A stretch of 64,000 nt of DNA from Thiobacillus sp. Lineage in GTDB: Bacteria; Pseudomonadota; Gammaproteobacteria; Burkholderiales; Thiobacillaceae. The stretch is taken from assembly GCA_030692355.1 (NCBI GenBank), contig JAUYCF010000094.1, forward strand, positions 62,001 through 126,000. Direction: 5' to 3'. The notes under the pieces were generated by a model, which did no database searches, was not told the DNA's origin, and worked only from the letters and a program-made list of their open reading frames with translations. A program made the position numbers and the translations under genes. Shown piece after piece: positions 1 to 64,000 of the stretch. Position 1 is the stretch's first letter, and each line of letters opens with the position of its first letter.

Positions 1-115
1 CCTTTAGGGCAATCCAGGGCCGCCCGCCTGATCAATGCGCTGGATTGCATCCCGCCGCAAGAGTTTATGCCCTCTGGCTACTCGCGGTCGCAATGACGAC
101 CGTATCGAATCAATC
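1..115. other. Intergenic segment resembling a dispersed repeat
   Basis: No coding region is supported here. The segment has a 9-bp perfect inverted repeat (GCAATCCAG at 9-17, CTGGATTGC at 40-48) and ends with the phrase TCGCAATGACG. Phrases like these are common in dispersed intergenic repeats of proteobacteria, which I recall rather than can verify. From about 115 to 231 only the leader of the cyclophilin gene is visible, including a TAAAAT hexamer near 197. Confidence 0.3.
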
Positions 116-231
116 GGCATTTTCTGTGTCTCCGTGGTGAAAAAAGGGTACTAAACTGTCCGGCGGTTCCATTGTTTGCGCCCCCGGCACCCGCCGGTAA
201 AATCCACCTACCCTTATCCTGGAGCATTCCC

Positions 232-876
232 ATGACCCGTTCGTCCCTGTTTTCCAACGCCTTGTTCCTCGGCGCACTGATGCTCGGCATCTCCGGCTGC
301 GGCGCCAGCGAGCCCGGCACGCAGACCGCCTCCACCACCCCCGCCGCGGGCCAGCCGGCCAACCCGCGCGTACTGATCGAAACCAGCAAAGGCAACATCA
401 CGGTAGAACTGTTCCCCGACCAGGCGCCGAGGACGACGACGAACTTTCTGCACTACGTGAAGAACGGGTTCTACAATGGCAGCATCTTCCATCGCGTTAT
501 CCCCAACTTCATGGTCCAGGGCGGCGGCATGACGCCGGACATGACCGAAAAGCCCAAGGGCCCGCCCATCCGGAACGAGGCCGACAACGGCCTGGAAAAC
601 CTGCGCGGCACGCTGGCGATGGCGCGTACCGCCGACCCGCATTCGGCCAGCTCGCAATTCTTCATCAACCTCAAGGACAACGCCTTCCTCAACCATCGCG
701 GCAGAAGCGGCGACGGCTGGGGCTATGCCGTATTCGGCCAGGTGGTCGACGGCATGGACGTGGTCGACGCCATCGTCGCGGTGCCGCGCGGCAATCGCGG
801 CCCGCATGGCGATGTACCGGTCGATCCCATCGTCATGCAGCGCGTGACGCTGCTGCCCGAGACGGCCCAGCCCTGA
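232..876 (+). CDS. Cyclophilin-type peptidyl-prolyl cis-trans isomerase, predicted lipoprotein
   Basis: This 214-residue protein should catalyse proline cis-trans isomerisation in exported proteins. Residues 1-22 form a lipoprotein signal ending in a lipobox (ISGC, Cys23), followed by a low-complexity Ala/Pro/Thr linker and a cyclophilin domain from about residue 45. Cyclophilin landmarks are [14 protein letters not shown] and SQFFINL. I chose the ATG at 232 because it has CTGGAG eight bases upstream and starts directly at the signal peptide; an in-frame TTG at 172 would add a non-signal tail. The stop overlaps the likely start of the next gene. Membrane anchoring is inferred from the lipobox only. 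Confidence 0.9.
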
Positions 877-1799
877 GCCACGCCACCCGGCTGCTGCTGC
901 TCGGGCTGGCCGCCCCGCTCGCCATCGCGCTCGGCCTGATGGCCGGCGCGCTGCCGGCCGACCGCGAGCTGGCGATGCAGATCCTCGCCGAACTGCGCGG
1001 CCCGCGTGTGGCCGCGGCCTTCGCATGCGGCGGTCTGTTGGCGCTGGCGGGCGCATTGATGCAGACGCTGTTCCGCAATCCGCTGGCCGAACCCTATCTG
1101 CTCGGCGTCTCCGGCGGCGCGGGACTTTTGGCCCTGCTGGGCATGGCGGCGGGGCTGGCGTGGCCGTGGATATCCCTGCTGGCGTTTGCCGGCAGCCTGC
1201 TGGCGCTGGCGCTCGCCGCCGCGCTCGGCGGACGCCTCCTGGCGCGCGACCACACCCCGCTCCTGCTCGCCGGGGTGATGCTGGCGGCCGGCTTCGGCGC
1301 GCTGATCGCGCTGGTGCTCTCCATCGCGCCGGCCGAACGCCTGCCCGGCATGCTGTTCTTCCTGATGGGCGATCTCACCTGGGCCAGCCAGCCCGCGCTG
1401 CTGTGGACGGCGCTGCTGCTGGCAGTCGCCGCCGCGCTGGCCCTCTCAAGGCGGCTCGACGTGTTGCAGCTGTCGCCGCTGAAAGCCGCCTCGCTCGGAG
1501 TAGCGGTCGCCCCCACGCGCTGGCTGCTGTTTGTTCTCGCCGGTGCCGCCACCTCCCTGGTCGTCGCGCAGGCCGGCAGCATCGGCTTCGTCGGCCTGAT
1601 GGTGCCGCACGCGCTGAGAAAGCTCGGCTTTGCCGGCCACCGCGCCCTGCTCCCCGCCTGCGCGCTGGCTGGCGGCAGCCTGCTGGTGCTGGCCGACGCG
1701 CTCGCGCGCACCGTGATCGAGCCGCGCGAACTGCCGGTCGGCGTTCTCACCGCGCTGATCGGCGTGCCGATGATGCTGTGGCTGTTGCGCAGGCCGTGA
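873..1799 (+). CDS. FecCD/BtuC-family ABC transporter permease
   Basis: This is an inner-membrane permease of the family that imports cobalamin, haem or ferric siderophores. The family signature is the stretch [20 protein letters not shown], followed by many hydrophobic helices and the C-terminal GFVGLMVPH and [17 protein letters not shown] motifs. The first in-frame ATG (939) would remove the first transmembrane helix ([19 protein letters not shown]). No ATG, GTG or TTG lies in frame for about 150 bp upstream of it. I therefore propose CTG at 873, overlapping the cyclophilin stop as CTGA. The matching ATPase gene lies 2 kb downstream beyond an insertion. No substrate-binding protein gene is present in the window, so the substrate is unknown. 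Confidence 0.8.
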
Positions 1800-1839
1800 A
1801 TACGGCAGGATGGGGCGCGGACACGCACCCGGAAATATT

Positions 1840-1861
1840 GTGTACACTTGCACGTATACAC
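1840..1861. promoter_or_regulatory. Candidate vapBC operator (inverted repeat)
   Basis: The arms GTGTACAC (1840-1847) and GTATACAC (1854-1861) are complementary at 7 of 8 positions around a 6-bp spacer. They lie 16 bp before the antitoxin ATG. VapB-type antitoxins usually bind such a palindrome to repress their own operon. The assignment rests on position and symmetry. Confidence 0.45.
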
Positions 1862-1877
1862 TTTTCGGAATGGCCCC

Positions 1878-2102
1878 ATGAAAACCGCTAAAGTCTTCAA
1901 GCAAGGGAACAGCCAGGCCGTGCGGCTGCCCAAGGAATTCCGTCTGACCGAGGATGAAGTCGAAATCCGCCGCGAAGGCGAAACAATCGTGCTGTTACCC
2001 AAGTCATCGGCTCGCTGGCAGCATGTCCGTGCCTGCCTGGGCAAATTCAAGGGCGAACTCGAACGCAACCAACCCGCGCAACCCGACCAGCGGGATTGGT
2101 AA
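1878..2102 (+). CDS. vapB: VapB-type antitoxin, AbrB/SpoVT fold
   Basis: This 74-residue antitoxin pairs with the PIN toxin that follows. The N-terminus (MKTAKVFKQGNSQAVRLPKE) is a typical SpoVT/AbrB swapped-hairpin DNA-binding domain. The charged C-terminus would wrap the toxin. The ATG at 1878 is preferred over an in-frame ATG at 1848, because that one would add ten residues not seen in the family and would start inside the inverted repeat. The toxin ATG follows the stop by 2 bp. The pair sits between two genes of an ABC transporter, so it looks acquired. Confidence 0.85.
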   Translation: MKTAKVFKQGNSQAVRLPKEFRLTEDEVEIRREGETIVLLPKSSARWQHVRACLGKFKGELERNQPAQPDQRDW

Positions 2103-2104
2103 GC

Positions 2105-2521
2105 ATGGTCTGGCTGCTGGACACCAACACCTGCATTTACCTGCTTACCGGAAATCAGCCTGACTACCAGCACAACATCCTCGCCAGACTGGATGCACTG
2201 CCGCGCAACGAACGTCCCCTGATTTCCAGCGTTGTATTGTCCGAACTGCAATACGGCGTACGGAAAAGCCGCTGGCGCAAAGCCAATCAGGCGCTGCTGA
2301 ACGAGTTTCTGCTGGATTTCGACATGAGCGACTATGGCGCGAGTGCTGCCGTTTTTTACGGCGAACTGCGAACCACTCTGGAAAAACGCGGCCAGCCCAT
2401 CGGCCCCATGGACATGATGATCGCCGCCCACGCACTTGCACTGGATGCCACCCTGGTGACGCACAACACGCGTGAATTCGCGAGGGTGAAAGGTTTGCGG
2501 CTGGAAGACTGGGCGGGTTGA
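2105..2521 (+). CDS. vapC: VapC-type PIN-domain ribonuclease toxin
   Basis: This 138-residue PIN-domain protein is predicted to cleave RNA with Mg2+ when free of VapB. The acidic residues of the active site are visible: Asp in WLLDTN near the start, Glu in SELQYGV, and Asp in GPMDMMIAAHAL, with the closing NTREF motif near the end. All catalytic acids are intact, so the toxin should be functional. I chose the ATG at 2105, immediately before the first PIN strand, rather than a TTG at 2096. Translational coupling to vapB is likely given the 2-bp gap. The RNA target cannot be read from the sequence. Confidence 0.88.
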   Translation: MVWLLDTNTCIYLLTGNQPDYQHNILARLDALPRNERPLISSVVLSELQYGVRKSRWRKANQALLNEFLLDFDMSDYGASAAVFYGELRTTLEKRGQPIGPMDMMIAAHALALDATLVTHNTREFARVKGLRLEDWAG

Positions 2522-2532
2522 AACGCCCTGGA

Positions 2533-2716
2533 TGTTCGCATTTTCAGGCTTGCGCACCCCGCGCGTCGTCGCCCAATCCGACAGTATCGGCTTCGTCGGC
2601 CTGATGGTGCTGGCCGACGCGCTGGCGCGCACCGTAATCGAACCGCGCGAACTACCAGTAGGCGTTCTCACCGCATTGGGGTGCCGATGATATTGTGGCT
2701 GCTGCACAAACCTTGA
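2533..2716 (+). pseudogene. Decayed second copy of the FecCD permease 3' end
   Basis: The first 67 bp align without gaps to the upstream permease gene, and the match runs through to a terminal TGA. Relative to the intact copy, 84 bp are missing between two near-identical 9-mers (CTGATGGTG and CTGCTGGTG). A further 4-bp loss shifts the frame near the end. Many third-position differences remain, so the fragment comes from a diverged homologue or is old. It marks the right side of the vapBC insertion and has no coding potential of its own. Confidence 0.8.
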
Positions 2717-2763
2717 GTTGGCAGCAGCATCCCTGGTTATGCGGCAAAATCACTATCTAATTA

Positions 2764-3819
2764 ATGTTAGCCATTTTTATGTCGCCGCTTTCCTCCCCTG
2801 ATCGCTATGCCCCACTGGGGTTTCCGCCGGCAGAGCCTATCTCGACGCTACGATCGGTGGCGCATCTATTCGGCTCAAGCAAGAGCCGCTGCGGGATATA
2901 CCTGCTCGAATTTACTGGAGAGAGGTTCTACATCGGTCAGGCTGTCGATGTGGTCCGCAGATTTGGACAGCATAGAAAGAACTACGACGACATTTCCGGG
3001 TTCTCGTTTATCCCGACTCAGCGTGGCTCTCTCGACCAAATAGAACGCGATCTAATCCAGAAGGCCGAACTGCTCAGCTTGTTAATCCTCAATACGGTTC
3101 ACGCCTCCAACGTTTTCGGCGAAACCGACCTGGATATGGTCCTGTCTCAAGAGGAACAGGCTGAGTGGCTATCCTCACCCGTTCGCTTTAACAAGGGTGA
3201 CACAGCTGCTCCCATTGCCCTTCCAGCTGCTCAACTCGAACGCTTTTCCAAACAATTTCATAGGCTTAAAGAACATCCTCTTTACACTTCAGCCTCGGAG
3301 CTGCTCACGACATACGTGCATCACTGCATACCAGCTCCCAAACGTACCGAGTATTCATTCTGGGTAGTCAGTTGTCTGCCCGCGACAAACCGCAACACGT
3401 GGCCGAGGCTACTTTGCGTAAGTGCGGGAGTAATGGAATTGTTGGTTCTTGGCTACCACAAAGATGCTCCGTCCACGCTGTGGGGATTCGTGACTGTTGC
3501 TTCCGATGTTCTATCGGGCACCTTCAAGACCGATAAATCGTTCATGGATTTTTTTCCATCAACAGAAATAATCAGGCGCCAGTACCGCGACGCTGGGCAG
3601 CATCAAGTTACTCTTTGGGCGGCCGATGAGCAGTCATTCGCGGCCATTCTTCGGCATAAGGCAGTACAACAAGCTGCCGCCGCACTCGCGCTGCGAGTAA
3701 TGCGGAAGCGAGCGACCATCTATTCGAAGTTCCATTGCAAACATGTGGCCAACCATGCAATTGGCACAAACCTCTCGGTCAGCCGGGCGCCCGCGCTTCA
3801 GGCTCCGGCAACTGGTTAG
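2764..3819 (+). CDS. GIY-YIG nuclease-domain protein of unknown role
   Basis: The 351-residue product carries a GIY-YIG domain near residues 43-75 (CGIYLLEF, then FYIGQAVDVVRRFGQH). This is the fold of UvrC, homing and restriction nucleases. The remaining roughly 250 residues match nothing I recognise. The gene is clearly lower in G+C than its neighbours and uses codons such as TTA, ATA and AGA that are rare around it, which suggests transfer. A second ATG at 2779 is an alternative start. It lies between the decayed permease fragment and the transporter ATPase. A defence or DNA-repair role is possible but unsupported. Confidence 0.65.
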   Translation: MLAIFMSPLSSPDRYAPLGFPPAEPISTLRSVAHLFGSSKSRCGIYLLEFTGERFYIGQAVDVVRRFGQHRKNYDDISGFSFIPTQRGSLDQIERDLIQKAELLSLLILNTVHASNVFGETDLDMVLSQEEQAEWLSSPVRFNKGDTAAPIALPAAQLERFSKQFHRLKEHPLYTSASELLTTYVHHCIPAPKRTEYSFWVVSCLPATNRNTWPRLLCVSAGVMELLVLGYHKDAPSTLWGFVTVASDVLSGTFKTDKSFMDFFPSTEIIRRQYRDAGQHQVTLWAADEQSFAAILRHKAVQQAAAALALRVMRKRATIYSKFHCKHVANHAIGTNLSVSRAPALQAPATG

Positions 3820-3851
3820 CACGAACGTTTGCCCTCATTGCCAACTTGTCT

Positions 3852-4568
3852 ATGAGACTGACCACCCAGCAGCTCTCCCTCCACGCCGGTACCCGTACAC
3901 TGGTCGATTTGCTCGACCTCACCCTCGAACCCGGCGAGGTGCTCGGCATCCTCGGCGCCAACGGCGCCGGCAAGTCGACCCTGCTCACCGTGCTGGCCGG
4001 CCTCGCCGCTCCCGCGCAAGGCCAGGTCACGCTCGACGGCCAGCCGGTGGCCGGGCTTCCGCCGCTCACCCGCGCGCAGCACATCGGCCTGTTGCCGCAG
4101 GGCGACGAGGGCGGGTTTTTCGGCAGTGTGGTCGATTACATCGCACTCGGGCATTTCCCATTCGGCACCGCCCCTGATCTCGCGCCGCATCTTGCGACCT
4201 GGGAGCTGACCGAACTGGCCCGCCGTCCGCTCGCCACGCTGTCCGGCGGCGAGCGCCAGCGAGCGCGGCTGGCGCAGCTGGCGGTGCAGGCGCCGCGCAT
4301 CGCCCTGCTGGACGAGCCGCTGACCCATCTGGACCCCGCGCACCAGGCCCGCCTGCTGGCGTGGGCGCGCGGCGAGGCGGATGCCGGACGCAGCGTGGTG
4401 CTGACGCTGCACGACCCTAACTGGGCGGCCTGCCACTGCGACCGCCTGCTGTTTCTCTTCGGCGACGGGCGCTGGCAGCTGGGCGGGCCCGCCGAACTGC
4501 TCACCCCGGCATCGCTCGAAGCCCTGTACGGCCCCGGCACGGCGGCACTGTGGCGGCAGAAGGGCTGA
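3852..4568 (+). CDS. ABC transporter ATP-binding protein, FecE/BtuD type
   Basis: This 238-residue ATPase would energise the permease encoded at 873-1799. Walker A is GANGAGKST, the ABC signature is LSGGERQRARLAQ, Walker B is IALLDEPLTHLD, and the H-loop is LTLHD. The ATG at 3852 directly precedes the first strand of the domain; longer in-frame forms only add translated junction sequence. There is no good ribosome-binding site upstream (CCAACTTGTCT). That would fit a gene that lost translational coupling when the vapBC/GIY-YIG segment was inserted. Substrate is unknown; cobalamin or iron chelates are usual for the family. Confidence 0.85.
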   Translation: MRLTTQQLSLHAGTRTLVDLLDLTLEPGEVLGILGANGAGKSTLLTVLAGLAAPAQGQVTLDGQPVAGLPPLTRAQHIGLLPQGDEGGFFGSVVDYIALGHFPFGTAPDLAPHLATWELTELARRPLATLSGGERQRARLAQLAVQAPRIALLDEPLTHLDPAHQARLLAWARGEADAGRSVVLTLHDPNWAACHCDRLLFLFGDGRWQLGGPAELLTPASLEALYGPGTAALWRQKG

Positions 4569-4646
4569 CAAAGCCGGCTGAAAAGGCGCTTGACCCAGCC
4601 TGTATAATCGCGATCTGTCCCGCATATAACCGCCCCCGCGCACCCC

Positions 4647-6002
4647 ATGATTCGTCGCTTCATCAACAAAGTATTTGGCCGCAAACCGCGCGGCGCGGCC
4701 TCAGCCGCACAGATCCTGACGCAGTCCAAACATGGCATCCGCCGCGACCAGCTTGACGACTGCGCGCTGAAAACCTGCGAGACGCTGGCGCAGGCGGGAT
4801 TCAAGGGCTACCTCGTCGGCGGCGCGGTACGCGACCTGCTGCTGAACAAGACCCCCAAGGACTTCGACGTCGCCACCGACGCCACGCCGGAGGAAGTGCG
4901 GCGGCTGTTCCGCCGCTCGCGCATCATCGGGCGCCGCTTCCAGATCGTGCACGTGATGTGCGGACGCGTCACCATCGAGGTCACCACTTTCCGCTCCAAC
5001 GGCCAGAAGGAAACCGAGGATGAAAACGAGCGACCGACCGACGAGCACGGGCGGCTATTGTCCGACAACGTGTTTGGCAACATGGCGGACGACGCCGCGC
5101 GCCGCGACTTCACCATCAACGCGCTGTATTACGACCCCCTGAGCGAGGAAGTGCACGACTACTTCGGCGGCGTGGCCGACTGCAAGAAGCGCGTGCTGCG
5201 CATGATCGGCGACCCCGAGACACGCTTCCGCGAAGACCCGGTGCGGATGCTGCGCGCCGCGCGCTTCGCCGCCAAGCTCGACTTCCACATCGACCCCGAC
5301 ACCCGCCGGCCGGTCGCCACGCTGGCGCCGCTGTTGGCCAACATTCCGCGCGCGCGCATCTTCGACGAGGCGCTGAAGCTCCTGATGTCCGGCCACGCGC
5401 TGCGCGGCGTGCACCAGCTGCGCGCCGAGGGCCTGCACCACGGCATGCTGCCGCTCCTCGACACCATTCTGGACGACCCCACCGGCGAGCGCTTCATCAC
5501 CGCCGCGCTGAAAACCACCGACGCCCGCATCGCGCAGGACAAGCCGGCCTCGCCGGCCTTCCTGTTCGGCACCCTGCTGTGGCCGCAGGTGCTGCAGCGC
5601 TGGCGCGCGCTCGAAGCCGCCGGCGAAAAGCCGCAGCCCGCCCTGTTCCTGGCGATGGACGAGGTGCTCGACGCGCAGCGTGGCCAGCTCGCCATCCCGC
5701 GCCGCTACGACGGCATGATCAAGGAAATCTGGGCGTTGCAGCCGCGCTTCGAGCAGCGCAGCGGACAGCGCCCGTTCCGCCTGCTGGAGCATCCGCGCTT
5801 CCGCGCCGCCTACGATTTCTTACTGCTGCGCGCCGAATCCGGCGAGGTCGACGCCGAACTCGGCGAGTGGTGGACGCACTTCCAGGAGGTCGACGACGAC
5901 GAGCGCGCCGCCATGCTGCTGACCGACAGCGCCCCCAAAGCGCGCCGCAAGCGCCGTCGCAAAAAACCGGGCGAAGCCGCCGGCGAGACGCAGCCTGAAT
6001 GA
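4647..6002 (+). CDS. pcnB: Poly(A) polymerase I
   Basis: PcnB adds 3' adenosine tails to RNAs and so promotes their decay. The 451-residue protein has the nucleotidyltransferase signature GGAVRDLLLNKTPKDFDVAT near residues 58-77, an RFQIVHV segment, and the RRDFTINAL and DPVRMLRAARFAAKL motifs of bacterial PAP/CCA-adding enzymes. The C-terminal Arg/Lys-rich tail (KARRKRRRKK) is typical of PcnB and separates it from CCA-adding enzymes. A TATAAT hexamer lies at 4603-4608 without a convincing -35. No clear ribosome-binding site precedes the ATG. folK follows 10 bp later, as in many proteobacteria. Confidence 0.93.
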   Translation: MIRRFINKVFGRKPRGAASAAQILTQSKHGIRRDQLDDCALKTCETLAQAGFKGYLVGGAVRDLLLNKTPKDFDVATDATPEEVRRLFRRSRIIGRRFQIVHVMCGRVTIEVTTFRSNGQKETEDENERPTDEHGRLLSDNVFGNMADDAARRDFTINALYYDPLSEEVHDYFGGVADCKKRVLRMIGDPETRFREDPVRMLRAARFAAKLDFHIDPDTRRPVATLAPLLANIPRARIFDEALKLLMSGHALRGVHQLRAEGLHHGMLPLLDTILDDPTGERFITAALKTTDARIAQDKPASPAFLFGTLLWPQVLQRWRALEAAGEKPQPALFLAMDEVLDAQRGQLAIPRRYDGMIKEIWALQPRFEQRSGQRPFRLLEHPRFRAAYDFLLLRAESGEVDAELGEWWTHFQEVDDDERAAMLLTDSAPKARRKRRRKKPGEAAGETQPE

Positions 6003-6012
6003 AGGTGCCTGC

Positions 6013-6519
6013 ATGACAATCCTGGCCACCATCGGGCTGGGGGCGAACCTCAACGACCCGGCTGCGCAGGTGGAATACGCGCTGGCCGAACTCGACCGCC
6101 TGCCCGATACCCGCCTGCTCGCCCGCTCCAGCCTGTACGCCTCGGCGCCGGTGGGCTATGTCGACCAGCCCGATTTCATCAACGCGGTGGCACAGGTGGA
6201 AACCGGCCTCGCGCCGCGCGCGCTGCTTGCCGCACTGCTGGACATCGAGCACCGCCACGGCCGCGAGCGCAGCTTCCGCAACGCGCCGCGCACGCTCGAC
6301 CTCGACCTGCTGCTGTACGGCGACGCGCATTTCCACGAAGAAGGCCTGACGCTGCCGCACCCGCGCATGACCGAACGCGGCTTCGTGCTGCTGCCGCTGC
6401 TGGAAATCGCCCCCGATGCGACGATCCCCGGGCACGGCCGCGCTGCCGACTGGCTTGCGGGCTGCGCCGGGCAGTCCATCGCCCCCATTTTTCCTCCCGC
6501 TGCCGCCGTCAACGCATGA
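6013..6519 (+). CDS. folK: 2-amino-4-hydroxy-6-hydroxymethyldihydropteridine pyrophosphokinase
   Basis: FolK transfers pyrophosphate from ATP to the pterin alcohol in folate synthesis. The 168-residue product has the family pattern: IGLGANL at the start, SSLYASAPVGYVDQPDFINA, and the RTLDLDLLLYGD and LPHPRMTERGFVLLPL signatures. An AAGGTG ribosome-binding site lies six bases before the ATG. The stop codon overlaps the start of the kinase gene (ATGA), which suggests translational coupling. Confidence 0.95.
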   Translation: MTILATIGLGANLNDPAAQVEYALAELDRLPDTRLLARSSLYASAPVGYVDQPDFINAVAQVETGLAPRALLAALLDIEHRHGRERSFRNAPRTLDLDLLLYGDAHFHEEGLTLPHPRMTERGFVLLPLLEIAPDATIPGHGRAADWLAGCAGQSIAPIFPPAAAVNA

Positions 6520-7157
6520 GTCTTTCCCGTTACCGCTACGTCGTCGTCGAAGGCCCGATCGGCGCCGGCAAAACCAGCCTCACCCACCGGCTGGCCGAGC
6601 GCATGGAGGCCGACACCCTGCTGGAAAACGCCGGCGACAACCCCTTTCTGCCGCGCTTCTACCAGGAACCCCGACGCTACGCGCTGCCGACGCAGCTGCA
6701 TTTCCTGTTCGACCGCACGCGCCAGCTGCGCGACCTGGCGCAGGGCGACCTGTTCCGCGCCGGCACGGTGTCGGATTTCCTGATCGACAAGGACATGCTG
6801 TTCGCGCGGCTGAACCTCGACGACGACGAGTTCGATCTGTACCAGAAGGTCTATGCCGACCTCGCGCCGCAGGCGCCGACGCCGGACCTGGTGATCTACC
6901 TGCAGGCGCCGGTCGATGCGCTGCAGGAGCGCGTCAAGCGCCGCGGCGTGGACTTCGAACACACCATGGATGCGGGCTACCTGCAGCGCCTGGCCAACAG
7001 CTACAGCGAATTCTTCCATCGCTACGAGGCCGCCCCCCTGCTCATCGTCAACACCGGCAACCTCAACTTCGCGCAGAGCGAAGCCGACTTCGAGCTGCTG
7101 GTCGAACGCATGAGCAAGATGCGCGGGCCGCGCGAATTCTTCAACCGGGCGGCATGA
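6516..7157 (+). CDS. Deoxynucleoside kinase (dNK family)
   Basis: This 213-residue cytoplasmic kinase is predicted to phosphorylate deoxyadenosine, deoxycytidine or deoxyguanosine for nucleotide salvage. The P-loop GPIGAGKTS occupies residues 13-21. LHFLFDR carries part of the nucleoside-binding region, and [11 protein letters not shown] resembles the lid. It sits between folK and panB, a common betaproteobacterial order. The base specificity cannot be deduced here. Its stop is followed one base later by the panB ATG. Confidence 0.85.
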
Positions 7158-7158
7158 G

Positions 7159-7947
7159 ATGAGCGTCACCCTGTCCACCCTCAAGGCGATGCGCAACAAC
7201 CGCGAGAAGATCGCCGTGCTCACCTGCTACGACGCCAGCTTCGCACGCGTGCTCGATGCCGCCGGCGTCGACGTGCTGCTGGTCGGCGATTCGCTCGGCA
7301 TGGTGATCCAGGGTCATACCTCGACGCTGCCGGTAAAACTTGCCGAAATGGCGTATCACACGCGCTGCGTCGCCACCGGCACCGAACGCGCCTTCCTCGT
7401 CGCCGACCTGCCCTTCGGCAGCTACCAGCCCTCGCCCGAGCATGCGTTTGCCGCGGCTGCGCGGCTGATGGCGGCGGGCGCGCACATGGTCAAGCTGGAA
7501 GGCGGCGCGGTGATGGTCGACACCGTGGCCTTCCTCACCCAGCGCGGCATTCCGGTGTGCGCGCACCTCGGCCTGTTGCCGCAGTCGGTCAACCAGCTCG
7601 GCGGCTACCGGGTGCAGGGGCGCGAGGAGGAAGCCGCTGCGCAACTGATCGCCGACGCACGCGCGCTGGAAGCCGCCGGCGCCGGCCTCATCGTGCTGGA
7701 GATGGTGCCGGCCGCGCTGGCGAAGGCCGTTACCGCGGCGCTCACGATTCCCACCATCGGCATCGGCGCCGGAGCCGACTGCGCCGGCCAGGTGCTGGTG
7801 CTGTACGACATGCTGGGCCTGTACCCGCGCGCACCGAAATTCTCCAAGAACTTTCTGGCCGGAACCGACGGCATCGAAGCGGCGGCGCGCGCCTACGTTG
7901 CCGCGGTGAAGGACGGCAGCTTCCCTGCCGCCGAACACGCGTTCTGA
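7159..7947 (+). CDS. panB: 3-methyl-2-oxobutanoate hydroxymethyltransferase
   Basis: PanB makes ketopantoate from 2-oxoisovalerate and methylene-tetrahydrofolate, the first committed step of pantothenate synthesis. The 262-residue product shows [19 protein letters not shown], the metal-binding [14 protein letters not shown] segment, and the VKLEGG and IPTIGIGAG motifs. Length matches the family. The ATG at 7159 starts one base after the preceding stop, and the stop overlaps the panC start as TGATG. That arrangement suggests a tightly coupled panB-panC pair. Confidence 0.96.
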
Positions 7948-8792
7948 TGCAGGTTTTCCATACCGCCGCCGAACTGCGCGCCGCGCTCGCCGGCCAAACT
8001 GCCACCGCGTTCGTGCCGACCATGGGCAACCTGCACGCCGGCCATGTGTCGCTGGTCGAACTGGCAAAACAGTCTGGCCAGCCGGTGGTGGCGAGCATCT
8101 TCGTCAACCCGCTGCAGTTTGGCGCCGGGGAGGATTTCGAGCGCTATCCGCGCACCCTCGTAGCCGACTGCGAGAAGCTCGCTGCTGCCGGCTGCGACCT
8201 GGTGTTCGCGCCCGACGCCGCCGAGATGTACCCGGCGCCGCAGACCTTCACCGTGCAGCCGCCCGACAGCCTGGCGAACGACCTGTGCGGCGCGTTCCGC
8301 CCCGGCCATTTCAGCGGCGTCGCCACCGTGGTGCTAAAGCTCTTCAACCTGGTGCAGCCGCGCGTGGCAGTGTTCGGCAGGAAGGATTTCCAGCAGCTGT
8401 TCGTCATCCGCGAACTGGTGCGCCAGTTCAACCTGCCGATCGAGATCGTGGCGGGCGACACTTTGCGCTGCGCCGACGGCCTGGCGATGAGTTCGCGCAA
8501 CGCCTATCTCGGCGCCTCCGAGCGCATCCAGGCCGCGCAGCTGCAGCGCGAACTCGCCGCTGTCGCCGCGGCCGCCCAGGCGGGAGAACGCGACTTCGAG
8601 GCGCTCGCCGCCACCGCCGGCCGCCACCTGAAAATGGCGGGCTGGCGCGTCGATTATGTCGCGCTGCGCGATGCCGCGACGCTCGCGGCGCCCACGCCCG
8701 GCAGCACCCGGCTGGTGGTGCTGGGCGCTGCCTGGCTGGGAAAAACCCGGCTGATCGACAACATCGAGACGGCCTTGGGCAATCCGGCCTGA
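7947..8792 (+). CDS. panC: Pantothenate synthetase
   Basis: PanC condenses pantoate and beta-alanine with ATP. The 281-residue sequence contains the nucleotidyl-transferase motif FVPTMGNLHAGHVSLVELA, the SIFVNPLQFGAGEDF segment, VVLKLFNLVQP, FGRKDFQQL and LAMSSRNAYL. The ATG at 7947 overlaps the panB stop. Its 3' end contains what looks like the promoter of panD, so panD may have both read-through and independent transcription. Confidence 0.96.
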   Translation: MQVFHTAAELRAALAGQTATAFVPTMGNLHAGHVSLVELAKQSGQPVVASIFVNPLQFGAGEDFERYPRTLVADCEKLAAAGCDLVFAPDAAEMYPAPQTFTVQPPDSLANDLCGAFRPGHFSGVATVVLKLFNLVQPRVAVFGRKDFQQLFVIRELVRQFNLPIEIVAGDTLRCADGLAMSSRNAYLGASERIQAAQLQRELAAVAAAAQAGERDFEALAATAGRHLKMAGWRVDYVALRDAATLAAPTPGSTRLVVLGAAWLGKTRLIDNIETALGNPA

Positions 8793-8803
8793 GGTTTTAT
8801 AAT
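8775..8803 (+). promoter_or_regulatory. Predicted sigma-70 promoter of panD
   Basis: TTGGGC (8775-8780) and a perfect TATAAT (8798-8803) are separated by 17 bp, the optimal distance. The -35 box lies inside the end of panC. Transcription would start around 8810, about 20 bases before the panD ATG. Confidence 0.6.
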
Positions 8804-8832
8804 GTACGTCCCTTTTTTGTGAGGGCACCGTC

Positions 8833-9213
8833 ATGCAAAGAACGATGCTCAAGTCCAAGCTTCACCGGGCGACCGTCACGCATTCCGAGCTGCACTACGA
8901 AGGCTCGTGCGCGATCGACGAAACCCTGCTGGACGCGGCCAACATCCACGAGTACGAGCAGATCCAGATCTACAACGTCACCAATGGTGAACGCTTCACT
9001 ACCTATGCCATCCGCTCGGCGCGCGGTTCCGGCATCATTTCGGTGAACGGCGCGGCCGCGCACAAGGCCAATCCGGGCGACCTCGTCATCATCGCCACCT
9101 ACGCGGTCTACAACGAACTGGAACTGGCGCGCTACGCGCCCGAACTGGTGTACGTCGACGCGGACAATCGCATCATGGACACCCGTCAGGCGATTCCGGT
9201 TCAGGCGGCGTAA
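8833..9213 (+). CDS. panD: Aspartate 1-decarboxylase, pyruvoyl-dependent
   Basis: PanD makes beta-alanine for PanC. It is synthesised as a proenzyme that cleaves itself between Gly24 and Ser25 to form the pyruvoyl cofactor; that site is visible in YEGSCAID. The 126-residue length and the [13 protein letters not shown] segment (tetramer core) are typical. The GTGAGGG region upstream supplies a ribosome-binding site. A short leader and a following intrinsic terminator make panD a likely self-contained unit after panBC. Confidence 0.96.
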
Positions 9214-9231
9214 GCCTGCGTCCATCCAATC

Positions 9232-9260
9232 AAAAGGCCGGGGAGAACCCGGCCTTTTTT
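9232..9260. terminator. Strong, probably bidirectional intrinsic terminator
   Basis: A 9-bp stem (AAGGCCGGG at 9234-9242, CCCGGCCTT at 9248-9256) with a GAGAA loop is followed by a run of T on the plus strand. On the minus strand the stem is followed by TTTTG. It would end panD transcription and also that of the convergent secreted-protein gene. Confidence 0.9.
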
Positions 9261-9302
9261 ATGGATATCTGGGACCGGCTATTGGTCACTGATCCAGCCA
9301 GA

Positions 9303-10049
9303 TCATTCAGACAATAATTCCCTGATTCGCCTCTCCAGATCCGGGCTGCCGGGGGTCACGTGCACGACCCAGTAGTGCGTTTTGCCTGCCGTGGGCCTGC
9401 CCTGATGCGAATGCCCCGTTCGCAGGATGAAGGCGTTGTCCTTGGGATTTACGCTGTGCAAGCCATCGCCCTTGTCCAAATCCCAATAGAACGGGCTTGC
9501 AAACGGTTTGCCCCGGAGAAGGAGATTCCCCACGGTCTGGGTAAGCTTGCTGCCGTCCCATTCGATTTTCAAACGCCGCCCCTGCAGTAACGAAATCGTG
9601 GCATCCGGGATGTCCTGGCTTTTTTGAACGACCGGATCTCCAAGCGCCAAATACTGCTCGATCGTCACTTTTGCCGAGGTCTGCATGATCGCTGTCGCGT
9701 CGGCCATCGGCTCGGCCACGGGCTCGGCCACGGACTCGGTTACGGGCTTAACCTGCTTGGCTTGCTCCGGCTGTGGCGCGGGCCGCTTTGCTTCAGCACC
9801 CGCCTTGAGATCGCTCCTGATGACCGATGATATCGTCCCGTCGGCAAAACCCGCCTCCTTGAGCCGCACCACCCGATCGACGTTGCCGTAATCGTTTTCA
9901 ATCATGAAAAGGATGACATCCTCACCGAGACCCGAGGTCTTCAGTCGGGTCAGTTCATCGGTGGTCAGTGCGGCCAGCGCAGACCCGGAAGAAACCAGGG
10001 CAAAGGCGCCCATCAAGAAAAAAATTATCGTCTTCATTCCAGGGATCAT
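9303..10049 (-). CDS. Secreted protein of unknown function
   Basis: The 248-residue product starts with a clear signal peptide (MKTIIFFLMGAFALVSSG, ending near SALA). It has a helical segment (LTTDELTRLKTSGLGEDVILF), a Pro/Ala/Glu linker with repeated AEP units, and a C-terminal region rich in beta and aromatic residues (HYWVVHVTPGSP). I do not recognise a family for the C-terminal part. The start at 10049 is chosen because GAGGA lies 8 bases upstream; ATGs at 10064 and 10037 are in frame. It stands alone between panD and the glycogen operon. Periplasmic location is inferred. Confidence 0.75.
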   Translation of the reverse strand: MIPGMKTIIFFLMGAFALVSSGSALAALTTDELTRLKTSGLGEDVILFMIENDYGNVDRVVRLKEAGFADGTISSVIRSDLKAGAEAKRPAPQPEQAKQVKPVTESVAEPVAEPMADATAIMQTSAKVTIEQYLALGDPVVQKSQDIPDATISLLQGRRLKIEWDGSKLTQTVGNLLLRGKPFASPFYWDLDKGDGLHSVNPKDNAFILRTGHSHQGRPTAGKTHYWVVHVTPGSPDLERRIRELLSE

Positions 10050-10131
10050 GATCCATTTCCTCATTCAAACATTCAGTCGGAAACTCAAGTGCGTTGGGGG
10101 GAAACAGGCGAACAAACGGGGGCGACACAAC

Positions 10132-10153
10132 ATTTTTTCGGCACGGAAAAAAT
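10132..10153. other. AT-rich perfect dyad between glgP and the secreted-protein gene
   Basis: ATTTTTTC (10132-10139) and GAAAAAAT (10146-10153) are perfect inverted copies around 6 bp. The dyad sits in a 246-bp gap downstream of glgP and upstream of the secreted-protein gene. It could be an operator or a weak bidirectional terminator. The rest of the gap shows nothing else recognisable. Confidence 0.35.
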
Positions 10154-10295
10154 TGAATGCCCCGCTGATGAGCACGAAGTGTAAACCATCGGGCTCCACT
10201 CGCAGATGGCCGCCATCCGCCGGCCAAACGGAAGTTCAGCACGCGCACACACGCTTCAGGCCGTCCATTGCCGCGTGTCCGCAAGGCAACCGTGT

Positions 10296-12767
<2,472 letters not shown>

Positions 12768-12778
12768 GGTGACTCCCG

Positions 12779-14242
12779 TCAAGCTTGGGTGGAATAGAGG
12801 TCGAGGTAATGGCCGGCGCTGTCCGACCAGTCGAACGGCTGGCGCATGCCGGTCTGCTGCAGGCGGCGCCACTGCGCGGGCTGCCGATAAAGGTCGAGCG
12901 CACGTCGGATGGCTTCCACAAAGGCCGCCACATCCGGCGTGTCGAACACGAAGCCGGTGGCCGTGGCGTCTTCCAGCGTGGTGTCATTCGCATCCACCAC
13001 GGTGTCGGCCAGCCCGCCAGTCCTGAACACGACAGGCGGCGTGCCGTAGCGCAGGCTGTACATCTGGTTCAATCCGCACGGCTCGAATCGCGACGGCATC
13101 AGGAACAGGTCGGCGCCGGCCTCGATCAGGTGCGCCAGCGGCTCGTCGTAGCCGATTTTCACAAACAGCCGTTCGGGATGCTGTTTGGCCAGTCGGGTGA
13201 GTTTCTTTTCGTACACCGCCTGGCCGCTGCCCAGCAGCACGAGGCGCACATCGGTTTCAGCGAGCAATACCGGTATCGCCGCCAGCACCCAGTCGACGCC
13301 CTTCTGCTCGACCAGCCGGCCCACCAGCCCCAGCAGCGGCGCCCGCATCGCCGCATCGTCGACGAGCGGCAGGAAGCGTTCGAGCAGGGCCTGCTTGCTG
13401 CGCCGCTTGCCCGGCTGGATGCGGCCCACCGAATAGCGTGCGGGCAAGTGCGTATCGGTGGACGGATTCCAGATCGTCGTATCGATGCCGTTCAGAATGC
13501 CATGCAGCTTGTATTGCCGCGACAGCAACAGACCGTCGAGCCCGCAGCCGAATTCGGGTGTGCCGATCTCCTGCGCATAGGTGGGACTGACGGTAGTGAC
13601 GGCGTCCGCATACACAATGCCGGCCTTCAGCATCGAAAAGCCGCCGTGGAACTCCACCCCTTCGGACGACCACCAGTGGCCGGGCAGCTGCAGGCGCACA
13701 AAGTCGCTGTGCGAGAAATGCCCGCCATAGGCGAGGTTGTGAATGGTGAAGACGGTTTTCGGGCGCGCCGGCTGCTCGGCCAGAAATGCGGCGACCAGCC
13801 CGCTCTGCCAGTCGTGCGTGTGCACCACCGCGGGCTGCCAGCCGAGGTCCAGCGCGTCCTGCGCCAGCAACGCCGCCACCCGTGCAAACACCGCAAAGCG
13901 CTCGGCATTGTCCGGCCAGTTCCGGCCGCTTTCGTCGACATAGGGATTGCCCTCGCGGTCGAACAGCGCAGGACAATCGACCAGCCACAACGGAAACGCG
14001 TAATCGGGATGACGCGTTTCAAGGATGCGCGCAGTGACGATGCCCGCGGAACCGCGCACCTCGAGCCAGCCGAGAATGCGCACCTGGTCGAGCTGGCGCA
14101 GCAGCGCGCGGTAGGCCGGCAGCACCAGGCGGATATCGGCGCCGCGCGCGTGCAGCGCGTGCGGCAGACTGTAGAGCACGTCGCCCAGCCCGCCGGTTTT
14201 TACCAGCGGATAGGCTTCGCTGGCGACAAACAGGATTTTCAT
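12779..14242 (-). CDS. glgA: Glycogen synthase (ADP-glucose)
   Basis: GlgA (GT5) elongates alpha-1,4-glucan from ADP-glucose. The 487-residue protein starts [20 protein letters not shown], with the Lys-x-Gly-Gly motif that binds ADP-glucose. Further on it has [19 protein letters not shown] and the C-terminal [21 protein letters not shown] chose the ATG at 14242; another in frame at 14257 would add five residues. Ribosome-binding signals are weak for both. The upstream gap to glgB is filled by a 7-bp repeat hairpin that could reduce expression of glgA relative to glgB. Confidence 0.94.
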
Positions 14243-14265
14243 TTTTCCGCTTTTCATTGTTTTTT

Positions 14266-14411
14266 TAGGGGCTAGGAGCTAGGGGCTAGGAGCTAGGATT
14301 TAGGAACTAGGGGAGGTGCGGCCAATGGCCGCGTGCATAAAAAAGCGCGAAGCACAACCCCCCCTAGCCCCTAGCCCCTAGCCCCTAAATCCTAGCCCCT
14401 AGCCCCTCCCC
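14266..14411. repeat. Heptad-repeat hairpin between glgB and glgA
   Basis: Seven consecutive 7-bp units (TAGGGGC, TAGGAGC and variants) run from 14266 to 14314. About eight inverted units (CCCCTAG type) run from 14358 to 14411. Between them is a mini-hairpin GCGGCC-AAT-GGCCGC and a second small stem. In the direction of transcription (minus) the purine-rich arm comes first. The element fills the whole gap between the glgB stop and the glgA start. It has no spacers and is not a CRISPR. Confidence 0.85.
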
Positions 14412-16619
14412 TCAAACTGGTTTCAAAAAGATCGCCCCCAGCGGCGGCAGCGTCACTTCGACGGAATAGTCGTATCCCATCCACGGCAGGTTCTGGGGGT
14501 AAAGCGGCTGGCCGTTGCCGAGGTTGCTGCCGCCGTAATATGTCGAGTCGGTATTCAACACCTCGCACCAGGCCGCCGCCGACGGCACGCCGATGCGGTA
14601 CGCGCGGCGCGGCACCGGAGTGAAGTTGAACAGCGCCACCATCTGCGCGGCGTCGTCCCGCCCCTGGCGCACGAAGCTCAGCACCGACTGGTCGGCGTCG
14701 TGGCAGTCGATCCAGCGAAACCCGCGCGGCTCGAAGTCGAACTCATACAGCGCGGCCTCGTTGCGGTAGAGGTGGTTGAGGTCGCGCAGCAGCGTGCGGA
14801 CGCCGTCATGCGCGGGAAAGTCGAGCAGCATCCAGTCGAGCTGGCCGGATTCCTTCCACTCGTTCCACTGGCCGAACTCGCTGCCCATGAACAACAGCTT
14901 CTTGCCCGGATGCGCATAGTGCCATGCATAGAACAGGCGCAGGTTGGCGAAGCGCTGCCAGGTGTCGCCCGGCATCTTGTCGAGCAGGCTTCTCTTCCCG
15001 TGCACCACCTCGTCGTGCGACAGCGGCAGCACGAAATTTTCGGTCCACGCATACATCTGGCTGAAGGTCAGCTGGTTGTGCTGGTACTTGCGGTAGATCG
15101 GTTCCTTCTCGATGTAATCGAGGCTGTCGTTCATCCAGCCCATGTTCCACTTCATCGAAAAGCCCAGCCCGCCGAGCTCGACCGGGCGCGACACCGCCGG
15201 CCACGCGGTCGATTCCTCGGCGATGGTCAGCACGCCGGGAAAGCGGCCGTGCACCTCGGTGTTCATTTCGCGCAGGAAATGAACCGCCTCGATATTCTCG
15301 CGCCCGCCGTACTGGTTGGGCACCCATTCGCCCGGCTTGCGCGAGTAGTCGAGGTAGAGCATCGAGGCGACAGCGTCGACGCGCAGTCCGTCGATGTGGA
15401 ACTCGTCCAGCCAGTACAGCGCATTGGCGACCAGGAAGTTGCGCACCTCGTTGCGGCCGAAATCGAAGACCAGCGTGCCCCATTCCTGGTGCTCGCCGCG
15501 GCGCGGGTCGGCATGCTCATACACCGGCTCGCCGGTGAAGCGCGCCAGCGCCCAGTCGTCCTTGGGGAAATGCGCCGGCACCCAGTCGAGCAGCACGCCG
15601 ATGTTCACCTGGTGGCAGGCGTCGACAAAGGCGCGAAAATCGTCCGGCGAACCGAAGCGCGCCGTCGGCGCGTAATAGCCCGACACCTGGTAGCCCCACG
15701 AGGCGTCGAGCGGATGCTCGGCCACCGGCATCAGCTCGATATGGGTGTAGCCGAGATCCTGCACGTAGGGGATCAGTTCGGCGACAAGTTCGTCCCAGGT
15801 ATAGAAACTGCCGTCATCGTGGCGCCGCCAGGAGCCGGGATGCAGCTCGTAGATGCTGATCGGCCGATGCTGCCAGTCGAAATGCGCGCGGGCCGCCATC
15901 CAGTCGCCGTCGCCCCAGGCGTGCGCGGTTTCCCCGGGCACGCGGCTGGTGGTCTCGGGGCGCAGAAACATCTGCCGCGCATACGGGTCGGTCTTTCTCA
16001 CCAGCTGGCCGTGCCTGCCGAGAATTTCGTATTTGTAGGCCGGGCCGGCGGCGAGGCCGGGGATGAACAATTCCCACATGCCCGAGGTGCCGCGGCAGCG
16101 CATCGGATGACGGCGACCGTCCCACGCGTTGAAGTCGCCGACCACGCTGACGCGCTGCACCGCGGGCGCCCACACGGCAAACAGGCAGCCCTCGACGCCG
16201 TCGACGGTCTTCAGGCGCGCACCGAGCACTTTCCAGGCTTCGAAATGGCGCCCCTCGCCAAGCAGGTAGAGGTCCATTTCGCCCAGCTGCGGATCGAAGC
16301 TGTAGGGGCATTGCATGGTGTGCCAGCCGCCCGCGCCCTTGTCCTGCCAGCGAAGCACCGGATGCGGCTCGACCGCCGCGCCCGCCGGCAGCAGCCGCTC
16401 GAAACAGTCGGTACCGGCCACCCGCATCATGCGGCCGCCGGCCACCTCGACCGCCTCGGCGGCGGGAAGAAAAACGCGAATCAGGGTGCTGCCGTCGGGC
16501 TGGGGATGCACACCCAGCACCTCGAACGGATCGTGATGCGTGCCGGTCTGCACGCGCAGGATCGGCGGAGCGATCTCCGGCAGGCTGGCGCCGAGCGGGG
16601 CTTGTGGGGGCACCTTCAT
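14412..16619 (-). CDS. glgB: 1,4-alpha-glucan branching enzyme (GH13)
   Basis: GlgB forms alpha-1,6 branches in glycogen. The 735-residue protein has two N-terminal beta-sandwich (CBM48-like) parts ([14 protein letters not shown], then [21 protein letters not shown]), a GH13 barrel with the nucleophile region [16 protein letters not shown] and acid/base [14 protein letters not shown], and a C-terminal sandwich. ATG 16619 overlaps the malQ stop as ATGA and is preferred over an in-frame ATG at 16640. The operon also carries a GH57 enzyme, so the GH13 protein is the branching enzyme here. Confidence 0.95.
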
Positions 16620-17968
16620 GGTTTGGGGTTTGTCTCGCATCGGTGGGCTTTCTGTAATTGTTCCAGCAAATTTGATGCCAGATTAGGCGGCAGCGCATCC
16701 CAGGCAAACCGCCAGGTCCAGTTGCCGTTGTCGGTTCCCGGCGTGTTCATGCGCGCCTCGGAACCCAGCCGCAGCACATCCTGCAGCGGCAGAATCGCCA
16801 GCGCGGCACGGCTTTCCAGCACCGTGTCGATCATCGCATCCGGCACCGCATCGGGATCGTCGACGTTTAGTTGCCGCATCACCTCCTGGCGTGCCTCGCC
16901 GGGCAGCGCGCGCCACCAGCCCAGCGTGGTGTCGTTGTCGTGGGTGCCGGTGTAATAGACGGTGTCGGGGTGCACGTTTTCGGGCTTGTGCGGGTTGTCG
17001 GCATGGTGGTCGAACGCGAATTGCAGCACAGCCATGCCGGGCAAGCCGAACCGGTGGCGCAGCGCGGTGACCTCCGGGGTGATGATGCCGAGATCCTCGG
17101 CCACCAACGGCAACTCGCCCATTTCGTCGGCAATTGCCTGCAGCAGCGCCGCACCCGGCGCCTCGACCCACTCGCCGTGGATGGCGGTGGGTTCATGGGC
17201 GGGGATCACCCAGGCTGCCGCCAGCCCGCGGAAGTGATCGATGCGCACCAGGTCGAACCACTCGAAGTGCGCGGCGAGCCGCGCCCGCCACCAGGCAAAG
17301 CCGTCGGCCTGCATCGCCGCCCAGTTGTAATGCGGGTTGCCCCAGCGCTGCCCGGTTTCGGAAAAGTAGTCCGGCGGCACCCCGGTCACCACCGTGGGAT
17401 GCCCCGCGTCATCCAGCAGGAACAGGCCGCGTTGCGCCCACACGTCGGCACTGTCGTGGGCGACGAAAATCGGCATGTCGCCGAACAGCTGAATGCCGTG
17501 CGCCGCTGCGTGCGCGTGAATACGCCGCCATTGCATGGCCGCGCCGTACTGTTCGACCCTCACCGCTTCCAGCTTGTCGGCGTGGGCAGCGTCGAACCCG
17601 GCCAGCGTCTGCGCATCGCGGTCGCGCAGCGCTGCCGGCCAGTCGGTCCAGGATGCGCCGCCCTGCTCCGCCTTGATCACCATGAAGCGCGCAAAATCCT
17701 CCAGCCAGTGCGCCTGCCGGCGGCGCCAGTCGGCAAAGCCTTGCATGTCGACCGGCGCAGAGGGAAACAGCCCGGGATTGACCGCGAAGGCCGACGCGCA
17801 CTGATAGGGCGACAAGCCGGTGAGCGGAATCCCCAGCGGCAGCATCTGCCACACGCCGAAGCCCGCCGCCTGCAGGAAATCCAGCCAGCGCCCGGCATCG
17901 GCCAGGGTGCCGGAAGGCAGCGAGGTCGGATGCAGCAGCAGGCCGGCGCGATGGGTGTCGAAGTTCAT
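16616..17968 (-). CDS. malQ: 4-alpha-glucanotransferase (amylomaltase, GH77)
   Basis: MalQ transfers maltodextrin segments between chains, recycling short oligosaccharides left by the phosphorylase. The 450-residue product begins [20 protein letters not shown], and shows [20 protein letters not shown], the nucleophile region VRIDHFRGL, the acid/base [12 protein letters not shown], and [14 protein letters not shown]. These are standard GH77 landmarks. ATG 17968 is used; a longer reading would include the upstream inverted repeat. The gene lies between GH57 and glgB and overlaps glgB by four bases. Confidence 0.95.
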
Positions 17969-17988
17969 TCGGGGAATCCAAAGGCGGT

Positions 17989-18115
17989 CCGCGAAGGACG
18001 CGAAGAAGCGCGAAGTAAACCCGGACAGGGACATGTGCTTTCGCACCGGTTACTGCGCAGGCATAAACGAACACAAACTTTTGCTTTTCTTCGCGTCTCT
18101 TCGCGTCCTTCGCGG
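17989..18115. repeat. Inverted repeat of CGCGAAG units between GH57 and malQ
   Basis: The arms at 17989-18015 and 18089-18115 (27 bp each) are complementary at 25 of 27 positions. Each arm contains three CGCGAAG units spaced 9-10 bp apart. The 73-bp loop shows no gene. In the transcribed (minus) sense the purine-rich arm comes first, as in the heptad elements. A stable RNA hairpin in mid-operon is expected. Confidence 0.8.
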
Positions 18116-18137
18116 ATAAAGGTTTTTGCCAGGTTCA

Positions 18138-19862
18138 TCAGGCGTTCCTGCGCATGGTGCCGGCGTTTTCCGCCCAGCCGCCGCCGGCGGACAGCGGCAC
18201 GTCGAGCAGCGCCGGCGGCGCCACGCCGAGCAGGCGGTACAGCTCGCGCAGCTGGGTGCGGTACAGCTGCTCGAAGTCGCTGACGCTGCCCGAGGGGTTG
18301 TAGTCGCCGAACCACCAGAACCAGTCCGAGCCTTCGCACACGGCGAGCTGACGGGTGGCCAGCGCCAGCTGGTCGGCGTTCAGCCTGCCCGCGGCCGCCA
18401 CGCTGTCGTAAGCCTGTTTGGCGGCGACCAGGTAGTCCCAGCCGCGGTTCTTGTCGTCCGATCCGATCCAGGTCGAGAAGCTGCCGTAGACCCAGCTGCC
18501 GGCCGCCAGCCGCTTCATCGGCTTGGCGGGCGCGTGCGCGGCCTGCTCGGCGAAGGTGCTGACCTTGAGGGTGGGATGGCTGGACAGCGTCGCATAGAGC
18601 GCATCCAGAAAATAGTGGCCATTTTCGGGGTAGTACTCCCAGGCGTTTTCGCCATCGAGGATGACCGAGACCACATGGTGGTTGGCGTCCTTGCCAAAAA
18701 AAGCAGCGATGTTTTCCAGATGCTGGACGAAGTCGGCCACCGCGTCTCTGGAGTGCCAGTCGCTGTACTTGAAGCCGATCAGGTCCGACAGGCCGTCGTC
18801 GCGGAAAAACACCCGCACCTTGAAGCCGTCGATATGCGCCGGCGAAAAAAGTGATTGCCTGGTTTGCACCGCTTCCTCCGGGCAGCCCGACTTGGCGCAG
18901 CTGTTGCGCCATACGCCCTCGCCCGAGGCAGTCCAGGCAAATTCCATTTCGTCGAGCTGGGCCAGCGCGTCCTCGCTCACCCCGCCTTCCGACAGCCACA
19001 CGCCCGCCGGCTTGATGCCGAAGTAGCGCTCGAACACCTCGACGCCATGCTGCAGATGCCAGCGCGCGCGCTCCGCGCCACCCGGGTAGGTGGGCGCTTC
19101 GGGGACGGGAACGTCGGGCAGCGCGTCGCGCAGGTTGGCAAAGTCGTTCAAGAGCGGCACGATGGGGTGGCCGTAGGGCGTCATCGACAGCTCGACCTGG
19201 CCGCGCTCGGCGAGCGCGCGGTAACGCGGAATCAGCCCGGCCATGCAGTGCTGCATCAGATGCAGCAGCTCGTGGCGGTCGGCGGCGGAAAAGCCCTTTT
19301 CCTGCGCCATCAGCCGCTGCGCCAGCGGCAGCTGGCGAAGCGAATTTCCCAGCCAGGCGAGGTGATACCAGGTCAAGAGATCAAGAAAATACTGCTCGGA
19401 CAGGTAGCCCAGGTGCGCTTGCAGGTCGGCACTGCCTTCGGCGCCGGCATCACCCGTGGCGTCGATCATGCGCAGCAGGCGATGAAACGCGGGATACGGA
19501 TGAATCATGCGCGGGGCATGGCAGCGCTGGCAATCCTGAACGATGCGCAGGCGGCTGGGGACATCCGACGGAATGCGCTCGACGCCGGACAGCAGATTCA
19601 GCATGTGGTCCTGGGTGGGCTTGCCGTGCTTTAACAGCACATCGAGCTGCTGCGCGTAGTCATCCAGCTGCTCCAGCAGCACCGGCGCGAAATTCACCAC
19701 CGCGCGCATCGAGGGGTAGCGCTCCAGATGCGCGGCCATGTCGCTGTAGTCCTTGATGCCGTGGAGGTACACCCAGGGCAGGTGGTAGGCGCCCTTGAGG
19801 CCTTCGCGGTAATACGGCTGGTGCATGTGCCAGCACAGCACCACGTTCAACTTAGCCGTCAT
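18138..19862 (-). CDS. Glycoside hydrolase family 57 protein
   Basis: The 574-residue enzyme is predicted to act on alpha-glucans. GH57 motifs appear in order: HMHQPYY near the N-terminus, GQVELSMTPYGHPI, GVWLSEGGVSE with the presumed nucleophile Glu, and VILDGENAWEYY with the presumed acid Asp. Family members include alpha-amylases, amylopullulanases and branching enzymes, and the exact activity cannot be read. Since a GH13 branching enzyme is encoded nearby, hydrolysis or debranching of stored glucan is more likely. No signal peptide is seen, so it acts in the cytoplasm. Its start overlaps the end of glgC by 11 bp. Confidence 0.88.
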   Translation of the reverse strand: MTAKLNVVLCWHMHQPYYREGLKGAYHLPWVYLHGIKDYSDMAAHLERYPSMRAVVNFAPVLLEQLDDYAQQLDVLLKHGKPTQDHMLNLLSGVERIPSDVPSRLRIVQDCQRCHAPRMIHPYPAFHRLLRMIDATGDAGAEGSADLQAHLGYLSEQYFLDLLTWYHLAWLGNSLRQLPLAQRLMAQEKGFSAADRHELLHLMQHCMAGLIPRYRALAERGQVELSMTPYGHPIVPLLNDFANLRDALPDVPVPEAPTYPGGAERARWHLQHGVEVFERYFGIKPAGVWLSEGGVSEDALAQLDEMEFAWTASGEGVWRNSCAKSGCPEEAVQTRQSLFSPAHIDGFKVRVFFRDDGLSDLIGFKYSDWHSRDAVADFVQHLENIAAFFGKDANHHVVSVILDGENAWEYYPENGHYFLDALYATLSSHPTLKVSTFAEQAAHAPAKPMKRLAAGSWVYGSFSTWIGSDDKNRGWDYLVAAKQAYDSVAAAGRLNADQLALATRQLAVCEGSDWFWWFGDYNPSGSVSDFEQLYRTQLRELYRLLGVAPPALLDVPLSAGGGWAENAGTMRRNA

Positions 19863-21171
19863 AGTCGTTCTGCAGTCTCGCGTACAGGTTCTGCCCGAGC
19901 ATCGCCGGGGTCACCAGGGTGATGCCTTCCCTGGTCACGTGGAAGCGCTTGGCGTCCTCGACCGGATCCTCGCCGATGATCGTGCCGTCTTCGATCACGC
20001 ACCCCTTGTCGATGATGGCGCGGCTGATGCGGCAATGGCTGCCGATGCTGACCTTGGGCAGGATCACGCTGTCCTTGATCAGGCTGTAGTTTTCCACCGT
20101 GGTGGCGAAGAACACCACCGAGCGCTTGACCCGCGCCCCCGACAGGATGCAGCCGCCGGCGATCAGCGAGTCGATCGCCTCGCCGCGCCGGCCTTCGTCG
20201 TCGAGGATGAATTTGGCGGGCGGATATTGCGGCTGGTAGGTCCAGATCGGCCAGTCGCGGTTGTACAGGTTGAGCTCGGGTTCGACCGAGCACAGTTCCA
20301 TATTGGTCTGCCAGTAGGAATACAGCGTCCCGACGTCACGCCAGTAGGCCGGCAGGCCTTCCTTGTTGCGGAAGGGGAAGGCCATCGCACGGGCATCGCC
20401 GATATTTTCGGGAATGATGTTCTTGCCGAAGTCGTGAGCCGAAAGGGGATTGCCGGCATCTGCGATCAGTGTCTTGTAGAGGAAATCCTTGGAGAAAATA
20501 TAAATCCCCATCGACACCAGCGTGGTGCCGGGCTTGCCGGGAATACTGTCGGGATGCGCGGGTTTTTCGGTGAAGCGGGTGATGCGCATGTCCTCATCGA
20601 CCGACATCACGCCGAACCCGCTCGCCTCGGACACCGGCACCTCGATGCTGCCGACGGTGAAGTCCGCGCCGGTCTGCACGTGATAGAGCAGCATCTCCGA
20701 GTAATCCATGGTGTAGACGTGGTCGCCGCCCAGCACCAGCACATACTCCGGGTGGTGGCGCTGCATGATGTCGATGTTCTGGAACAGCGCATCGGCGGTG
20801 CCCTGGTACCACTCCTTCTTGTTGGTGCGCTGCTGTGCCGGCAGGATCTCCACGAACTCGCCGATCTCGGCGCGCATGAAGCCCCAGGCGCGCTGCAGGT
20901 GGCGGATCAGCGAATGCGACTTGTACTGGGTGAGCACGCCGATACGGCGGATGCCCGAGTTGACGCAGTTCGACAGCGTGAAGTCGATGATGCGGTACTT
21001 GCCGCCGATCGGCACCGCCGGCTTGGCGCGCCAGGCAGTCAGGTCCTTCAGCCGCGACCCTTCGCCGCCCGCCAGCACCAGCGCCAGCGTCCGGCGCGTG
21101 AGGTCGGTCGCGACCTTGGGCTCGGTGTAATAGCGATAAAGCCGTGTCTGTTCGTCCTTGGAAATGGTCAT
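19852..21171 (-). CDS. glgC: Glucose-1-phosphate adenylyltransferase
   Basis: GlgC makes ADP-glucose from glucose-1-phosphate and ATP, the controlled step of glycogen synthesis. The 439-residue protein has [17 protein letters not shown] with the nucleotide-binding loop, [42 protein letters not shown] and a left-handed beta-helix C-terminus of hexapeptide repeats. The ATG at 21171 has AGGAG upstream; longer in-frame reading would run into glk. Allosteric control by glycolytic intermediates is usual in the family. Confidence 0.96.
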
Positions 21172-21223
21172 GCCCGCTCCTGGTTGCGCTGGTTTGGAAT
21201 GAAATGCGATTGGATACGATAGC

Positions 21224-22192
21224 TCAAGGCATGGCAAACCCGGTCGCGATTGCGCCCTGGACGCCCAGCCGGCTGTTGGTGACCAGAAGAACCGGGGTGC
21301 GCTCGACCACGCCGCGCATGCGACCCTTGTCGCCGGCCGCGGCCATGAAGCGCGGCGACTGCATGCGTGCCTGCAGATGGACGGCAATGCCGCCCGCGAC
21401 ATACAGTCCGCCGCGCGGCTGGAGCAGCAGCGCCACATTGCCGACCCACGATCCATACAGATCGACGAACAGGTCGAGCGCCGCCGCAGCCACCGCATCG
21501 CCGGCTGCGGCGCGCGCGACCAGCGCGGCGCCGTCTACCGGCTCGTCGGGCGGCGCGGCGTTTTTTTCGGCGCAGCAGAAACGATACAGGTCGTTCATCG
21601 CCAGTCCCGACACCGCACGCTCCCACGACACGTGGCCATAGGCGGCGCGCAGGCGCTCCAGCAGACGCAGCTGCAGCGCATTGGCCGGCGCGAAGTCGAC
21701 ATGTCCGCCTTCGCTGGCGTAATGCTGGTAGCGGCCGCCGGCGTCTGCCAGCATGAAAGCCAGCCCCAGCCCGGTGCCGGCGCCGGTGATGGCGCGTACC
21801 CCACCCGCCTCGATCGGCTGCGGATTGAGCGCGACCACGTCGGCGGCAGCCAGCGTCGCCACGCCGGCGGCGGCGGCCTGGAAATCGTTGATGAAGCGCA
21901 CGCGGGCAATGCCAAGCGAAGCCGCCATGTCCGCGGCATCGAGCGTCCAGTCCAGATTGGTGAGCCTGGCGTGCTGGGCGTGCAAGGGTCCCGGCAGCGC
22001 CAGCAGCAGGCGATCCGGCGCCGTTGTCAGCGTCGAATCGGCAATGAACTGGCGGATCAGATCGTCCGCCGTCGCGAACGCCGCGCTCGCATACGTCTGC
22101 TCGAAACGCAGCTGCGGCATCCCGCCCGTCTCGCCCGTCACCCAGGCCAGCCAGCTCTTGGTTCCGCCAATGTCGCCTGCGATCAACTCCAT
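21224..22192 (-). CDS. glk: Glucokinase
   Basis: This Glk-type kinase phosphorylates glucose with ATP. The 322-residue protein starts MELIAGDIGGTKSWLAW, the phosphate-binding motif of bacterial glucokinases. It then shows LALPGPLH, NDFQAAAAGV with the catalytic Asp, ITGAGTGLGLAF and the SEGGHVDFAP region. It lies 2 bp after pgi and 52 bp before glgC. It could salvage free glucose produced by MalQ and GH57. Confidence 0.93.
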   Translation of the reverse strand: MELIAGDIGGTKSWLAWVTGETGGMPQLRFEQTYASAAFATADDLIRQFIADSTLTTAPDRLLLALPGPLHAQHARLTNLDWTLDAADMAASLGIARVRFINDFQAAAAGVATLAAADVVALNPQPIEAGGVRAITGAGTGLGLAFMLADAGGRYQHYASEGGHVDFAPANALQLRLLERLRAAYGHVSWERAVSGLAMNDLYRFCCAEKNAAPPDEPVDGAALVARAAAGDAVAAAALDLFVDLYGSWVGNVALLLQPRGGLYVAGGIAVHLQARMQSPRFMAAAGDKGRMRGVVERTPVLLVTNSRLGVQGAIATGFAMP

Positions 22193-22194
22193 GG

Positions 22195-23862
22195 CTATTG
22201 GCCAGCGGTACGCCGGCTCATGTGCCGGTAATGATTGATAAGCGCATTGGTCGAGGCATCGTGGCTGTCCACCGGCGCATCGGCGTGCAGTTCAGGCAGG
22301 ATGCGGCGGGCGAGCTGCTTGCCGAGTTCCACCCCCCACTGGTCGTAGGAATTCAGCTTCCAGATCACGCCCTGCACGAAGATCTTGTGTTCGTAGAGCG
22401 CGATCAGCATACCCAGCGCGTGCGGCGTCAGCTTCTGCAGCAGGATGGCATTGCTGGGGTGGTTGCCGTCGAATACCTTGTGCTGCACGAACTGGCTGGT
22501 TTGCGCCTCCGTCTCATCGCGCGTACGGCCGCGCATCAACGCCTCGGTCTGCGCCAGGAAATTGGCGAGCAGGATGTCGTGGTGGCCCTGCAGTTCGTCA
22601 TGCGGCTCGACCGAGACGATGAAATCGGCCGGGACCAGCCGGGTGCCCTGATGCAGCAGCTGATAGAAGGCATGCTGACCGTTGATGCCGGTCGCCCCCC
22701 AGACGATGGGGCCGGTGGCGTAGTCCACCGCCCTGCCGTCGCGGTCGACCGACTTGCCGTTGCTTTCCATATCGGCCTGCTGCAAATAGGCGGGCAGGCT
22801 GCGCAAAGCGTGGTCGTAGGGCAGGATGGCCTGCGATTCCGCACCGAAGAAGTTGTTGTACCAGACGCCCAGCAGCGCCAGGATCACCGGCATGTTCCGG
22901 TCGAGCGGCGCATCGCGAAAGTGCGCGTCCATCGCATGCGCGCCGTCCAGCAGTTCGTCGAAGCGCTCCGCCCCCACCGCCAGCATGATCGACAGCCCGA
23001 TCGCCGACCACAGCGAATAACGCCCCCCCACCCAGTCCCAGAATTCGAACATGTTGGCGGGGTCGATGCCGAATGCCGTCACCGCCTCGCAGTTGGTCGA
23101 CACCGCGACAAAGTGCCCGGCGATGTGGCGGTCTTCCTGCGCCTGCGCCAGAAACCAGGTGCGCGCATGGTGCGCATTGGTCATCGTTTCCTGCGTGGTG
23201 AAGGTTTTCGATGCCACGATGAACAGCGTCGTTGCGGGGTTCAGCGATTCCAGCGCCTCGTTCACGTGGGCGCCGTCGATATTGGAAATGAAATGCACCT
23301 TCAGCTGCGGGTGACGGTACGGCGCCAGCGCCTGGACCGCCATCTGCGGCCCCAGGTCCGAACCGCCGATTCCGATGTTCACCACATCGGTGATGCGCTC
23401 GCCGCTGTAGCCGCGCCACGCGCCGCTGCGCACCTGTTCGGCGAACGCGGCCATCTTTCCGATCACCGCGTTCACCTTCGGCATCACGTCCTCGCCGTCG
23501 ACCATGATCGGGCGATTGCCGCGGTTGCGCAGCGCCACATGCAGCACCGCGCGGCCTTCGGTGTTGTTGATCGCCACGCCGCCGAACATGCGCTCGCGCC
23601 AGCCCGCCACATCCGCTTCTTCGGCCAGCCGCATCAGCAGCGCCATGGTCTCGTCGGTGACGCGGTTCTTCGAATAGTCCAGCAGCACATCGCCCACCTG
23701 CAGCGAAAACCGCCCGGCGCGCGCCGGATCGGCGGCGAACAGGTCGCGCATAGGCGTCGTCGCCAGCCGCGACCGGTGCGCCTGCAGCAGACGGCAGGCT
23801 GCCCAAGGCAACGCGCCTGTTTTGCCCAACTCGCCTCGAAGCGTCTCTTCAGATAAAGGCAT
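22195..23862 (-). CDS. pgi: Glucose-6-phosphate isomerase
   Basis: Pgi interconverts glucose-6-phosphate and fructose-6-phosphate. The 555-residue protein has [18 protein letters not shown], the sugar-phosphate loop [19 protein letters not shown], and the C-terminal family signature [21 protein letters not shown] and GGGA lie just upstream of the ATG. It is the first gene of the glycogen operon. The first 260 bp upstream must hold the operon promoter, though none is obvious by eye. Confidence 0.96.
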
Positions 23863-24122
23863 TCCCTTTACTCCCGTTCAACAACAGCCTTGACCGTCAT
23901 CCCACTGTCATCAAGCAGCCTGTGCCATGCATCCGGCACCGTGCCTGCCATCGCAACCCTATACAAAGCCGGTGAGCCCTTGATGACAAGGCCATGAAGC
24001 ACACCTGGCAACACAAACTTACTCTTTGAGCGCAGGGCAGAAATGCGCACAACGCACCCCAATAGTGCCGCAAAACAGGGGCGCGCCCATAGCCCCGGAA
24101 TGAAAATCTTAAAAAAATCAAG
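23863..24122. other. Upstream region of the glycogen operon, no gene supported
   Basis: This gap of 260 bp, with the 178 bp beyond it, is the longest stretch without a supported gene. A minus-strand reading frame (23868-24203) starts inside the tRNA-derived repeat, so I do not accept it. No clear promoter, terminator or RNA is visible. Base composition is slightly lower in G+C than in the operon. Confidence 0.4.
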
Positions 24123-24180
24123 TGGTGCCGGGAGGGGGACTCGAACCCCCACACTGTTACCAGCGGCGGATTTTGAATCC
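24123..24180. repeat. 58-bp copy of the 3' part of tRNA-Leu (attachment-site scar)
   Basis: The 58 bp are identical to 24958-25015, in the same orientation. They cover tRNA-Leu from the anticodon stem to the 3' CCA. The copy lacks the 5' half of the tRNA. This is the pattern left when a tyrosine-integrase element inserts in a tRNA gene and restores its 3' end. No integrase gene lies between the two copies. Confidence 0.85.
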
Positions 24181-24300
24181 AAGCCCTTAATTCTGGAAAT
24201 CAAACGCCTACAGGATTAAACTTCTACAAACAGCCATGCGACACCATACCGCGAAGCCAGCAACCACGCGGGGGGTCGAATAGCAGAAGGATTTGACACC

Positions 24301-24585
24301 ATGAAAACCGACCTCACCCCCGCCATGCAGCGGCGACTTGCCAAGCTGGCCACCGCAGCCGGGCGCACCCCGGCTGAAATGTTACCCTACGTCATGCAGG
24401 ACGGCTTCGATTACACCGAAGAATTCATCCGCAAGGTGAATGAGGCTTTGGATGAAGTGGATTCAGGCGACGGCATTCCCCACGAAGTCGTCATGCACGA
24501 AGCACAAGCCATCATCGACGCCCATGCCGCCAAGCGCAAAAAAGCGGCTTGCGTGGCACAAGACCGCACGGCTGGAATTCATTGA
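24301..24585 (+). CDS. Predicted antitoxin of a ParD/ParE-like module
   Basis: The 94-residue product begins with a short amphipathic region (MKTDLTPAMQRRLAKLATAA) and a helical, acidic C-terminal part, typical of small antitoxins. The assignment depends largely on its overlap with the RelE/ParE-like gene that follows. AGAAGGA lies eight bases upstream of the ATG. Its last 62 bp overlap the toxin gene in another frame. The exact antitoxin family is uncertain. The pair is bracketed by the two tRNA-Leu repeats. Confidence 0.65.
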   Translation: MKTDLTPAMQRRLAKLATAAGRTPAEMLPYVMQDGFDYTEEFIRKVNEALDEVDSGDGIPHEVVMHEAQAIIDAHAAKRKKAACVAQDRTAGIH

Positions 24586-24823
24586 AGCCATCGCCTATTA
24601 CGCCGACCTGAACCCCACCGCAGCCCAGCGGATGCGCAATGAAATTCACAAGGCCGCGCTCTCGCTGATCGACACCATTCCCACCCCCGGCAGGCCGGGA
24701 CGCAAAGCCGGAACCTTCGAACGCATCCTGAGCCGCCGCACCCCATTCATTTTGGTGTACCGTGAGACAAAGGGCGTGGTGCATATTCTCCGCGTCATTC
24801 ACCACGCCAGAAAATACCCGTAA
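24524..24823 (+). CDS. RelE/ParE-superfamily toxin
   Basis: The 99-residue protein has the RelE/ParE pattern: a first strand and helix (RLAWHKTARLEFIEAIAYYA), a basic central loop (GRPGRKAGTFERILSRR), the strand TPFILVYRETKGVVHILRV and the terminal HHARKYP. ParE members target gyrase and RelE members cut mRNA, and the sequence alone does not decide. The ATG at 24524 is the closest upstream start to the first strand and creates a 62-bp overlap with the antitoxin gene. It is the only cargo between the tRNA repeats besides the antitoxin. Confidence 0.8.
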   Translation: MPPSAKKRLAWHKTARLEFIEAIAYYADLNPTAAQRMRNEIHKAALSLIDTIPTPGRPGRKAGTFERILSRRTPFILVYRETKGVVHILRVIHHARKYP

Positions 24824-24957
24824 TGTTTCACCGCCTGAAAATCTGAAAAACGCCCGAATTACAAGGCTTTCAACAGATTGAACGACCGCCGGAAAATTGT
24901 AGGGGCCGGCCCGAAATTGCAGAAGTCCGAGGAAATCACAAACCCCGCATGTTTATT

Positions 24958-25015
24958 TGGTGCCGGGAGGGGGACTCGAACCCCCACACTGTTACCAGCG
25001 GCGGATTTTGAATCC
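24958..25015. repeat. Intact-tRNA copy of the 58-bp direct repeat
   Basis: This is the partner of the repeat at 24123-24180, identical over all 58 bp. It is continuous with the 5' half of tRNA-Leu, so this side is the junction that kept the functional gene. Confidence 0.85.
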
Positions 25016-25044
25016 GCTGCGTCTACCGATTCCGCCATCCCGGC
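24958..25044 (-). tRNA. tRNA-Leu (anticodon CAA)
   Basis: The minus strand folds into a class II tRNA of 87 nt with an encoded CCA: acceptor stem GCCGGGA/TCCCGGC, a long variable arm and the T-loop GTTCGAGTC. The anticodon CAA is at 25008-25010 (read on the minus strand) and decodes UUG. The 3' half (24958-25015) is duplicated at 24123-24180, which marks it as an integration target. Confidence 0.95.
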
Positions 25045-25125
25045 AAAGGGGCCGGGCGCGAACGCGTCCGGCGACAGAAGCCGCGCATTATCGCCGAATC
25101 GGGCGTGCCGCGGCAAGGCGGCAGC

Positions 25126-25131
25126 TATAAT
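25126..25131 (+). promoter_or_regulatory. -10 box of a possibly leaderless queA promoter
   Basis: A perfect TATAAT ends 8 bp before the queA ATG. A start 7-9 bases downstream would coincide with the initiation codon. There is no ribosome-binding site before the ATG. The -35 region is G+C rich and does not match TTGACA. Confidence 0.45.
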
Positions 25132-25139
25132 CGCGCCCC

Positions 25140-27280
<2,141 letters not shown>

Positions 27281-27320
27281 AATCTCCCGGTTTTATTAAT
27301 CCGCATTCGGAGCGCCAACC

Positions 27321-27638
27321 ATGATTTCTCTCGCCCACGCACAAGCCGCCGCGCCGGCCGCCCCCGGTTTTACACAGTTTCTGCCGCTCATCATCATCTT
27401 CATCCTGTTCTGGTTCATGCTCATCCGCCCGCAGATGAAGCGCGCCAAGGAACAGAAAAAAATGCTGTCGGAGCTGACCAAAGGCGATGAAGTCATCACT
27501 GCCAGCGGCCAGGTCGGCAAGATCGTCAAGATCGGCGAACAGTTCATTTCGCTGGAAATCGCCGACGGCGTGATCACCCACGTACAGAAGCAGTCGATCC
27601 AGACTCTGCTGCCCAAGGGCACGATCAAAGGCATTTAG
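27321..27638 (+). CDS. yajC: Sec translocase accessory subunit YajC
   Basis: YajC associates with SecDF at the inner membrane. The 105-residue protein has a short N-terminus, one transmembrane helix (FLPLIIIFILFWFMLIRP) and the conserved QMKRAKEQKKMLSELTKGDEV region. GGAG lies upstream of the ATG. Its TAG stop forms the first three bases of the heptad-repeat element that fills the gap to secD. Confidence 0.95.
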   Translation: MISLAHAQAAAPAAPGFTQFLPLIIIFILFWFMLIRPQMKRAKEQKKMLSELTKGDEVITASGQVGKIVKIGEQFISLEIADGVITHVQKQSIQTLLPKGTIKGI

Positions 27639-27756
27639 GGATTAGGATTTAGGGGCTAGGAGCTTGGGAATGAGCGGCTGTGCCGCGCATTTTCTAACCA
27701 CTAGCCCCCAGCTCCTACCCCTAACTCCTAGTCCCTAATTCCTAGCTCCTAGAAAA
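27636..27756. repeat. Heptad-repeat hairpin between yajC and secD
   Basis: Five 7-bp units of the TAGGNNN type start at the yajC stop codon (27636-27670). A mini-hairpin GCGGC-TGT-GCCGC (27674-27686) follows. Nine inverted units (CTAGCCC and TAGCTCC types) then run from 27694 to 27756, ending one base before the secD ATG. The units are imperfect but keep 7-bp phase. It has the same architecture and almost the same unit as the glgB/glgA element 13 kb away. Confidence 0.85.
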
Positions 27757-27757
27757 C

Positions 27758-29572
27758 ATGAACCGCTTCCCGCTCTGGAAATATGTGCTCATCGGCTTCA
27801 CGCTGGTGGCCGCCTTTCTCTACGCCCTGCCCAACTTTTTTGGCCAGGTTCCCGCGGTGCAGGTGTCGCCGGTGCGCACCACCGAAAAGGTCGATACCGT
27901 GCTGCTGGCGCAGATGGAGTCGCTGCTCAAGGCATCCAGCCTGGCCACCAGCGGGATGGAACTGGCGGACAACAGCATCAAGGCGCGCTTTGCCAGCACC
28001 GATCTGCAGATCAAGGCCAAGGACGTGCTGGAAAACGGCCTGGGCGAGCGCTACACGGTTGCGCTGAATCTGCTGCCGGCCTCGCCTGCATGGCTGTCGG
28101 CGATCAGTGCGCTGCCGATGAACCTCGGTCTCGATCTTCGCGGCGGCGTGCACTTCCTGCTCGAAGTCGACATGAAGACGGCGCTGGAAAAAGCCGCCAT
28201 CCGCTATCAGAACGATTTCCGCACCGAGCTGCGCAGCGACAAGATCCGCTACGGACGCATCAGCCGCGAAGGCGATGCCGTCACCGTGCATTTTTCCACC
28301 CGCGACCAGCGCGACGCTGCCGTCAACAAACTGGGGACGGCATTCACCGATCTGGCCTACACCACCGAAGACCAGGCAGAAGCCTTCACCCTGACCGCGC
28401 GGCTGAAGCCGGAAGCCGAAAAACAGGTGCAGGAATTTGCCCTGCAGCAGAACATCACCACCCTGCGCAATCGCGTCAACGAGCTCGGCGTGGCCGAACC
28501 GGTGATCCAGCAGCAGGGCGCCAACCGCGTCGTGGTGCAACTGCCCGGCGTGCAGGACACCGCCAAGGCCAAGGACATTCTCGGTCGCACCGCCACCCTG
28601 GAAATCCGCATGGTCGACGAACTGGCCGACCCGCTGGCGCTGGCGCAGGGCCAGGCGCCGTTCGGCACGGATATCGTCCCCACCCGCGAAGGCACGCTGA
28701 TCGCCGTGAAAAAAGATGTGGTGCTGACCGGCGACTCGATCACCAACGCCACGCCGGGCTTCGACAACACCAGCGGCCAGGCCGCGGTGCACATCAACCT
28801 GGACGGCAAGGGCGCGCGCATCTTCAAGGGTGTGACGCGCGAAAACGTCAACAAGCGCATGGCCATCCTGCTGATTGAAAAAGGCCGCGCCGAAGCGATC
28901 ACCGCGCCGGTGATCCGCGAGGAAATCGGCGGCGGCCGGGTACAGATCACCGGCATGGAATCCGCGCAGGAGGCGTCCGACGTGGCCCTGCTGCTGCGCG
29001 CCGGTGCGCTTGCCGCGCCGATGCAGATCGTCGAGGAACGCACCGTCGGCCCCAGCATGGGCGCCGAAAATATCGCCAAGGGCTTCAACGCCAACATCTG
29101 GGGTTTCTTCGCCGTGGTGATATTCATCATCTTCTACTACCGTGTGTTCGGATTGTTTTCTTCGATCGCGCTGGCAATCAACGGTTTCTTCCTGATCGCG
29201 TTGCTGTCGATGCTGCAGGCCACGCTCACCCTGCCCGGCATGGCGGCGATTGCGCTCACGCTCGGCATGGCGATCGACGCCAACGTGCTGATCAACGAGC
29301 GGATTCGGGAAGAGCTGCGCAACGGGGCCACCCCGCAAGCGGCGATCAGCGCCGGCTACGAACGCGCCTGGGGCACGATTCTGGATGCCAACGTCACCAC
29401 CCTGATCGCCGGCTTCTCGCTGTTCTGGCTCGGATCGGGTCCGGTACGCGGCTTTGCCGTGGTGCTGTGCCTCGGCATTCTCACCTCGATGTTCAGCGCG
29501 GTAACCGTATCGCGCGCGATGGCCAACCTCACCTATGGGCGCCAGGCGCGCCTGACCAAGCTCTCGATTTAA
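27758..29572 (+). CDS. secD: Protein translocase subunit SecD
   Basis: SecD uses the proton-motive force to help pull proteins out of the Sec channel. The 604-residue protein has an N-terminal helix (KYVLIGFTLVAAFLYALP), the GLDLRGGVHFLLEVD motif, a large periplasmic part, and five helices near the C-terminus with GMAIDANVLINERIREELR. Length fits a SecD separate from SecF. Translation starts directly after a repeat element with no obvious ribosome-binding site (CTCCTAGAAAAC), so the hairpin may affect its expression. Confidence 0.96.
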   Translation: MNRFPLWKYVLIGFTLVAAFLYALPNFFGQVPAVQVSPVRTTEKVDTVLLAQMESLLKASSLATSGMELADNSIKARFASTDLQIKAKDVLENGLGERYTVALNLLPASPAWLSAISALPMNLGLDLRGGVHFLLEVDMKTALEKAAIRYQNDFRTELRSDKIRYGRISREGDAVTVHFSTRDQRDAAVNKLGTAFTDLAYTTEDQAEAFTLTARLKPEAEKQVQEFALQQNITTLRNRVNELGVAEPVIQQQGANRVVVQLPGVQDTAKAKDILGRTATLEIRMVDELADPLALAQGQAPFGTDIVPTREGTLIAVKKDVVLTGDSITNATPGFDNTSGQAAVHINLDGKGARIFKGVTRENVNKRMAILLIEKGRAEAITAPVIREEIGGGRVQITGMESAQEASDVALLLRAGALAAPMQIVEERTVGPSMGAENIAKGFNANIWGFFAVVIFIIFYYRVFGLFSSIALAINGFFLIALLSMLQATLTLPGMAAIALTLGMAIDANVLINERIREELRNGATPQAAISAGYERAWGTILDANVTTLIAGFSLFWLGSGPVRGFAVVLCLGILTSMFSAVTVSRAMANLTYGRQARLTKLSI

Positions 29573-29581
29573 GGCCCGACC

Positions 29582-30514
29582 ATGATCGAATTTTTCCCCT
29601 TCCGAAAAACCATCCCCTTCATGAGCTGGGGGAAGGCGACCACCGCCATTTCGCTGCTCACCTTCCTCTTCTCCGTGTGGGCACTGTGGGACCGCGGCCT
29701 CAACCTCGGCGTCGACTTCACCGGCGGCACCGTGATCGAGGTCAGCTACGACCAGCCTGCAAACCTGCCGGCGATCCGCGGCGCGCTCGAAGAAACCGGC
29801 CTGCCCGAGGTTTCGGTGCAAAGCTTCGGCACCAGCCGCGACGTGCTGATCCGCCTGCCGGTCAGGGGCGACGCCGACGCCGCCCAGACCAGCAACCGCG
29901 TGATGGACGCCTTGACTGCGGCCGATGCCGGGGTGGAGCTCAGGCGGGTCGATTTCGTCGGCCCGCAAGTCGGCAAAGAGCTTTACGACAGCGGGGCCCT
30001 GGCGCTGCTGGTGGTGGTGTTCGGCATCATGGCCTATCTGGCGATCCGCTTCGAATGGCGCTTCGCGGTAGCCGGCATGCTCGCCAACCTGCACGACATC
30101 GTCATCATCCTCGGCCTGTTCGCCTTCTTCCAGTGGGAATTCACGCTGACCGTGCTGGCCGGCGTGCTGGCGGTCCTGGGCTACTCGGTCAACGAATCGG
30201 TGGTCATCTTCGACCGTATCCGCGAAAACATCCGCAAGATGCGCGGCGCAACCATCCCGCACATCATCGACGACGCCATCACCCGCACCATGAGCCGCAC
30301 CATCATCACCCACGGCTCCACCCAGATCATGGTGCTGTCGATGCTGTTCTTCGGCGGCGAGGCGCTGCACAACTTCGCGCTCGCGCTCACCATCGGCATC
30401 ATGTTCGGCATCTACTCCTCGGTGCTGGTCGGCTCGCCGTTGCTGCTGATGTTCGGCATCAAGCGCGAGCACTTCATCAAGCCGGTCGAGAAGAAGGAAG
30501 AAGCGGTCGTTTGA
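29582..30514 (+). CDS. secF: Protein translocase subunit SecF
   Basis: SecF forms the SecDF motor with SecD. The 310-residue protein has LNLGVDFTGGTVIEVSYD after the first helix, then five helices with GYSVNESVVIFDRIRENIRK and TIITHGSTQIMVLSM. It begins 9 bp after secD. A heptad-repeat hairpin follows its stop before the DedA gene. Confidence 0.96.
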   Translation: MIEFFPFRKTIPFMSWGKATTAISLLTFLFSVWALWDRGLNLGVDFTGGTVIEVSYDQPANLPAIRGALEETGLPEVSVQSFGTSRDVLIRLPVRGDADAAQTSNRVMDALTAADAGVELRRVDFVGPQVGKELYDSGALALLVVVFGIMAYLAIRFEWRFAVAGMLANLHDIVIILGLFAFFQWEFTLTVLAGVLAVLGYSVNESVVIFDRIRENIRKMRGATIPHIIDDAITRTMSRTIITHGSTQIMVLSMLFFGGEALHNFALALTIGIMFGIYSSVLVGSPLLLMFGIKREHFIKPVEKKEEAVV

Positions 30515-30519
30515 CCCCA

Positions 30520-30573
30520 AGTCGAGAGTGGAGAGCATAACCGCCCCGCTCTCGACTCTCGACTCTCGACTCT
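30520..30573. repeat. Heptad-repeat hairpin between secF and dedA
   Basis: The left arm at 30520-30536 (units AGTCGAG, AGTGGAG) pairs with the first 17 bases of the right arm with one mismatch. The right arm runs from 30548 to 30573 and holds three and a half CGACTCT units. The loop is 11 nt. It fills most of the gap between the two genes. The unit differs from the TAGGGGC elements, while period and orientation are the same. Confidence 0.85.
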
Positions 30574-30578
30574 AAAAA

Positions 30579-31187
30579 ATGCTTCACGACACCATTCAAT
30601 TCATCGTAGAAACCGTCGGTGCCTGGGGCTACACCGGGATTTTCCTGATGATGGCGCTGGAGTCGAGTTTTTTTCCCTTCCCCAGCGAAGTGGTGATGAT
30701 TCCGGCCGGCTACCTCGCCTACAAGGGCGAGATGAATCTGGTGCTGGCGATCCTTTCCGGCATCGGCGGCAGCCTGTTCGGCGCGCTGTTCAACTACTGG
30801 CTGGCGGTGAAATTCGGGCGGCCGTTTCTGCTGCGCTATGGCAAGTACGTGCTGTTCAAGGAGCACTCGCTGCAGCGCATGGAGGGTTTCTTCGCGCGCC
30901 ACGGCCACATCTCCACCTTCACCGGGCGGCTGATTCCTGCGGTGCGGCAATACATTTCGCTGCCGGCGGGGCTGGCGCGCATGAATCTCGCTGTGTTCAG
31001 CTTCTACACCAGCCTCGGCGCGGGCATCTGGGTCACCATCCTCGCAGTGCTCGGCTACAGCTTGGGCCACAACGAAGCTGCCCTCCGCGACAACCTGCAT
31101 CTCATCACGCTGATCACGCTGGGTGCGGTCGCGGTGATCGTGCTGCTCTACGTGCGCCTCAAGCTGAAGAAAAAAGTGCTGCGCTGA
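30579..31187 (+). CDS. DedA-family membrane protein
   Basis: The 202-residue protein has the DedA/SNARE-associated pattern: [22 protein letters not shown] near the N-terminus, [20 protein letters not shown] and the conserved [22 protein letters not shown], with four to five membrane helices. DedA proteins are implicated in lipid-carrier recycling and proton-motive-force maintenance; the substrate here is unknown. It is convergent with pdxJ across a 21-bp gap. No terminator is obvious between them. Confidence 0.9.
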
Positions 31188-31208
31188 GCAGTATCGGCCG
31201 CACCGGGG

Positions 31209-31937
31209 TCAGCCAGCTGCGTTGACCATCAACCGCTTCATTTCCGCCACGGCTTCCTTCCAGCCCACGAACAGCGCCTGCGCGACGATTGCATGGCCGA
31301 TGTTGAGTTCATGGATGCCCGGCAGTGCAGCGATGGGCTGGACGTTGTGATAGGTCAGGCCGTGCCCGGCATTCACCGTCAAGCCGATGCTGCAGCCGTA
31401 GGCCACCGCTTTGCGGATGCGCTCGAATTCGATGATGCGCGCGGCCTCGGTTTCCGCATCGGCATAGGCGCCGGTGTGAATTTCGATCACCGGTGCGCCG
31501 GCCGCGTGCGCCGCATCGATCTGGATGAAGTCGGGATCGATGAAAAGCGAGACGCGGATGCCGGCATCGGCAAGGCGCTTGCAGGCATCGGCCACTTTCG
31601 GCGCTTGGCCGGCGACGTCGAGCCCGCCCTCGGTTGTGAGTTCCTCGCGCTTTTCCGGCACCAGGCAGACGTCCTGCGGCCGTGTTGCGCAGGCGATGGC
31701 GAGCATCTCATCGGTCACTGCCATTTCCAGGTTCATTTTGGTTTTCAGGGCCTGGCGCAGGATCGCCACGTCGGCATCCTGGATGTGGCGGCGGTCTTCC
31801 CTGAGATGCAGGGTGATCGAATCGGCGCCAGCGGTTTCTGCGGCGAGCGCTGCCTCGACCGGGCTGGGATAGCGGGTCTTGCGCGCCTGGCGCAGGGTGG
31901 CGATATGGTCGATGTTGACGCCGAGATAGATGCTCAT
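31209..31937 (-). CDS. pdxJ: Pyridoxine 5'-phosphate synthase
   Basis: PdxJ makes pyridoxine phosphate from deoxyxylulose phosphate and aminoacetone phosphate. The 242-residue TIM-barrel protein has [15 protein letters not shown] at the start, [36 protein letters not shown] and the terminal [15 protein letters not shown]. It ends the lepA-to-pdxJ cluster, 3 bp after recO. The acpS gene that often follows is not present. Confidence 0.96.
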
Positions 31938-31940
31938 GAT

Positions 31941-32678
31941 TCAGCCGGGTGGGTTCAATTCTGTGAGTTCGCGTAACAGCTGGCGAGTATAAAGCGGCTT
32001 GGCGCCCAAAGTGTGGTTGATCAGGGTGCGCATCAAGGTCTTGGCCTCGACCAGCGTCGCCGGCTGTTCGAAGCGGCCGGCTGCCAGATCGATCAGCGTC
32101 TGGCCCGAAACCGGGCAGCCCGGCTGCCCGCTCGCACGCAGCGCGCCGCGTTCGGGCTGGAACACGTAGCGGACTCCGGCTTCGATCGGCGTCCCGCTGT
32201 CGGCGTCGACGTCGAAGGTGGCGCCATAGCCGATTTCGCTTAACAGATTTTTTTCAAAATGCCGCAGGATGCGCTCGTAATCGGTGCCGCGAGCCTCGCC
32301 CGCCAGCTGGTCGAGCGTGTCGGCATAGCGGTCGTACAGCAACTCGTGCGCATCGCCGCGTGCCAGCAGGCGCAGCAGCAGTTCGTTCAGATAAAACCCG
32401 CACATCAGCGCGCGCCCCTGTGGCGCCGTCAGGCCGCCCTGCCATTCGGCGGCGTGCAGGGTTTTCAGCTCGGATTTGCCGAACCACGACAGCAGCAGCG
32501 GGGTGAACGGCTGCATCAGCCCGCGCAGGGCCGAGGTCGGTCGGCGCGCGCCGCGTGCGATCAGCGCCGCGCGCCCGTGGCTGCGGGTGAACACCTCCGC
32601 CACCACGCTGGTTTCCTTGAAGGGATAGGTGTGGAGGATGAAGCCGGGCTCGTTGTTGATGCGATCAGAGGAAGACAT
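31941..32678 (-). CDS. recO: DNA repair protein RecO
   Basis: RecO helps RecR load RecA on SSB-coated DNA. The 245-residue protein has an N-terminal OB-fold (GFILHTYPFKETSVVAEVFT, then HGRAALIARGARRPTS) and a helical C-terminal part with LCGFYLNELLLRLL-like sequence (MCGFYLNELLLRLLARGD). Zinc-binding cysteines of some RecO proteins are not evident. It lies 26 bp after era, the usual order. Confidence 0.93.
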   Translation of the reverse strand: MSSSDRINNEPGFILHTYPFKETSVVAEVFTRSHGRAALIARGARRPTSALRGLMQPFTPLLLSWFGKSELKTLHAAEWQGGLTAPQGRALMCGFYLNELLLRLLARGDAHELLYDRYADTLDQLAGEARGTDYERILRHFEKNLLSEIGYGATFDVDADSGTPIEAGVRYVFQPERGALRASGQPGCPVSGQTLIDLAAGRFEQPATLVEAKTLMRTLINHTLGAKPLYTRQLLRELTELNPPG

Positions 32679-32704
32679 AGATCGTCAAAAGATTTTCACC
32701 TGCT

Positions 32705-33589
32705 CTAATCCAGCCCCAGCGATTTCAGCATGCGCACGTCGTCGGCCCAGCCGCCCTTCACTTTCACCCATACTTCCAGATAAACCTTGCTGTCGAACGC
32801 GCGCTCCATGTCGAGGCGTGCCTGGGTGGAAATGGTCTTGAGCTTTTCGCCACCCTTGCCGATGAGGATGGGCTTGTGGCTGTCGCGGTCGACCAGGATG
32901 GTGGCAAAGATGCGGCGCAGGTTGCCCTCTTCCTCGAACTTGTCGATGCTCACCGCAACCGCATAGGGAATTTCCTCGCCGCACAGACGGAAGACTTTTT
33001 CGCGAATGAGCTCGGCGGCCAGCTGGCGTTCGGTCTGGTCGGTGACGTCATCCGCGTCAAACAGCGGCGCGTTTTCCGGCAGGTGGGTTTGCAGGGTTTT
33101 CAACAGTTCTTCGAGGTTGTTGCCCTGCTTGGCCGATACCGGGACGATCTCGGTAAACGCATGTGCGGCTGTGACTTCCTGCAGATAGGCCATCAGCTCG
33201 GCGCGATCCTTGACCTGGTCGATCTTGTTCACCACCAGGATCAACGGGCGATCCTTGGGCAGCAACGCCATCACCTGACGATCCTCATTCTTCAGCCGCC
33301 CGGCTTCCACCAGCATCATCACCACGTCGGTATCCGACAGCGTTTCGCGCACCCGCTTGTTCATCGCGCGGTTCATGGTGCCGGTGTAGCGCGTCTGGAA
33401 GCCGGGCGTATCGACGAACACGAACTGCGCCTCGTCGGTGGTGTGAATGCCCATCACCCGGTGCCGCGTGGTCTGTGCCTTGCGCGAGGTGATGCTGACT
33501 TTCTGCCCGACGATGCGGTTGAGCAGCGTCGACTTGCCGACGTTGGGACGCCCGACGATGGCGATGAGGCCGCACTTGAATTCACTCAT
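32705..33589 (-). CDS. era: GTPase Era
   Basis: Era is an essential GTPase for 16S rRNA maturation and small-subunit assembly. The 294-residue protein has G1 GRPNVGKST, the G2 region after RKAQTTRHRVMG, G3 DTPG, G4 NKID and a C-terminal KH domain (KVYLEVWVKVKGGWADDVRML). The start overlaps the rnc stop as ATGA, which fits the shared role of Era and RNase III on rRNA. Confidence 0.97.
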   Translation of the reverse strand: MSEFKCGLIAIVGRPNVGKSTLLNRIVGQKVSITSRKAQTTRHRVMGIHTTDEAQFVFVDTPGFQTRYTGTMNRAMNKRVRETLSDTDVVMMLVEAGRLKNEDRQVMALLPKDRPLILVVNKIDQVKDRAELMAYLQEVTAAHAFTEIVPVSAKQGNNLEELLKTLQTHLPENAPLFDADDVTDQTERQLAAELIREKVFRLCGEEIPYAVAVSIDKFEEEGNLRRIFATILVDRDSHKPILIGKGGEKLKTISTQARLDMERAFDSKVYLEVWVKVKGGWADDVRMLKSLGLD

Positions 33590-34299
33590 TTTTGCAGTTC
33601 GCTCTTCTTTGCTACCGATTCATTTCGTAATGCGGCGCACGCCTGGCGCGCCGCCTCCTGTTCGGCGGCGCGGCGGCTTTTGCCGACGCCGCGCGTGCTG
33701 AGTGCGGGCCTGGTCAACACGCAGTCGACAATGAAGCTCTGGTCGTGCGCCTCGCCCTCGGTATCGACCAGCCGGTAGTCCGGCAGCGGCAGACGGCGTG
33801 ACTGCAGCATTTCCTGCAACTCCGTCTTGGGATCCTTGCCCGAGGCACTGGGATCGATTTTCGCCACCAGCGGGGCAAACAATCCGTACACCACGCGCTG
33901 CGCCTCGCCAAAACCCGCCTCGAGGAAGATCGCGCCAAACAGCGACTCGAGCGCGTCGGCCAGGATCGACGGGCGGCGAAATCCGCCGCTCTTGAGTTCG
34001 CCCTCGCCCAGGCGCAGGCTCTCGCCCAGCCGCAGGTTCGCCGCGACATCGGCCAGGGTTTCCTGCCGCACCAGATTGGCGCGCAGGCGCGAAAGACTGC
34101 CTTCGGGCAAATCGGGAAACGCATCGTAAAGCGCGCGGGCAACCGAGCAGTTCAGCACCGAGTCGCCGAGAAATTCGAGCCGCTCGTTGTTGACCGCGCC
34201 GTAGCTGCGGTGGGTCAGCGCCTGGGTCAGCAGATCGGCGCGGATAAAGGTATAACCCAGCGCCTGCTGCAGGCGCTGGTTCAGCAAGGCGTTATTCAA
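33586..34299 (-). CDS. rnc: Ribonuclease III
   Basis: RNase III cleaves double-stranded RNA, including the rRNA precursor. The 237-residue protein has the catalytic signature NERLEFLGDSVLNCSVA, the second acidic site in LADALESLFGAIFLEAG, and a C-terminal dsRNA-binding domain. The start is TTG at 34299, eight bases inside the preceding gene; no ATG or GTG fits the conserved N-terminus better. The rare start may keep expression low. Confidence 0.95.
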   Translation of the reverse strand: MNNALLNQRLQQALGYTFIRADLLTQALTHRSYGAVNNERLEFLGDSVLNCSVARALYDAFPDLPEGSLSRLRANLVRQETLADVAANLRLGESLRLGEGELKSGGFRRPSILADALESLFGAIFLEAGFGEAQRVVYGLFAPLVAKIDPSASGKDPKTELQEMLQSRRLPLPDYRLVDTEGEAHDQSFIVDCVLTRPALSTRGVGKSRRAAEQEAARQACAALRNESVAKKSELQK

Positions 34300-34693
34300 T
34301 CCGGGCGGGCGCGGCGTTGGGGTTGGTGCTGGCGCTGAAATCGATCACCAGGCTGGCATTGCCGACGAGCTTGGTGCGGAACTCGTAATCGGCGGACACG
34401 ACCGGCATGCCGCCGCGACGATCGATGGAGAGATCTTCCGGCTTGACCGCCGTGACATAGCCGACGCTGGCACGCCTGGCGAAATCGCTGCGGAGCTCGG
34501 CATTGCTTTTCGACCTGAAATCGGATTCCTGCCCCATCGTGGCAAGAATCTTTTTCACCGAGAAAAACTCGATGTAGGCCGGCACCAGCTTCATTGCCAG
34601 CATGGCAATCGCCACCAGAACAACGGCGACGAACAGAAAGCCGGTCATGGTAAGGCCGCGTTGCCGGGATTGCATGGGGGGGGTGCGGGTCAT
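34292..34693 (-). CDS. DUF4845-family small membrane protein
   Basis: The 133-residue protein has one N-terminal membrane helix (TGFLFVAVVLVAIAMLAMKL) after a basic MQSRQRGLT segment, then a conserved external domain (VPAYIEFFSVKKIL). This matches the DUF4845 family regularly found between lepB and rnc in betaproteobacteria; function is unknown. The prepilin-like N-terminus may be coincidental. A perfect AAGGAGG lies four bases before the ATG and overlaps the lepB stop. Confidence 0.85.
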   Translation of the reverse strand: MTRTPPMQSRQRGLTMTGFLFVAVVLVAIAMLAMKLVPAYIEFFSVKKILATMGQESDFRSKSNAELRSDFARRASVGYVTAVKPEDLSIDRRGGMPVVSADYEFRTKLVGNASLVIDFSASTNPNAAPARIE

Positions 34694-34702
34694 GGTGCCT
34701 CC

Positions 34703-35512
34703 TTATTTAAGGGTAGTGCCGATGCGGCCAAAGTCGTCGAAATTCATCCAGATGAAAAAGGCCTTGCCGACGATGTTCCTGTCCGGGACGAAGCCCCAGT
34801 AGCGGCTGTCATTGCTGGCGTCACGGTTGTCGCCCATCATGAAATACTGCCCTTCCGGGACCTTGCAGACGAAGCCTTCGCCCTCGGCATTGTAGGAGCA
34901 GTTTTCGCGATCGGGGAAGTCCACCACCTGCGGTGGATAGACCGCGGGCTTGCCCGGCTCGGTCATCATGGCATGGCCAACGCCGTTGAGATGCTCCTGG
35001 TAGACCATGGCGGTAATATAGCTGAGGCCGTTGCCGACATAGCTGTAGGTGCCGGTGTTGACCGTACGCACCGGCTGGCCGTTGATGCTGAGCCGCTTGT
35101 CGCGGTATTCGACCACGTCGCCCGGCACGCCGATGACGCGCTTGATGTAATCGAGGCCGGGGTCGGCCGGATAACGGAACACCATGACGTCGCCGCGCTC
35201 GGGATTGTTGAGTTGCACCACTTTCCTGTTGAGCACCGGCAGGCGGATGCCGTAGGTGTATTTGTTGACCAGGATGAAGTCGCCGATCAGCAGCGTCGGC
35301 ATCATCGATCCGGACGGAATCTTGAAAGGCTCGACCAGGAAGGAGCGCAGCGCGAACACCACCAGGATCACCGGGAAAAAGCTCTTGGCGTACTCGACCA
35401 GCAGCGGTTCGCGGGCGCCCCGGTCGCGGCCGCGCTTGAGCAGCAGCGCGTCGAGCAGCCAGATGCCGCCGGTGACGGCCAGCGCGATGAAAAGGATGAG
35501 CGCGAAATTCAT
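34703..35512 (-). CDS. lepB: Signal peptidase I
   Basis: LepB removes signal peptides from exported proteins at the inner membrane. The 269-residue protein has an N-terminal helix (MNFALILFIALAVTGGIWLL), a second membrane segment, the nucleophile Ser69 in PSGSMMPTL and the general base Lys124 in DYIKRVIGVPGD. The ATG at 35512 lies 2 bp after the lepA stop; longer readings overlap lepA. The lepA-lepB order is conserved in many proteobacteria. Confidence 0.96.
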   Translation of the reverse strand: MNFALILFIALAVTGGIWLLDALLLKRGRDRGAREPLLVEYAKSFFPVILVVFALRSFLVEPFKIPSGSMMPTLLIGDFILVNKYTYGIRLPVLNRKVVQLNNPERGDVMVFRYPADPGLDYIKRVIGVPGDVVEYRDKRLSINGQPVRTVNTGTYSYVGNGLSYITAMVYQEHLNGVGHAMMTEPGKPAVYPPQVVDFPDRENCSYNAEGEGFVCKVPEGQYFMMGDNRDASNDSRYWGFVPDRNIVGKAFFIWMNFDDFGRIGTTLK

Positions 35513-35514
35513 AT

Positions 35515-37314
35515 TTACTTGTCCGAGACCTGGAGGATCGCAAGAAAGGCTTCCTGCGGGATTTCGACGTTGCCGACCTGCTTCATGCGCCGTTTGCCGG
35601 CCTTCTGTTTTTCCAGCAGCTTTTTCTTGCGCGAGATGTCGCCGCCGTAGCACTTGGCGAGCACGTTCTTGCGCAAGGCCTTGACGTTCTCGCGCGCGAT
35701 GATGTTGGCGCCGATCGCCGCCTGCACCGCGACGTCGAACATCTGGCGCGGAATCAGCTCGCGCATCTTGGAGGCGAGCTCGCGCCCGCGGTACACGCTG
35801 GTGGCGCGATGCACGATCAGCGACAGCGCATCGACCTTTTCGTTGTTGACCAGGATGTCGAGCTTGACCAGATCGCCCGGCCGGTATTCCTTGAACTCGT
35901 AGTCGAGCGAGGCGTAGCCGCGGCTGGTCGACTTCAGCTTGTCGAAGAAATCCATCACCACTTCGTTCATCGGCAGGTCATAGCGCAGCATCACCTGCCG
36001 GCCGTGGTACTGCATGTCGAGCTGCATGCCACGCTTCTGGTTGCACAGGGTGATGACGTTGCCAACGAATTCTTCCGGTACGAAGATGGTCGCGGTGATG
36101 ATGGGCTCGCGGATTTCCTCGATCTTCGACAGCTCGGGCAGCTTGGACGGATTCTCGACGTTGACCAGGGTGCCGTCTCTGAGCACCACTTCGTACACCA
36201 CCGTCGGCGCGGTGGTGATGAGGTCCATGTTGTATTCGCGTTCCAGCCGCTCCTGCACGATGTCCATGTGCAAGAGGCCGAGGAAACCACAGCGAAAGCC
36301 GAAACCAAGCGCCTGCGAGACTTCGGGCTCGAACTGCAGCGCCGCGTCGTTCAGTTGCAGCTTGGTCAGCGCGTCGCGCAGCGCCTCGAAATCGTGCGAC
36401 TCGATCGGGTACAGCCCGGCGAAGACCTGCGACTGCACCTTCTTGAAGCCTGGCAGCGCCTCGGCCGCGGGCCGGTCGAGCAGGGTGATGGTATCGCCCA
36501 CCTGGGCCGATTTGAGTTCCTTGATACCCGCAATCACGAAGCCGACCTCGCCTGCCGACAGGCTGGGCCGGTCGACCGATTTCGGCGTGAACACGCCGAC
36601 ATGCTCGGTCAGGTGCTGCGCGCCGGACGCCATGAAACGGATCTTGTCCTTGGGACGCAGCACGCCGTCCACCACCCGCACCAGCATCACCACGCCGACG
36701 TAGTTGTCGAACCACGAGTCGATAATCAGCGCCTTCAGCGGCGCATCCACATTGCCGCGCGGCGGCGGCACCTGCTTCACCACCACTTCGAGAATCTCGG
36801 CAATGCCGATCCCGGTCTTGGCCGATGCACGCACCGCCTCGCTCGCGTCCAGCCCGACGATGTCCTCGATCTCTTCCGCCACCCGGTCCGAGTCGGCAGC
36901 AGGCAGGTCGATCTTGTTCAGCACCGGAATCACTTCGACGCCGAGGTCGATCGCGGTGTAGCAGTTGGCCACCGTCTGCGCTTCCACCCCCTGCGAGGCA
37001 TCGACCACCAGCAGGGCGCCCTCGCACGCGGACAGGGAACGCGACACTTCATAGGAAAAATCAACGTGGCCGGGGGTATCGATCAGGTTCAGGCGGTAGA
37101 CCTTGCCGTCCTGCGCCTTGTAGCTGAGGGCGGCGGTCTGCGCCTTGATGGTGATGCCGCGCTCCTTTTCCAGGTCCATGGAATCGAGCACCTGCGCTTC
37201 CATTTCGCGATCGGACAGGCCGCCGCAAAACTGGATGAGACGGTCGGCCAGCGTGGACTTGCCGTGGTCGATATGGGCGATGATGGAGAAATTGCGGATC
37301 AGACTCTGGGACAC
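35515..37314 (-). CDS. lepA: Elongation factor 4 (back-translocating GTPase)
   Basis: LepA/EF4 is a ribosome-dependent GTPase related to EF-G. The 599-residue protein starts with [17 protein letters not shown] (G1), has [16 protein letters not shown] (G3) and NKIDLPAAD (G4), and ends with the EF4-specific domain ([26 protein letters not shown] region). Translation begins at GTG 37314 with no ribosome-binding site. A hairpin ends only a few bases upstream, so the start region is unusual for a widely conserved gene. Confidence 0.96.
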
Positions 37315-37316
37315 AG

Positions 37317-37342
37317 CAAAACGGGCACGTTTCCGTGCCCGG
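37317..37342 (-). terminator. Hairpin directly upstream of lepA, terminator-like
   Basis: On the minus strand the 8-bp stem CGGGCACG/CGTGCCCG with loop GAAA is followed by TTTT. It lies 36 bp after the stop of the glutaredoxin-like gene and 7 bp before the lepA GTG. It could end the rpoE-mucD operon or attenuate entry into lepA. Confidence 0.6.
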
Positions 37343-37378
37343 CTAGGGATGCGATAACACCCAGAATTTTAACGGATT

Positions 37379-37624
37379 TCAGGGGTGGGCGCGCAGCCAT
37401 TCCCGAAGCGCATGCAGATTAAGCTCATGGCGGCAAATCTCGGTGTCGCCGTCGAACAGCAGCGGCACATCCCAGCCGTAGCGCGTTTTGAGCAAGGGAT
37501 CGGCATCCACATCCACGGGCGCCAGGCGGTGGCCGGTTCCCGCGATCCGCGCGCCGACCTCAGCCGCCATGTCCTCGCACAGCGGGCAGCCTGCCCGCGT
37601 ATAGAGCGTGAGCGCCTTACTCAC
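37379..37624 (-). CDS. Glutaredoxin-like protein (DUF836 type)
   Basis: The 81-residue protein has a thioredoxin fold with a CPLC active site (Cys13, Cys16) after strand LTLYTRAG, and a second half with VPLLFDGDTEICRHEL. It resembles the small glutaredoxin-like family often next to mucD or lepA in betaproteobacteria. The redox partner is unknown. The start is GTG 37624, overlapping the mucD stop by eight bases. Confidence 0.85.
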   Translation of the reverse strand: MSKALTLYTRAGCPLCEDMAAEVGARIAGTGHRLAPVDVDADPLLKTRYGWDVPLLFDGDTEICRHELNLHALREWLRAHP

Positions 37625-39002
37625 CCGTTATCTTCAGCGGAATGTAGAGCGAGCCTTCGCCGCGCCGCACCAGAAGTGCCGCGCTTTTGCCCTTGGGAAC
37701 GGCGGCGATCGACTTGCGGAAGGCTTCGACCGAGGGCACCTTGCCGTTGTTCACCGCAAGGATCACGTCGCCGACGCGGATGCCCGCGCGCGCGGCGTCG
37801 CCGGTCACTTCTTCCACCAGCAGGCCGTGGTCGATCCCGAGCTCGCGCCGCTGGTCGGCCGTCAGTTCGGACAGGGCCAGGCCGCCGCGCGAATAGGTCT
37901 TGCCGCTCTTGCCGGCGGGCAGCTCCTCGCCCGGCAATTCGCCCAGCGTCACCGCCAGCTCCTGCACCTTGCCGCGGCGCCACACCTGCAACGGAATTTT
38001 CGTTCCCGGCTTGGCCATGCCGACCATGCGCGGCAGATCGCCCGAGTTCTCCACCGGCTTGCCGCCAAACATGAGGATCACATCGGCCGCCTGCAAGCCG
38101 GCCCTTGCCGCAGGGCTATCCGCCTGCACCTGTGCGATCAGCGCGCCGCGCGGGCGATCCATGCCGAAGGACTCGGCGAGATCGGCGGTCACTTCCTGCA
38201 CCACCACCCCCAGCCAGCCGCGCGAGACCTTGCCGCTGCTTTTCAGCTGCTCGGCAACCTCCATCGCCACATCGATCGGAATCGCGAACGACACCCCCTG
38301 ATATCCGCCGCTGCGGCTGTATATCTGCGAGTTGATGCCGACCACTTCGCCCTTCATGTTGAACAGCGGCCCGCCCGAGTTGCCCGGATTGATCGGCACG
38401 TCAGTCTGGATGTAGGGCACGTAGCTTTCCGAGGGCAGCGAGCGCCCCTTGGCGGAAACGATGCCGGCGGTGACCGAATTCTCGAAGCCGAACGGCGAAC
38501 CGATGGCCGCCACGGCTTCGCCCGCCCGCAGCCTGGCGGGGTCGCCCAGCTTGACCGCCGGCAGGTTGCTGGCGGTGATCTTGATGACCGCAACATCGGT
38601 GCGGCTGTCAGAGCCGATCACCCTGGCGCTGAATTTGCGCTTGTCGATGAGCTTGACCTCGACTTCGTCGGCGCCGCGCACCACATGGGCATTGGTCAGA
38701 ATATAGCCGTCGTTGCTGACGATGAAGCCGGAGCCGGCGCCGCGTGTGGGGATTTCCTGTATCGACCCGTGTCCGGGGATGCCAGGCGGAAAGAAGCGGC
38801 GGAAGAACTCCTGCATGGCTTCATCGTCAGGCACCGCGAAAGGGAAGCCCTCAGCGCCACGCTTCACCAGCCGGGAGGTGCTGATGTTGACCACAGCCGG
38901 GCCGTGTGCTTCGACCAGATCGGCCACATCCATCGCTTCTTTTGCCAACGCCGGCGCAGACAAGGTAAACACCAGTGCTGCCGCGGCCAATGCCACTCTC
39001 AT
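37617..39002 (-). CDS. mucD: DegP/DegQ/MucD-type periplasmic serine protease
   Basis: This 461-residue envelope protease-chaperone has a signal peptide (residues 1-20), a trypsin-like domain with the triad His106 (LTNAHVV), Asp136 (RTDVAVI) and Ser209 (NPGNSGGPL), and two PDZ domains, the first from about residue 265 and the second from about 385. AAAGGAG precedes the ATG. Its place after rpoE-rseABC matches the MucD arrangement of Pseudomonas and relatives. It is probably induced by envelope stress. Confidence 0.93.
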   Translation of the reverse strand: MRVALAAAALVFTLSAPALAKEAMDVADLVEAHGPAVVNISTSRLVKRGAEGFPFAVPDDEAMQEFFRRFFPPGIPGHGSIQEIPTRGAGSGFIVSNDGYILTNAHVVRGADEVEVKLIDKRKFSARVIGSDSRTDVAVIKITASNLPAVKLGDPARLRAGEAVAAIGSPFGFENSVTAGIVSAKGRSLPSESYVPYIQTDVPINPGNSGGPLFNMKGEVVGINSQIYSRSGGYQGVSFAIPIDVAMEVAEQLKSSGKVSRGWLGVVVQEVTADLAESFGMDRPRGALIAQVQADSPAARAGLQAADVILMFGGKPVENSGDLPRMVGMAKPGTKIPLQVWRRGKVQELAVTLGELPGEELPAGKSGKTYSRGGLALSELTADQRRELGIDHGLLVEEVTGDAARAGIRVGDVILAVNNGKVPSVEAFRKSIAAVPKGKSAALLVRRGEGSLYIPLKITGE

Positions 39003-39442
39003 CGCGGTTCTCCTTTCCTCATGTGAAACAGCTTGACGTCTTCACGCCTGAGCACGACCGGGCGCGCCGCGCGACCACCGCGCGCGATCAGCCAGCCCGC
39101 CACGCCCCCGAGCAACATGCCAAGCACTGCGGGGCCGTCGCCGGGCTGCACGGCCTGTGCCAGCAACGCGCCCGCCAGCATCAACCCCAACGGCACCCCG
39201 TAGGCGCGCAATGCGCTCCTGAGCACGCTGCCGCGGGCGATGCCGACCACGATGCGGTCACCCGGCGCCAGCGACAAGTCGCAATCGACCAGAAAATGCC
39301 GTGGTTTGCGCTGGAACATCTCGGCGATGCGGCGCGACGCACAGCCCTGTCCGCCGCAAGTACCGCAACCGGACGGCTCGACCGCCTGCACCCAGATGCC
39401 ATCCGCTGCGGTTTTGACGACTTCGGCGGTTTGCTCCAGCAT
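38999..39442 (-). CDS. rseC: RseC/MucC-family regulator
   Basis: The 147-residue inner-membrane protein has an N-terminal cysteine cluster (SGCGTCGGQGCASR) and two hydrophobic helices (GVPLGLMLAGALLAQAV and AVLGMLLGGVAGWLIA). RseC proteins modulate sigma-E signalling and SoxR reduction in some bacteria. It overlaps the mucD start (ATGA) and follows rseB by 8 bp. Confidence 0.9.
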   Translation of the reverse strand: MLEQTAEVVKTAADGIWVQAVEPSGCGTCGGQGCASRRIAEMFQRKPRHFLVDCDLSLAPGDRIVVGIARGSVLRSALRAYGVPLGLMLAGALLAQAVQPGDGPAVLGMLLGGVAGWLIARGGRAARPVVLRREDVKLFHMRKGEPR

Positions 39443-39450
39443 GGCGATGC

Positions 39451-40407
39451 TTACTTCCGCTTTACCGAGTTGCCTGTTTCGATCAGTGCCATGTTCGGCA
39501 CTTCACCCAGCGTGGTCACGATGTGGCCGTCGACCTCACGCGCATAGATGCCGATCACGCCCTCGGCCGACAGGCCGCGCAGGTTTTGCACACGGGGATC
39601 AACGCGTTCCACGAACATCGACAGCACGGAGAGTCCGTCTGAAAACACCAGATGGGTGACAGGCGCCGGCTTGCCCGGCAGTGCGCGCACTGCCTCCTGC
39701 ACCCGCGCGAATCCCGGCGGCGGGGTTACGTCCCAGGCCACCTCGGCCGGTTTGTCGAGGCTGGCTTGCTGGACGCGTTTACCCGCCAGATCGTTGCGAA
39801 ACGACCCGGCATCGGGCACCTTGCCAATCTGGATTTCGGAGAACACGAACATCGACACCACGACGCCGCTGTCGTTGACGACGCGCGACTTGAGCGGCAG
39901 TCCGGTTTGTTTATCCAGCCACAAACTGTAGCTGTAACGATAGCCGTCGCGCGGCTCCAGCACCACCACCTGACAGGGCCGGCCCGCCACCCGCTCGGCG
40001 CCGCCGAGCTTCGCCTCGTAATATTCGAGCAGGCCGGCCGGCTGGGCAGGCAGCAAGGCGGGGAAGAACCGGCGCAGGGCATTGCGCTCAAGCCGCACAC
40101 TCTTGCCGTCCGGCAAGTGGCAATAGACATCGTTGTTGACGCGCAGGAACTTGCGCGGCGTGCCGTCGAGCACCTCGACCTTTTCCATTTCGCCGGTGGC
40201 ATCGGTGCGATGCAGCACACGCAGCACTTCGACGTGTTCGCCGTGGTGATACACATAAACGCCGCTGTAGTTCTGCTGCTTGGCGGCGGCAGCGGCGCGG
40301 TTGAGCCAATCGAGCGCGGCGTCGGCGCGCGCCGTGCTGGACAACAGCATCAGTGCGGCAAACCCCACCGCCAGCCAGTCTTGCCGCCACACAACTCCCG
40401 CCCGCAT
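39451..40407 (-). CDS. rseB: Sigma-E factor regulatory protein RseB/MucB
   Basis: RseB is a periplasmic sensor that binds the anti-sigma factor and protects it from cleavage until lipoprotein or LPS signals arrive. The 318-residue protein has a signal peptide (LAVGFAALMLLSSTARADA), an N-terminal LolA-like domain (NYSGVYVYHHGEHVEVLRV) and a C-terminal domain with DGLSVLSMFVE. ATG 40407 overlaps the rseA stop as ATGA; the in-frame TTG just upstream is less likely. Confidence 0.93.
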   Translation of the reverse strand: MRAGVVWRQDWLAVGFAALMLLSSTARADAALDWLNRAAAAAKQQNYSGVYVYHHGEHVEVLRVLHRTDATGEMEKVEVLDGTPRKFLRVNNDVYCHLPDGKSVRLERNALRRFFPALLPAQPAGLLEYYEAKLGGAERVAGRPCQVVVLEPRDGYRYSYSLWLDKQTGLPLKSRVVNDSGVVVSMFVFSEIQIGKVPDAGSFRNDLAGKRVQQASLDKPAEVAWDVTPPPGFARVQEAVRALPGKPAPVTHLVFSDGLSVLSMFVERVDPRVQNLRGLSAEGVIGIYAREVDGHIVTTLGEVPNMALIETGNSVKRK

Positions 40408-40949
40408 CAACGCGGCTCCACCGCAACCGCCATCACGCGCTGGTAGGGCGAGGCCACCGCCATCGGGGAAAATTCCTGATGCGCCACCAGGTAGGAGGCG
40501 AAGTGGTGGTCGTCACGCGGTTCCAAAGCCAGTCCGGCCTGCTGGAAGCCCGGCGCCGCCGCCATCGGTGCCGTGGCAGGGGCATCCGACAGCAGCCCGG
40601 TCAGCGCGACCACGCCCCATACGGCGAACGAGGCAAACGATGCCACCACCAGCCGTTGCGGCCACACGCTGCGGCGCGGCGCGAGCACGGTCGGCTCGGC
40701 CGCCAACTGTGCCGAGAAGCGCGCCATGAAGTCATCCTGCACCGGCGCCACGCCTCGCATCAGATCGCCGATCAGGTGGTATTCGGACCAGCTTTGTCGC
40801 AGGCCTTCGTCACGTTTCATCGCCGTGATGCAGGCCCCGGTCTCGGCGCGCGCCGTTTCGCCGTCCAGCGCGGCGGACAGCATCGACAGCTGGTCGTTGT
40901 CGGCCTGTTCAGCCTGGGGAAGGGTGTCGAGTTTGCGATGTGCTGACAT
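40407..40949 (-). CDS. rseA: Anti-sigma-E factor RseA/MucA
   Basis: RseA holds RpoE at the membrane. The 180-residue protein has an N-terminal cytoplasmic sigma-binding domain ([17 protein letters not shown], then [17 protein letters not shown]), one membrane helix ([20 protein letters not shown]) and a periplasmic tail. ATG 40949 is chosen because AGGTGG ends 5 bases upstream; a GTG at 40958 would overlap rpoE. Regulated proteolysis by DegS/RseP-type proteases is expected from the family. Confidence 0.92.
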
Positions 40950-40951
40950 GG

Positions 40952-41548
40952 TTACCACCTTTTGTCCTGACCGGTGCCCAGCATCGGGCGTATCTTTTCT
41001 GCAATGGCCTCACGCGCACGGAAGATCCGCGAGCGTACGGTGCCGATCGGGCATTCCATCATCTGCGCGATGTCCTCGTAGCTCATGCCTTCGATCTCGC
41101 GCAGCGTGATGGCTGTCCGTAACTCCTCGGGCAGCGCATCGACTGCCTCATTCACTGCTTGGGCGATCTGTTTGCTGTGAAGTTCCGCTTCCGGCGTCGC
41201 AATATCGCGCAACAGGTCGCCCTCTTCATAATTCTCCGCGTCTTCCGCCTGCACATCGCTCGACACCGGCTGGCGCTTGTGCGCCACCAGGTAATTCTTG
41301 GCGGTGTTGACGGCGATGCGGTACAGCCAGGTGTAGAACGCGCTTTCGCCGCGGAATCCCGGCAACGCGCGATAGGCCTTGATAAAGGCTTCCTGCGTAA
41401 TGTCTTCCACCTCCGCCGCGTCGCGCACCATGCGCGACAACAGCCGGCCGACCTTGCGGTGATACTTGATCACCAGCAGCTCGAATGCGCGCTTGTCGCC
41501 CTGCTGGGCACGCTCAACCAACTCCTGATCCAGTTCGCGGTCTGACAT
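40952..41548 (-). CDS. rpoE: RNA polymerase sigma-E factor (ECF)
   Basis: The 198-residue sigma factor directs the envelope-stress regulon. Region 2 contains [21 protein letters not shown] and [16 protein letters not shown]; region 4 contains [20 protein letters not shown] and [20 protein letters not shown] precedes the ATG. It heads the operon rpoE-rseA-rseB-rseC-mucD, with gaps of a few bases or overlaps. A sigma-E-like promoter lies just upstream, which would give autoregulation. Confidence 0.97.
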
Positions 41549-41573
41549 ATCTCCCTGCTACATTTATGTTTAT

Positions 41574-41601
41574 GTTGAAAGTATACGTGACCGCAGCTTC
41601 C
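41574..41601 (-). promoter_or_regulatory. Predicted sigma-E promoter of rpoE
   Basis: On the minus strand GGAAGCT (41601-41595) and TCAAC (41578-41574) are 16 bp apart. The enterobacterial sigma-E consensus is GGAACTT, about 16 bp, then TCAAA. The -10 lies 25 bp from the rpoE ATG. Autoregulation is the rule for this sigma factor. Confidence 0.55.
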
Positions 41602-41701
41602 GGAAGATGAGAGGATGCCGCGGCCAAAAAGTTCACCCCGCCAGCTTCGATGCAGCGGGGCGATTCTGGCCAGGCCCAAGCCTGCTATCATCGCCCGATT
41701 C

Positions 41702-43327
41702 ATGCACAGACACGACGTACTCATCCTCGGCAGCGGCCTCGCCGCGCTGACCACCGCGCTCAGGCTTGCCGACCAGCGCCGCATCGCCATTGTCACCAAG
41801 CGCCAGATGATCGACGGCGCCAGCAACTGGGCGCAAGGCGGGATTGCGGCAGCAATCGACAACGGCGACTCGGTGGATGCCCATGTGAACGACACCCTGA
41901 TCGCCGGCGCCGGCCTGTGCGACGAAGCGGTCACCCGGCTGGTGGCCAGCCAGGCGCGCGAGATGATCGCCTGGCTGACCGCCAACGGCGTCGTCTTCAC
42001 GCCCGATCCACTGGCGCCCGGCGGCCTGCATCTGGCGCGCGAGGGCGGGCATTCCCGGCGCCGCGTGGTGCATGCGGCCGATGCTACCGGCCACGCGGTG
42101 CAGACCAGCCTGCTCGACCGCGTGCGCGCCCATCCCAATATCGAGACCTTCGAGCAGCACGTCGCCATCGACCTCATCACCGGCAAGCACGCCGGCGGAC
42201 AGGAACGGCAGATCCACGGCGCCTATGCGCTGAACAAGGACAGCGGCGAAGTCGAGACCTTCGCCGCTGGCCACACCGTGCTGGCCACCGGCGGCGCCGG
42301 CAAGGTCTATCTCTATACGTCCAATCCCGACACGGCGACCGGCGACGGAATCGCCATGGCATGGCGCGCCGGCTGCCGGGTGGCCAACCTGGAATTCGTG
42401 CAGTTCCACCCGACCTGCCTGTACCACCCGCACGCCAAGTCCTTCCTCATCAGCGAGGCGGTGCGCGGCGAGGGCGGACGGCTGCTGCTGCCCGACGGCA
42501 GCCGCTTCATGCAGTTTCACGACGAACGCGCCGAACTCGCCCCGCGCGACGTGGTGGCGCGCGCGATCGACTTCGAGATGAAAAAACGCGGCATCGACTG
42601 CGTCTACCTCGACATCAGCCACAAACCGGCCGATTTCGTGCGCGAGCATTTTCCGACCATCCACCGCCGCTGCCTGGAGTTCGGCATCGACATCACGACA
42701 CAGCCGATCCCGGTGGTGCCGGCCGCGCACTATGCCTGCGGCGGCGTGGTCACCGACATGAACGCGCGCACCGACCTGTGCAATCTGCATGCGGTCGGCG
42801 AAGTCACGTTCACCGGCCTGCACGGCGCCAACCGGCTGGCGTCGAACTCGCTGCTCGAATGCCTGGTGTTCGGCCATGCCGCCGCGCGCGACATTCTTGC
42901 CACCCCGCCCGCCCCGGCGCTCGACCTGCCGGACTGGGACGCCTCGCGCGTCACCGATCCCGACGAGGAAGTGGTGATCTCGCACAACTGGGACGAGCTG
43001 CGCCGCTTCATGTGGGACTACGTCGGCATCGTGCGTACCAACAAACGGCTGACGCGCGCGGCGCACCGCATCCGCCTGCTGCGCGACGAAATCGACGAGT
43101 TCTACCGCAACTTCCGCGTCAGCAACGACCTGATCGAGTTGCGCAACCTGGTGCAAAGCGCCGACCTCATCATCCGCTCGGCCCAGTTGCGGCAGGAAAG
43201 CCGCGGCCTGCACTACAGCCGCGACTACCCGGAGACGCTGCCGATCGCCGGAAACACGGTGCTCAACCCGCGTCCCGGGACGCTGTGTCCGAGCGTATGC
43301 GGCGTATCCAGCGAAGCGACACCCTGA
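41702..43327 (+). CDS. nadB: L-aspartate oxidase
   Basis: NadB oxidises aspartate to iminoaspartate for NAD synthesis. The 541-residue flavoprotein starts MHRHDVLILGSGLAALTTAL with the FAD-binding fold, and has ASNWAQGGIAAAID, HSRRRVVHAADATG, EFVQFHPTCLY, HYACGGVVTD and the C-terminal helical domain. ATG 41702 begins directly at the dinucleotide fold. It is divergent from rpoE. Its last 65 bp overlap the 3' end of ygfX on the other strand. Confidence 0.96.
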   Translation: MHRHDVLILGSGLAALTTALRLADQRRIAIVTKRQMIDGASNWAQGGIAAAIDNGDSVDAHVNDTLIAGAGLCDEAVTRLVASQAREMIAWLTANGVVFTPDPLAPGGLHLAREGGHSRRRVVHAADATGHAVQTSLLDRVRAHPNIETFEQHVAIDLITGKHAGGQERQIHGAYALNKDSGEVETFAAGHTVLATGGAGKVYLYTSNPDTATGDGIAMAWRAGCRVANLEFVQFHPTCLYHPHAKSFLISEAVRGEGGRLLLPDGSRFMQFHDERAELAPRDVVARAIDFEMKKRGIDCVYLDISHKPADFVREHFPTIHRRCLEFGIDITTQPIPVVPAAHYACGGVVTDMNARTDLCNLHAVGEVTFTGLHGANRLASNSLLECLVFGHAAARDILATPPAPALDLPDWDASRVTDPDEEVVISHNWDELRRFMWDYVGIVRTNKRLTRAAHRIRLLRDEIDEFYRNFRVSNDLIELRNLVQSADLIIRSAQLRQESRGLHYSRDYPETLPIAGNTVLNPRPGTLCPSVCGVSSEATP

Positions 43328-43706
43328 GGCGGCGCAGGTCATCGGCAGCCGCGCTGTCGGGCAGCAGCGTCAGGGTTCGCACCGGTTCGCCTGCCGCCCG
43401 GTAGCGCAACACGATCAGGGCGGTCGAAACAAAACTATCGCCCAATATTTCAGCTTCGCGCCATTCAGCCGCGTCATCCAGGCATTGCAAGCGGCCGTCT
43501 GCCGCAATACGCAAACTGGCCGGCGAGCGCGCCCGCCGCCAACCCCGCACGCCCAGGCCCGTTACCGTCATGCCCAACAGCAGCTGCAAACTGCCCGGTA
43601 GCGCCGCGAGATAGAGGGCGGCCAGCGCCAGCAGCAGCATGCCCGCCAGCAACAGCCCCAGTCGGCGCGAGGGTTTGATCTCAATCTCGCGCATCAGCGT
43701 GTACAC
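43263..43706 (-). CDS. ygfX: YgfX (CptA)-like membrane protein
   Basis: The 147-residue protein has a short KPSRRLGLLLAG start, two adjacent helices (LLLALAALYLAALPGSLQLL and following), and a soluble tail, which resembles the YgfX family. In E. coli ygfX pairs with sdhE and lies beside ygfZ. Here ygfZ is adjacent and divergent, but sdhE is absent. GTG 43706 has AAGG seven bases upstream; ATG 43694 is an alternative. The family assignment is by pattern and context. Confidence 0.65.
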   Translation of the reverse strand: MYTLMREIEIKPSRRLGLLLAGMLLLALAALYLAALPGSLQLLLGMTVTGLGVRGWRRARSPASLRIAADGRLQCLDDAAEWREAEILGDSFVSTALIVLRYRAAGEPVRTLTLLPDSAAADDLRRLRVSLRWIRRIRSDTASRDAG

Positions 43707-43745
43707 TTTTGGCCTTCATTCCATTCCCCTTAACTGGAACGCATC

Positions 43746-44774
43746 GTGATCGATTCCTGGAAAACCTTTCTGCAATCCCAAGGCGCAGCAATCGAAGCCG
43801 GCAGCGTGCTGCATTATGGCGACCCCGCCGCCGAACGCGCGGCCGCCACGGACGGCACCATTGTGGCGGATCTGTCGCAACTCGGCATCATCGCGCTGCG
43901 CGGCGAGGATACCGCCGCTTTCCTGCAGGGCCAGCTCACCAACGACGTGCGCGCGCTGCACGCCGACAGCGCGCAGTGGAGCGGCTATTGCAACCCCAAG
44001 GGGCGCCTGCTCGGCAATTTCCTGGCGTGGCGACAGGGCGAGGATTATTGCCTGCAGCTTTCGGGCGACATTCTTCCCGGCGTGCTGAAGCGCCTGTCCA
44101 TGTTCATCCTGCGCGCCAAGGTGCAGGGACGCGATGCCAGCGACGAAAACGTGCGGCTGGTCGTCGCCGGCAGGCAGGCGCTGGCGGCGGTGAGCGCCGC
44201 GATGGGCACCGTGCCGGACACCGCGATGCGCTCGGTCGCCAGCGAGGCCGGCCAGGTGATCCGCCTGGGCGACGACAAATTCGTGCTGTCGATCGCGCCC
44301 GGTCATGCCGCCGCCATGTGGCAGACGTTGCGCCAGTCGGCCACCCCGGTCGGGGCGCCCGTATGGGACTGGCTGCGGCTCAACGCCGGCATTCCGATGA
44401 TCGTCGCCGCCACCCAGGAGCTGTTCGTGCCGCAGATGGTCAACCTCGAAGTCATCGGCGGGGTCAACTTCCAGAAAGGCTGCTACCCGGGCCAGGAAAT
44501 CGTCGCGCGCAGCCAGTATCTTGGCAAGCTCAAGCGCCGCATGTTTCTGGCGCATGTGGACGCCGAAGCCGCGCCGGGCGACCCTTTATACAGTGCCGAC
44601 ATGGACGGCCAGGCCACCGGAACCGTGGTCAACGCAGCGCCGGCGCCGGCCGGCGGCTTCGATGTGCTGGCCGTCGCCCAGATCGAAAGCGCGAATACGC
44701 AGACCCTGCATCTGAAAGCCGCCGACGGCGCGGCCTTGACCCTGAAGCCCCTGCCCTATGCGCTGCCAGAATAG
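43746..44774 (+). CDS. ygfZ: YgfZ, folate-dependent iron-sulfur cluster protein
   Basis: YgfZ uses tetrahydrofolate to help assemble or repair certain iron-sulfur clusters. The 342-residue protein has the GcvT-like fold with LQGQLTNDVRAL near the N-terminus and the diagnostic motif KGCYPGQEIVARSQYLG containing the functional cysteine. It is divergent from ygfX across 39 bp. It faces alr with an 83-bp gap that holds a 14-bp GC palindrome at 44790-44803. Confidence 0.94.
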   Translation: MIDSWKTFLQSQGAAIEAGSVLHYGDPAAERAAATDGTIVADLSQLGIIALRGEDTAAFLQGQLTNDVRALHADSAQWSGYCNPKGRLLGNFLAWRQGEDYCLQLSGDILPGVLKRLSMFILRAKVQGRDASDENVRLVVAGRQALAAVSAAMGTVPDTAMRSVASEAGQVIRLGDDKFVLSIAPGHAAAMWQTLRQSATPVGAPVWDWLRLNAGIPMIVAATQELFVPQMVNLEVIGGVNFQKGCYPGQEIVARSQYLGKLKRRMFLAHVDAEAAPGDPLYSADMDGQATGTVVNAAPAPAGGFDVLAVAQIESANTQTLHLKAADGAALTLKPLPYALPE

Positions 44775-44857
44775 GTGAAGAGTGTCTGTGCCCGGCGCCG
44801 GGCTGCCGCGCAAACCGGCCGGCTGTTGGACGCATTAAAGCAGGATGGTTCGCGCTT

Positions 44858-45925
44858 TCAGTCGACCTCTTCCACCGGGACGCGCGCGGCCAGGGCGCAC
44901 AGCAGTTCATAGCTGGTGGTGCCGGCGGCCGCGGCCACCGCATCCACCGGCAGACCCTCCCCCCACAGCACCACCGGAGTGCCGACGCCGGCACTGGCGC
45001 ACTCGCTCAAGTCGACACACAGCATGTCCATCGACACCCGTCCCAGGGTGCGACTGGCGCGGCCGCTGACCAGCACCGGGGTGCCGGTCAGCGCATGGCG
45101 CGGATAGCCGTCCGCATAACCGCACGCCACCACCCCCACCTGCATCGCCCGTTCTGCGCGAAACAGCTGGCCGTAGCCCACCCCTTCACCCGCTTGCAGG
45201 GTCTGCACGCTGATGATCTCCGACTGCAGGGTCATCGCCGGGCGCAGTCCCAGTTCGGCTGCAGACACGTCGGCAAACGGCGATGCGCCATACAGCATCA
45301 GGCCCGGTCGCACCCACGCGCCGAGGGTATCCGGGTAGCGCAACAGCGCCGCCGAATTGGCGCTGCTCCAGGGCAGGCTGTGTCCGGCCACTTGGTGCAG
45401 AAACGGCTGCAACTGCCAGTCGACCCCCGCGGCCTCGTCGGCCTGGGCAAAGTGGGTCATCAGGGTAATGCCGGCCACTCCGGGCAGGCTTTGCGTTCGC
45501 GCGACGATGGCGGCGTGGTCGGCGAGCGGAAGCCCCAGCCGATGCATGCCGCTGTCGAACTTGAGAAAGACCTGAATGGGGCGTGCAGGCGGCCGCTGCT
45601 GCAGCCAGTCGAGATGCACGGGATGATGCAGCACCGGCCACAGATCCAGTTCGGCGCAGGTGGCGATCTCGTCCGCACTGAAAACTCCTTCCAGCAGCAG
45701 GATCGGTTTCTCGACCCCCATCAGGCGCAGGTTTGCGGCCTCTTCCAGCGTCAGCACGGCGAAGCCGTCCGCTGCCGCCAAAGCGCGCAGCGCGCGTGAC
45801 AGTCCGTGACCGTAGGCGTTGGCCTTGACCACCGCAAACACGCATGCCGTCTGCGCGTGGCGGCGCGCCACGCGCAGGTTGTGCGCCATCGCATCAATGG
45901 AAATGCGCGCTTTGATTGGGCGCAT
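44858..45925 (-). CDS. alr: Alanine racemase
   Basis: Alr makes D-alanine for peptidoglycan. The 355-residue PLP enzyme starts RPIKARISIDAMAHNLRVAR, binds PLP through Lys34 in VVKANAYGHG, and has the second catalytic Tyr in EGVGYGQLFRAE and the CVDLSE segment. It is the last gene after dnaB, separated by 5 bp, as in many proteobacteria. Confidence 0.95.
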   Translation of the reverse strand: MRPIKARISIDAMAHNLRVARRHAQTACVFAVVKANAYGHGLSRALRALAAADGFAVLTLEEAANLRLMGVEKPILLLEGVFSADEIATCAELDLWPVLHHPVHLDWLQQRPPARPIQVFLKFDSGMHRLGLPLADHAAIVARTQSLPGVAGITLMTHFAQADEAAGVDWQLQPFLHQVAGHSLPWSSANSAALLRYPDTLGAWVRPGLMLYGASPFADVSAAELGLRPAMTLQSEIISVQTLQAGEGVGYGQLFRAERAMQVGVVACGYADGYPRHALTGTPVLVSGRASRTLGRVSMDMLCVDLSECASAGVGTPVVLWGEGLPVDAVAAAAGTTSYELLCALAARVPVEEVD

Positions 45926-45930
45926 CTGGA

Positions 45931-47322
45931 TTAGTAGGAACCCGGCTGCGCCAGTGTTTCGAAGCGCGTGTATTCGCCGACAAAAGCCAGCCGCACCGTG
46001 CCGATGGGGCCGTTACGCTGCTTGCTGATGATGATTTCGGCGGTGCCCTTGTCCTGGGTGTCGGGGTTGTAGACCTCGTCGCGATAGATGAACAGGATGA
46101 CGTCGGCATCCTGTTCGATAGCGCCCGATTCGCGCAGGTCGGACATCACCGGCCGCTTGTTGGGGCGCTGTTCGAGGCTGCGGTTCAGCTGCGACAGCGC
46201 GACCACCGGCACGTGCAGCTCTTTCGCCAGGCCTTTGAGGGCGCGCGAGATTTCCGAGATTTCGGTGGCGCGGTTTTCGCCCGAACTGCTGGCAGACATC
46301 AGCTGGATGTAGTCGATGATGATCAGGCCGAGCTTGCCGCACTGACGCTGCAGGCGCCGGGCGCGGGCGCGCAGTTCCAGCACATTGAGCCCCGGTGTTT
46401 CGTCGATGAAGATGGGGGCGTCGTTGAGCTTGCCGAGGGCGTAGGTGAGGCGCTGCCAGTCGTCCTCGCCCAGCTTGCCGGTACGCAGGCGATGCTGGTC
46501 GAGCTTGCCGACCGAGCCGATCATCCGCATCACCAGCTGCTGACCGCCCATCTCCATGGAAAAGACCGCCACCGGCAAGCCGGTATCGAGCGCGACGTTC
46601 TCGCCGATGTTGATCGAGAATGCGGTCTTGCCCATCGACGGGCGCCCGGCGACGATGATCAGGTCGCCCGGCTGGAAACCCGAGGTTTTCTGGTCGAGGT
46701 CGTGAAATCCGGTAGGCACGCCGGTGATGCCGGAATCGTTGTCGCGGTGATACAGCTCGTCGATACGCTCGACCACTTCTTTCAAAAGCGGCTTGATTTC
46801 AGTGAAGCCCGCCTGGCCACGGCTGCCCGATTCGGCAATCTCGAACACCTTGGCCTCGGCCTCGTCGAGCAACTGCGAGGCGCTGCGCCCGGCCGGAGCA
46901 TACGCGGTGTCGGCAATCCCGGTCGCCACCTCGGCCAGACGGCGCATCACCGAACGCTCGCGCACAATTTCGGCATAGCGGCGGATGTTGGCGGCCGACG
47001 GTGTATTGCTCGCCAGCGCGACGATGTAGGCAAGCCCGCCCACGCTCTCGAGCTGACCCAGCGATTGCAGCGCCTCGGTCACCGTCACCGCGTCCGCCGG
47101 GCGGTTTTCCGCGATCTGCCGCACGATCGCGCGCAGGATCTGGCGATGATCCTGGCGGTAGAAATCGCTTTCCGACACCACATCGCCAATACGATCCCAT
47201 GCGCCGTTGTCGAGCAGCAGGCCGCCCAACACTGCCTGCTCGGCTTCCAGGGAATGCGGCGGCAGGCGCATTTGCGCCAGCTGGGGGTCGGAAGTCGGAG
47301 TAAACGAGTGGATAGCGGCCAT
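45931..47322 (-). CDS. dnaB: Replicative DNA helicase DnaB
   Basis: DnaB unwinds the replication fork as a hexamer. The 463-residue protein has an N-terminal domain (LPPHSLEAEQAVLGGLLLDN), a linker helix region, and a RecA-like domain with GRPSMGKTAF (Walker A), the Walker B-type LIIIDYIQLM, and SRALKGLAKELHVPVVALSQ. A 137-bp gap upstream holds a consensus DnaA box and the terminator of the ribosomal-protein operon, so dnaB probably has its own promoter. Confidence 0.97.
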   Translation of the reverse strand: MAAIHSFTPTSDPQLAQMRLPPHSLEAEQAVLGGLLLDNGAWDRIGDVVSESDFYRQDHRQILRAIVRQIAENRPADAVTVTEALQSLGQLESVGGLAYIVALASNTPSAANIRRYAEIVRERSVMRRLAEVATGIADTAYAPAGRSASQLLDEAEAKVFEIAESGSRGQAGFTEIKPLLKEVVERIDELYHRDNDSGITGVPTGFHDLDQKTSGFQPGDLIIVAGRPSMGKTAFSINIGENVALDTGLPVAVFSMEMGGQQLVMRMIGSVGKLDQHRLRTGKLGEDDWQRLTYALGKLNDAPIFIDETPGLNVLELRARARRLQRQCGKLGLIIIDYIQLMSASSSGENRATEISEISRALKGLAKELHVPVVALSQLNRSLEQRPNKRPVMSDLRESGAIEQDADVILFIYRDEVYNPDTQDKGTAEIIISKQRNGPIGTVRLAFVGEYTRFETLAQPGSY

Positions 47323-47367
47323 GGCCGGATTCTAGTCTTCCGCCCCCCCCACACAAAGGGATAAGCC

Positions 47368-47376
47368 TGTGAATAA
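47368..47376 (-). promoter_or_regulatory. Consensus DnaA box upstream of dnaB
   Basis: The minus strand reads TTATTCACA, which matches TTWTNCACA at every position. It lies about 46 bp before the dnaB ATG. A single box could let DnaA influence dnaB transcription. It is not an origin, since no cluster of boxes or AT-rich unwinding region is present. Confidence 0.4.
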
Positions 47377-47412
47377 AGCATGTACAGCCGGGAATATCCT
47401 GAAGGCACACGT

Positions 47413-47442
47413 AAAAAAAGGGAGCCGAGGCCCCCCCTTTTT
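47413..47442 (-). terminator. Intrinsic terminator after rplI
   Basis: On the minus strand an A/G-rich arm (AAAAAGGGGGG) and the arm CCCTTTTTTT enclose CCTCGGCT. The stem passes directly into a run of T. It lies 18 bp after the rplI stop and would separate the ribosomal operon from dnaB. Confidence 0.75.
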
Positions 47443-47459
47443 CGACCTGCCTGGCGGCG

Positions 47460-47909
47460 TTACTGCTGGCCGGTCACCACCACCGTGATGCTGGCGGTAA
47501 TGTCACCGTGCAGCGCCAGCACCACCGGGTATTCGCCGAGGGTCTTGAACGGACCTTCGGGCAAACGGATCTCCGACTTGGCCACTTCATGGCCTTGCGC
47601 TTTCAGCGCATCGGAAATATCGGCATTGGTGATGGAACCGAACAGGCGGCCATCGACGCCGGCTTTCTGGCTGATGGTCACGCTCGTGCCTTCGAGCTTT
47701 TCGGCACGGCGCTGGGCATCGGCCAGTTTTTCTGCGGCAACGCGCTCCAGCTCGGCCTTCTGCGCGGCGAATGCTTCCATATTGGCTTGCGTGGCGCGAC
47801 GCGCACGGCCGGTCGGAATCAGATAGTTGCGGGCGTAGCCGTCTTTTACCTTGACCACGTCACCCAGGTCGCCCAGTTTGCCGATTTTGTCGATCAGAAT
47901 CACTTGCAT
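47460..47909 (-). CDS. rplI: 50S ribosomal protein L9
   Basis: L9 binds 23S rRNA domain V and spans the ribosome surface. The 149-residue protein begins [20 protein letters not shown] with the L9 signature [13 protein letters not shown], a long central helix ([20 protein letters not shown]), and the C-terminal domain with [20 protein letters not shown] lies just upstream of the ATG. It ends the rpsF-priB-rpsR-rplI operon. Confidence 0.97.
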
Positions 47910-47919
47910 GGTCGTCTCC

Positions 47920-48210
47920 TCAATGCAGGTCGGTGTAAGGCATCAGCGCCAGGAAGCGCGCACGCTTGATCGCGGTGCCCAGCTGACGCTGGTAGTGCGC
48001 CTTGGTGCCCGTGATGCGCGCCGGAATGATGCGGCCATTTTCGGCAATGAATTCCTTCAGCACCTCGATGTCCTTGAAATCGATCTCAACCACTTTTTCG
48101 GCGGTGAAGCGGCAGAACTTGCGACGCTTGAAGAGACCACGATTGCCGCTATCGCGGCCGCCTTTTTTGGCGAACTTGCCGCCGGTTTTACCACCCATGG
48201 GACGTGCCAT
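47920..48210 (-). CDS. rpsR: 30S ribosomal protein S18
   Basis: S18 pairs with S6 on the 30S platform. The 96-residue protein has a basic N-terminal extension ([18 protein letters not shown]) before the usual [21 protein letters not shown] core, ending [11 protein letters not shown]. The N-terminal part is longer than in E. coli S18 (75 residues) but similar extensions are common in betaproteobacteria. It lies 3 bp after priB. Confidence 0.97.
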
Positions 48211-48213
48211 GAT

Positions 48214-48504
48214 TCATTCCTTTTCGATTCGATTCAATATCAGGATCAGCTGACGGCCTTTTACGCTGCGCCGGTTCAACGCACCTTCCAGTTTCACCTG
48301 CGTTCCAGTATTCAGCTGCGCCAACTGACTGGCAAGCGTTCCGCTCGCCTGTACCGTCAACTCGCATTCCACCTGCCGGGCTTGCGTGGCCACTGTCTGA
48401 CTGCTGCGGTGCAGAACCACCGCTTCGGCAATCGGCACACCCGCCGGACTGTAACGCACAGGGTCGACCTGGATGAGCGCTCCGCTGATGACCAACCTAT
48501 TCAC
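48214..48504 (-). CDS. priB: Primosomal replication protein N
   Basis: PriB is an OB-fold protein that helps PriA restart stalled forks. The 96-residue product begins NRLVISGALIQVDPVRYSPAG and shows the OB pattern with VECELTVQASG and KLEGALNRRSVKGRQLILI. It starts with GTG at 48504, as no ATG fits. It lies between rpsF and rpsR, the typical proteobacterial place. Confidence 0.93.
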   Translation of the reverse strand: MNRLVISGALIQVDPVRYSPAGVPIAEAVVLHRSSQTVATQARQVECELTVQASGTLASQLAQLNTGTQVKLEGALNRRSVKGRQLILILNRIEKE

Positions 48505-48521
48505 TCATTCAGACCACGCTC

Positions 48522-48950
48522 TCAGGCAACGGCTGGCTGTTCGGCTGCCACGTCCGGCTTGGCGGTTTCAGCCATGGCGGTTTCAGCCTTGGCGGTTTCT
48601 GCCTTGGCGCTGTCCAGGATGTCGCGCGACTTTTCTTCCTTCATCATCGGCGAAGCCGTGGTCACGGCGGCGGCGTGCTTGATGGTCAGATGGCGCAGCA
48701 CGGCATCGTTGAACTTGAAGCCATGCTCGAGTTCGTCCAGCGTTTCCTGGTCGCACTCGATGTTCATCAGCACGTAGTGGGCCTTGTGGACTTTCTGGAT
48801 CGGGTAGGCCATCTGGCGGCGGCCCCAGTCTTCCAAACGGTGGACCGTGCCGCCGCGCGTGGTGATATTGCTGCGATAGCGTTCGATCATGGCGGGCACC
48901 TGCTCGCTCTGATCGGGATGGACGATAAATACGATTTCGTAATGCCGCAT
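48522..48950 (-). CDS. rpsF: 30S ribosomal protein S6 with repeated C-terminal tail
   Basis: S6 binds S18 and 16S rRNA. The 142-residue protein has the normal S6 domain ([19 protein letters not shown], then [20 protein letters not shown]). Residues from about 108 form a tail with AETAK repeats encoded by a 15-bp tandem repeat (48560-48604). AGGAAA precedes the ATG. In E. coli the S6 tail receives glutamates, and an extended tail of this kind may be a regulatory or purely slippage-driven feature. Confidence 0.96.
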
Positions 48951-48970
48951 CGAGTTTCCTTTCGGTTCAG

Positions 48971-48994
48971 CCCCCCGCTGCGGTGCGGTGGGGC
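48971..48994 (-). promoter_or_regulatory. Candidate S6:S18-binding leader hairpin
   Basis: About 20 bases upstream of the rpsF ATG the minus strand can form a CCCC/GGGG-closed hairpin that includes ACCG elements. S6:S18 leader motifs with a bulged CCG are known upstream of rpsF in many bacteria. The match here is by eye and the fold is ambiguous. Confidence 0.3.
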
Positions 48995-49032
48995 AAGGTT
49001 AAGTAGCCTTGGGCAATGACATAGCCAAGGTC

Positions 49033-49060
49033 AAAAAACAATCCCCGGCAAACCGGGGAC
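49033..49060 (-). terminator. Intrinsic terminator of the decarboxylase gene
   Basis: On the minus strand the 7-bp stem TCCCCGG/CCGGGGA with loop TTTG is followed by TTGTTTTTTG. It lies 59 bp after the decarboxylase stop and upstream of the rpsF leader. Confidence 0.8.
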
Positions 49061-49118
49061 TGCGAATAATACGCTTTTTTCCTGACGAATCAAGCCTGTC
49101 GCCGCGCCCGGCTGCCGT

Positions 49119-51362
49119 TCACATCACGCAGTCGACGTAATACGTGGCCTTGCCGTCGACCATATCCTCGACCAACCCATGCACGTCGGTCTCGAAGCCG
49201 GGGAATTTCACGTTGAAATCGCGGGTGAACTGCAGGTAGCGCACGATGGTGCTGTTGAAGCGCTCGCCCGGAATCAGCAAGGGAATACCCGGCGGATAAG
49301 GCGTCACCAGCATGGCGGTGATGCGGCCTTCGAGCTGGTCGATCTCGACCCGCTCGATCTCGCGGTGCGCCATTTTGGCAAAGGCATCGGCCGGCTTCAT
49401 CGCCGGCGCCATTTCCGACAGGTACATCTCGGTGGTCAGGCGCGCCACGTCGTTGGCCTTGTAGATGGTGTGGATCTGGTCGCACAGGTCCTTCAGCCCG
49501 GTTTTCTCGTAGCGCGAGTGTTTTTCGATGAATTCGGGCAGCACGCGCCACAGCGGCTGGTTCTCGTCGTAATCGGCCTTGAACTGCTGAAGCGCGGTCA
49601 CCAGCGTATTCCAGCGGCCTTTGGTGATACCGATGGTGAACATGATGAAGAAGGAATACAGCCCGGTTTTCTCGACGATGACGCCGTGCTCGGCCAGGTA
49701 TTTGGTGACGATCGCCGCCGGGATGCCCCAGTCGGCAAACGCGCCGTCCATGTCCAGGCCGGGCGTAATGACGGTGGCCTTGATCGGGTCGAGCAGGTTG
49801 AAGCCGGGCGCGATATTGCCGAACTCGTGCCAGCGCTCGCCGGCCTTCAACATCCAGTCCTCGCGATCACCCACGCCTTCGTCGGCCAGCTTCTGCGGCC
49901 CCCACACCTTGAACCACCAGGAATCGCCGAATTCCGCGTCGACCTTGCGCATGGCACGGCGGAAATCCAGCGCTTCCTTGATCGACTCCTCGACCAGCGC
50001 GGGGCCGCCGGGCGGCTCCATCATCGCCGCCGCCACATCGCACGAGGCGATGATGGCGTACTGCGGCGAAGTCGAGGTGTGCATCAGGTAGGCTTCGTTG
50101 AAGCGGGTGAAGTCGAGCTTGCGCGTCTCCGAGTCCTGCACCAGGATCTGCGAAGCCTGCGAGAGGCCTGCCAGCAGCTTGTGGGTCGACTGGGTGGCGA
50201 ACACCAGCGCATCCTTGGCGCGCGGGCGGTCCTTGCCGATGGCGTGCATGCCGCGATAGAAGTCGTGGAAGGTCGCATGCGGCAGCCAGGCTTCGTCGAA
50301 ATGCAGGGTGTCGATGTAGTCGCCCAGCAACTCCTTGATCATGTCGACGTTGTAGAGGATGCCATCGTACGTCGACTGGGTGATGGTGAGGATGCGCGGC
50401 TTGCGCTTCACATCCTTGGCGAACGGATGCGCGGCGATTTTCTTCTGGATGTTCTCGGGACGGAACTCATCCAGCGGAATCGGCCCGATGATGCCGTAAT
50501 GGTTGCGCGTCGGCGTCAGGAAGATCGGGATCGCACCGCACATGATGATCGCGTGCAGGATGGATTTATGACAGTTTCGGTCGACCACGACGATGTCGCC
50601 CGGCGCGACCGTGGCGTGCCACACCATTTTGTTCGAAGACGACGTGCCATTGGTGACGAAAAACAGGTGGTCGCAGTTGAAAATGCGCGCCGCGTTGCGC
50701 TCCGACGCCCCCACCGGACCGGTGTGATCGAGCAGTTGCCCAAGTTCGTCCACCGCGTTGCAGACGTCGGCGCGCAGCAGGTTCTCGCCGAAAAACTGGT
50801 GGAACATCTGGCCGATCGGCGACTTCAGGAACGCCACCCCACCGGAGTGGCCGGGGCAGTGCCAGGAATACGAGCCGTCCGCCGCGTAATGGGTGAGCGC
50901 ACGAAAAAACGGCGGCACCAGCGATTCGAGATAGGCACGCGCTTCTCGCCCGATATATCGGGCGAGAAACTCCGGCGTGTCTTCCAGCATGTGGATGAAG
51001 CCGTTCAGCTCACGCAGGATATCGTTCGGAATATGGCGTGCGGTACGGGTTTCACCATGCAGGAAAATCGGGATCTCGGCATTGCGGAAGCGTACTTCCT
51101 CGACGAAGCTGCGCAGCTTCTGCAGCGCCTTGCTTGTATCTTCATCGCTGCCCGCGAGTTCCTCGTCGTCGATCGACAGTACGAACGCCGAGGCGCGCGC
51201 CTGCTGCTGGGCGAACGAGGTCAGGTCGCCATAATTGGTGACGCCGAGCACTTCCATGCCTTCCTTCTCGATGGCGTCGGCAAGTGTGCGGATGCCGAGC
51301 CCCGAGGCGTTTTCGGAGCGGAAATCTTCGTCAATGATGACAACGGGAAAGCGGAAGCGCAT
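49119..51362 (-). CDS. Orn/Lys/Arg decarboxylase, class I PLP-dependent
   Basis: The 747-residue enzyme decarboxylates a basic amino acid to a polyamine or diamine. It has an N-terminal receiver-like wing domain (FPVVIIDEDFRSENASGLGI), a fold-type-I core with WHCPGHSGGVAFLKSP, NGTSSSNKMV and the PLP lysine in ATQSTHKLLAG, and a C-terminal domain. Length and order match the AdiA/CadA/SpeF group. The substrate (arginine, lysine or ornithine) is not certain. GGAG precedes the ATG and a 179-bp upstream region carries two dyads. Confidence 0.9.
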   Translation of the reverse strand: MRFRFPVVIIDEDFRSENASGLGIRTLADAIEKEGMEVLGVTNYGDLTSFAQQQARASAFVLSIDDEELAGSDEDTSKALQKLRSFVEEVRFRNAEIPIFLHGETRTARHIPNDILRELNGFIHMLEDTPEFLARYIGREARAYLESLVPPFFRALTHYAADGSYSWHCPGHSGGVAFLKSPIGQMFHQFFGENLLRADVCNAVDELGQLLDHTGPVGASERNAARIFNCDHLFFVTNGTSSSNKMVWHATVAPGDIVVVDRNCHKSILHAIIMCGAIPIFLTPTRNHYGIIGPIPLDEFRPENIQKKIAAHPFAKDVKRKPRILTITQSTYDGILYNVDMIKELLGDYIDTLHFDEAWLPHATFHDFYRGMHAIGKDRPRAKDALVFATQSTHKLLAGLSQASQILVQDSETRKLDFTRFNEAYLMHTSTSPQYAIIASCDVAAAMMEPPGGPALVEESIKEALDFRRAMRKVDAEFGDSWWFKVWGPQKLADEGVGDREDWMLKAGERWHEFGNIAPGFNLLDPIKATVITPGLDMDGAFADWGIPAAIVTKYLAEHGVIVEKTGLYSFFIMFTIGITKGRWNTLVTALQQFKADYDENQPLWRVLPEFIEKHSRYEKTGLKDLCDQIHTIYKANDVARLTTEMYLSEMAPAMKPADAFAKMAHREIERVEIDQLEGRITAMLVTPYPPGIPLLIPGERFNSTIVRYLQFTRDFNVKFPGFETDVHGLVEDMVDGKATYYVDCVM

Positions 51363-51422
51363 GGCCTGCTCCAGAGGAAAGCCTTGGCCCGGACGTCATC
51401 GATTCGCATGCACTTAACCGGC

Positions 51423-51446
51423 ATTTTGTTCCAAAAGGAACAAAAT
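51423..51446. promoter_or_regulatory. Perfect 10-bp dyad upstream of the decarboxylase gene
   Basis: ATTTTGTTCC (51423-51432) and GGAACAAAAT (51437-51446) form a perfect inverted repeat with a 4-bp AAAA loop. It lies 60 bp before the ATG. A minus-strand TATAAT (51518-51513) would place the dyad in the 5' leader. It may be an operator or an RNA switch element. Confidence 0.5.
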
Positions 51447-51541
51447 CCTCGGCAATCATCACGCGAATTGATGAGACATCCGGGCTGGAGGCGGACGAAT
51501 TAAAAGAAGCGGATTATACGAATCCCGCGTGTCCCGCGGGA

Positions 51542-52108
51542 TTAAGTTTTAGGCAGCGTCACGCCGACCTGGCCCTGATATTTGCCGCCGCGATCGCGGT
51601 ACGACACCTCGCACACCTCGTCGGATTCGAGGAAGAGCATTTGCGCCACGCCCTCGTTGGCGTAAATGCGTGCGGGCAGCGGGGTCGTGTTGGAAAACTC
51701 CAGCGTCACGTGGCCTTCCCACTCGGGCTCCAGCGGCGTCACGTTGACGATGATGCCGCAGCGCGCATACGTGCTTTTGCCGAGACAGATCGTCAGCACA
51801 CTGCGCGGAATGCGGAAATATTCCACCGTGCGCGCCAGTGCGAACGAGTTGGGCGGGATGATGCAGGAATCGCCCTTGACCTCGACAAAGGAGTTCGGAT
51901 CGAACGCCTTGGGGTCGACAATCGTCGTATTGATGTTGGTGAACAGCTTGAACTCGCTGGCGCAGCGCACGTCGTAGCCGTAGCTCGACGTGCCGTACGA
52001 CACGATGGGGCGGCCATCAACCTGCTTGACCTGCCCCGGTTCGAACGGTTCGATCATGCCATGCTCAACCGCCATGCGGCGGATCCATTTGTCGGATTTG
52101 ATAGACAT
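51542..52108 (-). CDS. dcd: dCTP deaminase
   Basis: Dcd converts dCTP to dUTP, supplying dTMP synthesis. The 188-residue protein begins [20 protein letters not shown], and has [12 protein letters not shown], the catalytic segment [24 protein letters not shown] and [29 protein letters not shown] 52108 is chosen; longer readings would translate the repeat element upstream. That repeat fills the gap to mrp. Confidence 0.95.
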
Positions 52109-52199
52109 ATCAGGGGTCAGGGGGCAGGGGGCAGGGGGCAGGGTTGGCGGCGTTGGCCGCCCACTCCCTGATCCCTGAATCCCGATCCCCGGTTCTCCA
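52109..52199. repeat. Heptad-repeat hairpin between mrp and dcd
   Basis: Five 7-bp units of CAGGGGG type lie at 52111-52145. A mini-hairpin GGCGGC-GTTG-GCCGCC lies at 52146-52161. Five units of TCCCTGA type lie at 52165-52199, ending exactly at the mrp stop codon. In the transcribed (minus) sense the purine-rich arm comes first. The arms pair only imperfectly, but the 7-bp phase and central hairpin match the other elements. Confidence 0.8.
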
Positions 52200-53288
52200 T
52201 CAGGTGTTGGAAATGACGATGTTGGGGAACTTGGCGGAGTGATCCACCGCGGTTTCGCCAATCTTCACAGCTACGCGGCGCGCGATCTGCTTGTAGATTT
52301 CGGTCACACGGCCATCCGGGTCAGACACCACCGACGGCTTGCCTGCATCGGTATCGGCACGGATCGCTCCATCCAGCGGCAACGCACCGAGAAATTCTAC
52401 GTTGTAGTCCTTGCACATGCGCTCGCCGCCGCCTTCGCCGAAGATGCGCTCTTCGTGGCCGCAGTTAGAGCAGATGTGCAGGCTCATGTTTTCGACCACG
52501 CCGAGGATGGGGATGCCGACCTTCTCGAACATCTTCAGGCCCTTGCGCGCGTCGATCAGCGCAATGTCCTGCGGGGTGGTGACGATCACTGCGCCGGTCA
52601 CCGGCACGCGCTGCGCCAGCGTCAACTGGATGTCGCCGGTGCCCGGCGGCAGGTCGACCACCAGATAGTCGAGCTCGCTCCAGTTGGTATTGTTCAGCAG
52701 CTGTTCCAGCGCCTGGGTCACCATCGGGCCGCGCCACACCATGGGGGTCTCGACGTCGATCAGGAAGCCGATCGACATCGCCTGGATGCCGTGCCCGATC
52801 AACGGCTCGAGATTCTTGCCATCGGTCGATTCGGGCTTGCCGGTAATCCCGAGCATGGTCGGCTGCGAGGGGCCGTAGATATCGGCGTCGAGCATGCCGA
52901 CGCGCGCACCCTCGACGGCCAGCGCCAGCGCCAGGTTGACGGCGGTGGTGGACTTGCCGACGCCGCCCTTGCCGGACGCCACGGCGATGATGTTTTTCAC
53001 GTTGGGGATCAGCTTGACGCCGCGCTGCACGCCGTGCGAAACGATCTTGAAGCTGACATTCGCGGTGGCGCTGGTCACGCCATCGATGGCGCCAAGCTTG
53101 TCTTCGACCTGCTGTTTGATGAGGGCCAACTGACTCTGCGCCGGGTAGCTCAGCAAGATGTCGACCGACACAGCGCCGCCGTCGATCTTGATGTTGCGGG
53201 CGGATTTGGTCGAGACATAATCCTTGTGGGTGTTGGGATCAGTCAACTCTTTCAGTGCTGTCTGCACCTGAAGTTCAGAAACGGCCAT
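52200..53288 (-). CDS. apbC: Mrp/ApbC iron-sulfur cluster carrier ATPase
   Basis: This P-loop ATPase carries and delivers Fe-S clusters. The 362-residue protein has an N-terminal MIP18-like domain ([18 protein letters not shown]), deviant Walker [19 protein letters not shown], the [13 protein letters not shown] motif, and the cluster-ligand CSNC motif in [17 protein letters not shown] lies upstream of the ATG. It probably has its own promoter and leads into dcd through the repeat element. Confidence 0.95.
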
Positions 53289-53320
53289 GTTTGCTCCAGC
53301 GGGTTAATTAGCAATCGCTC

Positions 53321-53350
53321 ATTTTAACGAATTCCACCGCTTTGGGTGAA
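53321..53350 (-). promoter_or_regulatory. Possible promoter of apbC
   Basis: On the minus strand TTCACC (53350-53345) and TAAAAT (53326-53321) are 18 bp apart, about 30 bp upstream of the ATG. The match is moderate. The rest of the 162-bp gap shows nothing recognisable. Confidence 0.35.
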
Positions 53351-53450
53351 CGGGAACGCAGAAAGGACGTGGGTTCCCTTGCCGCCCGAAGGGCTATCCA
53401 AGGCGCTCTGGAGGCATCGGCGACGTCCCCGGCCGGCATCGGAAACGCGC

Positions 53451-53810
53451 TTAATGGGGTTCAGCATAATGCGCCACCAACAATGCCTCGGGCACCCGCA
53501 GCCGGATCGCCGCGACCAGCTCGCTGATCGCTCCCTGCCGCGGACGCAACGATACCCACAGCAGGTTCAGTTTCAGGTTGAGGTCGGCAAACACCACGTC
53601 AGGATGCAGCGCAAGCACGGCCTGGATCTCGCGCAAAGTGCGCTCGATCTCGGCGAGCGGCCGGCCGCGCAGGCGGGGAATCAGCATCATGAAATCGGTC
53701 AGCCGCTGTCCGGCGCTGTCGCGCGTAGGGGCGATCTGCCACAGGGGCAAACCCGGCATGGGCTCCGGGGCAGTCATCGGCACGGTTGAGGCATGGATCC
53801 GTATCTTCAT
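53451..53810 (-). CDS. Conserved-looking protein of unknown function
   Basis: The 119-residue product has no signal peptide or clear family. It is composed of a central basic segment (LIPRLRGRPLAEIERTLREI) and a strand-rich end (LNLKLNLLWVSLRPRQG, then ALLVAHY). GGAGG lies four bases before the ATG, and codon use matches its neighbours, so I accept it as a real gene. It follows rppH by 21 bp and is probably cotranscribed with it. Function is unknown. Confidence 0.65.
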   Translation of the reverse strand: MKIRIHASTVPMTAPEPMPGLPLWQIAPTRDSAGQRLTDFMMLIPRLRGRPLAEIERTLREIQAVLALHPDVVFADLNLKLNLLWVSLRPRQGAISELVAAIRLRVPEALLVAHYAEPH

Positions 53811-53831
53811 CGCGCCTCCGCTGCCCGGCGT

Positions 53832-54383
53832 TCAGGGCTTCAACTGCAGATCCCGCGCTGCGCCGCGCCGCTCGCATGGAGGCCGCACGCGTTGCCGTAA
53901 ATAATGCACGTCCTTGTGCAGATAACGCTCGAGCTCCTCAAGCGCGCGGCGGTAAACTTCGCGCTTGAAGTCGACCACCACATCCATGGGCACCCAATAC
54001 TCGTTCCAGCGCCAGGCGTCGAATTCGGGATGACTGCTGGCGCGCAGCGAGACGTCGCAATCGCGCCCGGTCAGCCGCAGAAGAAACCAGATCTGCTTCT
54101 GGCCACGATAAAGGCCGCGATTGTCGCGCCGCGTCCAATGGGCTGGGACGTCGTAACGCAGCCATTCGCGCGTACGCCCGAGGATGCGCACATGCGCGGC
54201 CTGCAAGCCCACTTCTTCTTCCAGTTCCCGGAACATGGCCTGTTCCGGCGTTTCCCCTGCATTGATGCCGCCCTGGGGAAACTGCCAGGCGTGCTGGTTG
54301 ACGCGCTTGCCCCAGAAAACCTGGTTCTGCGCATTGCACACGATAATGCCTACGTTCGGGCGGTACCCCTCTCGGTCGATCAT
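53832..54383 (-). CDS. rppH: RNA pyrophosphohydrolase
   Basis: RppH removes pyrophosphate from mRNA 5' ends and so starts decay. The 183-residue protein begins [17 protein letters not shown] and carries the Nudix box [20 protein letters not shown] plus VGL. The QFPQGG and REWLRYD segments separate RppH from other Nudix enzymes. ATG 54383 is preceded by GGTGG five bases upstream; an ATG at 54395 lacks one. Confidence 0.94.
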
Positions 54384-54548
54384 GGCCGCCACCATCTAAA
54401 AATATTCGATTACCCGCATTCTTTCACACCCACCGGAAAATGCAAACCCGGCCCGTCCGGAAACCCACCGTTATTCATTGTTTTAATTGATATTTCTGGC
54501 GGACGCCCACACTTCGAAATTGAAGACGCAGCGGTAATGGCGGCGGCG

Positions 54549-55319
54549 CTATTCCACCAGGGGCGCGACGCTCGCCGCCCACTGAAAGTCGCGCGCGAAG
54601 CCGCGCAAGTCGAGACCGTAGCGTTTGGACAGGTCATCCAGCCGCGGCCGGGCCGCATCAAGCCTTGCCGCCGCGCCCGGCTCGGTGAAGCCGAACACGA
54701 TAACGTTGGTTTTGTCCTGCACCGAGATCCAGCCGACTTCGCCGTCGAACGCCCGCGTCAGTCGCGCGAAATACTCGGCGAATTCGCTGTCGCGTCCCCA
54801 TAGATTGACCGCCAGCACGCCGCCGGGTTTGAGCGCACGCCGGCAGGCCGCATAAAACGTCTGGGTCGCCAGCGCCTCCACCTGATTGCCTGCGTCGAAG
54901 CCGTCAAGCAGGATGACGTCGGCGCTGCCGGGATGCTGGCGCGCATACAGCGCGCCGTCGGCCTCGATCACGCTGAGCGTCTCGTCGTCGGGCGGCAGTT
55001 CGAAATGCGTGCGCGCGGCCGCAATCACCCGCGGATCGATCTCCACCGCGGTGACGCGCGTCTGCGGCCGCTGCCTGCGGATGAATTTGGCGAGCGAGCC
55101 GCCGCCGAGGCCGATCATCAGGACCTCCTGCGGCATCGGATTGAACATCAGAAAACCCATCATCGCGCGGGTGTAGGCAAGCTCCAGATCCCACGGCCGG
55201 CTCACCCGCATTGCGCTCTGGATCGCGCGGCTGCCCAGATGCAGCGTGCGCAGGCCGCGCTCCTCGGTCACTTCCAGCCCGTCATCCGTTGCCCGGCGTT
55301 TACCAAATTTCAGGCGCAT
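54549..55319 (-). CDS. Spermidine synthase-like methyltransferase-fold protein
   Basis: The 256-residue protein has the aminopropyltransferase pattern: YTRAMMGFLMFNPMPQEVLM, the nucleotide loop IGLGGGSLAKFI, the acidic VEIDPRVI, IEADGALYA and VILLDGFDAGNQV. Polyamine transfer is possible, but many such short relatives have no proven activity. It is a complete gene from 55319; the reading frame continues open across the antisense of proS, which is not coding. It is divergent from proS with 81 bp between starts. Confidence 0.82.
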   Translation of the reverse strand: MRLKFGKRRATDDGLEVTEERGLRTLHLGSRAIQSAMRVSRPWDLELAYTRAMMGFLMFNPMPQEVLMIGLGGGSLAKFIRRQRPQTRVTAVEIDPRVIAAARTHFELPPDDETLSVIEADGALYARQHPGSADVILLDGFDAGNQVEALATQTFYAACRRALKPGGVLAVNLWGRDSEFAEYFARLTRAFDGEVGWISVQDKTNVIVFGFTEPGAAARLDAARPRLDDLSKRYGLDLRGFARDFQWAASVAPLVE

Positions 55320-55400
55320 TGCCGTTTCACTCCAAAATCGAGCGCGAAAGATTACACCTCCGCACGCTAAAATGCCGTTTTTCGTCACGACTCCCCCATC

Positions 55401-57131
55401 ATGCGCGCCACCCGGTTTTTCATTTCCACCACCAAGGAAGCCCCTTCCGAAGCCGAACTCGTCAGCCACAAGCTGATGCTGCGCGCCGGCCTCATCAAGC
55501 GTCTGGGCTCGGGGCTGTACACCTGGATGCCGCTGGGGCTGCGCGTGCTGCGCCGGGTGGAAGCCATCGTGCGCGAGGAAATGAACCGCGCCGGCGCGAT
55601 CGAACTCCTGATGCCGGCGGTGCAGCCGGCCGAACTGTGGGAGGAAACCGGGCGCTGGGCGGTGTTCGGCCCGCAGATGCTGAAGATCAAGGACCGCCAC
55701 CAGCGCGACTTCTGCTTCGGCCCCACCCACGAGGAAGTCATCACCGACGTGGCGCGCCGCGAGATCAAGAGCTATCGGCAATTGCCGGTCAATTTCTACC
55801 AGATCCAGATGAAGTTCCGCGACGAGATCCGGCCGCGCTTCGGCGTCATGCGCGCGCGCGAGTTCCTGATGAAGGATGCGTATTCCTTCCACGCCGGCAA
55901 GGACAGCCTCGCAGCCACCTACCAGACCATGTACGACGCTTATGGGCGGGTTTTCAGCCGGCTGGGGCTGACCTTCCGCGCGGTGGCGGCCGACACCGGC
56001 GCCATCGGCGGCTCCGCCTCGCACGAGTTCCACGTGCTGGCGGATTCCGGCGAAGACCTGATCGCCTACTGCCCGGATTCCGACTACGCCGCCAACGTCG
56101 AGCTCGCCGAGGCGCTTGCCCCCGCGGCGCCGCGCGCCGCGCCGCAGGAAACGCTGCGCGAGGTGGATACGCCGAAACAGACCACCTGCGAGGACGTTGC
56201 CGCCCTGCTCGACATCCCGCTGGCCCGCACCGTCAAGCTCATCGCCGTCGTGGCCGACGAAAAGCTGGTCATCCTGCTGCTGCGCGGCGACCACATGCTG
56301 AATGAAGTCAAGCTCGGCAAGCTCCCCGGCATGGCGGATTTCCGGCTGGCGAACGAAGCCGAAATCCGCGCGGCCTTCGACTGCCCGCCCGGCTTCCTGG
56401 GGCCGGTCGGGATCGACCGCGGCAAAACCAAGGTCATCGCCGACCGCACGGTCGCCGCGATGAGCGATTTCGTCTGCGGCGCCAACAAGCCGAAATATCA
56501 CCTGGCCGGGGTCAATTTCGGCCGCGACCTGCAGGAACCGGGTGTTGTGGCCGATATAAGGAATGTGACCTCCGGCGATCCCAGCCCCGACGGCCAGGGC
56601 ACGCTGCAGCTGTGCCGCGGCATCGAGGTCGGCCACGTATTCCAGCTCGGCAGCAAGTATTCGCAGGCGATGAACGCCACCTTCCTGGACGAAACCGGCC
56701 AATCGCTGGCAATGGAAATGGGCTGCTACGGCATCGGCGTGTCGCGCATCGTGGCCGCAGCCATCGAGCAGAACCAAGACGGCCGCGGCATCATCTGGCC
56801 GGAAACCATGGCACCTTTCTTGCTCGTGGTTGTGGCCATCGGCTACGGCAAGAGCGAAGCGGTTAGACACGCCGCCGATACCTTGTATGCTGAACTGGTT
56901 GCCGCCGGCTTCGACGTGCTGCTGGACGACCGCGACGAACGCCCCGGCGTGATGTTTGCCGACGCCGAACTGATCGGTATTCCGCATCGCGTCACGGTGG
57001 GCGAGCGCGGACTCGCGGACGGCGTGATCGAGTACCAGCCGCGCCGCGCCGCGCCGGGTCAAAGCGGTGAAGCGCAAAAAATCGCGCTGGCCGACGCAAC
57101 GGTGTTTTTGAAGGAATTGTTGGGAGGCTGA
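55401..57131 (+). CDS. proS: Prolyl-tRNA synthetase
   Basis: ProS charges tRNA-Pro. The 576-residue bacterial-type enzyme has class II motifs ([47 protein letters not shown]), an inserted YbaK-like editing domain in the middle ([20 protein letters not shown]), [11 protein letters not shown] and a C-terminal anticodon-binding domain. The upstream TAAAAT at 55368 could be its -10. The transglycosylase gene starts one base after its stop. Confidence 0.97.
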
Positions 57132-57132
57132 C

Positions 57133-57768
57133 ATGAACAAGACGACGCACACCGGACTGCTGATCGCTGCCCTGCTGCTTGCCCTGCCCGCGCAGGCGGG
57201 CGGACAGCGCGAAGAAGCGATGTCGGCCAATGTGCGCTCGTCCCTGCAGCGCGGACTGGCCGACACCGCGGTCACCCGCACCGCGTTTCGCCATGTCGCG
57301 GATGAGGCGGCCTGGCTGAAGGAAATGTCGCGCCGGCTCGCCAAGCGCATCCCGGATGAAGCCGAACGGCTGGAATTCCTGACCACCCTGCACTGGGAAG
57401 CCTCGCGTGCCGGAGTCGATCCGCAATTGATGCTCGGCCTGATCCAGGTCGAAAGCGGCTTCCGCAAGTATGCGGTGTCTCCGGTAGGCGCGCGCGGCTA
57501 CACGCAGGTGATGCCGTTCTGGGTCAAGGCCATCGGCAACCCCGACCACAACCTGTTCCAGCTGCGCACCAATCTACGCTACGGCGCGCTGATCCTGCGC
57601 CACTACATCGACATCGAGCGCGGCGATTTATTCCGCGCACTGGGCCGCTACAACGGCAGCCTGGGGCGCCCGGAATACCCCAATCTCGTCGTCGGCGCCT
57701 GGAAGCGCCACTGGGATTACGTGCCCCACACCCAATCGGCCGACACGTCCGCTGCTTCGCGCAGCTGA
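57133..57768 (+). CDS. Lytic transglycosylase, SLT domain
   Basis: The 211-residue exported enzyme is predicted to cleave peptidoglycan glycan strands. A signal peptide (TGLLIAALLLALPAQAGG) is followed by an N-terminal linker and an SLT domain from about residue 85, with the catalytic Glu in LGLIQVESGFRKYAVSPVGA and the AVSPVGARGYTQVMP motif. It starts one base after proS and is convergent with the efflux cluster. Anchoring is not indicated, since there is no lipobox. Confidence 0.9.
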   Translation: MNKTTHTGLLIAALLLALPAQAGGQREEAMSANVRSSLQRGLADTAVTRTAFRHVADEAAWLKEMSRRLAKRIPDEAERLEFLTTLHWEASRAGVDPQLMLGLIQVESGFRKYAVSPVGARGYTQVMPFWVKAIGNPDHNLFQLRTNLRYGALILRHYIDIERGDLFRALGRYNGSLGRPEYPNLVVGAWKRHWDYVPHTQSADTSAASRS

Positions 57769-57857
57769 AGATTTCCCCAACTCTGACCGGGGGATAACCG
57801 CAGGGTGGCGTGCCGGCATTCACGCCGGGCTCATGCGCCCCGCCTCGACCCGGCGGG

Positions 57858-58379
57858 TCAGGGCTGGGCCGAATCCAGGACAACCAGAGGCTTCGGCTGG
57901 CAGTCCGCCGTCACCACGGTGCCCGGCCCACCCGGCACCGAACGGACAACACCGTTGAACGGCGCCCTGAGTTCGGCGTCGGCGAGGTTCTTCTGCGCAA
58001 TCACGCGGCGCGCACTGGCGACCGACAGGGCGGCTTTCGCGCGTGTGTGGCGCAGCGTGGCCGCTTCGAGTTCGCTGGTCGACGACACGGTGCGGTTGAA
58101 CAATTCCTCCGCCCGCCCCAGTTCGCGCCCGGCATCCTCCTCGTCGGCATCCGCTCGCGCCTGCTCCGCCGTCGCCTCGTCGAGTCGGGCCTGCAGCACG
58201 GTCTTGTCGAGACGCAGCAGCACCGCGCCTTTCTTCACGCTCTGGCCGGGTTTCACCAGGACTTCCTCGACCACGCCGGACACGCGGGTGGTGAGTTCGA
58301 CCTGCCCTGCCGCCCATAGCGGGCCGCCCCATCCCAGGCAAAACCCGCCTAGTGCGATCGCCACAATGCGTTGTTTCAT
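57858..58379 (-). CDS. Minimal HlyD/RND-type periplasmic adaptor
   Basis: The 173-residue protein has a signal peptide ending AAG, the first lipoyl half (SGVVEEVLVKPGQSVKKGAVL), a short helical hairpin (residues about 60-120) and the second lipoyl half (NLADAELRAPFNGVVRSVPG). It ends there, so it lacks the beta-barrel and membrane-proximal domains of normal adaptors of 350-400 residues. It starts within the stop of the TolC-like gene (TAATG). No pump gene follows. Whether it is a true transporter part is unclear. Confidence 0.78.
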   Translation of the reverse strand: MKQRIVAIALGGFCLGWGGPLWAAGQVELTTRVSGVVEEVLVKPGQSVKKGAVLLRLDKTVLQARLDEATAEQARADADEEDAGRELGRAEELFNRTVSSTSELEAATLRHTRAKAALSVASARRVIAQKNLADAELRAPFNGVVRSVPGGPGTVVTADCQPKPLVVLDSAQP

Positions 58380-59644
58380 TACGGTGCTCCCTCAACAGGC
58401 GGCAGGCTGCCGCCGGACAATGCTTCCAGCCGGGCGAGCGCGAGCGCCAGGCGGTATTCGACCTGTTTGTGGCGCAGCTGCGCCGCCTGGGTTTCGGCCA
58501 TGCTGCTTCCCAGATTGGTTTTCAGTTCGAGTTCGTATTCGGCGCGCGCGCGCTCCAGCGCCCAGTCGCGGTATTCCATCTGTTTGCCGGCGGCGGGACG
58601 ACCGCTGTCACGCAGCCATTCGATCTCCTGCAGCGTGGCGAGCAGGGTGTCCGCCAGGTCGAGCTTGAGTTTTTCCAGCTCGGCGACGCTGCGCTCCTTT
58701 TGTGCCCGTTCGCGCTCCATCCGGGCATCCACGCGCCTGCCCTGATAAAGGGGAATGTTGAACACCAGCCCCGCGCTGAGTTCGTCGCGTGTGGTCGACT
58801 CACGGCTATAGCCGCCGCCGATCACTTCAGCGTCCAGGGTCGGATTGTTTTCCGCACGCACGGCGGCAAGCCGCGCGTCTGCCGCCCCGGCCTGCGCCTG
58901 CAGCGTCAGTACCCGCGGATTCCTGGCGATCACCCAGGGCAGCAGGGATTCGTATTCCGGCAGCGGCCGGGCGTTGTCCCTGAGTTCGGGCTCGACCAGT
59001 TCGGTGGGCAGCTTGCCGGGGCGATAAAGGGTATGGGCCAGTTTCTGCCGCGTGCTGCGCATGCGCTGCAGGCTGGCGCTGCGGCGTTCACGCCAGTCCT
59101 GGTAGAACGCTTCCAGCCGCAACAGATCGGGACGGCTGCCGATTCCCAGCTCGAAACGTTCTCTGGCCTTGTCCCAGTCGAGATAGGCCACCGTCATGAA
59201 CTCGTTGTCGACGACGTACTGCTGGTCGGCCAGCAGCACGTCGAAGTAGCGCGCCATGATGTCGATGCGGCGCAGGTGCTCGACATTGAAGAGCGCTGTC
59301 TGACGGGCTGCGATCTCCTGATCCGCCGCAGCGACCGCCTGACTGCTGCGGCCGAAATCGAGCAGGGGCTTGCGCGCCACGATGCGACCGATGTTGTCGG
59401 GTTTCCAGTCGCCATCCGGGCGCCGTCCGGTGCGCAGGCTGCCGTCCAGAAACAGGCTGAAATCCTGCCGGCTCGCCGCCTGTTCACGGTCGGCGCGCGA
59501 CAGCGCCAGTTCGCTCTCCGCCACGCGGCGGTCAGGATGGGCGGCGCTCACCGCGGCCAGCGCATCGTCCAGCGTCAGCCGTTCCGCCGCGGCCGCGGCG
59601 GACAACGCACACGCCAGCAGCGCACTCCATGCGGCGCGCCTCAT
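58379..59644 (-). CDS. TolC-family outer-membrane channel protein
   Basis: The 421-residue exported protein has a signal peptide, two repeated helical-barrel halves (LTLDDALAAVSAAHPDRRVAE at the start, then a second half from about 230) and the internal LVFNIPLYQGRRVDA segment typical of the family. It would form the outer-membrane exit duct. Its ATG overlaps the stop of the thioredoxin-like gene (ATGA), and the adaptor gene follows directly. No inner-membrane pump is encoded nearby. Confidence 0.88.
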   Translation of the reverse strand: MRRAAWSALLACALSAAAAAERLTLDDALAAVSAAHPDRRVAESELALSRADREQAASRQDFSLFLDGSLRTGRRPDGDWKPDNIGRIVARKPLLDFGRSSQAVAAADQEIAARQTALFNVEHLRRIDIMARYFDVLLADQQYVVDNEFMTVAYLDWDKARERFELGIGSRPDLLRLEAFYQDWRERRSASLQRMRSTRQKLAHTLYRPGKLPTELVEPELRDNARPLPEYESLLPWVIARNPRVLTLQAQAGAADARLAAVRAENNPTLDAEVIGGGYSRESTTRDELSAGLVFNIPLYQGRRVDARMERERAQKERSVAELEKLKLDLADTLLATLQEIEWLRDSGRPAAGKQMEYRDWALERARAEYELELKTNLGSSMAETQAAQLRHKQVEYRLALALARLEALSGGSLPPVEGAP

Positions 59645-60147
59645 TTGCCTTGCTTGTACTTGGCGAAGGGTTGGGTCGCGTAGGCGCCCTCCGCGACATA
59701 CCGGCCGAGCAGCAGGAACTCGGCCTTGTCCCTGGTGGGACCGGTGTGGCGCGCAACCAGCTTGCCATCAAGGTCGAAGAACAGAATCGTCGGCGTGGCA
59801 CGCACGCGGTGGCCAAAGGCGAAGGCCTTTTCGCTGGTGTCCTTGCCCTGGAAATCGGTCAGTTCGGTGTCGCCGTTGACGTCGATCGAATACACCAGAA
59901 ACTTCGCGCGGAAGGCCTCCTGTACCTCGGCCTGGTTGAGGATGGTGGTCTTCATGCGCTCACAAAACGGGCAGTCGTCCATTTCAAAAAACAGGAAGAT
60001 GCCTTGCTTGCCCTGCTTTTTGGCTTCCTGCAGATCGGCCTGCAAGTCGCCGAATTTGGGCTGGAAGAAATGATTGGACGGGTCGCGCGTTTCCGCCCAG
60101 GCGGATGCGGAAAAAAGCATGAAAAACACGATAAGCAGTTGGCGCAT
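59641..60147 (-). CDS. Periplasmic thioredoxin-like protein (SoxW-like)
   Basis: The 168-residue protein has a signal peptide (LLIVFFMLFSASAWA) and a thioredoxin fold with the pair Cys59 and Cys62 in MDDCPFCERM and the cis-Pro loop in VRATPTILFFD. It resembles thioredoxins such as SoxW that act on disulfides or sulfur-bearing proteins in the periplasm; the assignment to SoxW itself is inference. It lies 28 bp after the TlpA gene and overlaps the TolC-like gene. Confidence 0.85.
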   Translation of the reverse strand: MRQLLIVFFMLFSASAWAETRDPSNHFFQPKFGDLQADLQEAKKQGKQGIFLFFEMDDCPFCERMKTTILNQAEVQEAFRAKFLVYSIDVNGDTELTDFQGKDTSEKAFAFGHRVRATPTILFFDLDGKLVARHTGPTRDKAEFLLLGRYVAEGAYATQPFAKYKQGK

Positions 60148-60175
60148 GGATGTCTCCTCGGTTTTGCAGACAGTA

Positions 60176-60670
60176 TTATTTTTTCGGACGGGCCGGCTTG
60201 CCGGCGATGTAGTTTTCCACCGCCGCCCGTGTGATCAAGCCCACTTGCTGCGCGACCATCTTACCCTCCGGGTTGTACAGGTAGGTGGTCGGCAAGCCCT
60301 GCACCGGCCCGATCTGCCTCACGACCCTGGGGGTGCCCAGCACGATGGGGTAGTCGACCAGCAGGCCGTCGGCGAAATCGGTCACCTGCTTTGCATTTCG
60401 GTAATCCATGGCCACGCCGATGACGACGAGGTTGTTCTTTTTGTTCCCGTGCAACGCGATCAGGTCGGGGATTTCCTCCAGGCAAGGCGGGCACCAGGTT
60501 GCCCAGTAATTCACCAGCACCCATTTCCCCTTGTAGCCGGACAGCGTGTGGGTCTTGCCGTTGGTATCGGTCACCTTGAAATCCGCTGCCTGCACCCACG
60601 ACGACGCAAGCGCCAACAGCAATCCGGCCAGCCACATCGGATAAAATCGAACGCTTTGTAACGTCTGCAT
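60176..60670 (-). CDS. TlpA/ResA-family thiol:disulfide oxidoreductase
   Basis: The 164-residue protein has an N-terminal signal (MWLAGLLLALASSWVQA) and a thioredoxin fold with Cys60 and Cys63 in YWATWCPPCLEEIP and the cis-Pro motif GLPTTYLYN. TlpA proteins usually reduce disulfides in cytochrome or copper-site maturation. The 60670 start has GGA six bases upstream and is only 12 bp from the divergent lyase gene; a second start at 60637 is possible. It heads the thioredoxin/TolC/adaptor cluster. Confidence 0.88.
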   Translation of the reverse strand: MQTLQSVRFYPMWLAGLLLALASSWVQAADFKVTDTNGKTHTLSGYKGKWVLVNYWATWCPPCLEEIPDLIALHGNKKNNLVVIGVAMDYRNAKQVTDFADGLLVDYPIVLGTPRVVRQIGPVQGLPTTYLYNPEGKMVAQQVGLITRAAVENYIAGKPARPKK

Positions 60671-60682
60671 TATTTTTCCATC

Positions 60683-62083
60683 ATGAACGAATTTCGTATC
60701 GAAAAAGACTCGCTCGGCGAGGTCAAGGTTCCCAGGGACGCCTGGTATGGCGCACAGACCGCACGCGCCGTCGCCAATTTTCCCATTTCCGGGCGCCGCC
60801 CGGATAATGATTTCGTACTAGCCCACGTGCGGATCAAGCTTGCCGCCGCGCGCGCCAACTGCCAGCCCGGCTGGCTGGCTGAAGAAAAGCGCGATGCCAT
60901 CGCCGCCGCCTGCGAGAAAATTATCGCGGGCGAGCATGTCGACCAGTTCGTGGTCGACCGCTTCCAGGCGGGCGCTGGCACCAGTCACAACATGAACAGC
61001 AACGAGGTCATCGCCAACCTCGCCAGCGTGGCGCTGGGTGGCGAAAAAGGCGCGTACCAGCCGGTCAATCCCAACGACGACGTCAACATGGGGCAGTCGA
61101 CCAACGACACCATTCCTACCGCGATCCGGCTCGCCGTGCTGGCCAAGCTGCCGCGCCTGACCGCGGCGGTACACGGCATGGCCGCCGAATTCAGCCGCCT
61201 GGCCGAGCGCGAGAAGGACACGGTGAAGAGCGGCCGCACCCATTTGCAGGATGCGGTGCCGACCACGCTGGGCCAGGAATTCGCCGGCTATGCGTGGACG
61301 CTCTCCCGCTGCGCTGCAAGTCTGGACGCGGTGCACCCTGCGCTGTGCGAAATCGGCCTCGGCGGCTCCGCTGCCGGCACCGGGCTCAACACTTCACCCG
61401 ACTACGCGGCGCGCGCTGCCGCCGAACTGGCGAAGCTCACCAATGAGCCGATTCGCGTCGGCCAGTTGGTGGCGCAGATGCAATCGATGAACGATCTCGC
61501 GCGGCTGTCGGGCGAGATCCGCAACCTCGCGCTCGAACTCACCCGCATCTCCAACGACCTGCGCCTGCTCGCTTCCGGCCCGCGCACCGGTCTCGGCGAG
61601 ATCCAGCTGCCGCCGGTGCAGCCCGGATCTTCCATCATGCCCGGCAAGGTCAACCCGGTGATGTTCGAGATGCTGAACCAGGTGTGCTACCAGGTGCTGG
61701 GGCAGGATGCCGCGGTGTCCTACATGGTGCAGGCCGGGCAGATGGAACTCAACGTCATGATGCCGGCCTTGGGCAGCGCGCTCTTCGACGCGATGGACTG
61801 GCTGACCAACGCAATGAACGCCGCCACCGAGAAGAACCTCAAGGGCATCGTCGTCAACCGTGAGCGCTGCGCCTTCTTCATCCACCAGAGCGTCGCGCTG
61901 GCCACCCTGCTCAACACCAAAATCGGCTACAACCAGGCCGCCGAAGTCGCAAAGGAGTCGGAAAATTCCGGCCGCCCGGTGCGCGACATCGTCGCTGAAC
62001 GCGGGCTGATGAGCGCGGTGGACTTCGATACACTGGTGCTGCAGGCGGCGCACGGCGTGGGCAGCAGCAGCGGTGCCGGCTAA
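60683..62083 (+). CDS. Fumarase/aspartase-superfamily lyase, probably aspartate ammonia-lyase
   Basis: The 466-residue protein has the superfamily signature GSSIMPGKVNPV and the HLQDAVPTTLGQEF and STNDTIPTA motifs. Two regions point to aspartase: AGAGTSHNMNSNEVIAN resembles the AspA form GAGTS rather than the FumC form GSGTQ, and the C-terminal VRDIVAERGLMS is AspA-like. The signature loop reads MPGKVNP as in class II fumarase. I favour aspartase (aspartate to fumarate and ammonia) but fumarase is not excluded. A TAAAAT at about 60639 is a possible -10. Confidence 0.8.
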   Translation: MNEFRIEKDSLGEVKVPRDAWYGAQTARAVANFPISGRRPDNDFVLAHVRIKLAAARANCQPGWLAEEKRDAIAAACEKIIAGEHVDQFVVDRFQAGAGTSHNMNSNEVIANLASVALGGEKGAYQPVNPNDDVNMGQSTNDTIPTAIRLAVLAKLPRLTAAVHGMAAEFSRLAEREKDTVKSGRTHLQDAVPTTLGQEFAGYAWTLSRCAASLDAVHPALCEIGLGGSAAGTGLNTSPDYAARAAAELAKLTNEPIRVGQLVAQMQSMNDLARLSGEIRNLALELTRISNDLRLLASGPRTGLGEIQLPPVQPGSSIMPGKVNPVMFEMLNQVCYQVLGQDAAVSYMVQAGQMELNVMMPALGSALFDAMDWLTNAMNAATEKNLKGIVVNRERCAFFIHQSVALATLLNTKIGYNQAAEVAKESENSGRPVRDIVAERGLMSAVDFDTLVLQAAHGVGSSSGAG

Positions 62084-62131
62084 GCCCGGACTAATGGGAT
62101 AATCCCGCCCTTTCCCCCGACCCCCTACCCG

Positions 62132-63046
62132 ATGGCGATCCAGTGGTTCCCCGGTCACATGACCACCGCGCGCAAAAAAGCCGCGGAGACGATGGCGCAG
62201 ATCGACGTGGTGGTCGAGGTGCTCGACGCCCGCCTGCCGGAAGCCGGCAGCAACCCGATGATCCACGAGCTGCGCACCCATCGCCAGCGCTCGTGTCTCA
62301 AGCTGCTGAACAAGGCCGACCTGGCCGACCCGGTAGCCACCCGCGCCTGGCTGGACTATTTCAACAAGCAGCCCGGCGTGCTGGCGGTGGCGATTTCCGC
62401 CAAGAAAGCATCCGACGTGGCCAAGCTGCCGGCGCTGGCGCAGAAGCTGGCGCCGCACCGCGACGACACCTTCAAGCCGTTGCGGCTGATGATCATGGGC
62501 ATCCCCAACGTCGGCAAATCCACGCTGATGAACACCTGGGTCAAGCGCCGGGTGGCGGCCGTGGGTGACGAACCCGCGGTGACGAAGTCGCAGCAGCGCA
62601 TCAACCTGTCACCGCGCCTGATTCTGGTCGACACGCCGGGGATGACCTGGCCGAAGATCGAGCACGACGCCGACGGCTTCATGCTGGCGGCCAGCCACGC
62701 CATTGGCCGCAACGCGGTGATCGACGAGGAAGTGGCGGTGTTTCTGGCGGGCATCCTGCTCGAACGCTACCCGTCCTTGCTGAAGGCGCGTTACGGCTTT
62801 TCGCTGGAGGGGCTGGATGCCCCCGGGGTGCTGGAGGCGGTGGCGAAGAAACGCAGCTGTATCCTGAAGGGCCGCGGCGGCGAACTCGATCTGGAGAAGG
62901 CCGCGATGATCCTGCTCACCGACTACCGCAGCGGAACCCTCGGCCGCATCAGCCTGGAAACCCCGGCGTCGCGCCAAGCGATGCTTGCGGCAGCGGCAAG
63001 CAAGCCCAAAAAAACAGCCGCGCCGAAACCCGACGCCGCCGACTGA
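62132..63046 (+). CDS. ylqF: RbgA/YlqF-type ribosome biogenesis GTPase
   Basis: The 304-residue circularly permuted GTPase has the G4 motif LLNKADL before G1 GIPNVGKST, then the G3 VDTPG, the order characteristic of this family. The N-terminal IQWFPGHMTTARKK is typical of YlqF/RbgA, which acts in large-subunit assembly. The C-terminal tail is Lys/Ala-rich. Its stop is directly adjacent to that of the convergent pgl gene. Confidence 0.92.
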   Translation: MAIQWFPGHMTTARKKAAETMAQIDVVVEVLDARLPEAGSNPMIHELRTHRQRSCLKLLNKADLADPVATRAWLDYFNKQPGVLAVAISAKKASDVAKLPALAQKLAPHRDDTFKPLRLMIMGIPNVGKSTLMNTWVKRRVAAVGDEPAVTKSQQRINLSPRLILVDTPGMTWPKIEHDADGFMLAASHAIGRNAVIDEEVAVFLAGILLERYPSLLKARYGFSLEGLDAPGVLEAVAKKRSCILKGRGGELDLEKAAMILLTDYRSGTLGRISLETPASRQAMLAAAASKPKKTAAPKPDAAD

Positions 63047-63739
63047 TTATTCCTCTGCCGGCCAGGCTGCTGCGTCCAGCCAGGCCACGGTGTCCAATTT
63101 GCCCCGCACCGCAGATACCGGCAGCGTCTCGCCGTTTTTCCAGCACAGCAGCGCTTCGCGTTTGCCTGTACCCGTCACGACAAACCACACGCGCCCGCTG
63201 CGACTCAGCCGCGCCGCCGACAGGCTCACACGCTCCGGCGGCGGCTTAGGCGCAGCATAAACTGCCAGAACGTCCGGACTGTCCGGCGCTCCGCCCCAGT
63301 CGTGATCGGGAAACAGACTCGCGGTGTGGCCATCCTCGCCCATGCCGAGCAGCACGACATCGAAATCCGCCACGCCTTTCAGCCAGCCGGCATAGCGCGT
63401 GGCGGCCTCGGCCGCGCCAAGCTCGGCCGGGATCGGGGGACGGTTCCCGGGTGGAACACACGAAGTCGCAAGCCATGCCGTTTCCGCCATCACGCTGTTG
63501 CGCTCGGGATGGTCGGCCGGCAGACAGCGTTCGTCGCCGTACCAGATATGCCAGCGTTCATCGCCTGCGTGCCGGTCAGCCAGCGTGCGATAAAGGGTCC
63601 GCGGGGTGGTGCCACCCGCCAGCACCAGATGAAACCCGCCGCGCGCGGCGATCGCCGCGTGGGCTTCGGCGCACAGCGCATCGGCCAGCGCCGCCACGAG
63701 CGTGCCGGCATCGGCAAACACCCGCCATTCAGGCTGCAT
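63047..63739 (-). CDS. pgl: 6-phosphogluconolactonase
   Basis: Pgl hydrolyses 6-phosphogluconolactone in the oxidative pentose phosphate pathway. The 230-residue DevB-type protein has FHLVLAGGTTPRTLYRTLAD, IWYGDERCLPADHPERNSVM and LLGMGEDGHTASLFPDH. ATG 63739 overlaps the zwf stop (ATGA) and is preferred over GTG 63742. The zwf-pgl pair links to pgi by shared glucose-6-phosphate. Confidence 0.95.
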   Translation of the reverse strand: MQPEWRVFADAGTLVAALADALCAEAHAAIAARGGFHLVLAGGTTPRTLYRTLADRHAGDERWHIWYGDERCLPADHPERNSVMAETAWLATSCVPPGNRPPIPAELGAAEAATRYAGWLKGVADFDVVLLGMGEDGHTASLFPDHDWGGAPDSPDVLAVYAAPKPPPERVSLSAARLSRSGRVWFVVTGTGKREALLCWKNGETLPVSAVRGKLDTVAWLDAAAWPAEE

Positions 63740-64000
63740 CACAATTCGTTGCGCCAGATCTGGTCGTCGCTGTCGAACAGACGGTTGGCGTCAGCCGGCC
63801 CCCAACTGCCGGCGGGATAGGTCGGGATGTATTCGCGCTCGATCGCCCAGTGATTGAGGATGGGATCAACCACCCGCCACGCCCATTCGATTTCATCGAA
63901 TCGCAGGAACAGCGAACGGTCGCCCTCGATGACGTCGAGCAGCAGGGTTTCGTAAGCGTCGAGCGTCTGCTCGTCGGTTTTGAGGAAACTCGCATTCATC
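63739..64000 (-). CDS. zwf: Glucose-6-phosphate dehydrogenase, C-terminal part (truncated by window end)
   Basis: Only the last 86 or so codons are present; the gene runs past the right edge. The sequence matches the Zwf C-terminus: AYETLLLDVIEGDRSLF, RFDEIEWAWRVVDPIL and the terminal YPAGSWGPADANRLFD. The enzyme makes NADPH from glucose-6-phosphate. It overlaps pgl by 3 bp on the same strand, so the two are probably cotranscribed. Confidence 0.93.
   Translation of the reverse strand, partial: MNASFLKTDEQTLDAYETLLLDVIEGDRSLFLRFDEIEWAWRVVDPILNHWAIEREYIPTYPAGSWGPADANRLFDSDDQIWRNEL

Follow-up and report, generated by a model that had tools for sequence, protein, structure and literature searches.

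Purine-first heptamer pairs at gene junctions in Thiobacillus: one layout with changing units

In this study, we analysed a 64,000-nucleotide stretch of Thiobacillus sp. DNA (hereafter, the window). Four of its gaps between co-directional genes (glgB/glgA, yajC/secD, secF/dedA, and mrp/dcd) contain tandem 7-bp units facing inverted units, which raises the question of what maintains a single layout built from different units. Repeats of this kind have a common anatomy, placement, and polarity in the genus, and they hold their position between sister species while their units turn over. We tentatively propose, giving the idea slightly less than an even chance, that the repeat pairs act as RNA hairpins at cistron junctions inside operons.

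Anatomy of the four gaps and a proposed role

The glgB/glgA gap is read on the minus strand. Its purine arm of TAGGRNN units (14361..14411) directly follows the glgB stop codon, its central GC mini-hairpin occupies 14318..14332, and its pyrimidine arm (14266..14313; TAGGGGC on the plus strand) stands just before the glgA start, located at 14257 in the ORF list and at 14242 by the gene caller of this analysis. A second small hairpin on the same strand was read by eye at approximately 14346-14356. On the plus strand, the first unit of the yajC/secD purine arm (27636..27669) opens with the TAG stop codon of yajC (27636-27638). A central GC mini-hairpin (27674..27686) follows, and the pyrimidine arm (27699..27753) stops 4 nt short of the secD ATG (27758), for which no Shine-Dalgarno match was found. 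The secF/dedA gap, also on the plus strand, has a short purine arm of the GTCGAGA type (30520..30535) and a pyrimidine arm of CTCTCGA units (30548..30573) 5 nt before the dedA ATG (30579). On the minus strand of the mrp/dcd gap, a purine arm of CAGGGAT/CGGGATT units (52165..52191) comes after the mrp stop codon, followed by a central GC mini-hairpin (52146..52161) and a pyrimidine arm (52110..52143; CAGGGGG on the plus strand) before the dcd start. The units across the four gaps are TAGGRNN, GTCGAGA, and CAGGGRN, and the mini-hairpin is present in three gaps and absent from secF/dedA. Gene names were checked with NCBIfam, where the models for dedA scored below their curated cut-offs. The only Rfam match at the gathering score in the window was a tRNA, with none at the repeat hairpins. 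Re-reading confirmed the repeats that a preliminary description had placed in these gaps, and its view that one architecture is built from differing units that are not simple copies is supported by arrays in the same genome and in stretches from sister species.

In the proposed element, a purine arm would begin a few nucleotides after the upstream stop codon and lead through a loop, usually with a GC mini-hairpin, into a pyrimidine arm often ending near the next start codon. The purine arm would be transcribed first in the polycistronic mRNA and pair with the pyrimidine-rich arm on its emergence. Such pairing could fold out the untranslated spacer, shield a C-rich segment from both nucleases and Rho, form a barrier guarding the 3' end of the upstream cistron, and bring the two flanking codons, stop and start, close to each other. 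A tandem unit pairs with its inverted copies whatever the register, so the hairpin can survive a change of unit. In the sections of the sources used here, protective structures within operons provide one precedent (PMC5927463); a second is the E-hairpin of the galE/galT junction, which stops decay in the 3'-5' direction once Rho has terminated transcription (PMC9239205).

Period, polarity, and placement of the arrays

In 425 kb of the same genome, 20 segments scored at least 12 at lag 7, versus 0-6 at the other lags from 4 to 13; lag 14, a multiple of 7, gave 15 such segments. One run of a Markov shuffle gave 0 segments at lag 7. The YAGGRNNYAGGRNNYAGGR pattern occurs 246 times in the whole genome, versus 9 for its reversed control; in some genomes of the genus the reversed control is high (pattern counts of 219 vs 59 in G013 and 106 vs 38 in G001). 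The purine arm comes first in 54/54 automatically called pairs from Thiobacillus genomes, some of them orthologous, and the sampled stretches are non-random, several contigs having been chosen for holding matches. Further units in the arrays are CAGGRNN, GGCGTGA, TAGGATT, TAGGAGC, CAGGGGT, and GTGAACG. In a second species, G010, the pooled lag-7 excess is weak (z 1.5), and the rows counted there include an AT-rich repeat (L152), probably of another kind. No general lag-7 excess was found in 267 pooled co-directional gaps of Betaproteobacteria outside Thiobacillus-like loci; single gaps of this group do qualify (L018, L027, L048, L076, and L083).

The 7-bp phase noted in the preliminary description is therefore present genome-wide, at sites that are not few and with a polarity that is not random. 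Its statement that the purine arm comes first along transcription on both strands must be dropped, as this is automatic for a purine-to-pyrimidine inverted repeat: such a repeat is purine-first on either strand and thus has no orientation relative to transcription. The meaningful question is purine-first versus pyrimidine-first, not strand versus transcription.

The arrays could also have a mutational origin combined with tolerance. Slippage, replication or R-loop-linked, would favour 7-bp steps, template switching between the arms would make and homogenise the inverted copy, and operon gaps would be hot spots or the least harmful places, with function unneeded. This explanation, which we hold to be possible but rather doubtful, accords with reports that, among long simple repeats, those with 7-bp units are the most frequent in many prokaryotes, and with the idea of polymerase-footprint slippage (both Mrazek et al. 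2007, as cited in the sections of PMC4679880 and PMC4692102 used here). Slippage alone, however, yields single arrays, yet an inverted partner is the rule, being present for 37 of the 43 period-7 gap arrays in four sets and for 17/17 in sister stretches picked as counterparts of the array regions of the window's genome.

Placement bears on the same question. Arrays, recognised by lag-7 or YAGGR arms, occupy 37/406 co-directional gaps of at least 40 bp versus 1/84 convergent and 1/117 divergent gaps (Fisher test, p 0.012 and 0.0009), in a table without gaps below 40 bp, which drops one array row from a 3-bp co-directional gap; the gene calls come from a caller written for this analysis with no annotation cross-check, and the tests treat gaps as independent. 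This table supports the placement in co-directional gaps first described from the window, and so strong a bias speaks against a mutational origin. On the other side, purine-first order is also found in two convergent pairs and one divergent gap (L263, by eye), cases that the Rho argument leaves unaccounted for, and 7/67 detected arms lie inside called coding sequence; both observations favour the mutational explanation. The GTCGAGA-type matches in the window's genome (n=4) fall in one co-directional gap, one divergent gap, and two called genes. A lone pyrimidine array was located 18 nt downstream of a stop codon (L104:12349), where the start of the next gene may be wrong.

Array junctions include accB-accC, gcvT-gcvH, guaB-guaA, tkt-gap-pgk, and yajC-secD, and we take the flanking families to be in part partners in well-known operons. 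Gene neighbours are conserved in G010 at 12/15 array gaps, 44/65 gaps below 40 bp, and 20/38 other co-directional gaps of 40-250 bp. Arm distances, as well as the unit-matching and flavour tests given below, cover the 31 of 38 co-directional array gaps in which both arms fit YAGGR. In 30/31 pairs, no more than 15 nt separate the stop codon from the beginning of the purine arm (median 5 nt); the distance from the end of the pyrimidine arm to the start codon is this short in 17/31 (median 11 nt), the anchoring to the stop codon being the tighter (Wilcoxon p 0.001); within 50 nt, the counts are 30/31 and 28/31, respectively. A Shine-Dalgarno match of at least 4 was found for 0/16 downstream genes with a pyrimidine arm within 12 nt of the start, and for 9/15 otherwise.

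The tighter stop anchoring would suit a barrier to differential decay only, i.e., a 3' exonuclease block of the malE-malF type that raises upstream over downstream cistron mRNA and has no role in translation or Rho action. The very stable folds of the array gaps point in the same direction, as does the report that Xanthomonas transcripts start or stop oftener at G4-capable repeats than at incapable ones (PMC4692102, sections used here). By itself, such a barrier leaves unexplained both the purine-first order and the near-absence of arrays at convergent gaps, where it would serve too, and we consider this restricted role unlikely.

Folding, loops, and unit turnover

Against dinucleotide shuffles, the mean fold z is -5.3 in 34 array gaps. 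For Betaproteobacteria outside the Thiobacillus-like set, the yajC/secD gap has a mean z of -2.25 (n=54) versus -1.17 (n=257) in their other co-directional gaps (p 4e-4), which we count for the junction hairpin; convergent gaps of other Betaproteobacteria are structured too (mean z -2.8, n=33), which we count against it. Native yajC/secD arms pair at -32.7 kcal/mol versus -27.9 kcal/mol for arms permuted among 24 of the 30 genus loci, with near-duplicates and gaps below 60 bp removed (p 5e-5). In 6/24 loci, native pairing is worse than the mean of the swapped arms.

Selection on the sense RNA predicts an excess of G.U pairs. After exclusion of near-duplicates, short gaps, and those lacking a stem, the stems contained 85 G.U versus 114 A.C mismatches (p 0.047 in the opposite direction), which counts against the junction hairpin. 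As 39 control palindromes from other co-directional gaps also lack the excess (27 G.U, 30 A.C), the wobble test may lack power. Unit-by-unit matching of the arms within a genome was 0.787 for native arms, versus 0.800 reshuffled and 0.793 swapped. Strict RNA covariation between the arms was thus found neither at the unit level nor as a G.U excess, and a purely mutational origin remains a strong rival for these reasons. The agreement of unit flavour between the arms of an element also favours that origin (Spearman 0.73 for 31 elements with two species mixed; 0.78 in G010, p 0.014; 0.32 in the window's genome, p 0.15).

Among the 30 array loops scored for the mini-hairpin core, 28 contain it, and the motif ATGNGCGGS is common to nine. 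These shared hairpins, together with eight Y1_Tnp matches in the window's genome (seven above the cut-off), would fit a mobile REP/BIME-like palindrome family moved by Y1/RAYT transposases, with arrays as insertions. We rejected this very unlikely explanation: arrays are present at 0/8 Y1_Tnp loci (2.1-3.4 kb each), the units differ between elements, and turnover occurs in place where orthologous gaps are comparable. The mini-hairpin is followed by a T-run in 4/30 loops, as an intrinsic terminator or attenuator would require. With 26/30 loops lacking this arrangement, convergent gaps nearly array-free, and the arrays located within operons, where transcription has to continue into the downstream genes, termination is highly improbable and was likewise rejected.

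Where the flanks of a gap are 86-97% identical between sister species, its layout is shared but the unit differs on both arms. The purine-rich side comes first in 25/25 sister gaps and period 7 is present in 22/25, the set of 25 including one gap with an inserted gene and no array. In G010, 8/12 array gaps of the window's genome are also arrays, versus 0/70 other gaps (p 1.4e-8). The gap-similarity contrast was not significant in G055 (p 0.52; 8 vs 5 gaps), and convergent/divergent gaps vary too, with a median similarity of 0.40 (n=4) in G055 and 0.71 (n=7) in G056. The shape seems to be retained while the letters change in the same operon gaps, and a different unit between such similar flanks argues against a mutational origin. 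A sequence-free RNA or DNA element is conceivable, although we would not rate it as probable: at set operon junctions, selection or a dedicated process would preserve nothing but the 7-bp period, the inverted arms, and the purine-first order, and a genome-wide process would overwrite the letters of the units in both arms, sometimes sparing the loop, such that many species would gain their own flavour within a few per cent divergence.

Comparison with known systems

The hairpin form is not new, contrary to what had been supposed from the window: Rehm et al. 2015 had paired heptamers of this polarity in Xanthomonas and left their function open (PMC4692102; all statements on Xanthomonas refer to the sections used here). 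GGGAATC heptamers (GGGNATC repeats) form convergent inverted pairs at 70/186 sites in Xcc and 75/183 in Xac. Their G-rich strand lies just after stop codons and their C-rich strand just before starts, mostly between aligned genes, with 16% in convergent and 7-8% in divergent gaps, and 83% occupy a shared gene context in Xcc and Xac. What stands of the preliminary interpretation is thus the architecture, the co-directional gaps, and the units that are not copies, and what falls is the orientation bias to transcription and the undescribed form.

The Thiobacillus arrays share with the Xanthomonas repeats a dominant 7-bp period (weaker in G010), a mostly intergenic location, purine-first inverted pairs, and arms within 50 nt after stops or before starts. 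In contrast, the Thiobacillus unit is not GGGNATC but differs between gaps and, on both arms, between sisters; the arrays are almost only co-directional; and their loops commonly contain the GC mini-hairpin. The G-quadruplex elements proposed for Xanthomonas would find repeated tracts of three or more G in some units (TAGGGGC, CAGGGGT). As read by eye, many units lack the G tracts that a three-tetrad G4 needs, having GG only (TAGGATT, TAGGAGC) or no GG (GTCGAGA, GTGAACG) with the layout unchanged. On these sequences the quadruplex reading already appears not general, and as an explanation of the arrays its probability is close to negligible.

TAACTGA repeats of Beggiatoaceae (MacGregor 2015, PMC4679880) are also heptamers near start codons, with downstream genes often lacking a Shine-Dalgarno sequence. 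They differ in having one fixed unit in direct repeats and no hairpin arm, and the Thiobacillus arrays, with other units and inverted arms, are not of that type. The malE-malF and galE E-hairpins resemble the arrays as stem-loops at operon cistron junctions; in the sections used here, they are not tandem heptamers, and their function was measured, whereas ours is inferred. In galE, the E-hairpin is a short one and the mRNA end lies approximately 130 nt after the stop codon, as opposed to a few nucleotides in Thiobacillus. REP/BIME elements with RAYTs are likewise dispersed extragenic palindromes with GC hairpins, and Y1 transposase genes are present in the window's genome; the Thiobacillus arrays differ in having no fixed palindrome sequence, and no link to transposase loci was found. 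Cyanobacterial STRR heptamers are tandem 7-bp units, as are the Thiobacillus arrays. In Nostoc, only a few paired repeats are reported in the sections of Rehm et al. used here (PMC4692102).

Apart from PMC4692102 and PMC4679880, the part of the literature that our search covered contained no report of such repeats in Thiobacillus or Betaproteobacteria. Relative to Rehm et al. 2015, the main new result, as far as sequence comparison can tell, is that the same gap keeps its layout while its unit changes between sister species, as comparison of the gaps in relatives indicated. If true, operons would contain conserved features invisible to ordinary alignment, with sister species sharing position, period, and polarity but hardly any of the letters. 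Since the junctions belong to well-known operons and the genus includes a cultivable species, both the function and the rewriting of the units would then be directly testable.

Heptamer hairpins and their period

The preliminary description had claimed a common hairpin design for four gaps (glgB/glgA, yajC/secD, secF/dedA and mrp/dcd), and all four proved to have it: on the sense strand, each runs from stop codon through purine arm, loop and pyrimidine arm to start codon. GlgB, GlgA, YajC, SecD, SecF, dCTP deaminase and the Mrp/ApbC family passed curated cut-offs, and the DedA-type protein matched below them. The nearest named matches of SecD are Thiobacillus MAGs, most at 83–89% best-segment identity, and on this basis the source of the 3.27-Mb draft genome is a Thiobacillus-like betaproteobacterium. 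A 15-bp repeat (3.5 copies) lies at 48558-48609 of the window, inside a called minus-strand ORF (48522-48950).

Sites of 7-bp units, for which a genome-wide search had been proposed, are numerous: YAGGRNNYAGGRNNYAGGR occurs 246 times in this genome versus 9 for the control. At least one match was present in 22 of 25 genus genomes (this one included) and in 5 of 16 genomes from other families of the order, four of them with a single match and the fifth with 13, as many as for the reversed control. Very long arrays stand at C1:2276105-2276450 of G010, the same-genus comparison genome, with 11 overlapping TAGGGGC pattern matches and, on the opposite strand, 19 overlapping CAGGAGG pattern matches.

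In 425 kb, 20 segments were found at lag 7 versus 0–6 at other lags of 4–13, with 15 at lag 14, a multiple of 7. Inverted pairs in the gaps of this genome had period 7 in 19 cases, 8 in two, 10 in one and any other period of 4–12 in none; in sister-species stretches the count was 17 for period 7 versus 0. The margin was smaller in other Betaproteobacteria (7 versus 3, 3 and 1), where the pooled lag-7 statistic showed no excess. The 7-bp phase on which the preliminary description had staked its case persisted in a larger sample of this genome, with 26 segments scoring at least 12 at lag 7 versus 0–11 at other lags of 5–13. G010, whose units are more varied, gave only 7 versus 1–9.

Polarity and origin of the arms

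Purine-first order on both strands had been taken as an orientation bias relative to transcription, which did not hold: the reverse complement of purine arm, loop and pyrimidine arm has that same order, so the property is one of the palindrome. The informative contrast is between purine-first and pyrimidine-first pairs. A scan independent of unit sequence, which joined the best lag-p segment to its inverted partner, gave purine-first pairs in 19/19 cases in this genome, 7/7 in G010, 4/4 in Thiobacillus-like named loci, 7/7 in other named Betaproteobacteria and 17/17 in sister-species stretches, a total of 54/54, some being orthologous to one another; co-directional gaps accounted for 52 of them and convergent gaps for 2. 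Additional to these, a divergent 97-bp gap (L263, contig C96) carries, by eye, a purine-first GAGAGTC hairpin with TATAAT-like boxes on both sides. The sole convergent-gap hairpin sampled in this genome (L089:16159-16367) has a further palindromic repeat after it.

Unit-by-unit matching between arms was looked for and not found, and stem mismatches numbered 85 G.U versus 114 A.C, opposite to the prediction of selection on a sense RNA. The four GTCGAGA-type matches in this genome lie in the secF/dedA gap (one), in a divergent gap (one) and inside called genes (two). The lack of arm matching, the deficit of G.U and the matches outside co-directional gaps keep alive a mutational origin by slippage and template switching under tolerance, which we regard as a strong rival, somewhat less probable than a role at cistron junctions. 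The two in-gene cases (L262 and L264, contigs C38 and C116) are pyrimidine arrays; in L264 a run of A comes next, as it does at the intergenic arrays. Eight matches to Y1_Tnp, the REP-associated transposase type, were also present in this genome (L236-L243), seven over cut-off.

Placement at gene junctions

Among gaps of at least 40 bp, delimited with a purpose-written gene caller, arrays were present in 37/406 co-directional, 1/84 convergent and 1/117 divergent gaps of this genome and G010 together, the former sample being biased toward contigs with matches and all three gap types coming from the same stretches. Of 67 detected arms, 7 fell inside called coding sequence. Pfam-checked flanking genes (20 proteins) included accB-accC-prmA, gcvT-gcvH-gcvP subunits, guaB-guaA, an Hsp70 gene, tkt-gap-pgk-pyk, rpe-HAD-trpE, ilvC-psd and a purD-type gene; several of these sets are known to form operons. 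Across 31 elements, the purine arm begins a median of 5 nt downstream of the stop codon, a distance previously singled out for checking; the median distance from the end of the pyrimidine arm to the start codon is 11 nt. Shine-Dalgarno matches of at least 4 preceded 13/38 genes downstream of arrays versus 164/320 genes downstream of the other co-directional gaps (60 bp or longer), and 0/16 genes with the pyrimidine arm within 12 nt of the start. Loops held a GC mini-hairpin in 28/30 cases, followed by a T-run in four. We tentatively interpret the heptamer elements as cistron-junction hairpins, with somewhat less than even confidence in this role. At L102:17072-17321 (contig C18), the purine arm is split by an insert of ~150 bp that has inverted ends (GTGTAGTG...CACTACAC) and encloses a palindrome; the insert is absent in the sister species G061.

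Turnover of units in place

Unit flavour is graded, not two-state, because some genomes are mixed. The first unit letter was T in 189/212 for arms of this genome and C in 69/91 for G010 arms. Whole-genome counts of TAGG-only/CAGG-only patterns (forward plus reverse) were 186/13 here and 115/11 in G019, 0/200, 18/270 and 4/58 in the sister species G055, G061 and G056, and mixed in G064 (120/51), G051 (50/55) and G069 (81/66).

Arrays were shared with G010 in 8 of 12 array gaps of this genome and 0 of 70 other gaps; at least one of the four misses has, by eye, a hairpin of other heptamers. The loop was the best match of 30 in 4 of the 8 orthologous elements, and in two of these four the first letter of nearly every unit differs in both arms. 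At guaB/guaA, the mini-hairpin is identical, with 11/11 units beginning with T here and 10/10 with C in G010, and gcvH/gcvP shows a similar switch; the change is partial in the third element and hardly visible in the fourth. The clear switches probably did not arise by point mutation of one unit after another; likelier sources are conversion between arrays, or slippage combined with template switching from one arm to the other.

Comparing the same gaps in relatives, as had been suggested, revealed units changed in place, with the layout kept in sisters. For gaps mappable to the three sister species, median similarity of array gaps versus other co-directional gaps was 0.47 (n=10) versus 0.93 (n=18; p 2e-4) for G056, 0.51 (n=7) versus 0.87 (n=10; p 1e-4) for G061 and 0.50 (n=8) versus 0.72 (n=5; p 0.52) for G055, at mean flank identities of the array gaps of 94.6%, 93.2% and 90.2%. 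In these orthologous array gaps, the first 35 nt were richer in purine than the last 45 in 25/25, and lag 7 exceeded every other lag of 4–12 in 22/25; the figures for 19 control comparisons were 12 and 0. The G056 yajC/secD element is wholly different from that of this genome despite the identity of the surrounding genes (yajC 96.8%, secD 96.4%, upstream gene 94.4%). By eye, many lineages among the named loci and 30 genus loci have the same yajC/secD layout, with units including GAAGGGG, GGCGTGA, GTGAACG, GTCGAGA and AGTGAGG; further species have a GC hairpin, and some have neither. In other Betaproteobacteria (among L008-L087), this gap is unusually structured even without heptamers, and several Azonexus and Dechloromonas loci have a T-run after a GC hairpin.

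The heptamer hairpins are thus a real and systematic feature, known only in part from earlier work. Our literature search found no prior account of a unit-independent architecture with both-arm unit replacement in place between sister species. TAACTGA heptamers upstream of start codons are described by MacGregor (2015, PMC4679880). The hairpin form, which the preliminary description had considered undescribed, has a precedent in Xanthomonas: Rehm et al. (2015, PMC4692102) left the function of the heptamer pairs open, and these pairs have the same polarity and placement as the present elements, with their place conserved.
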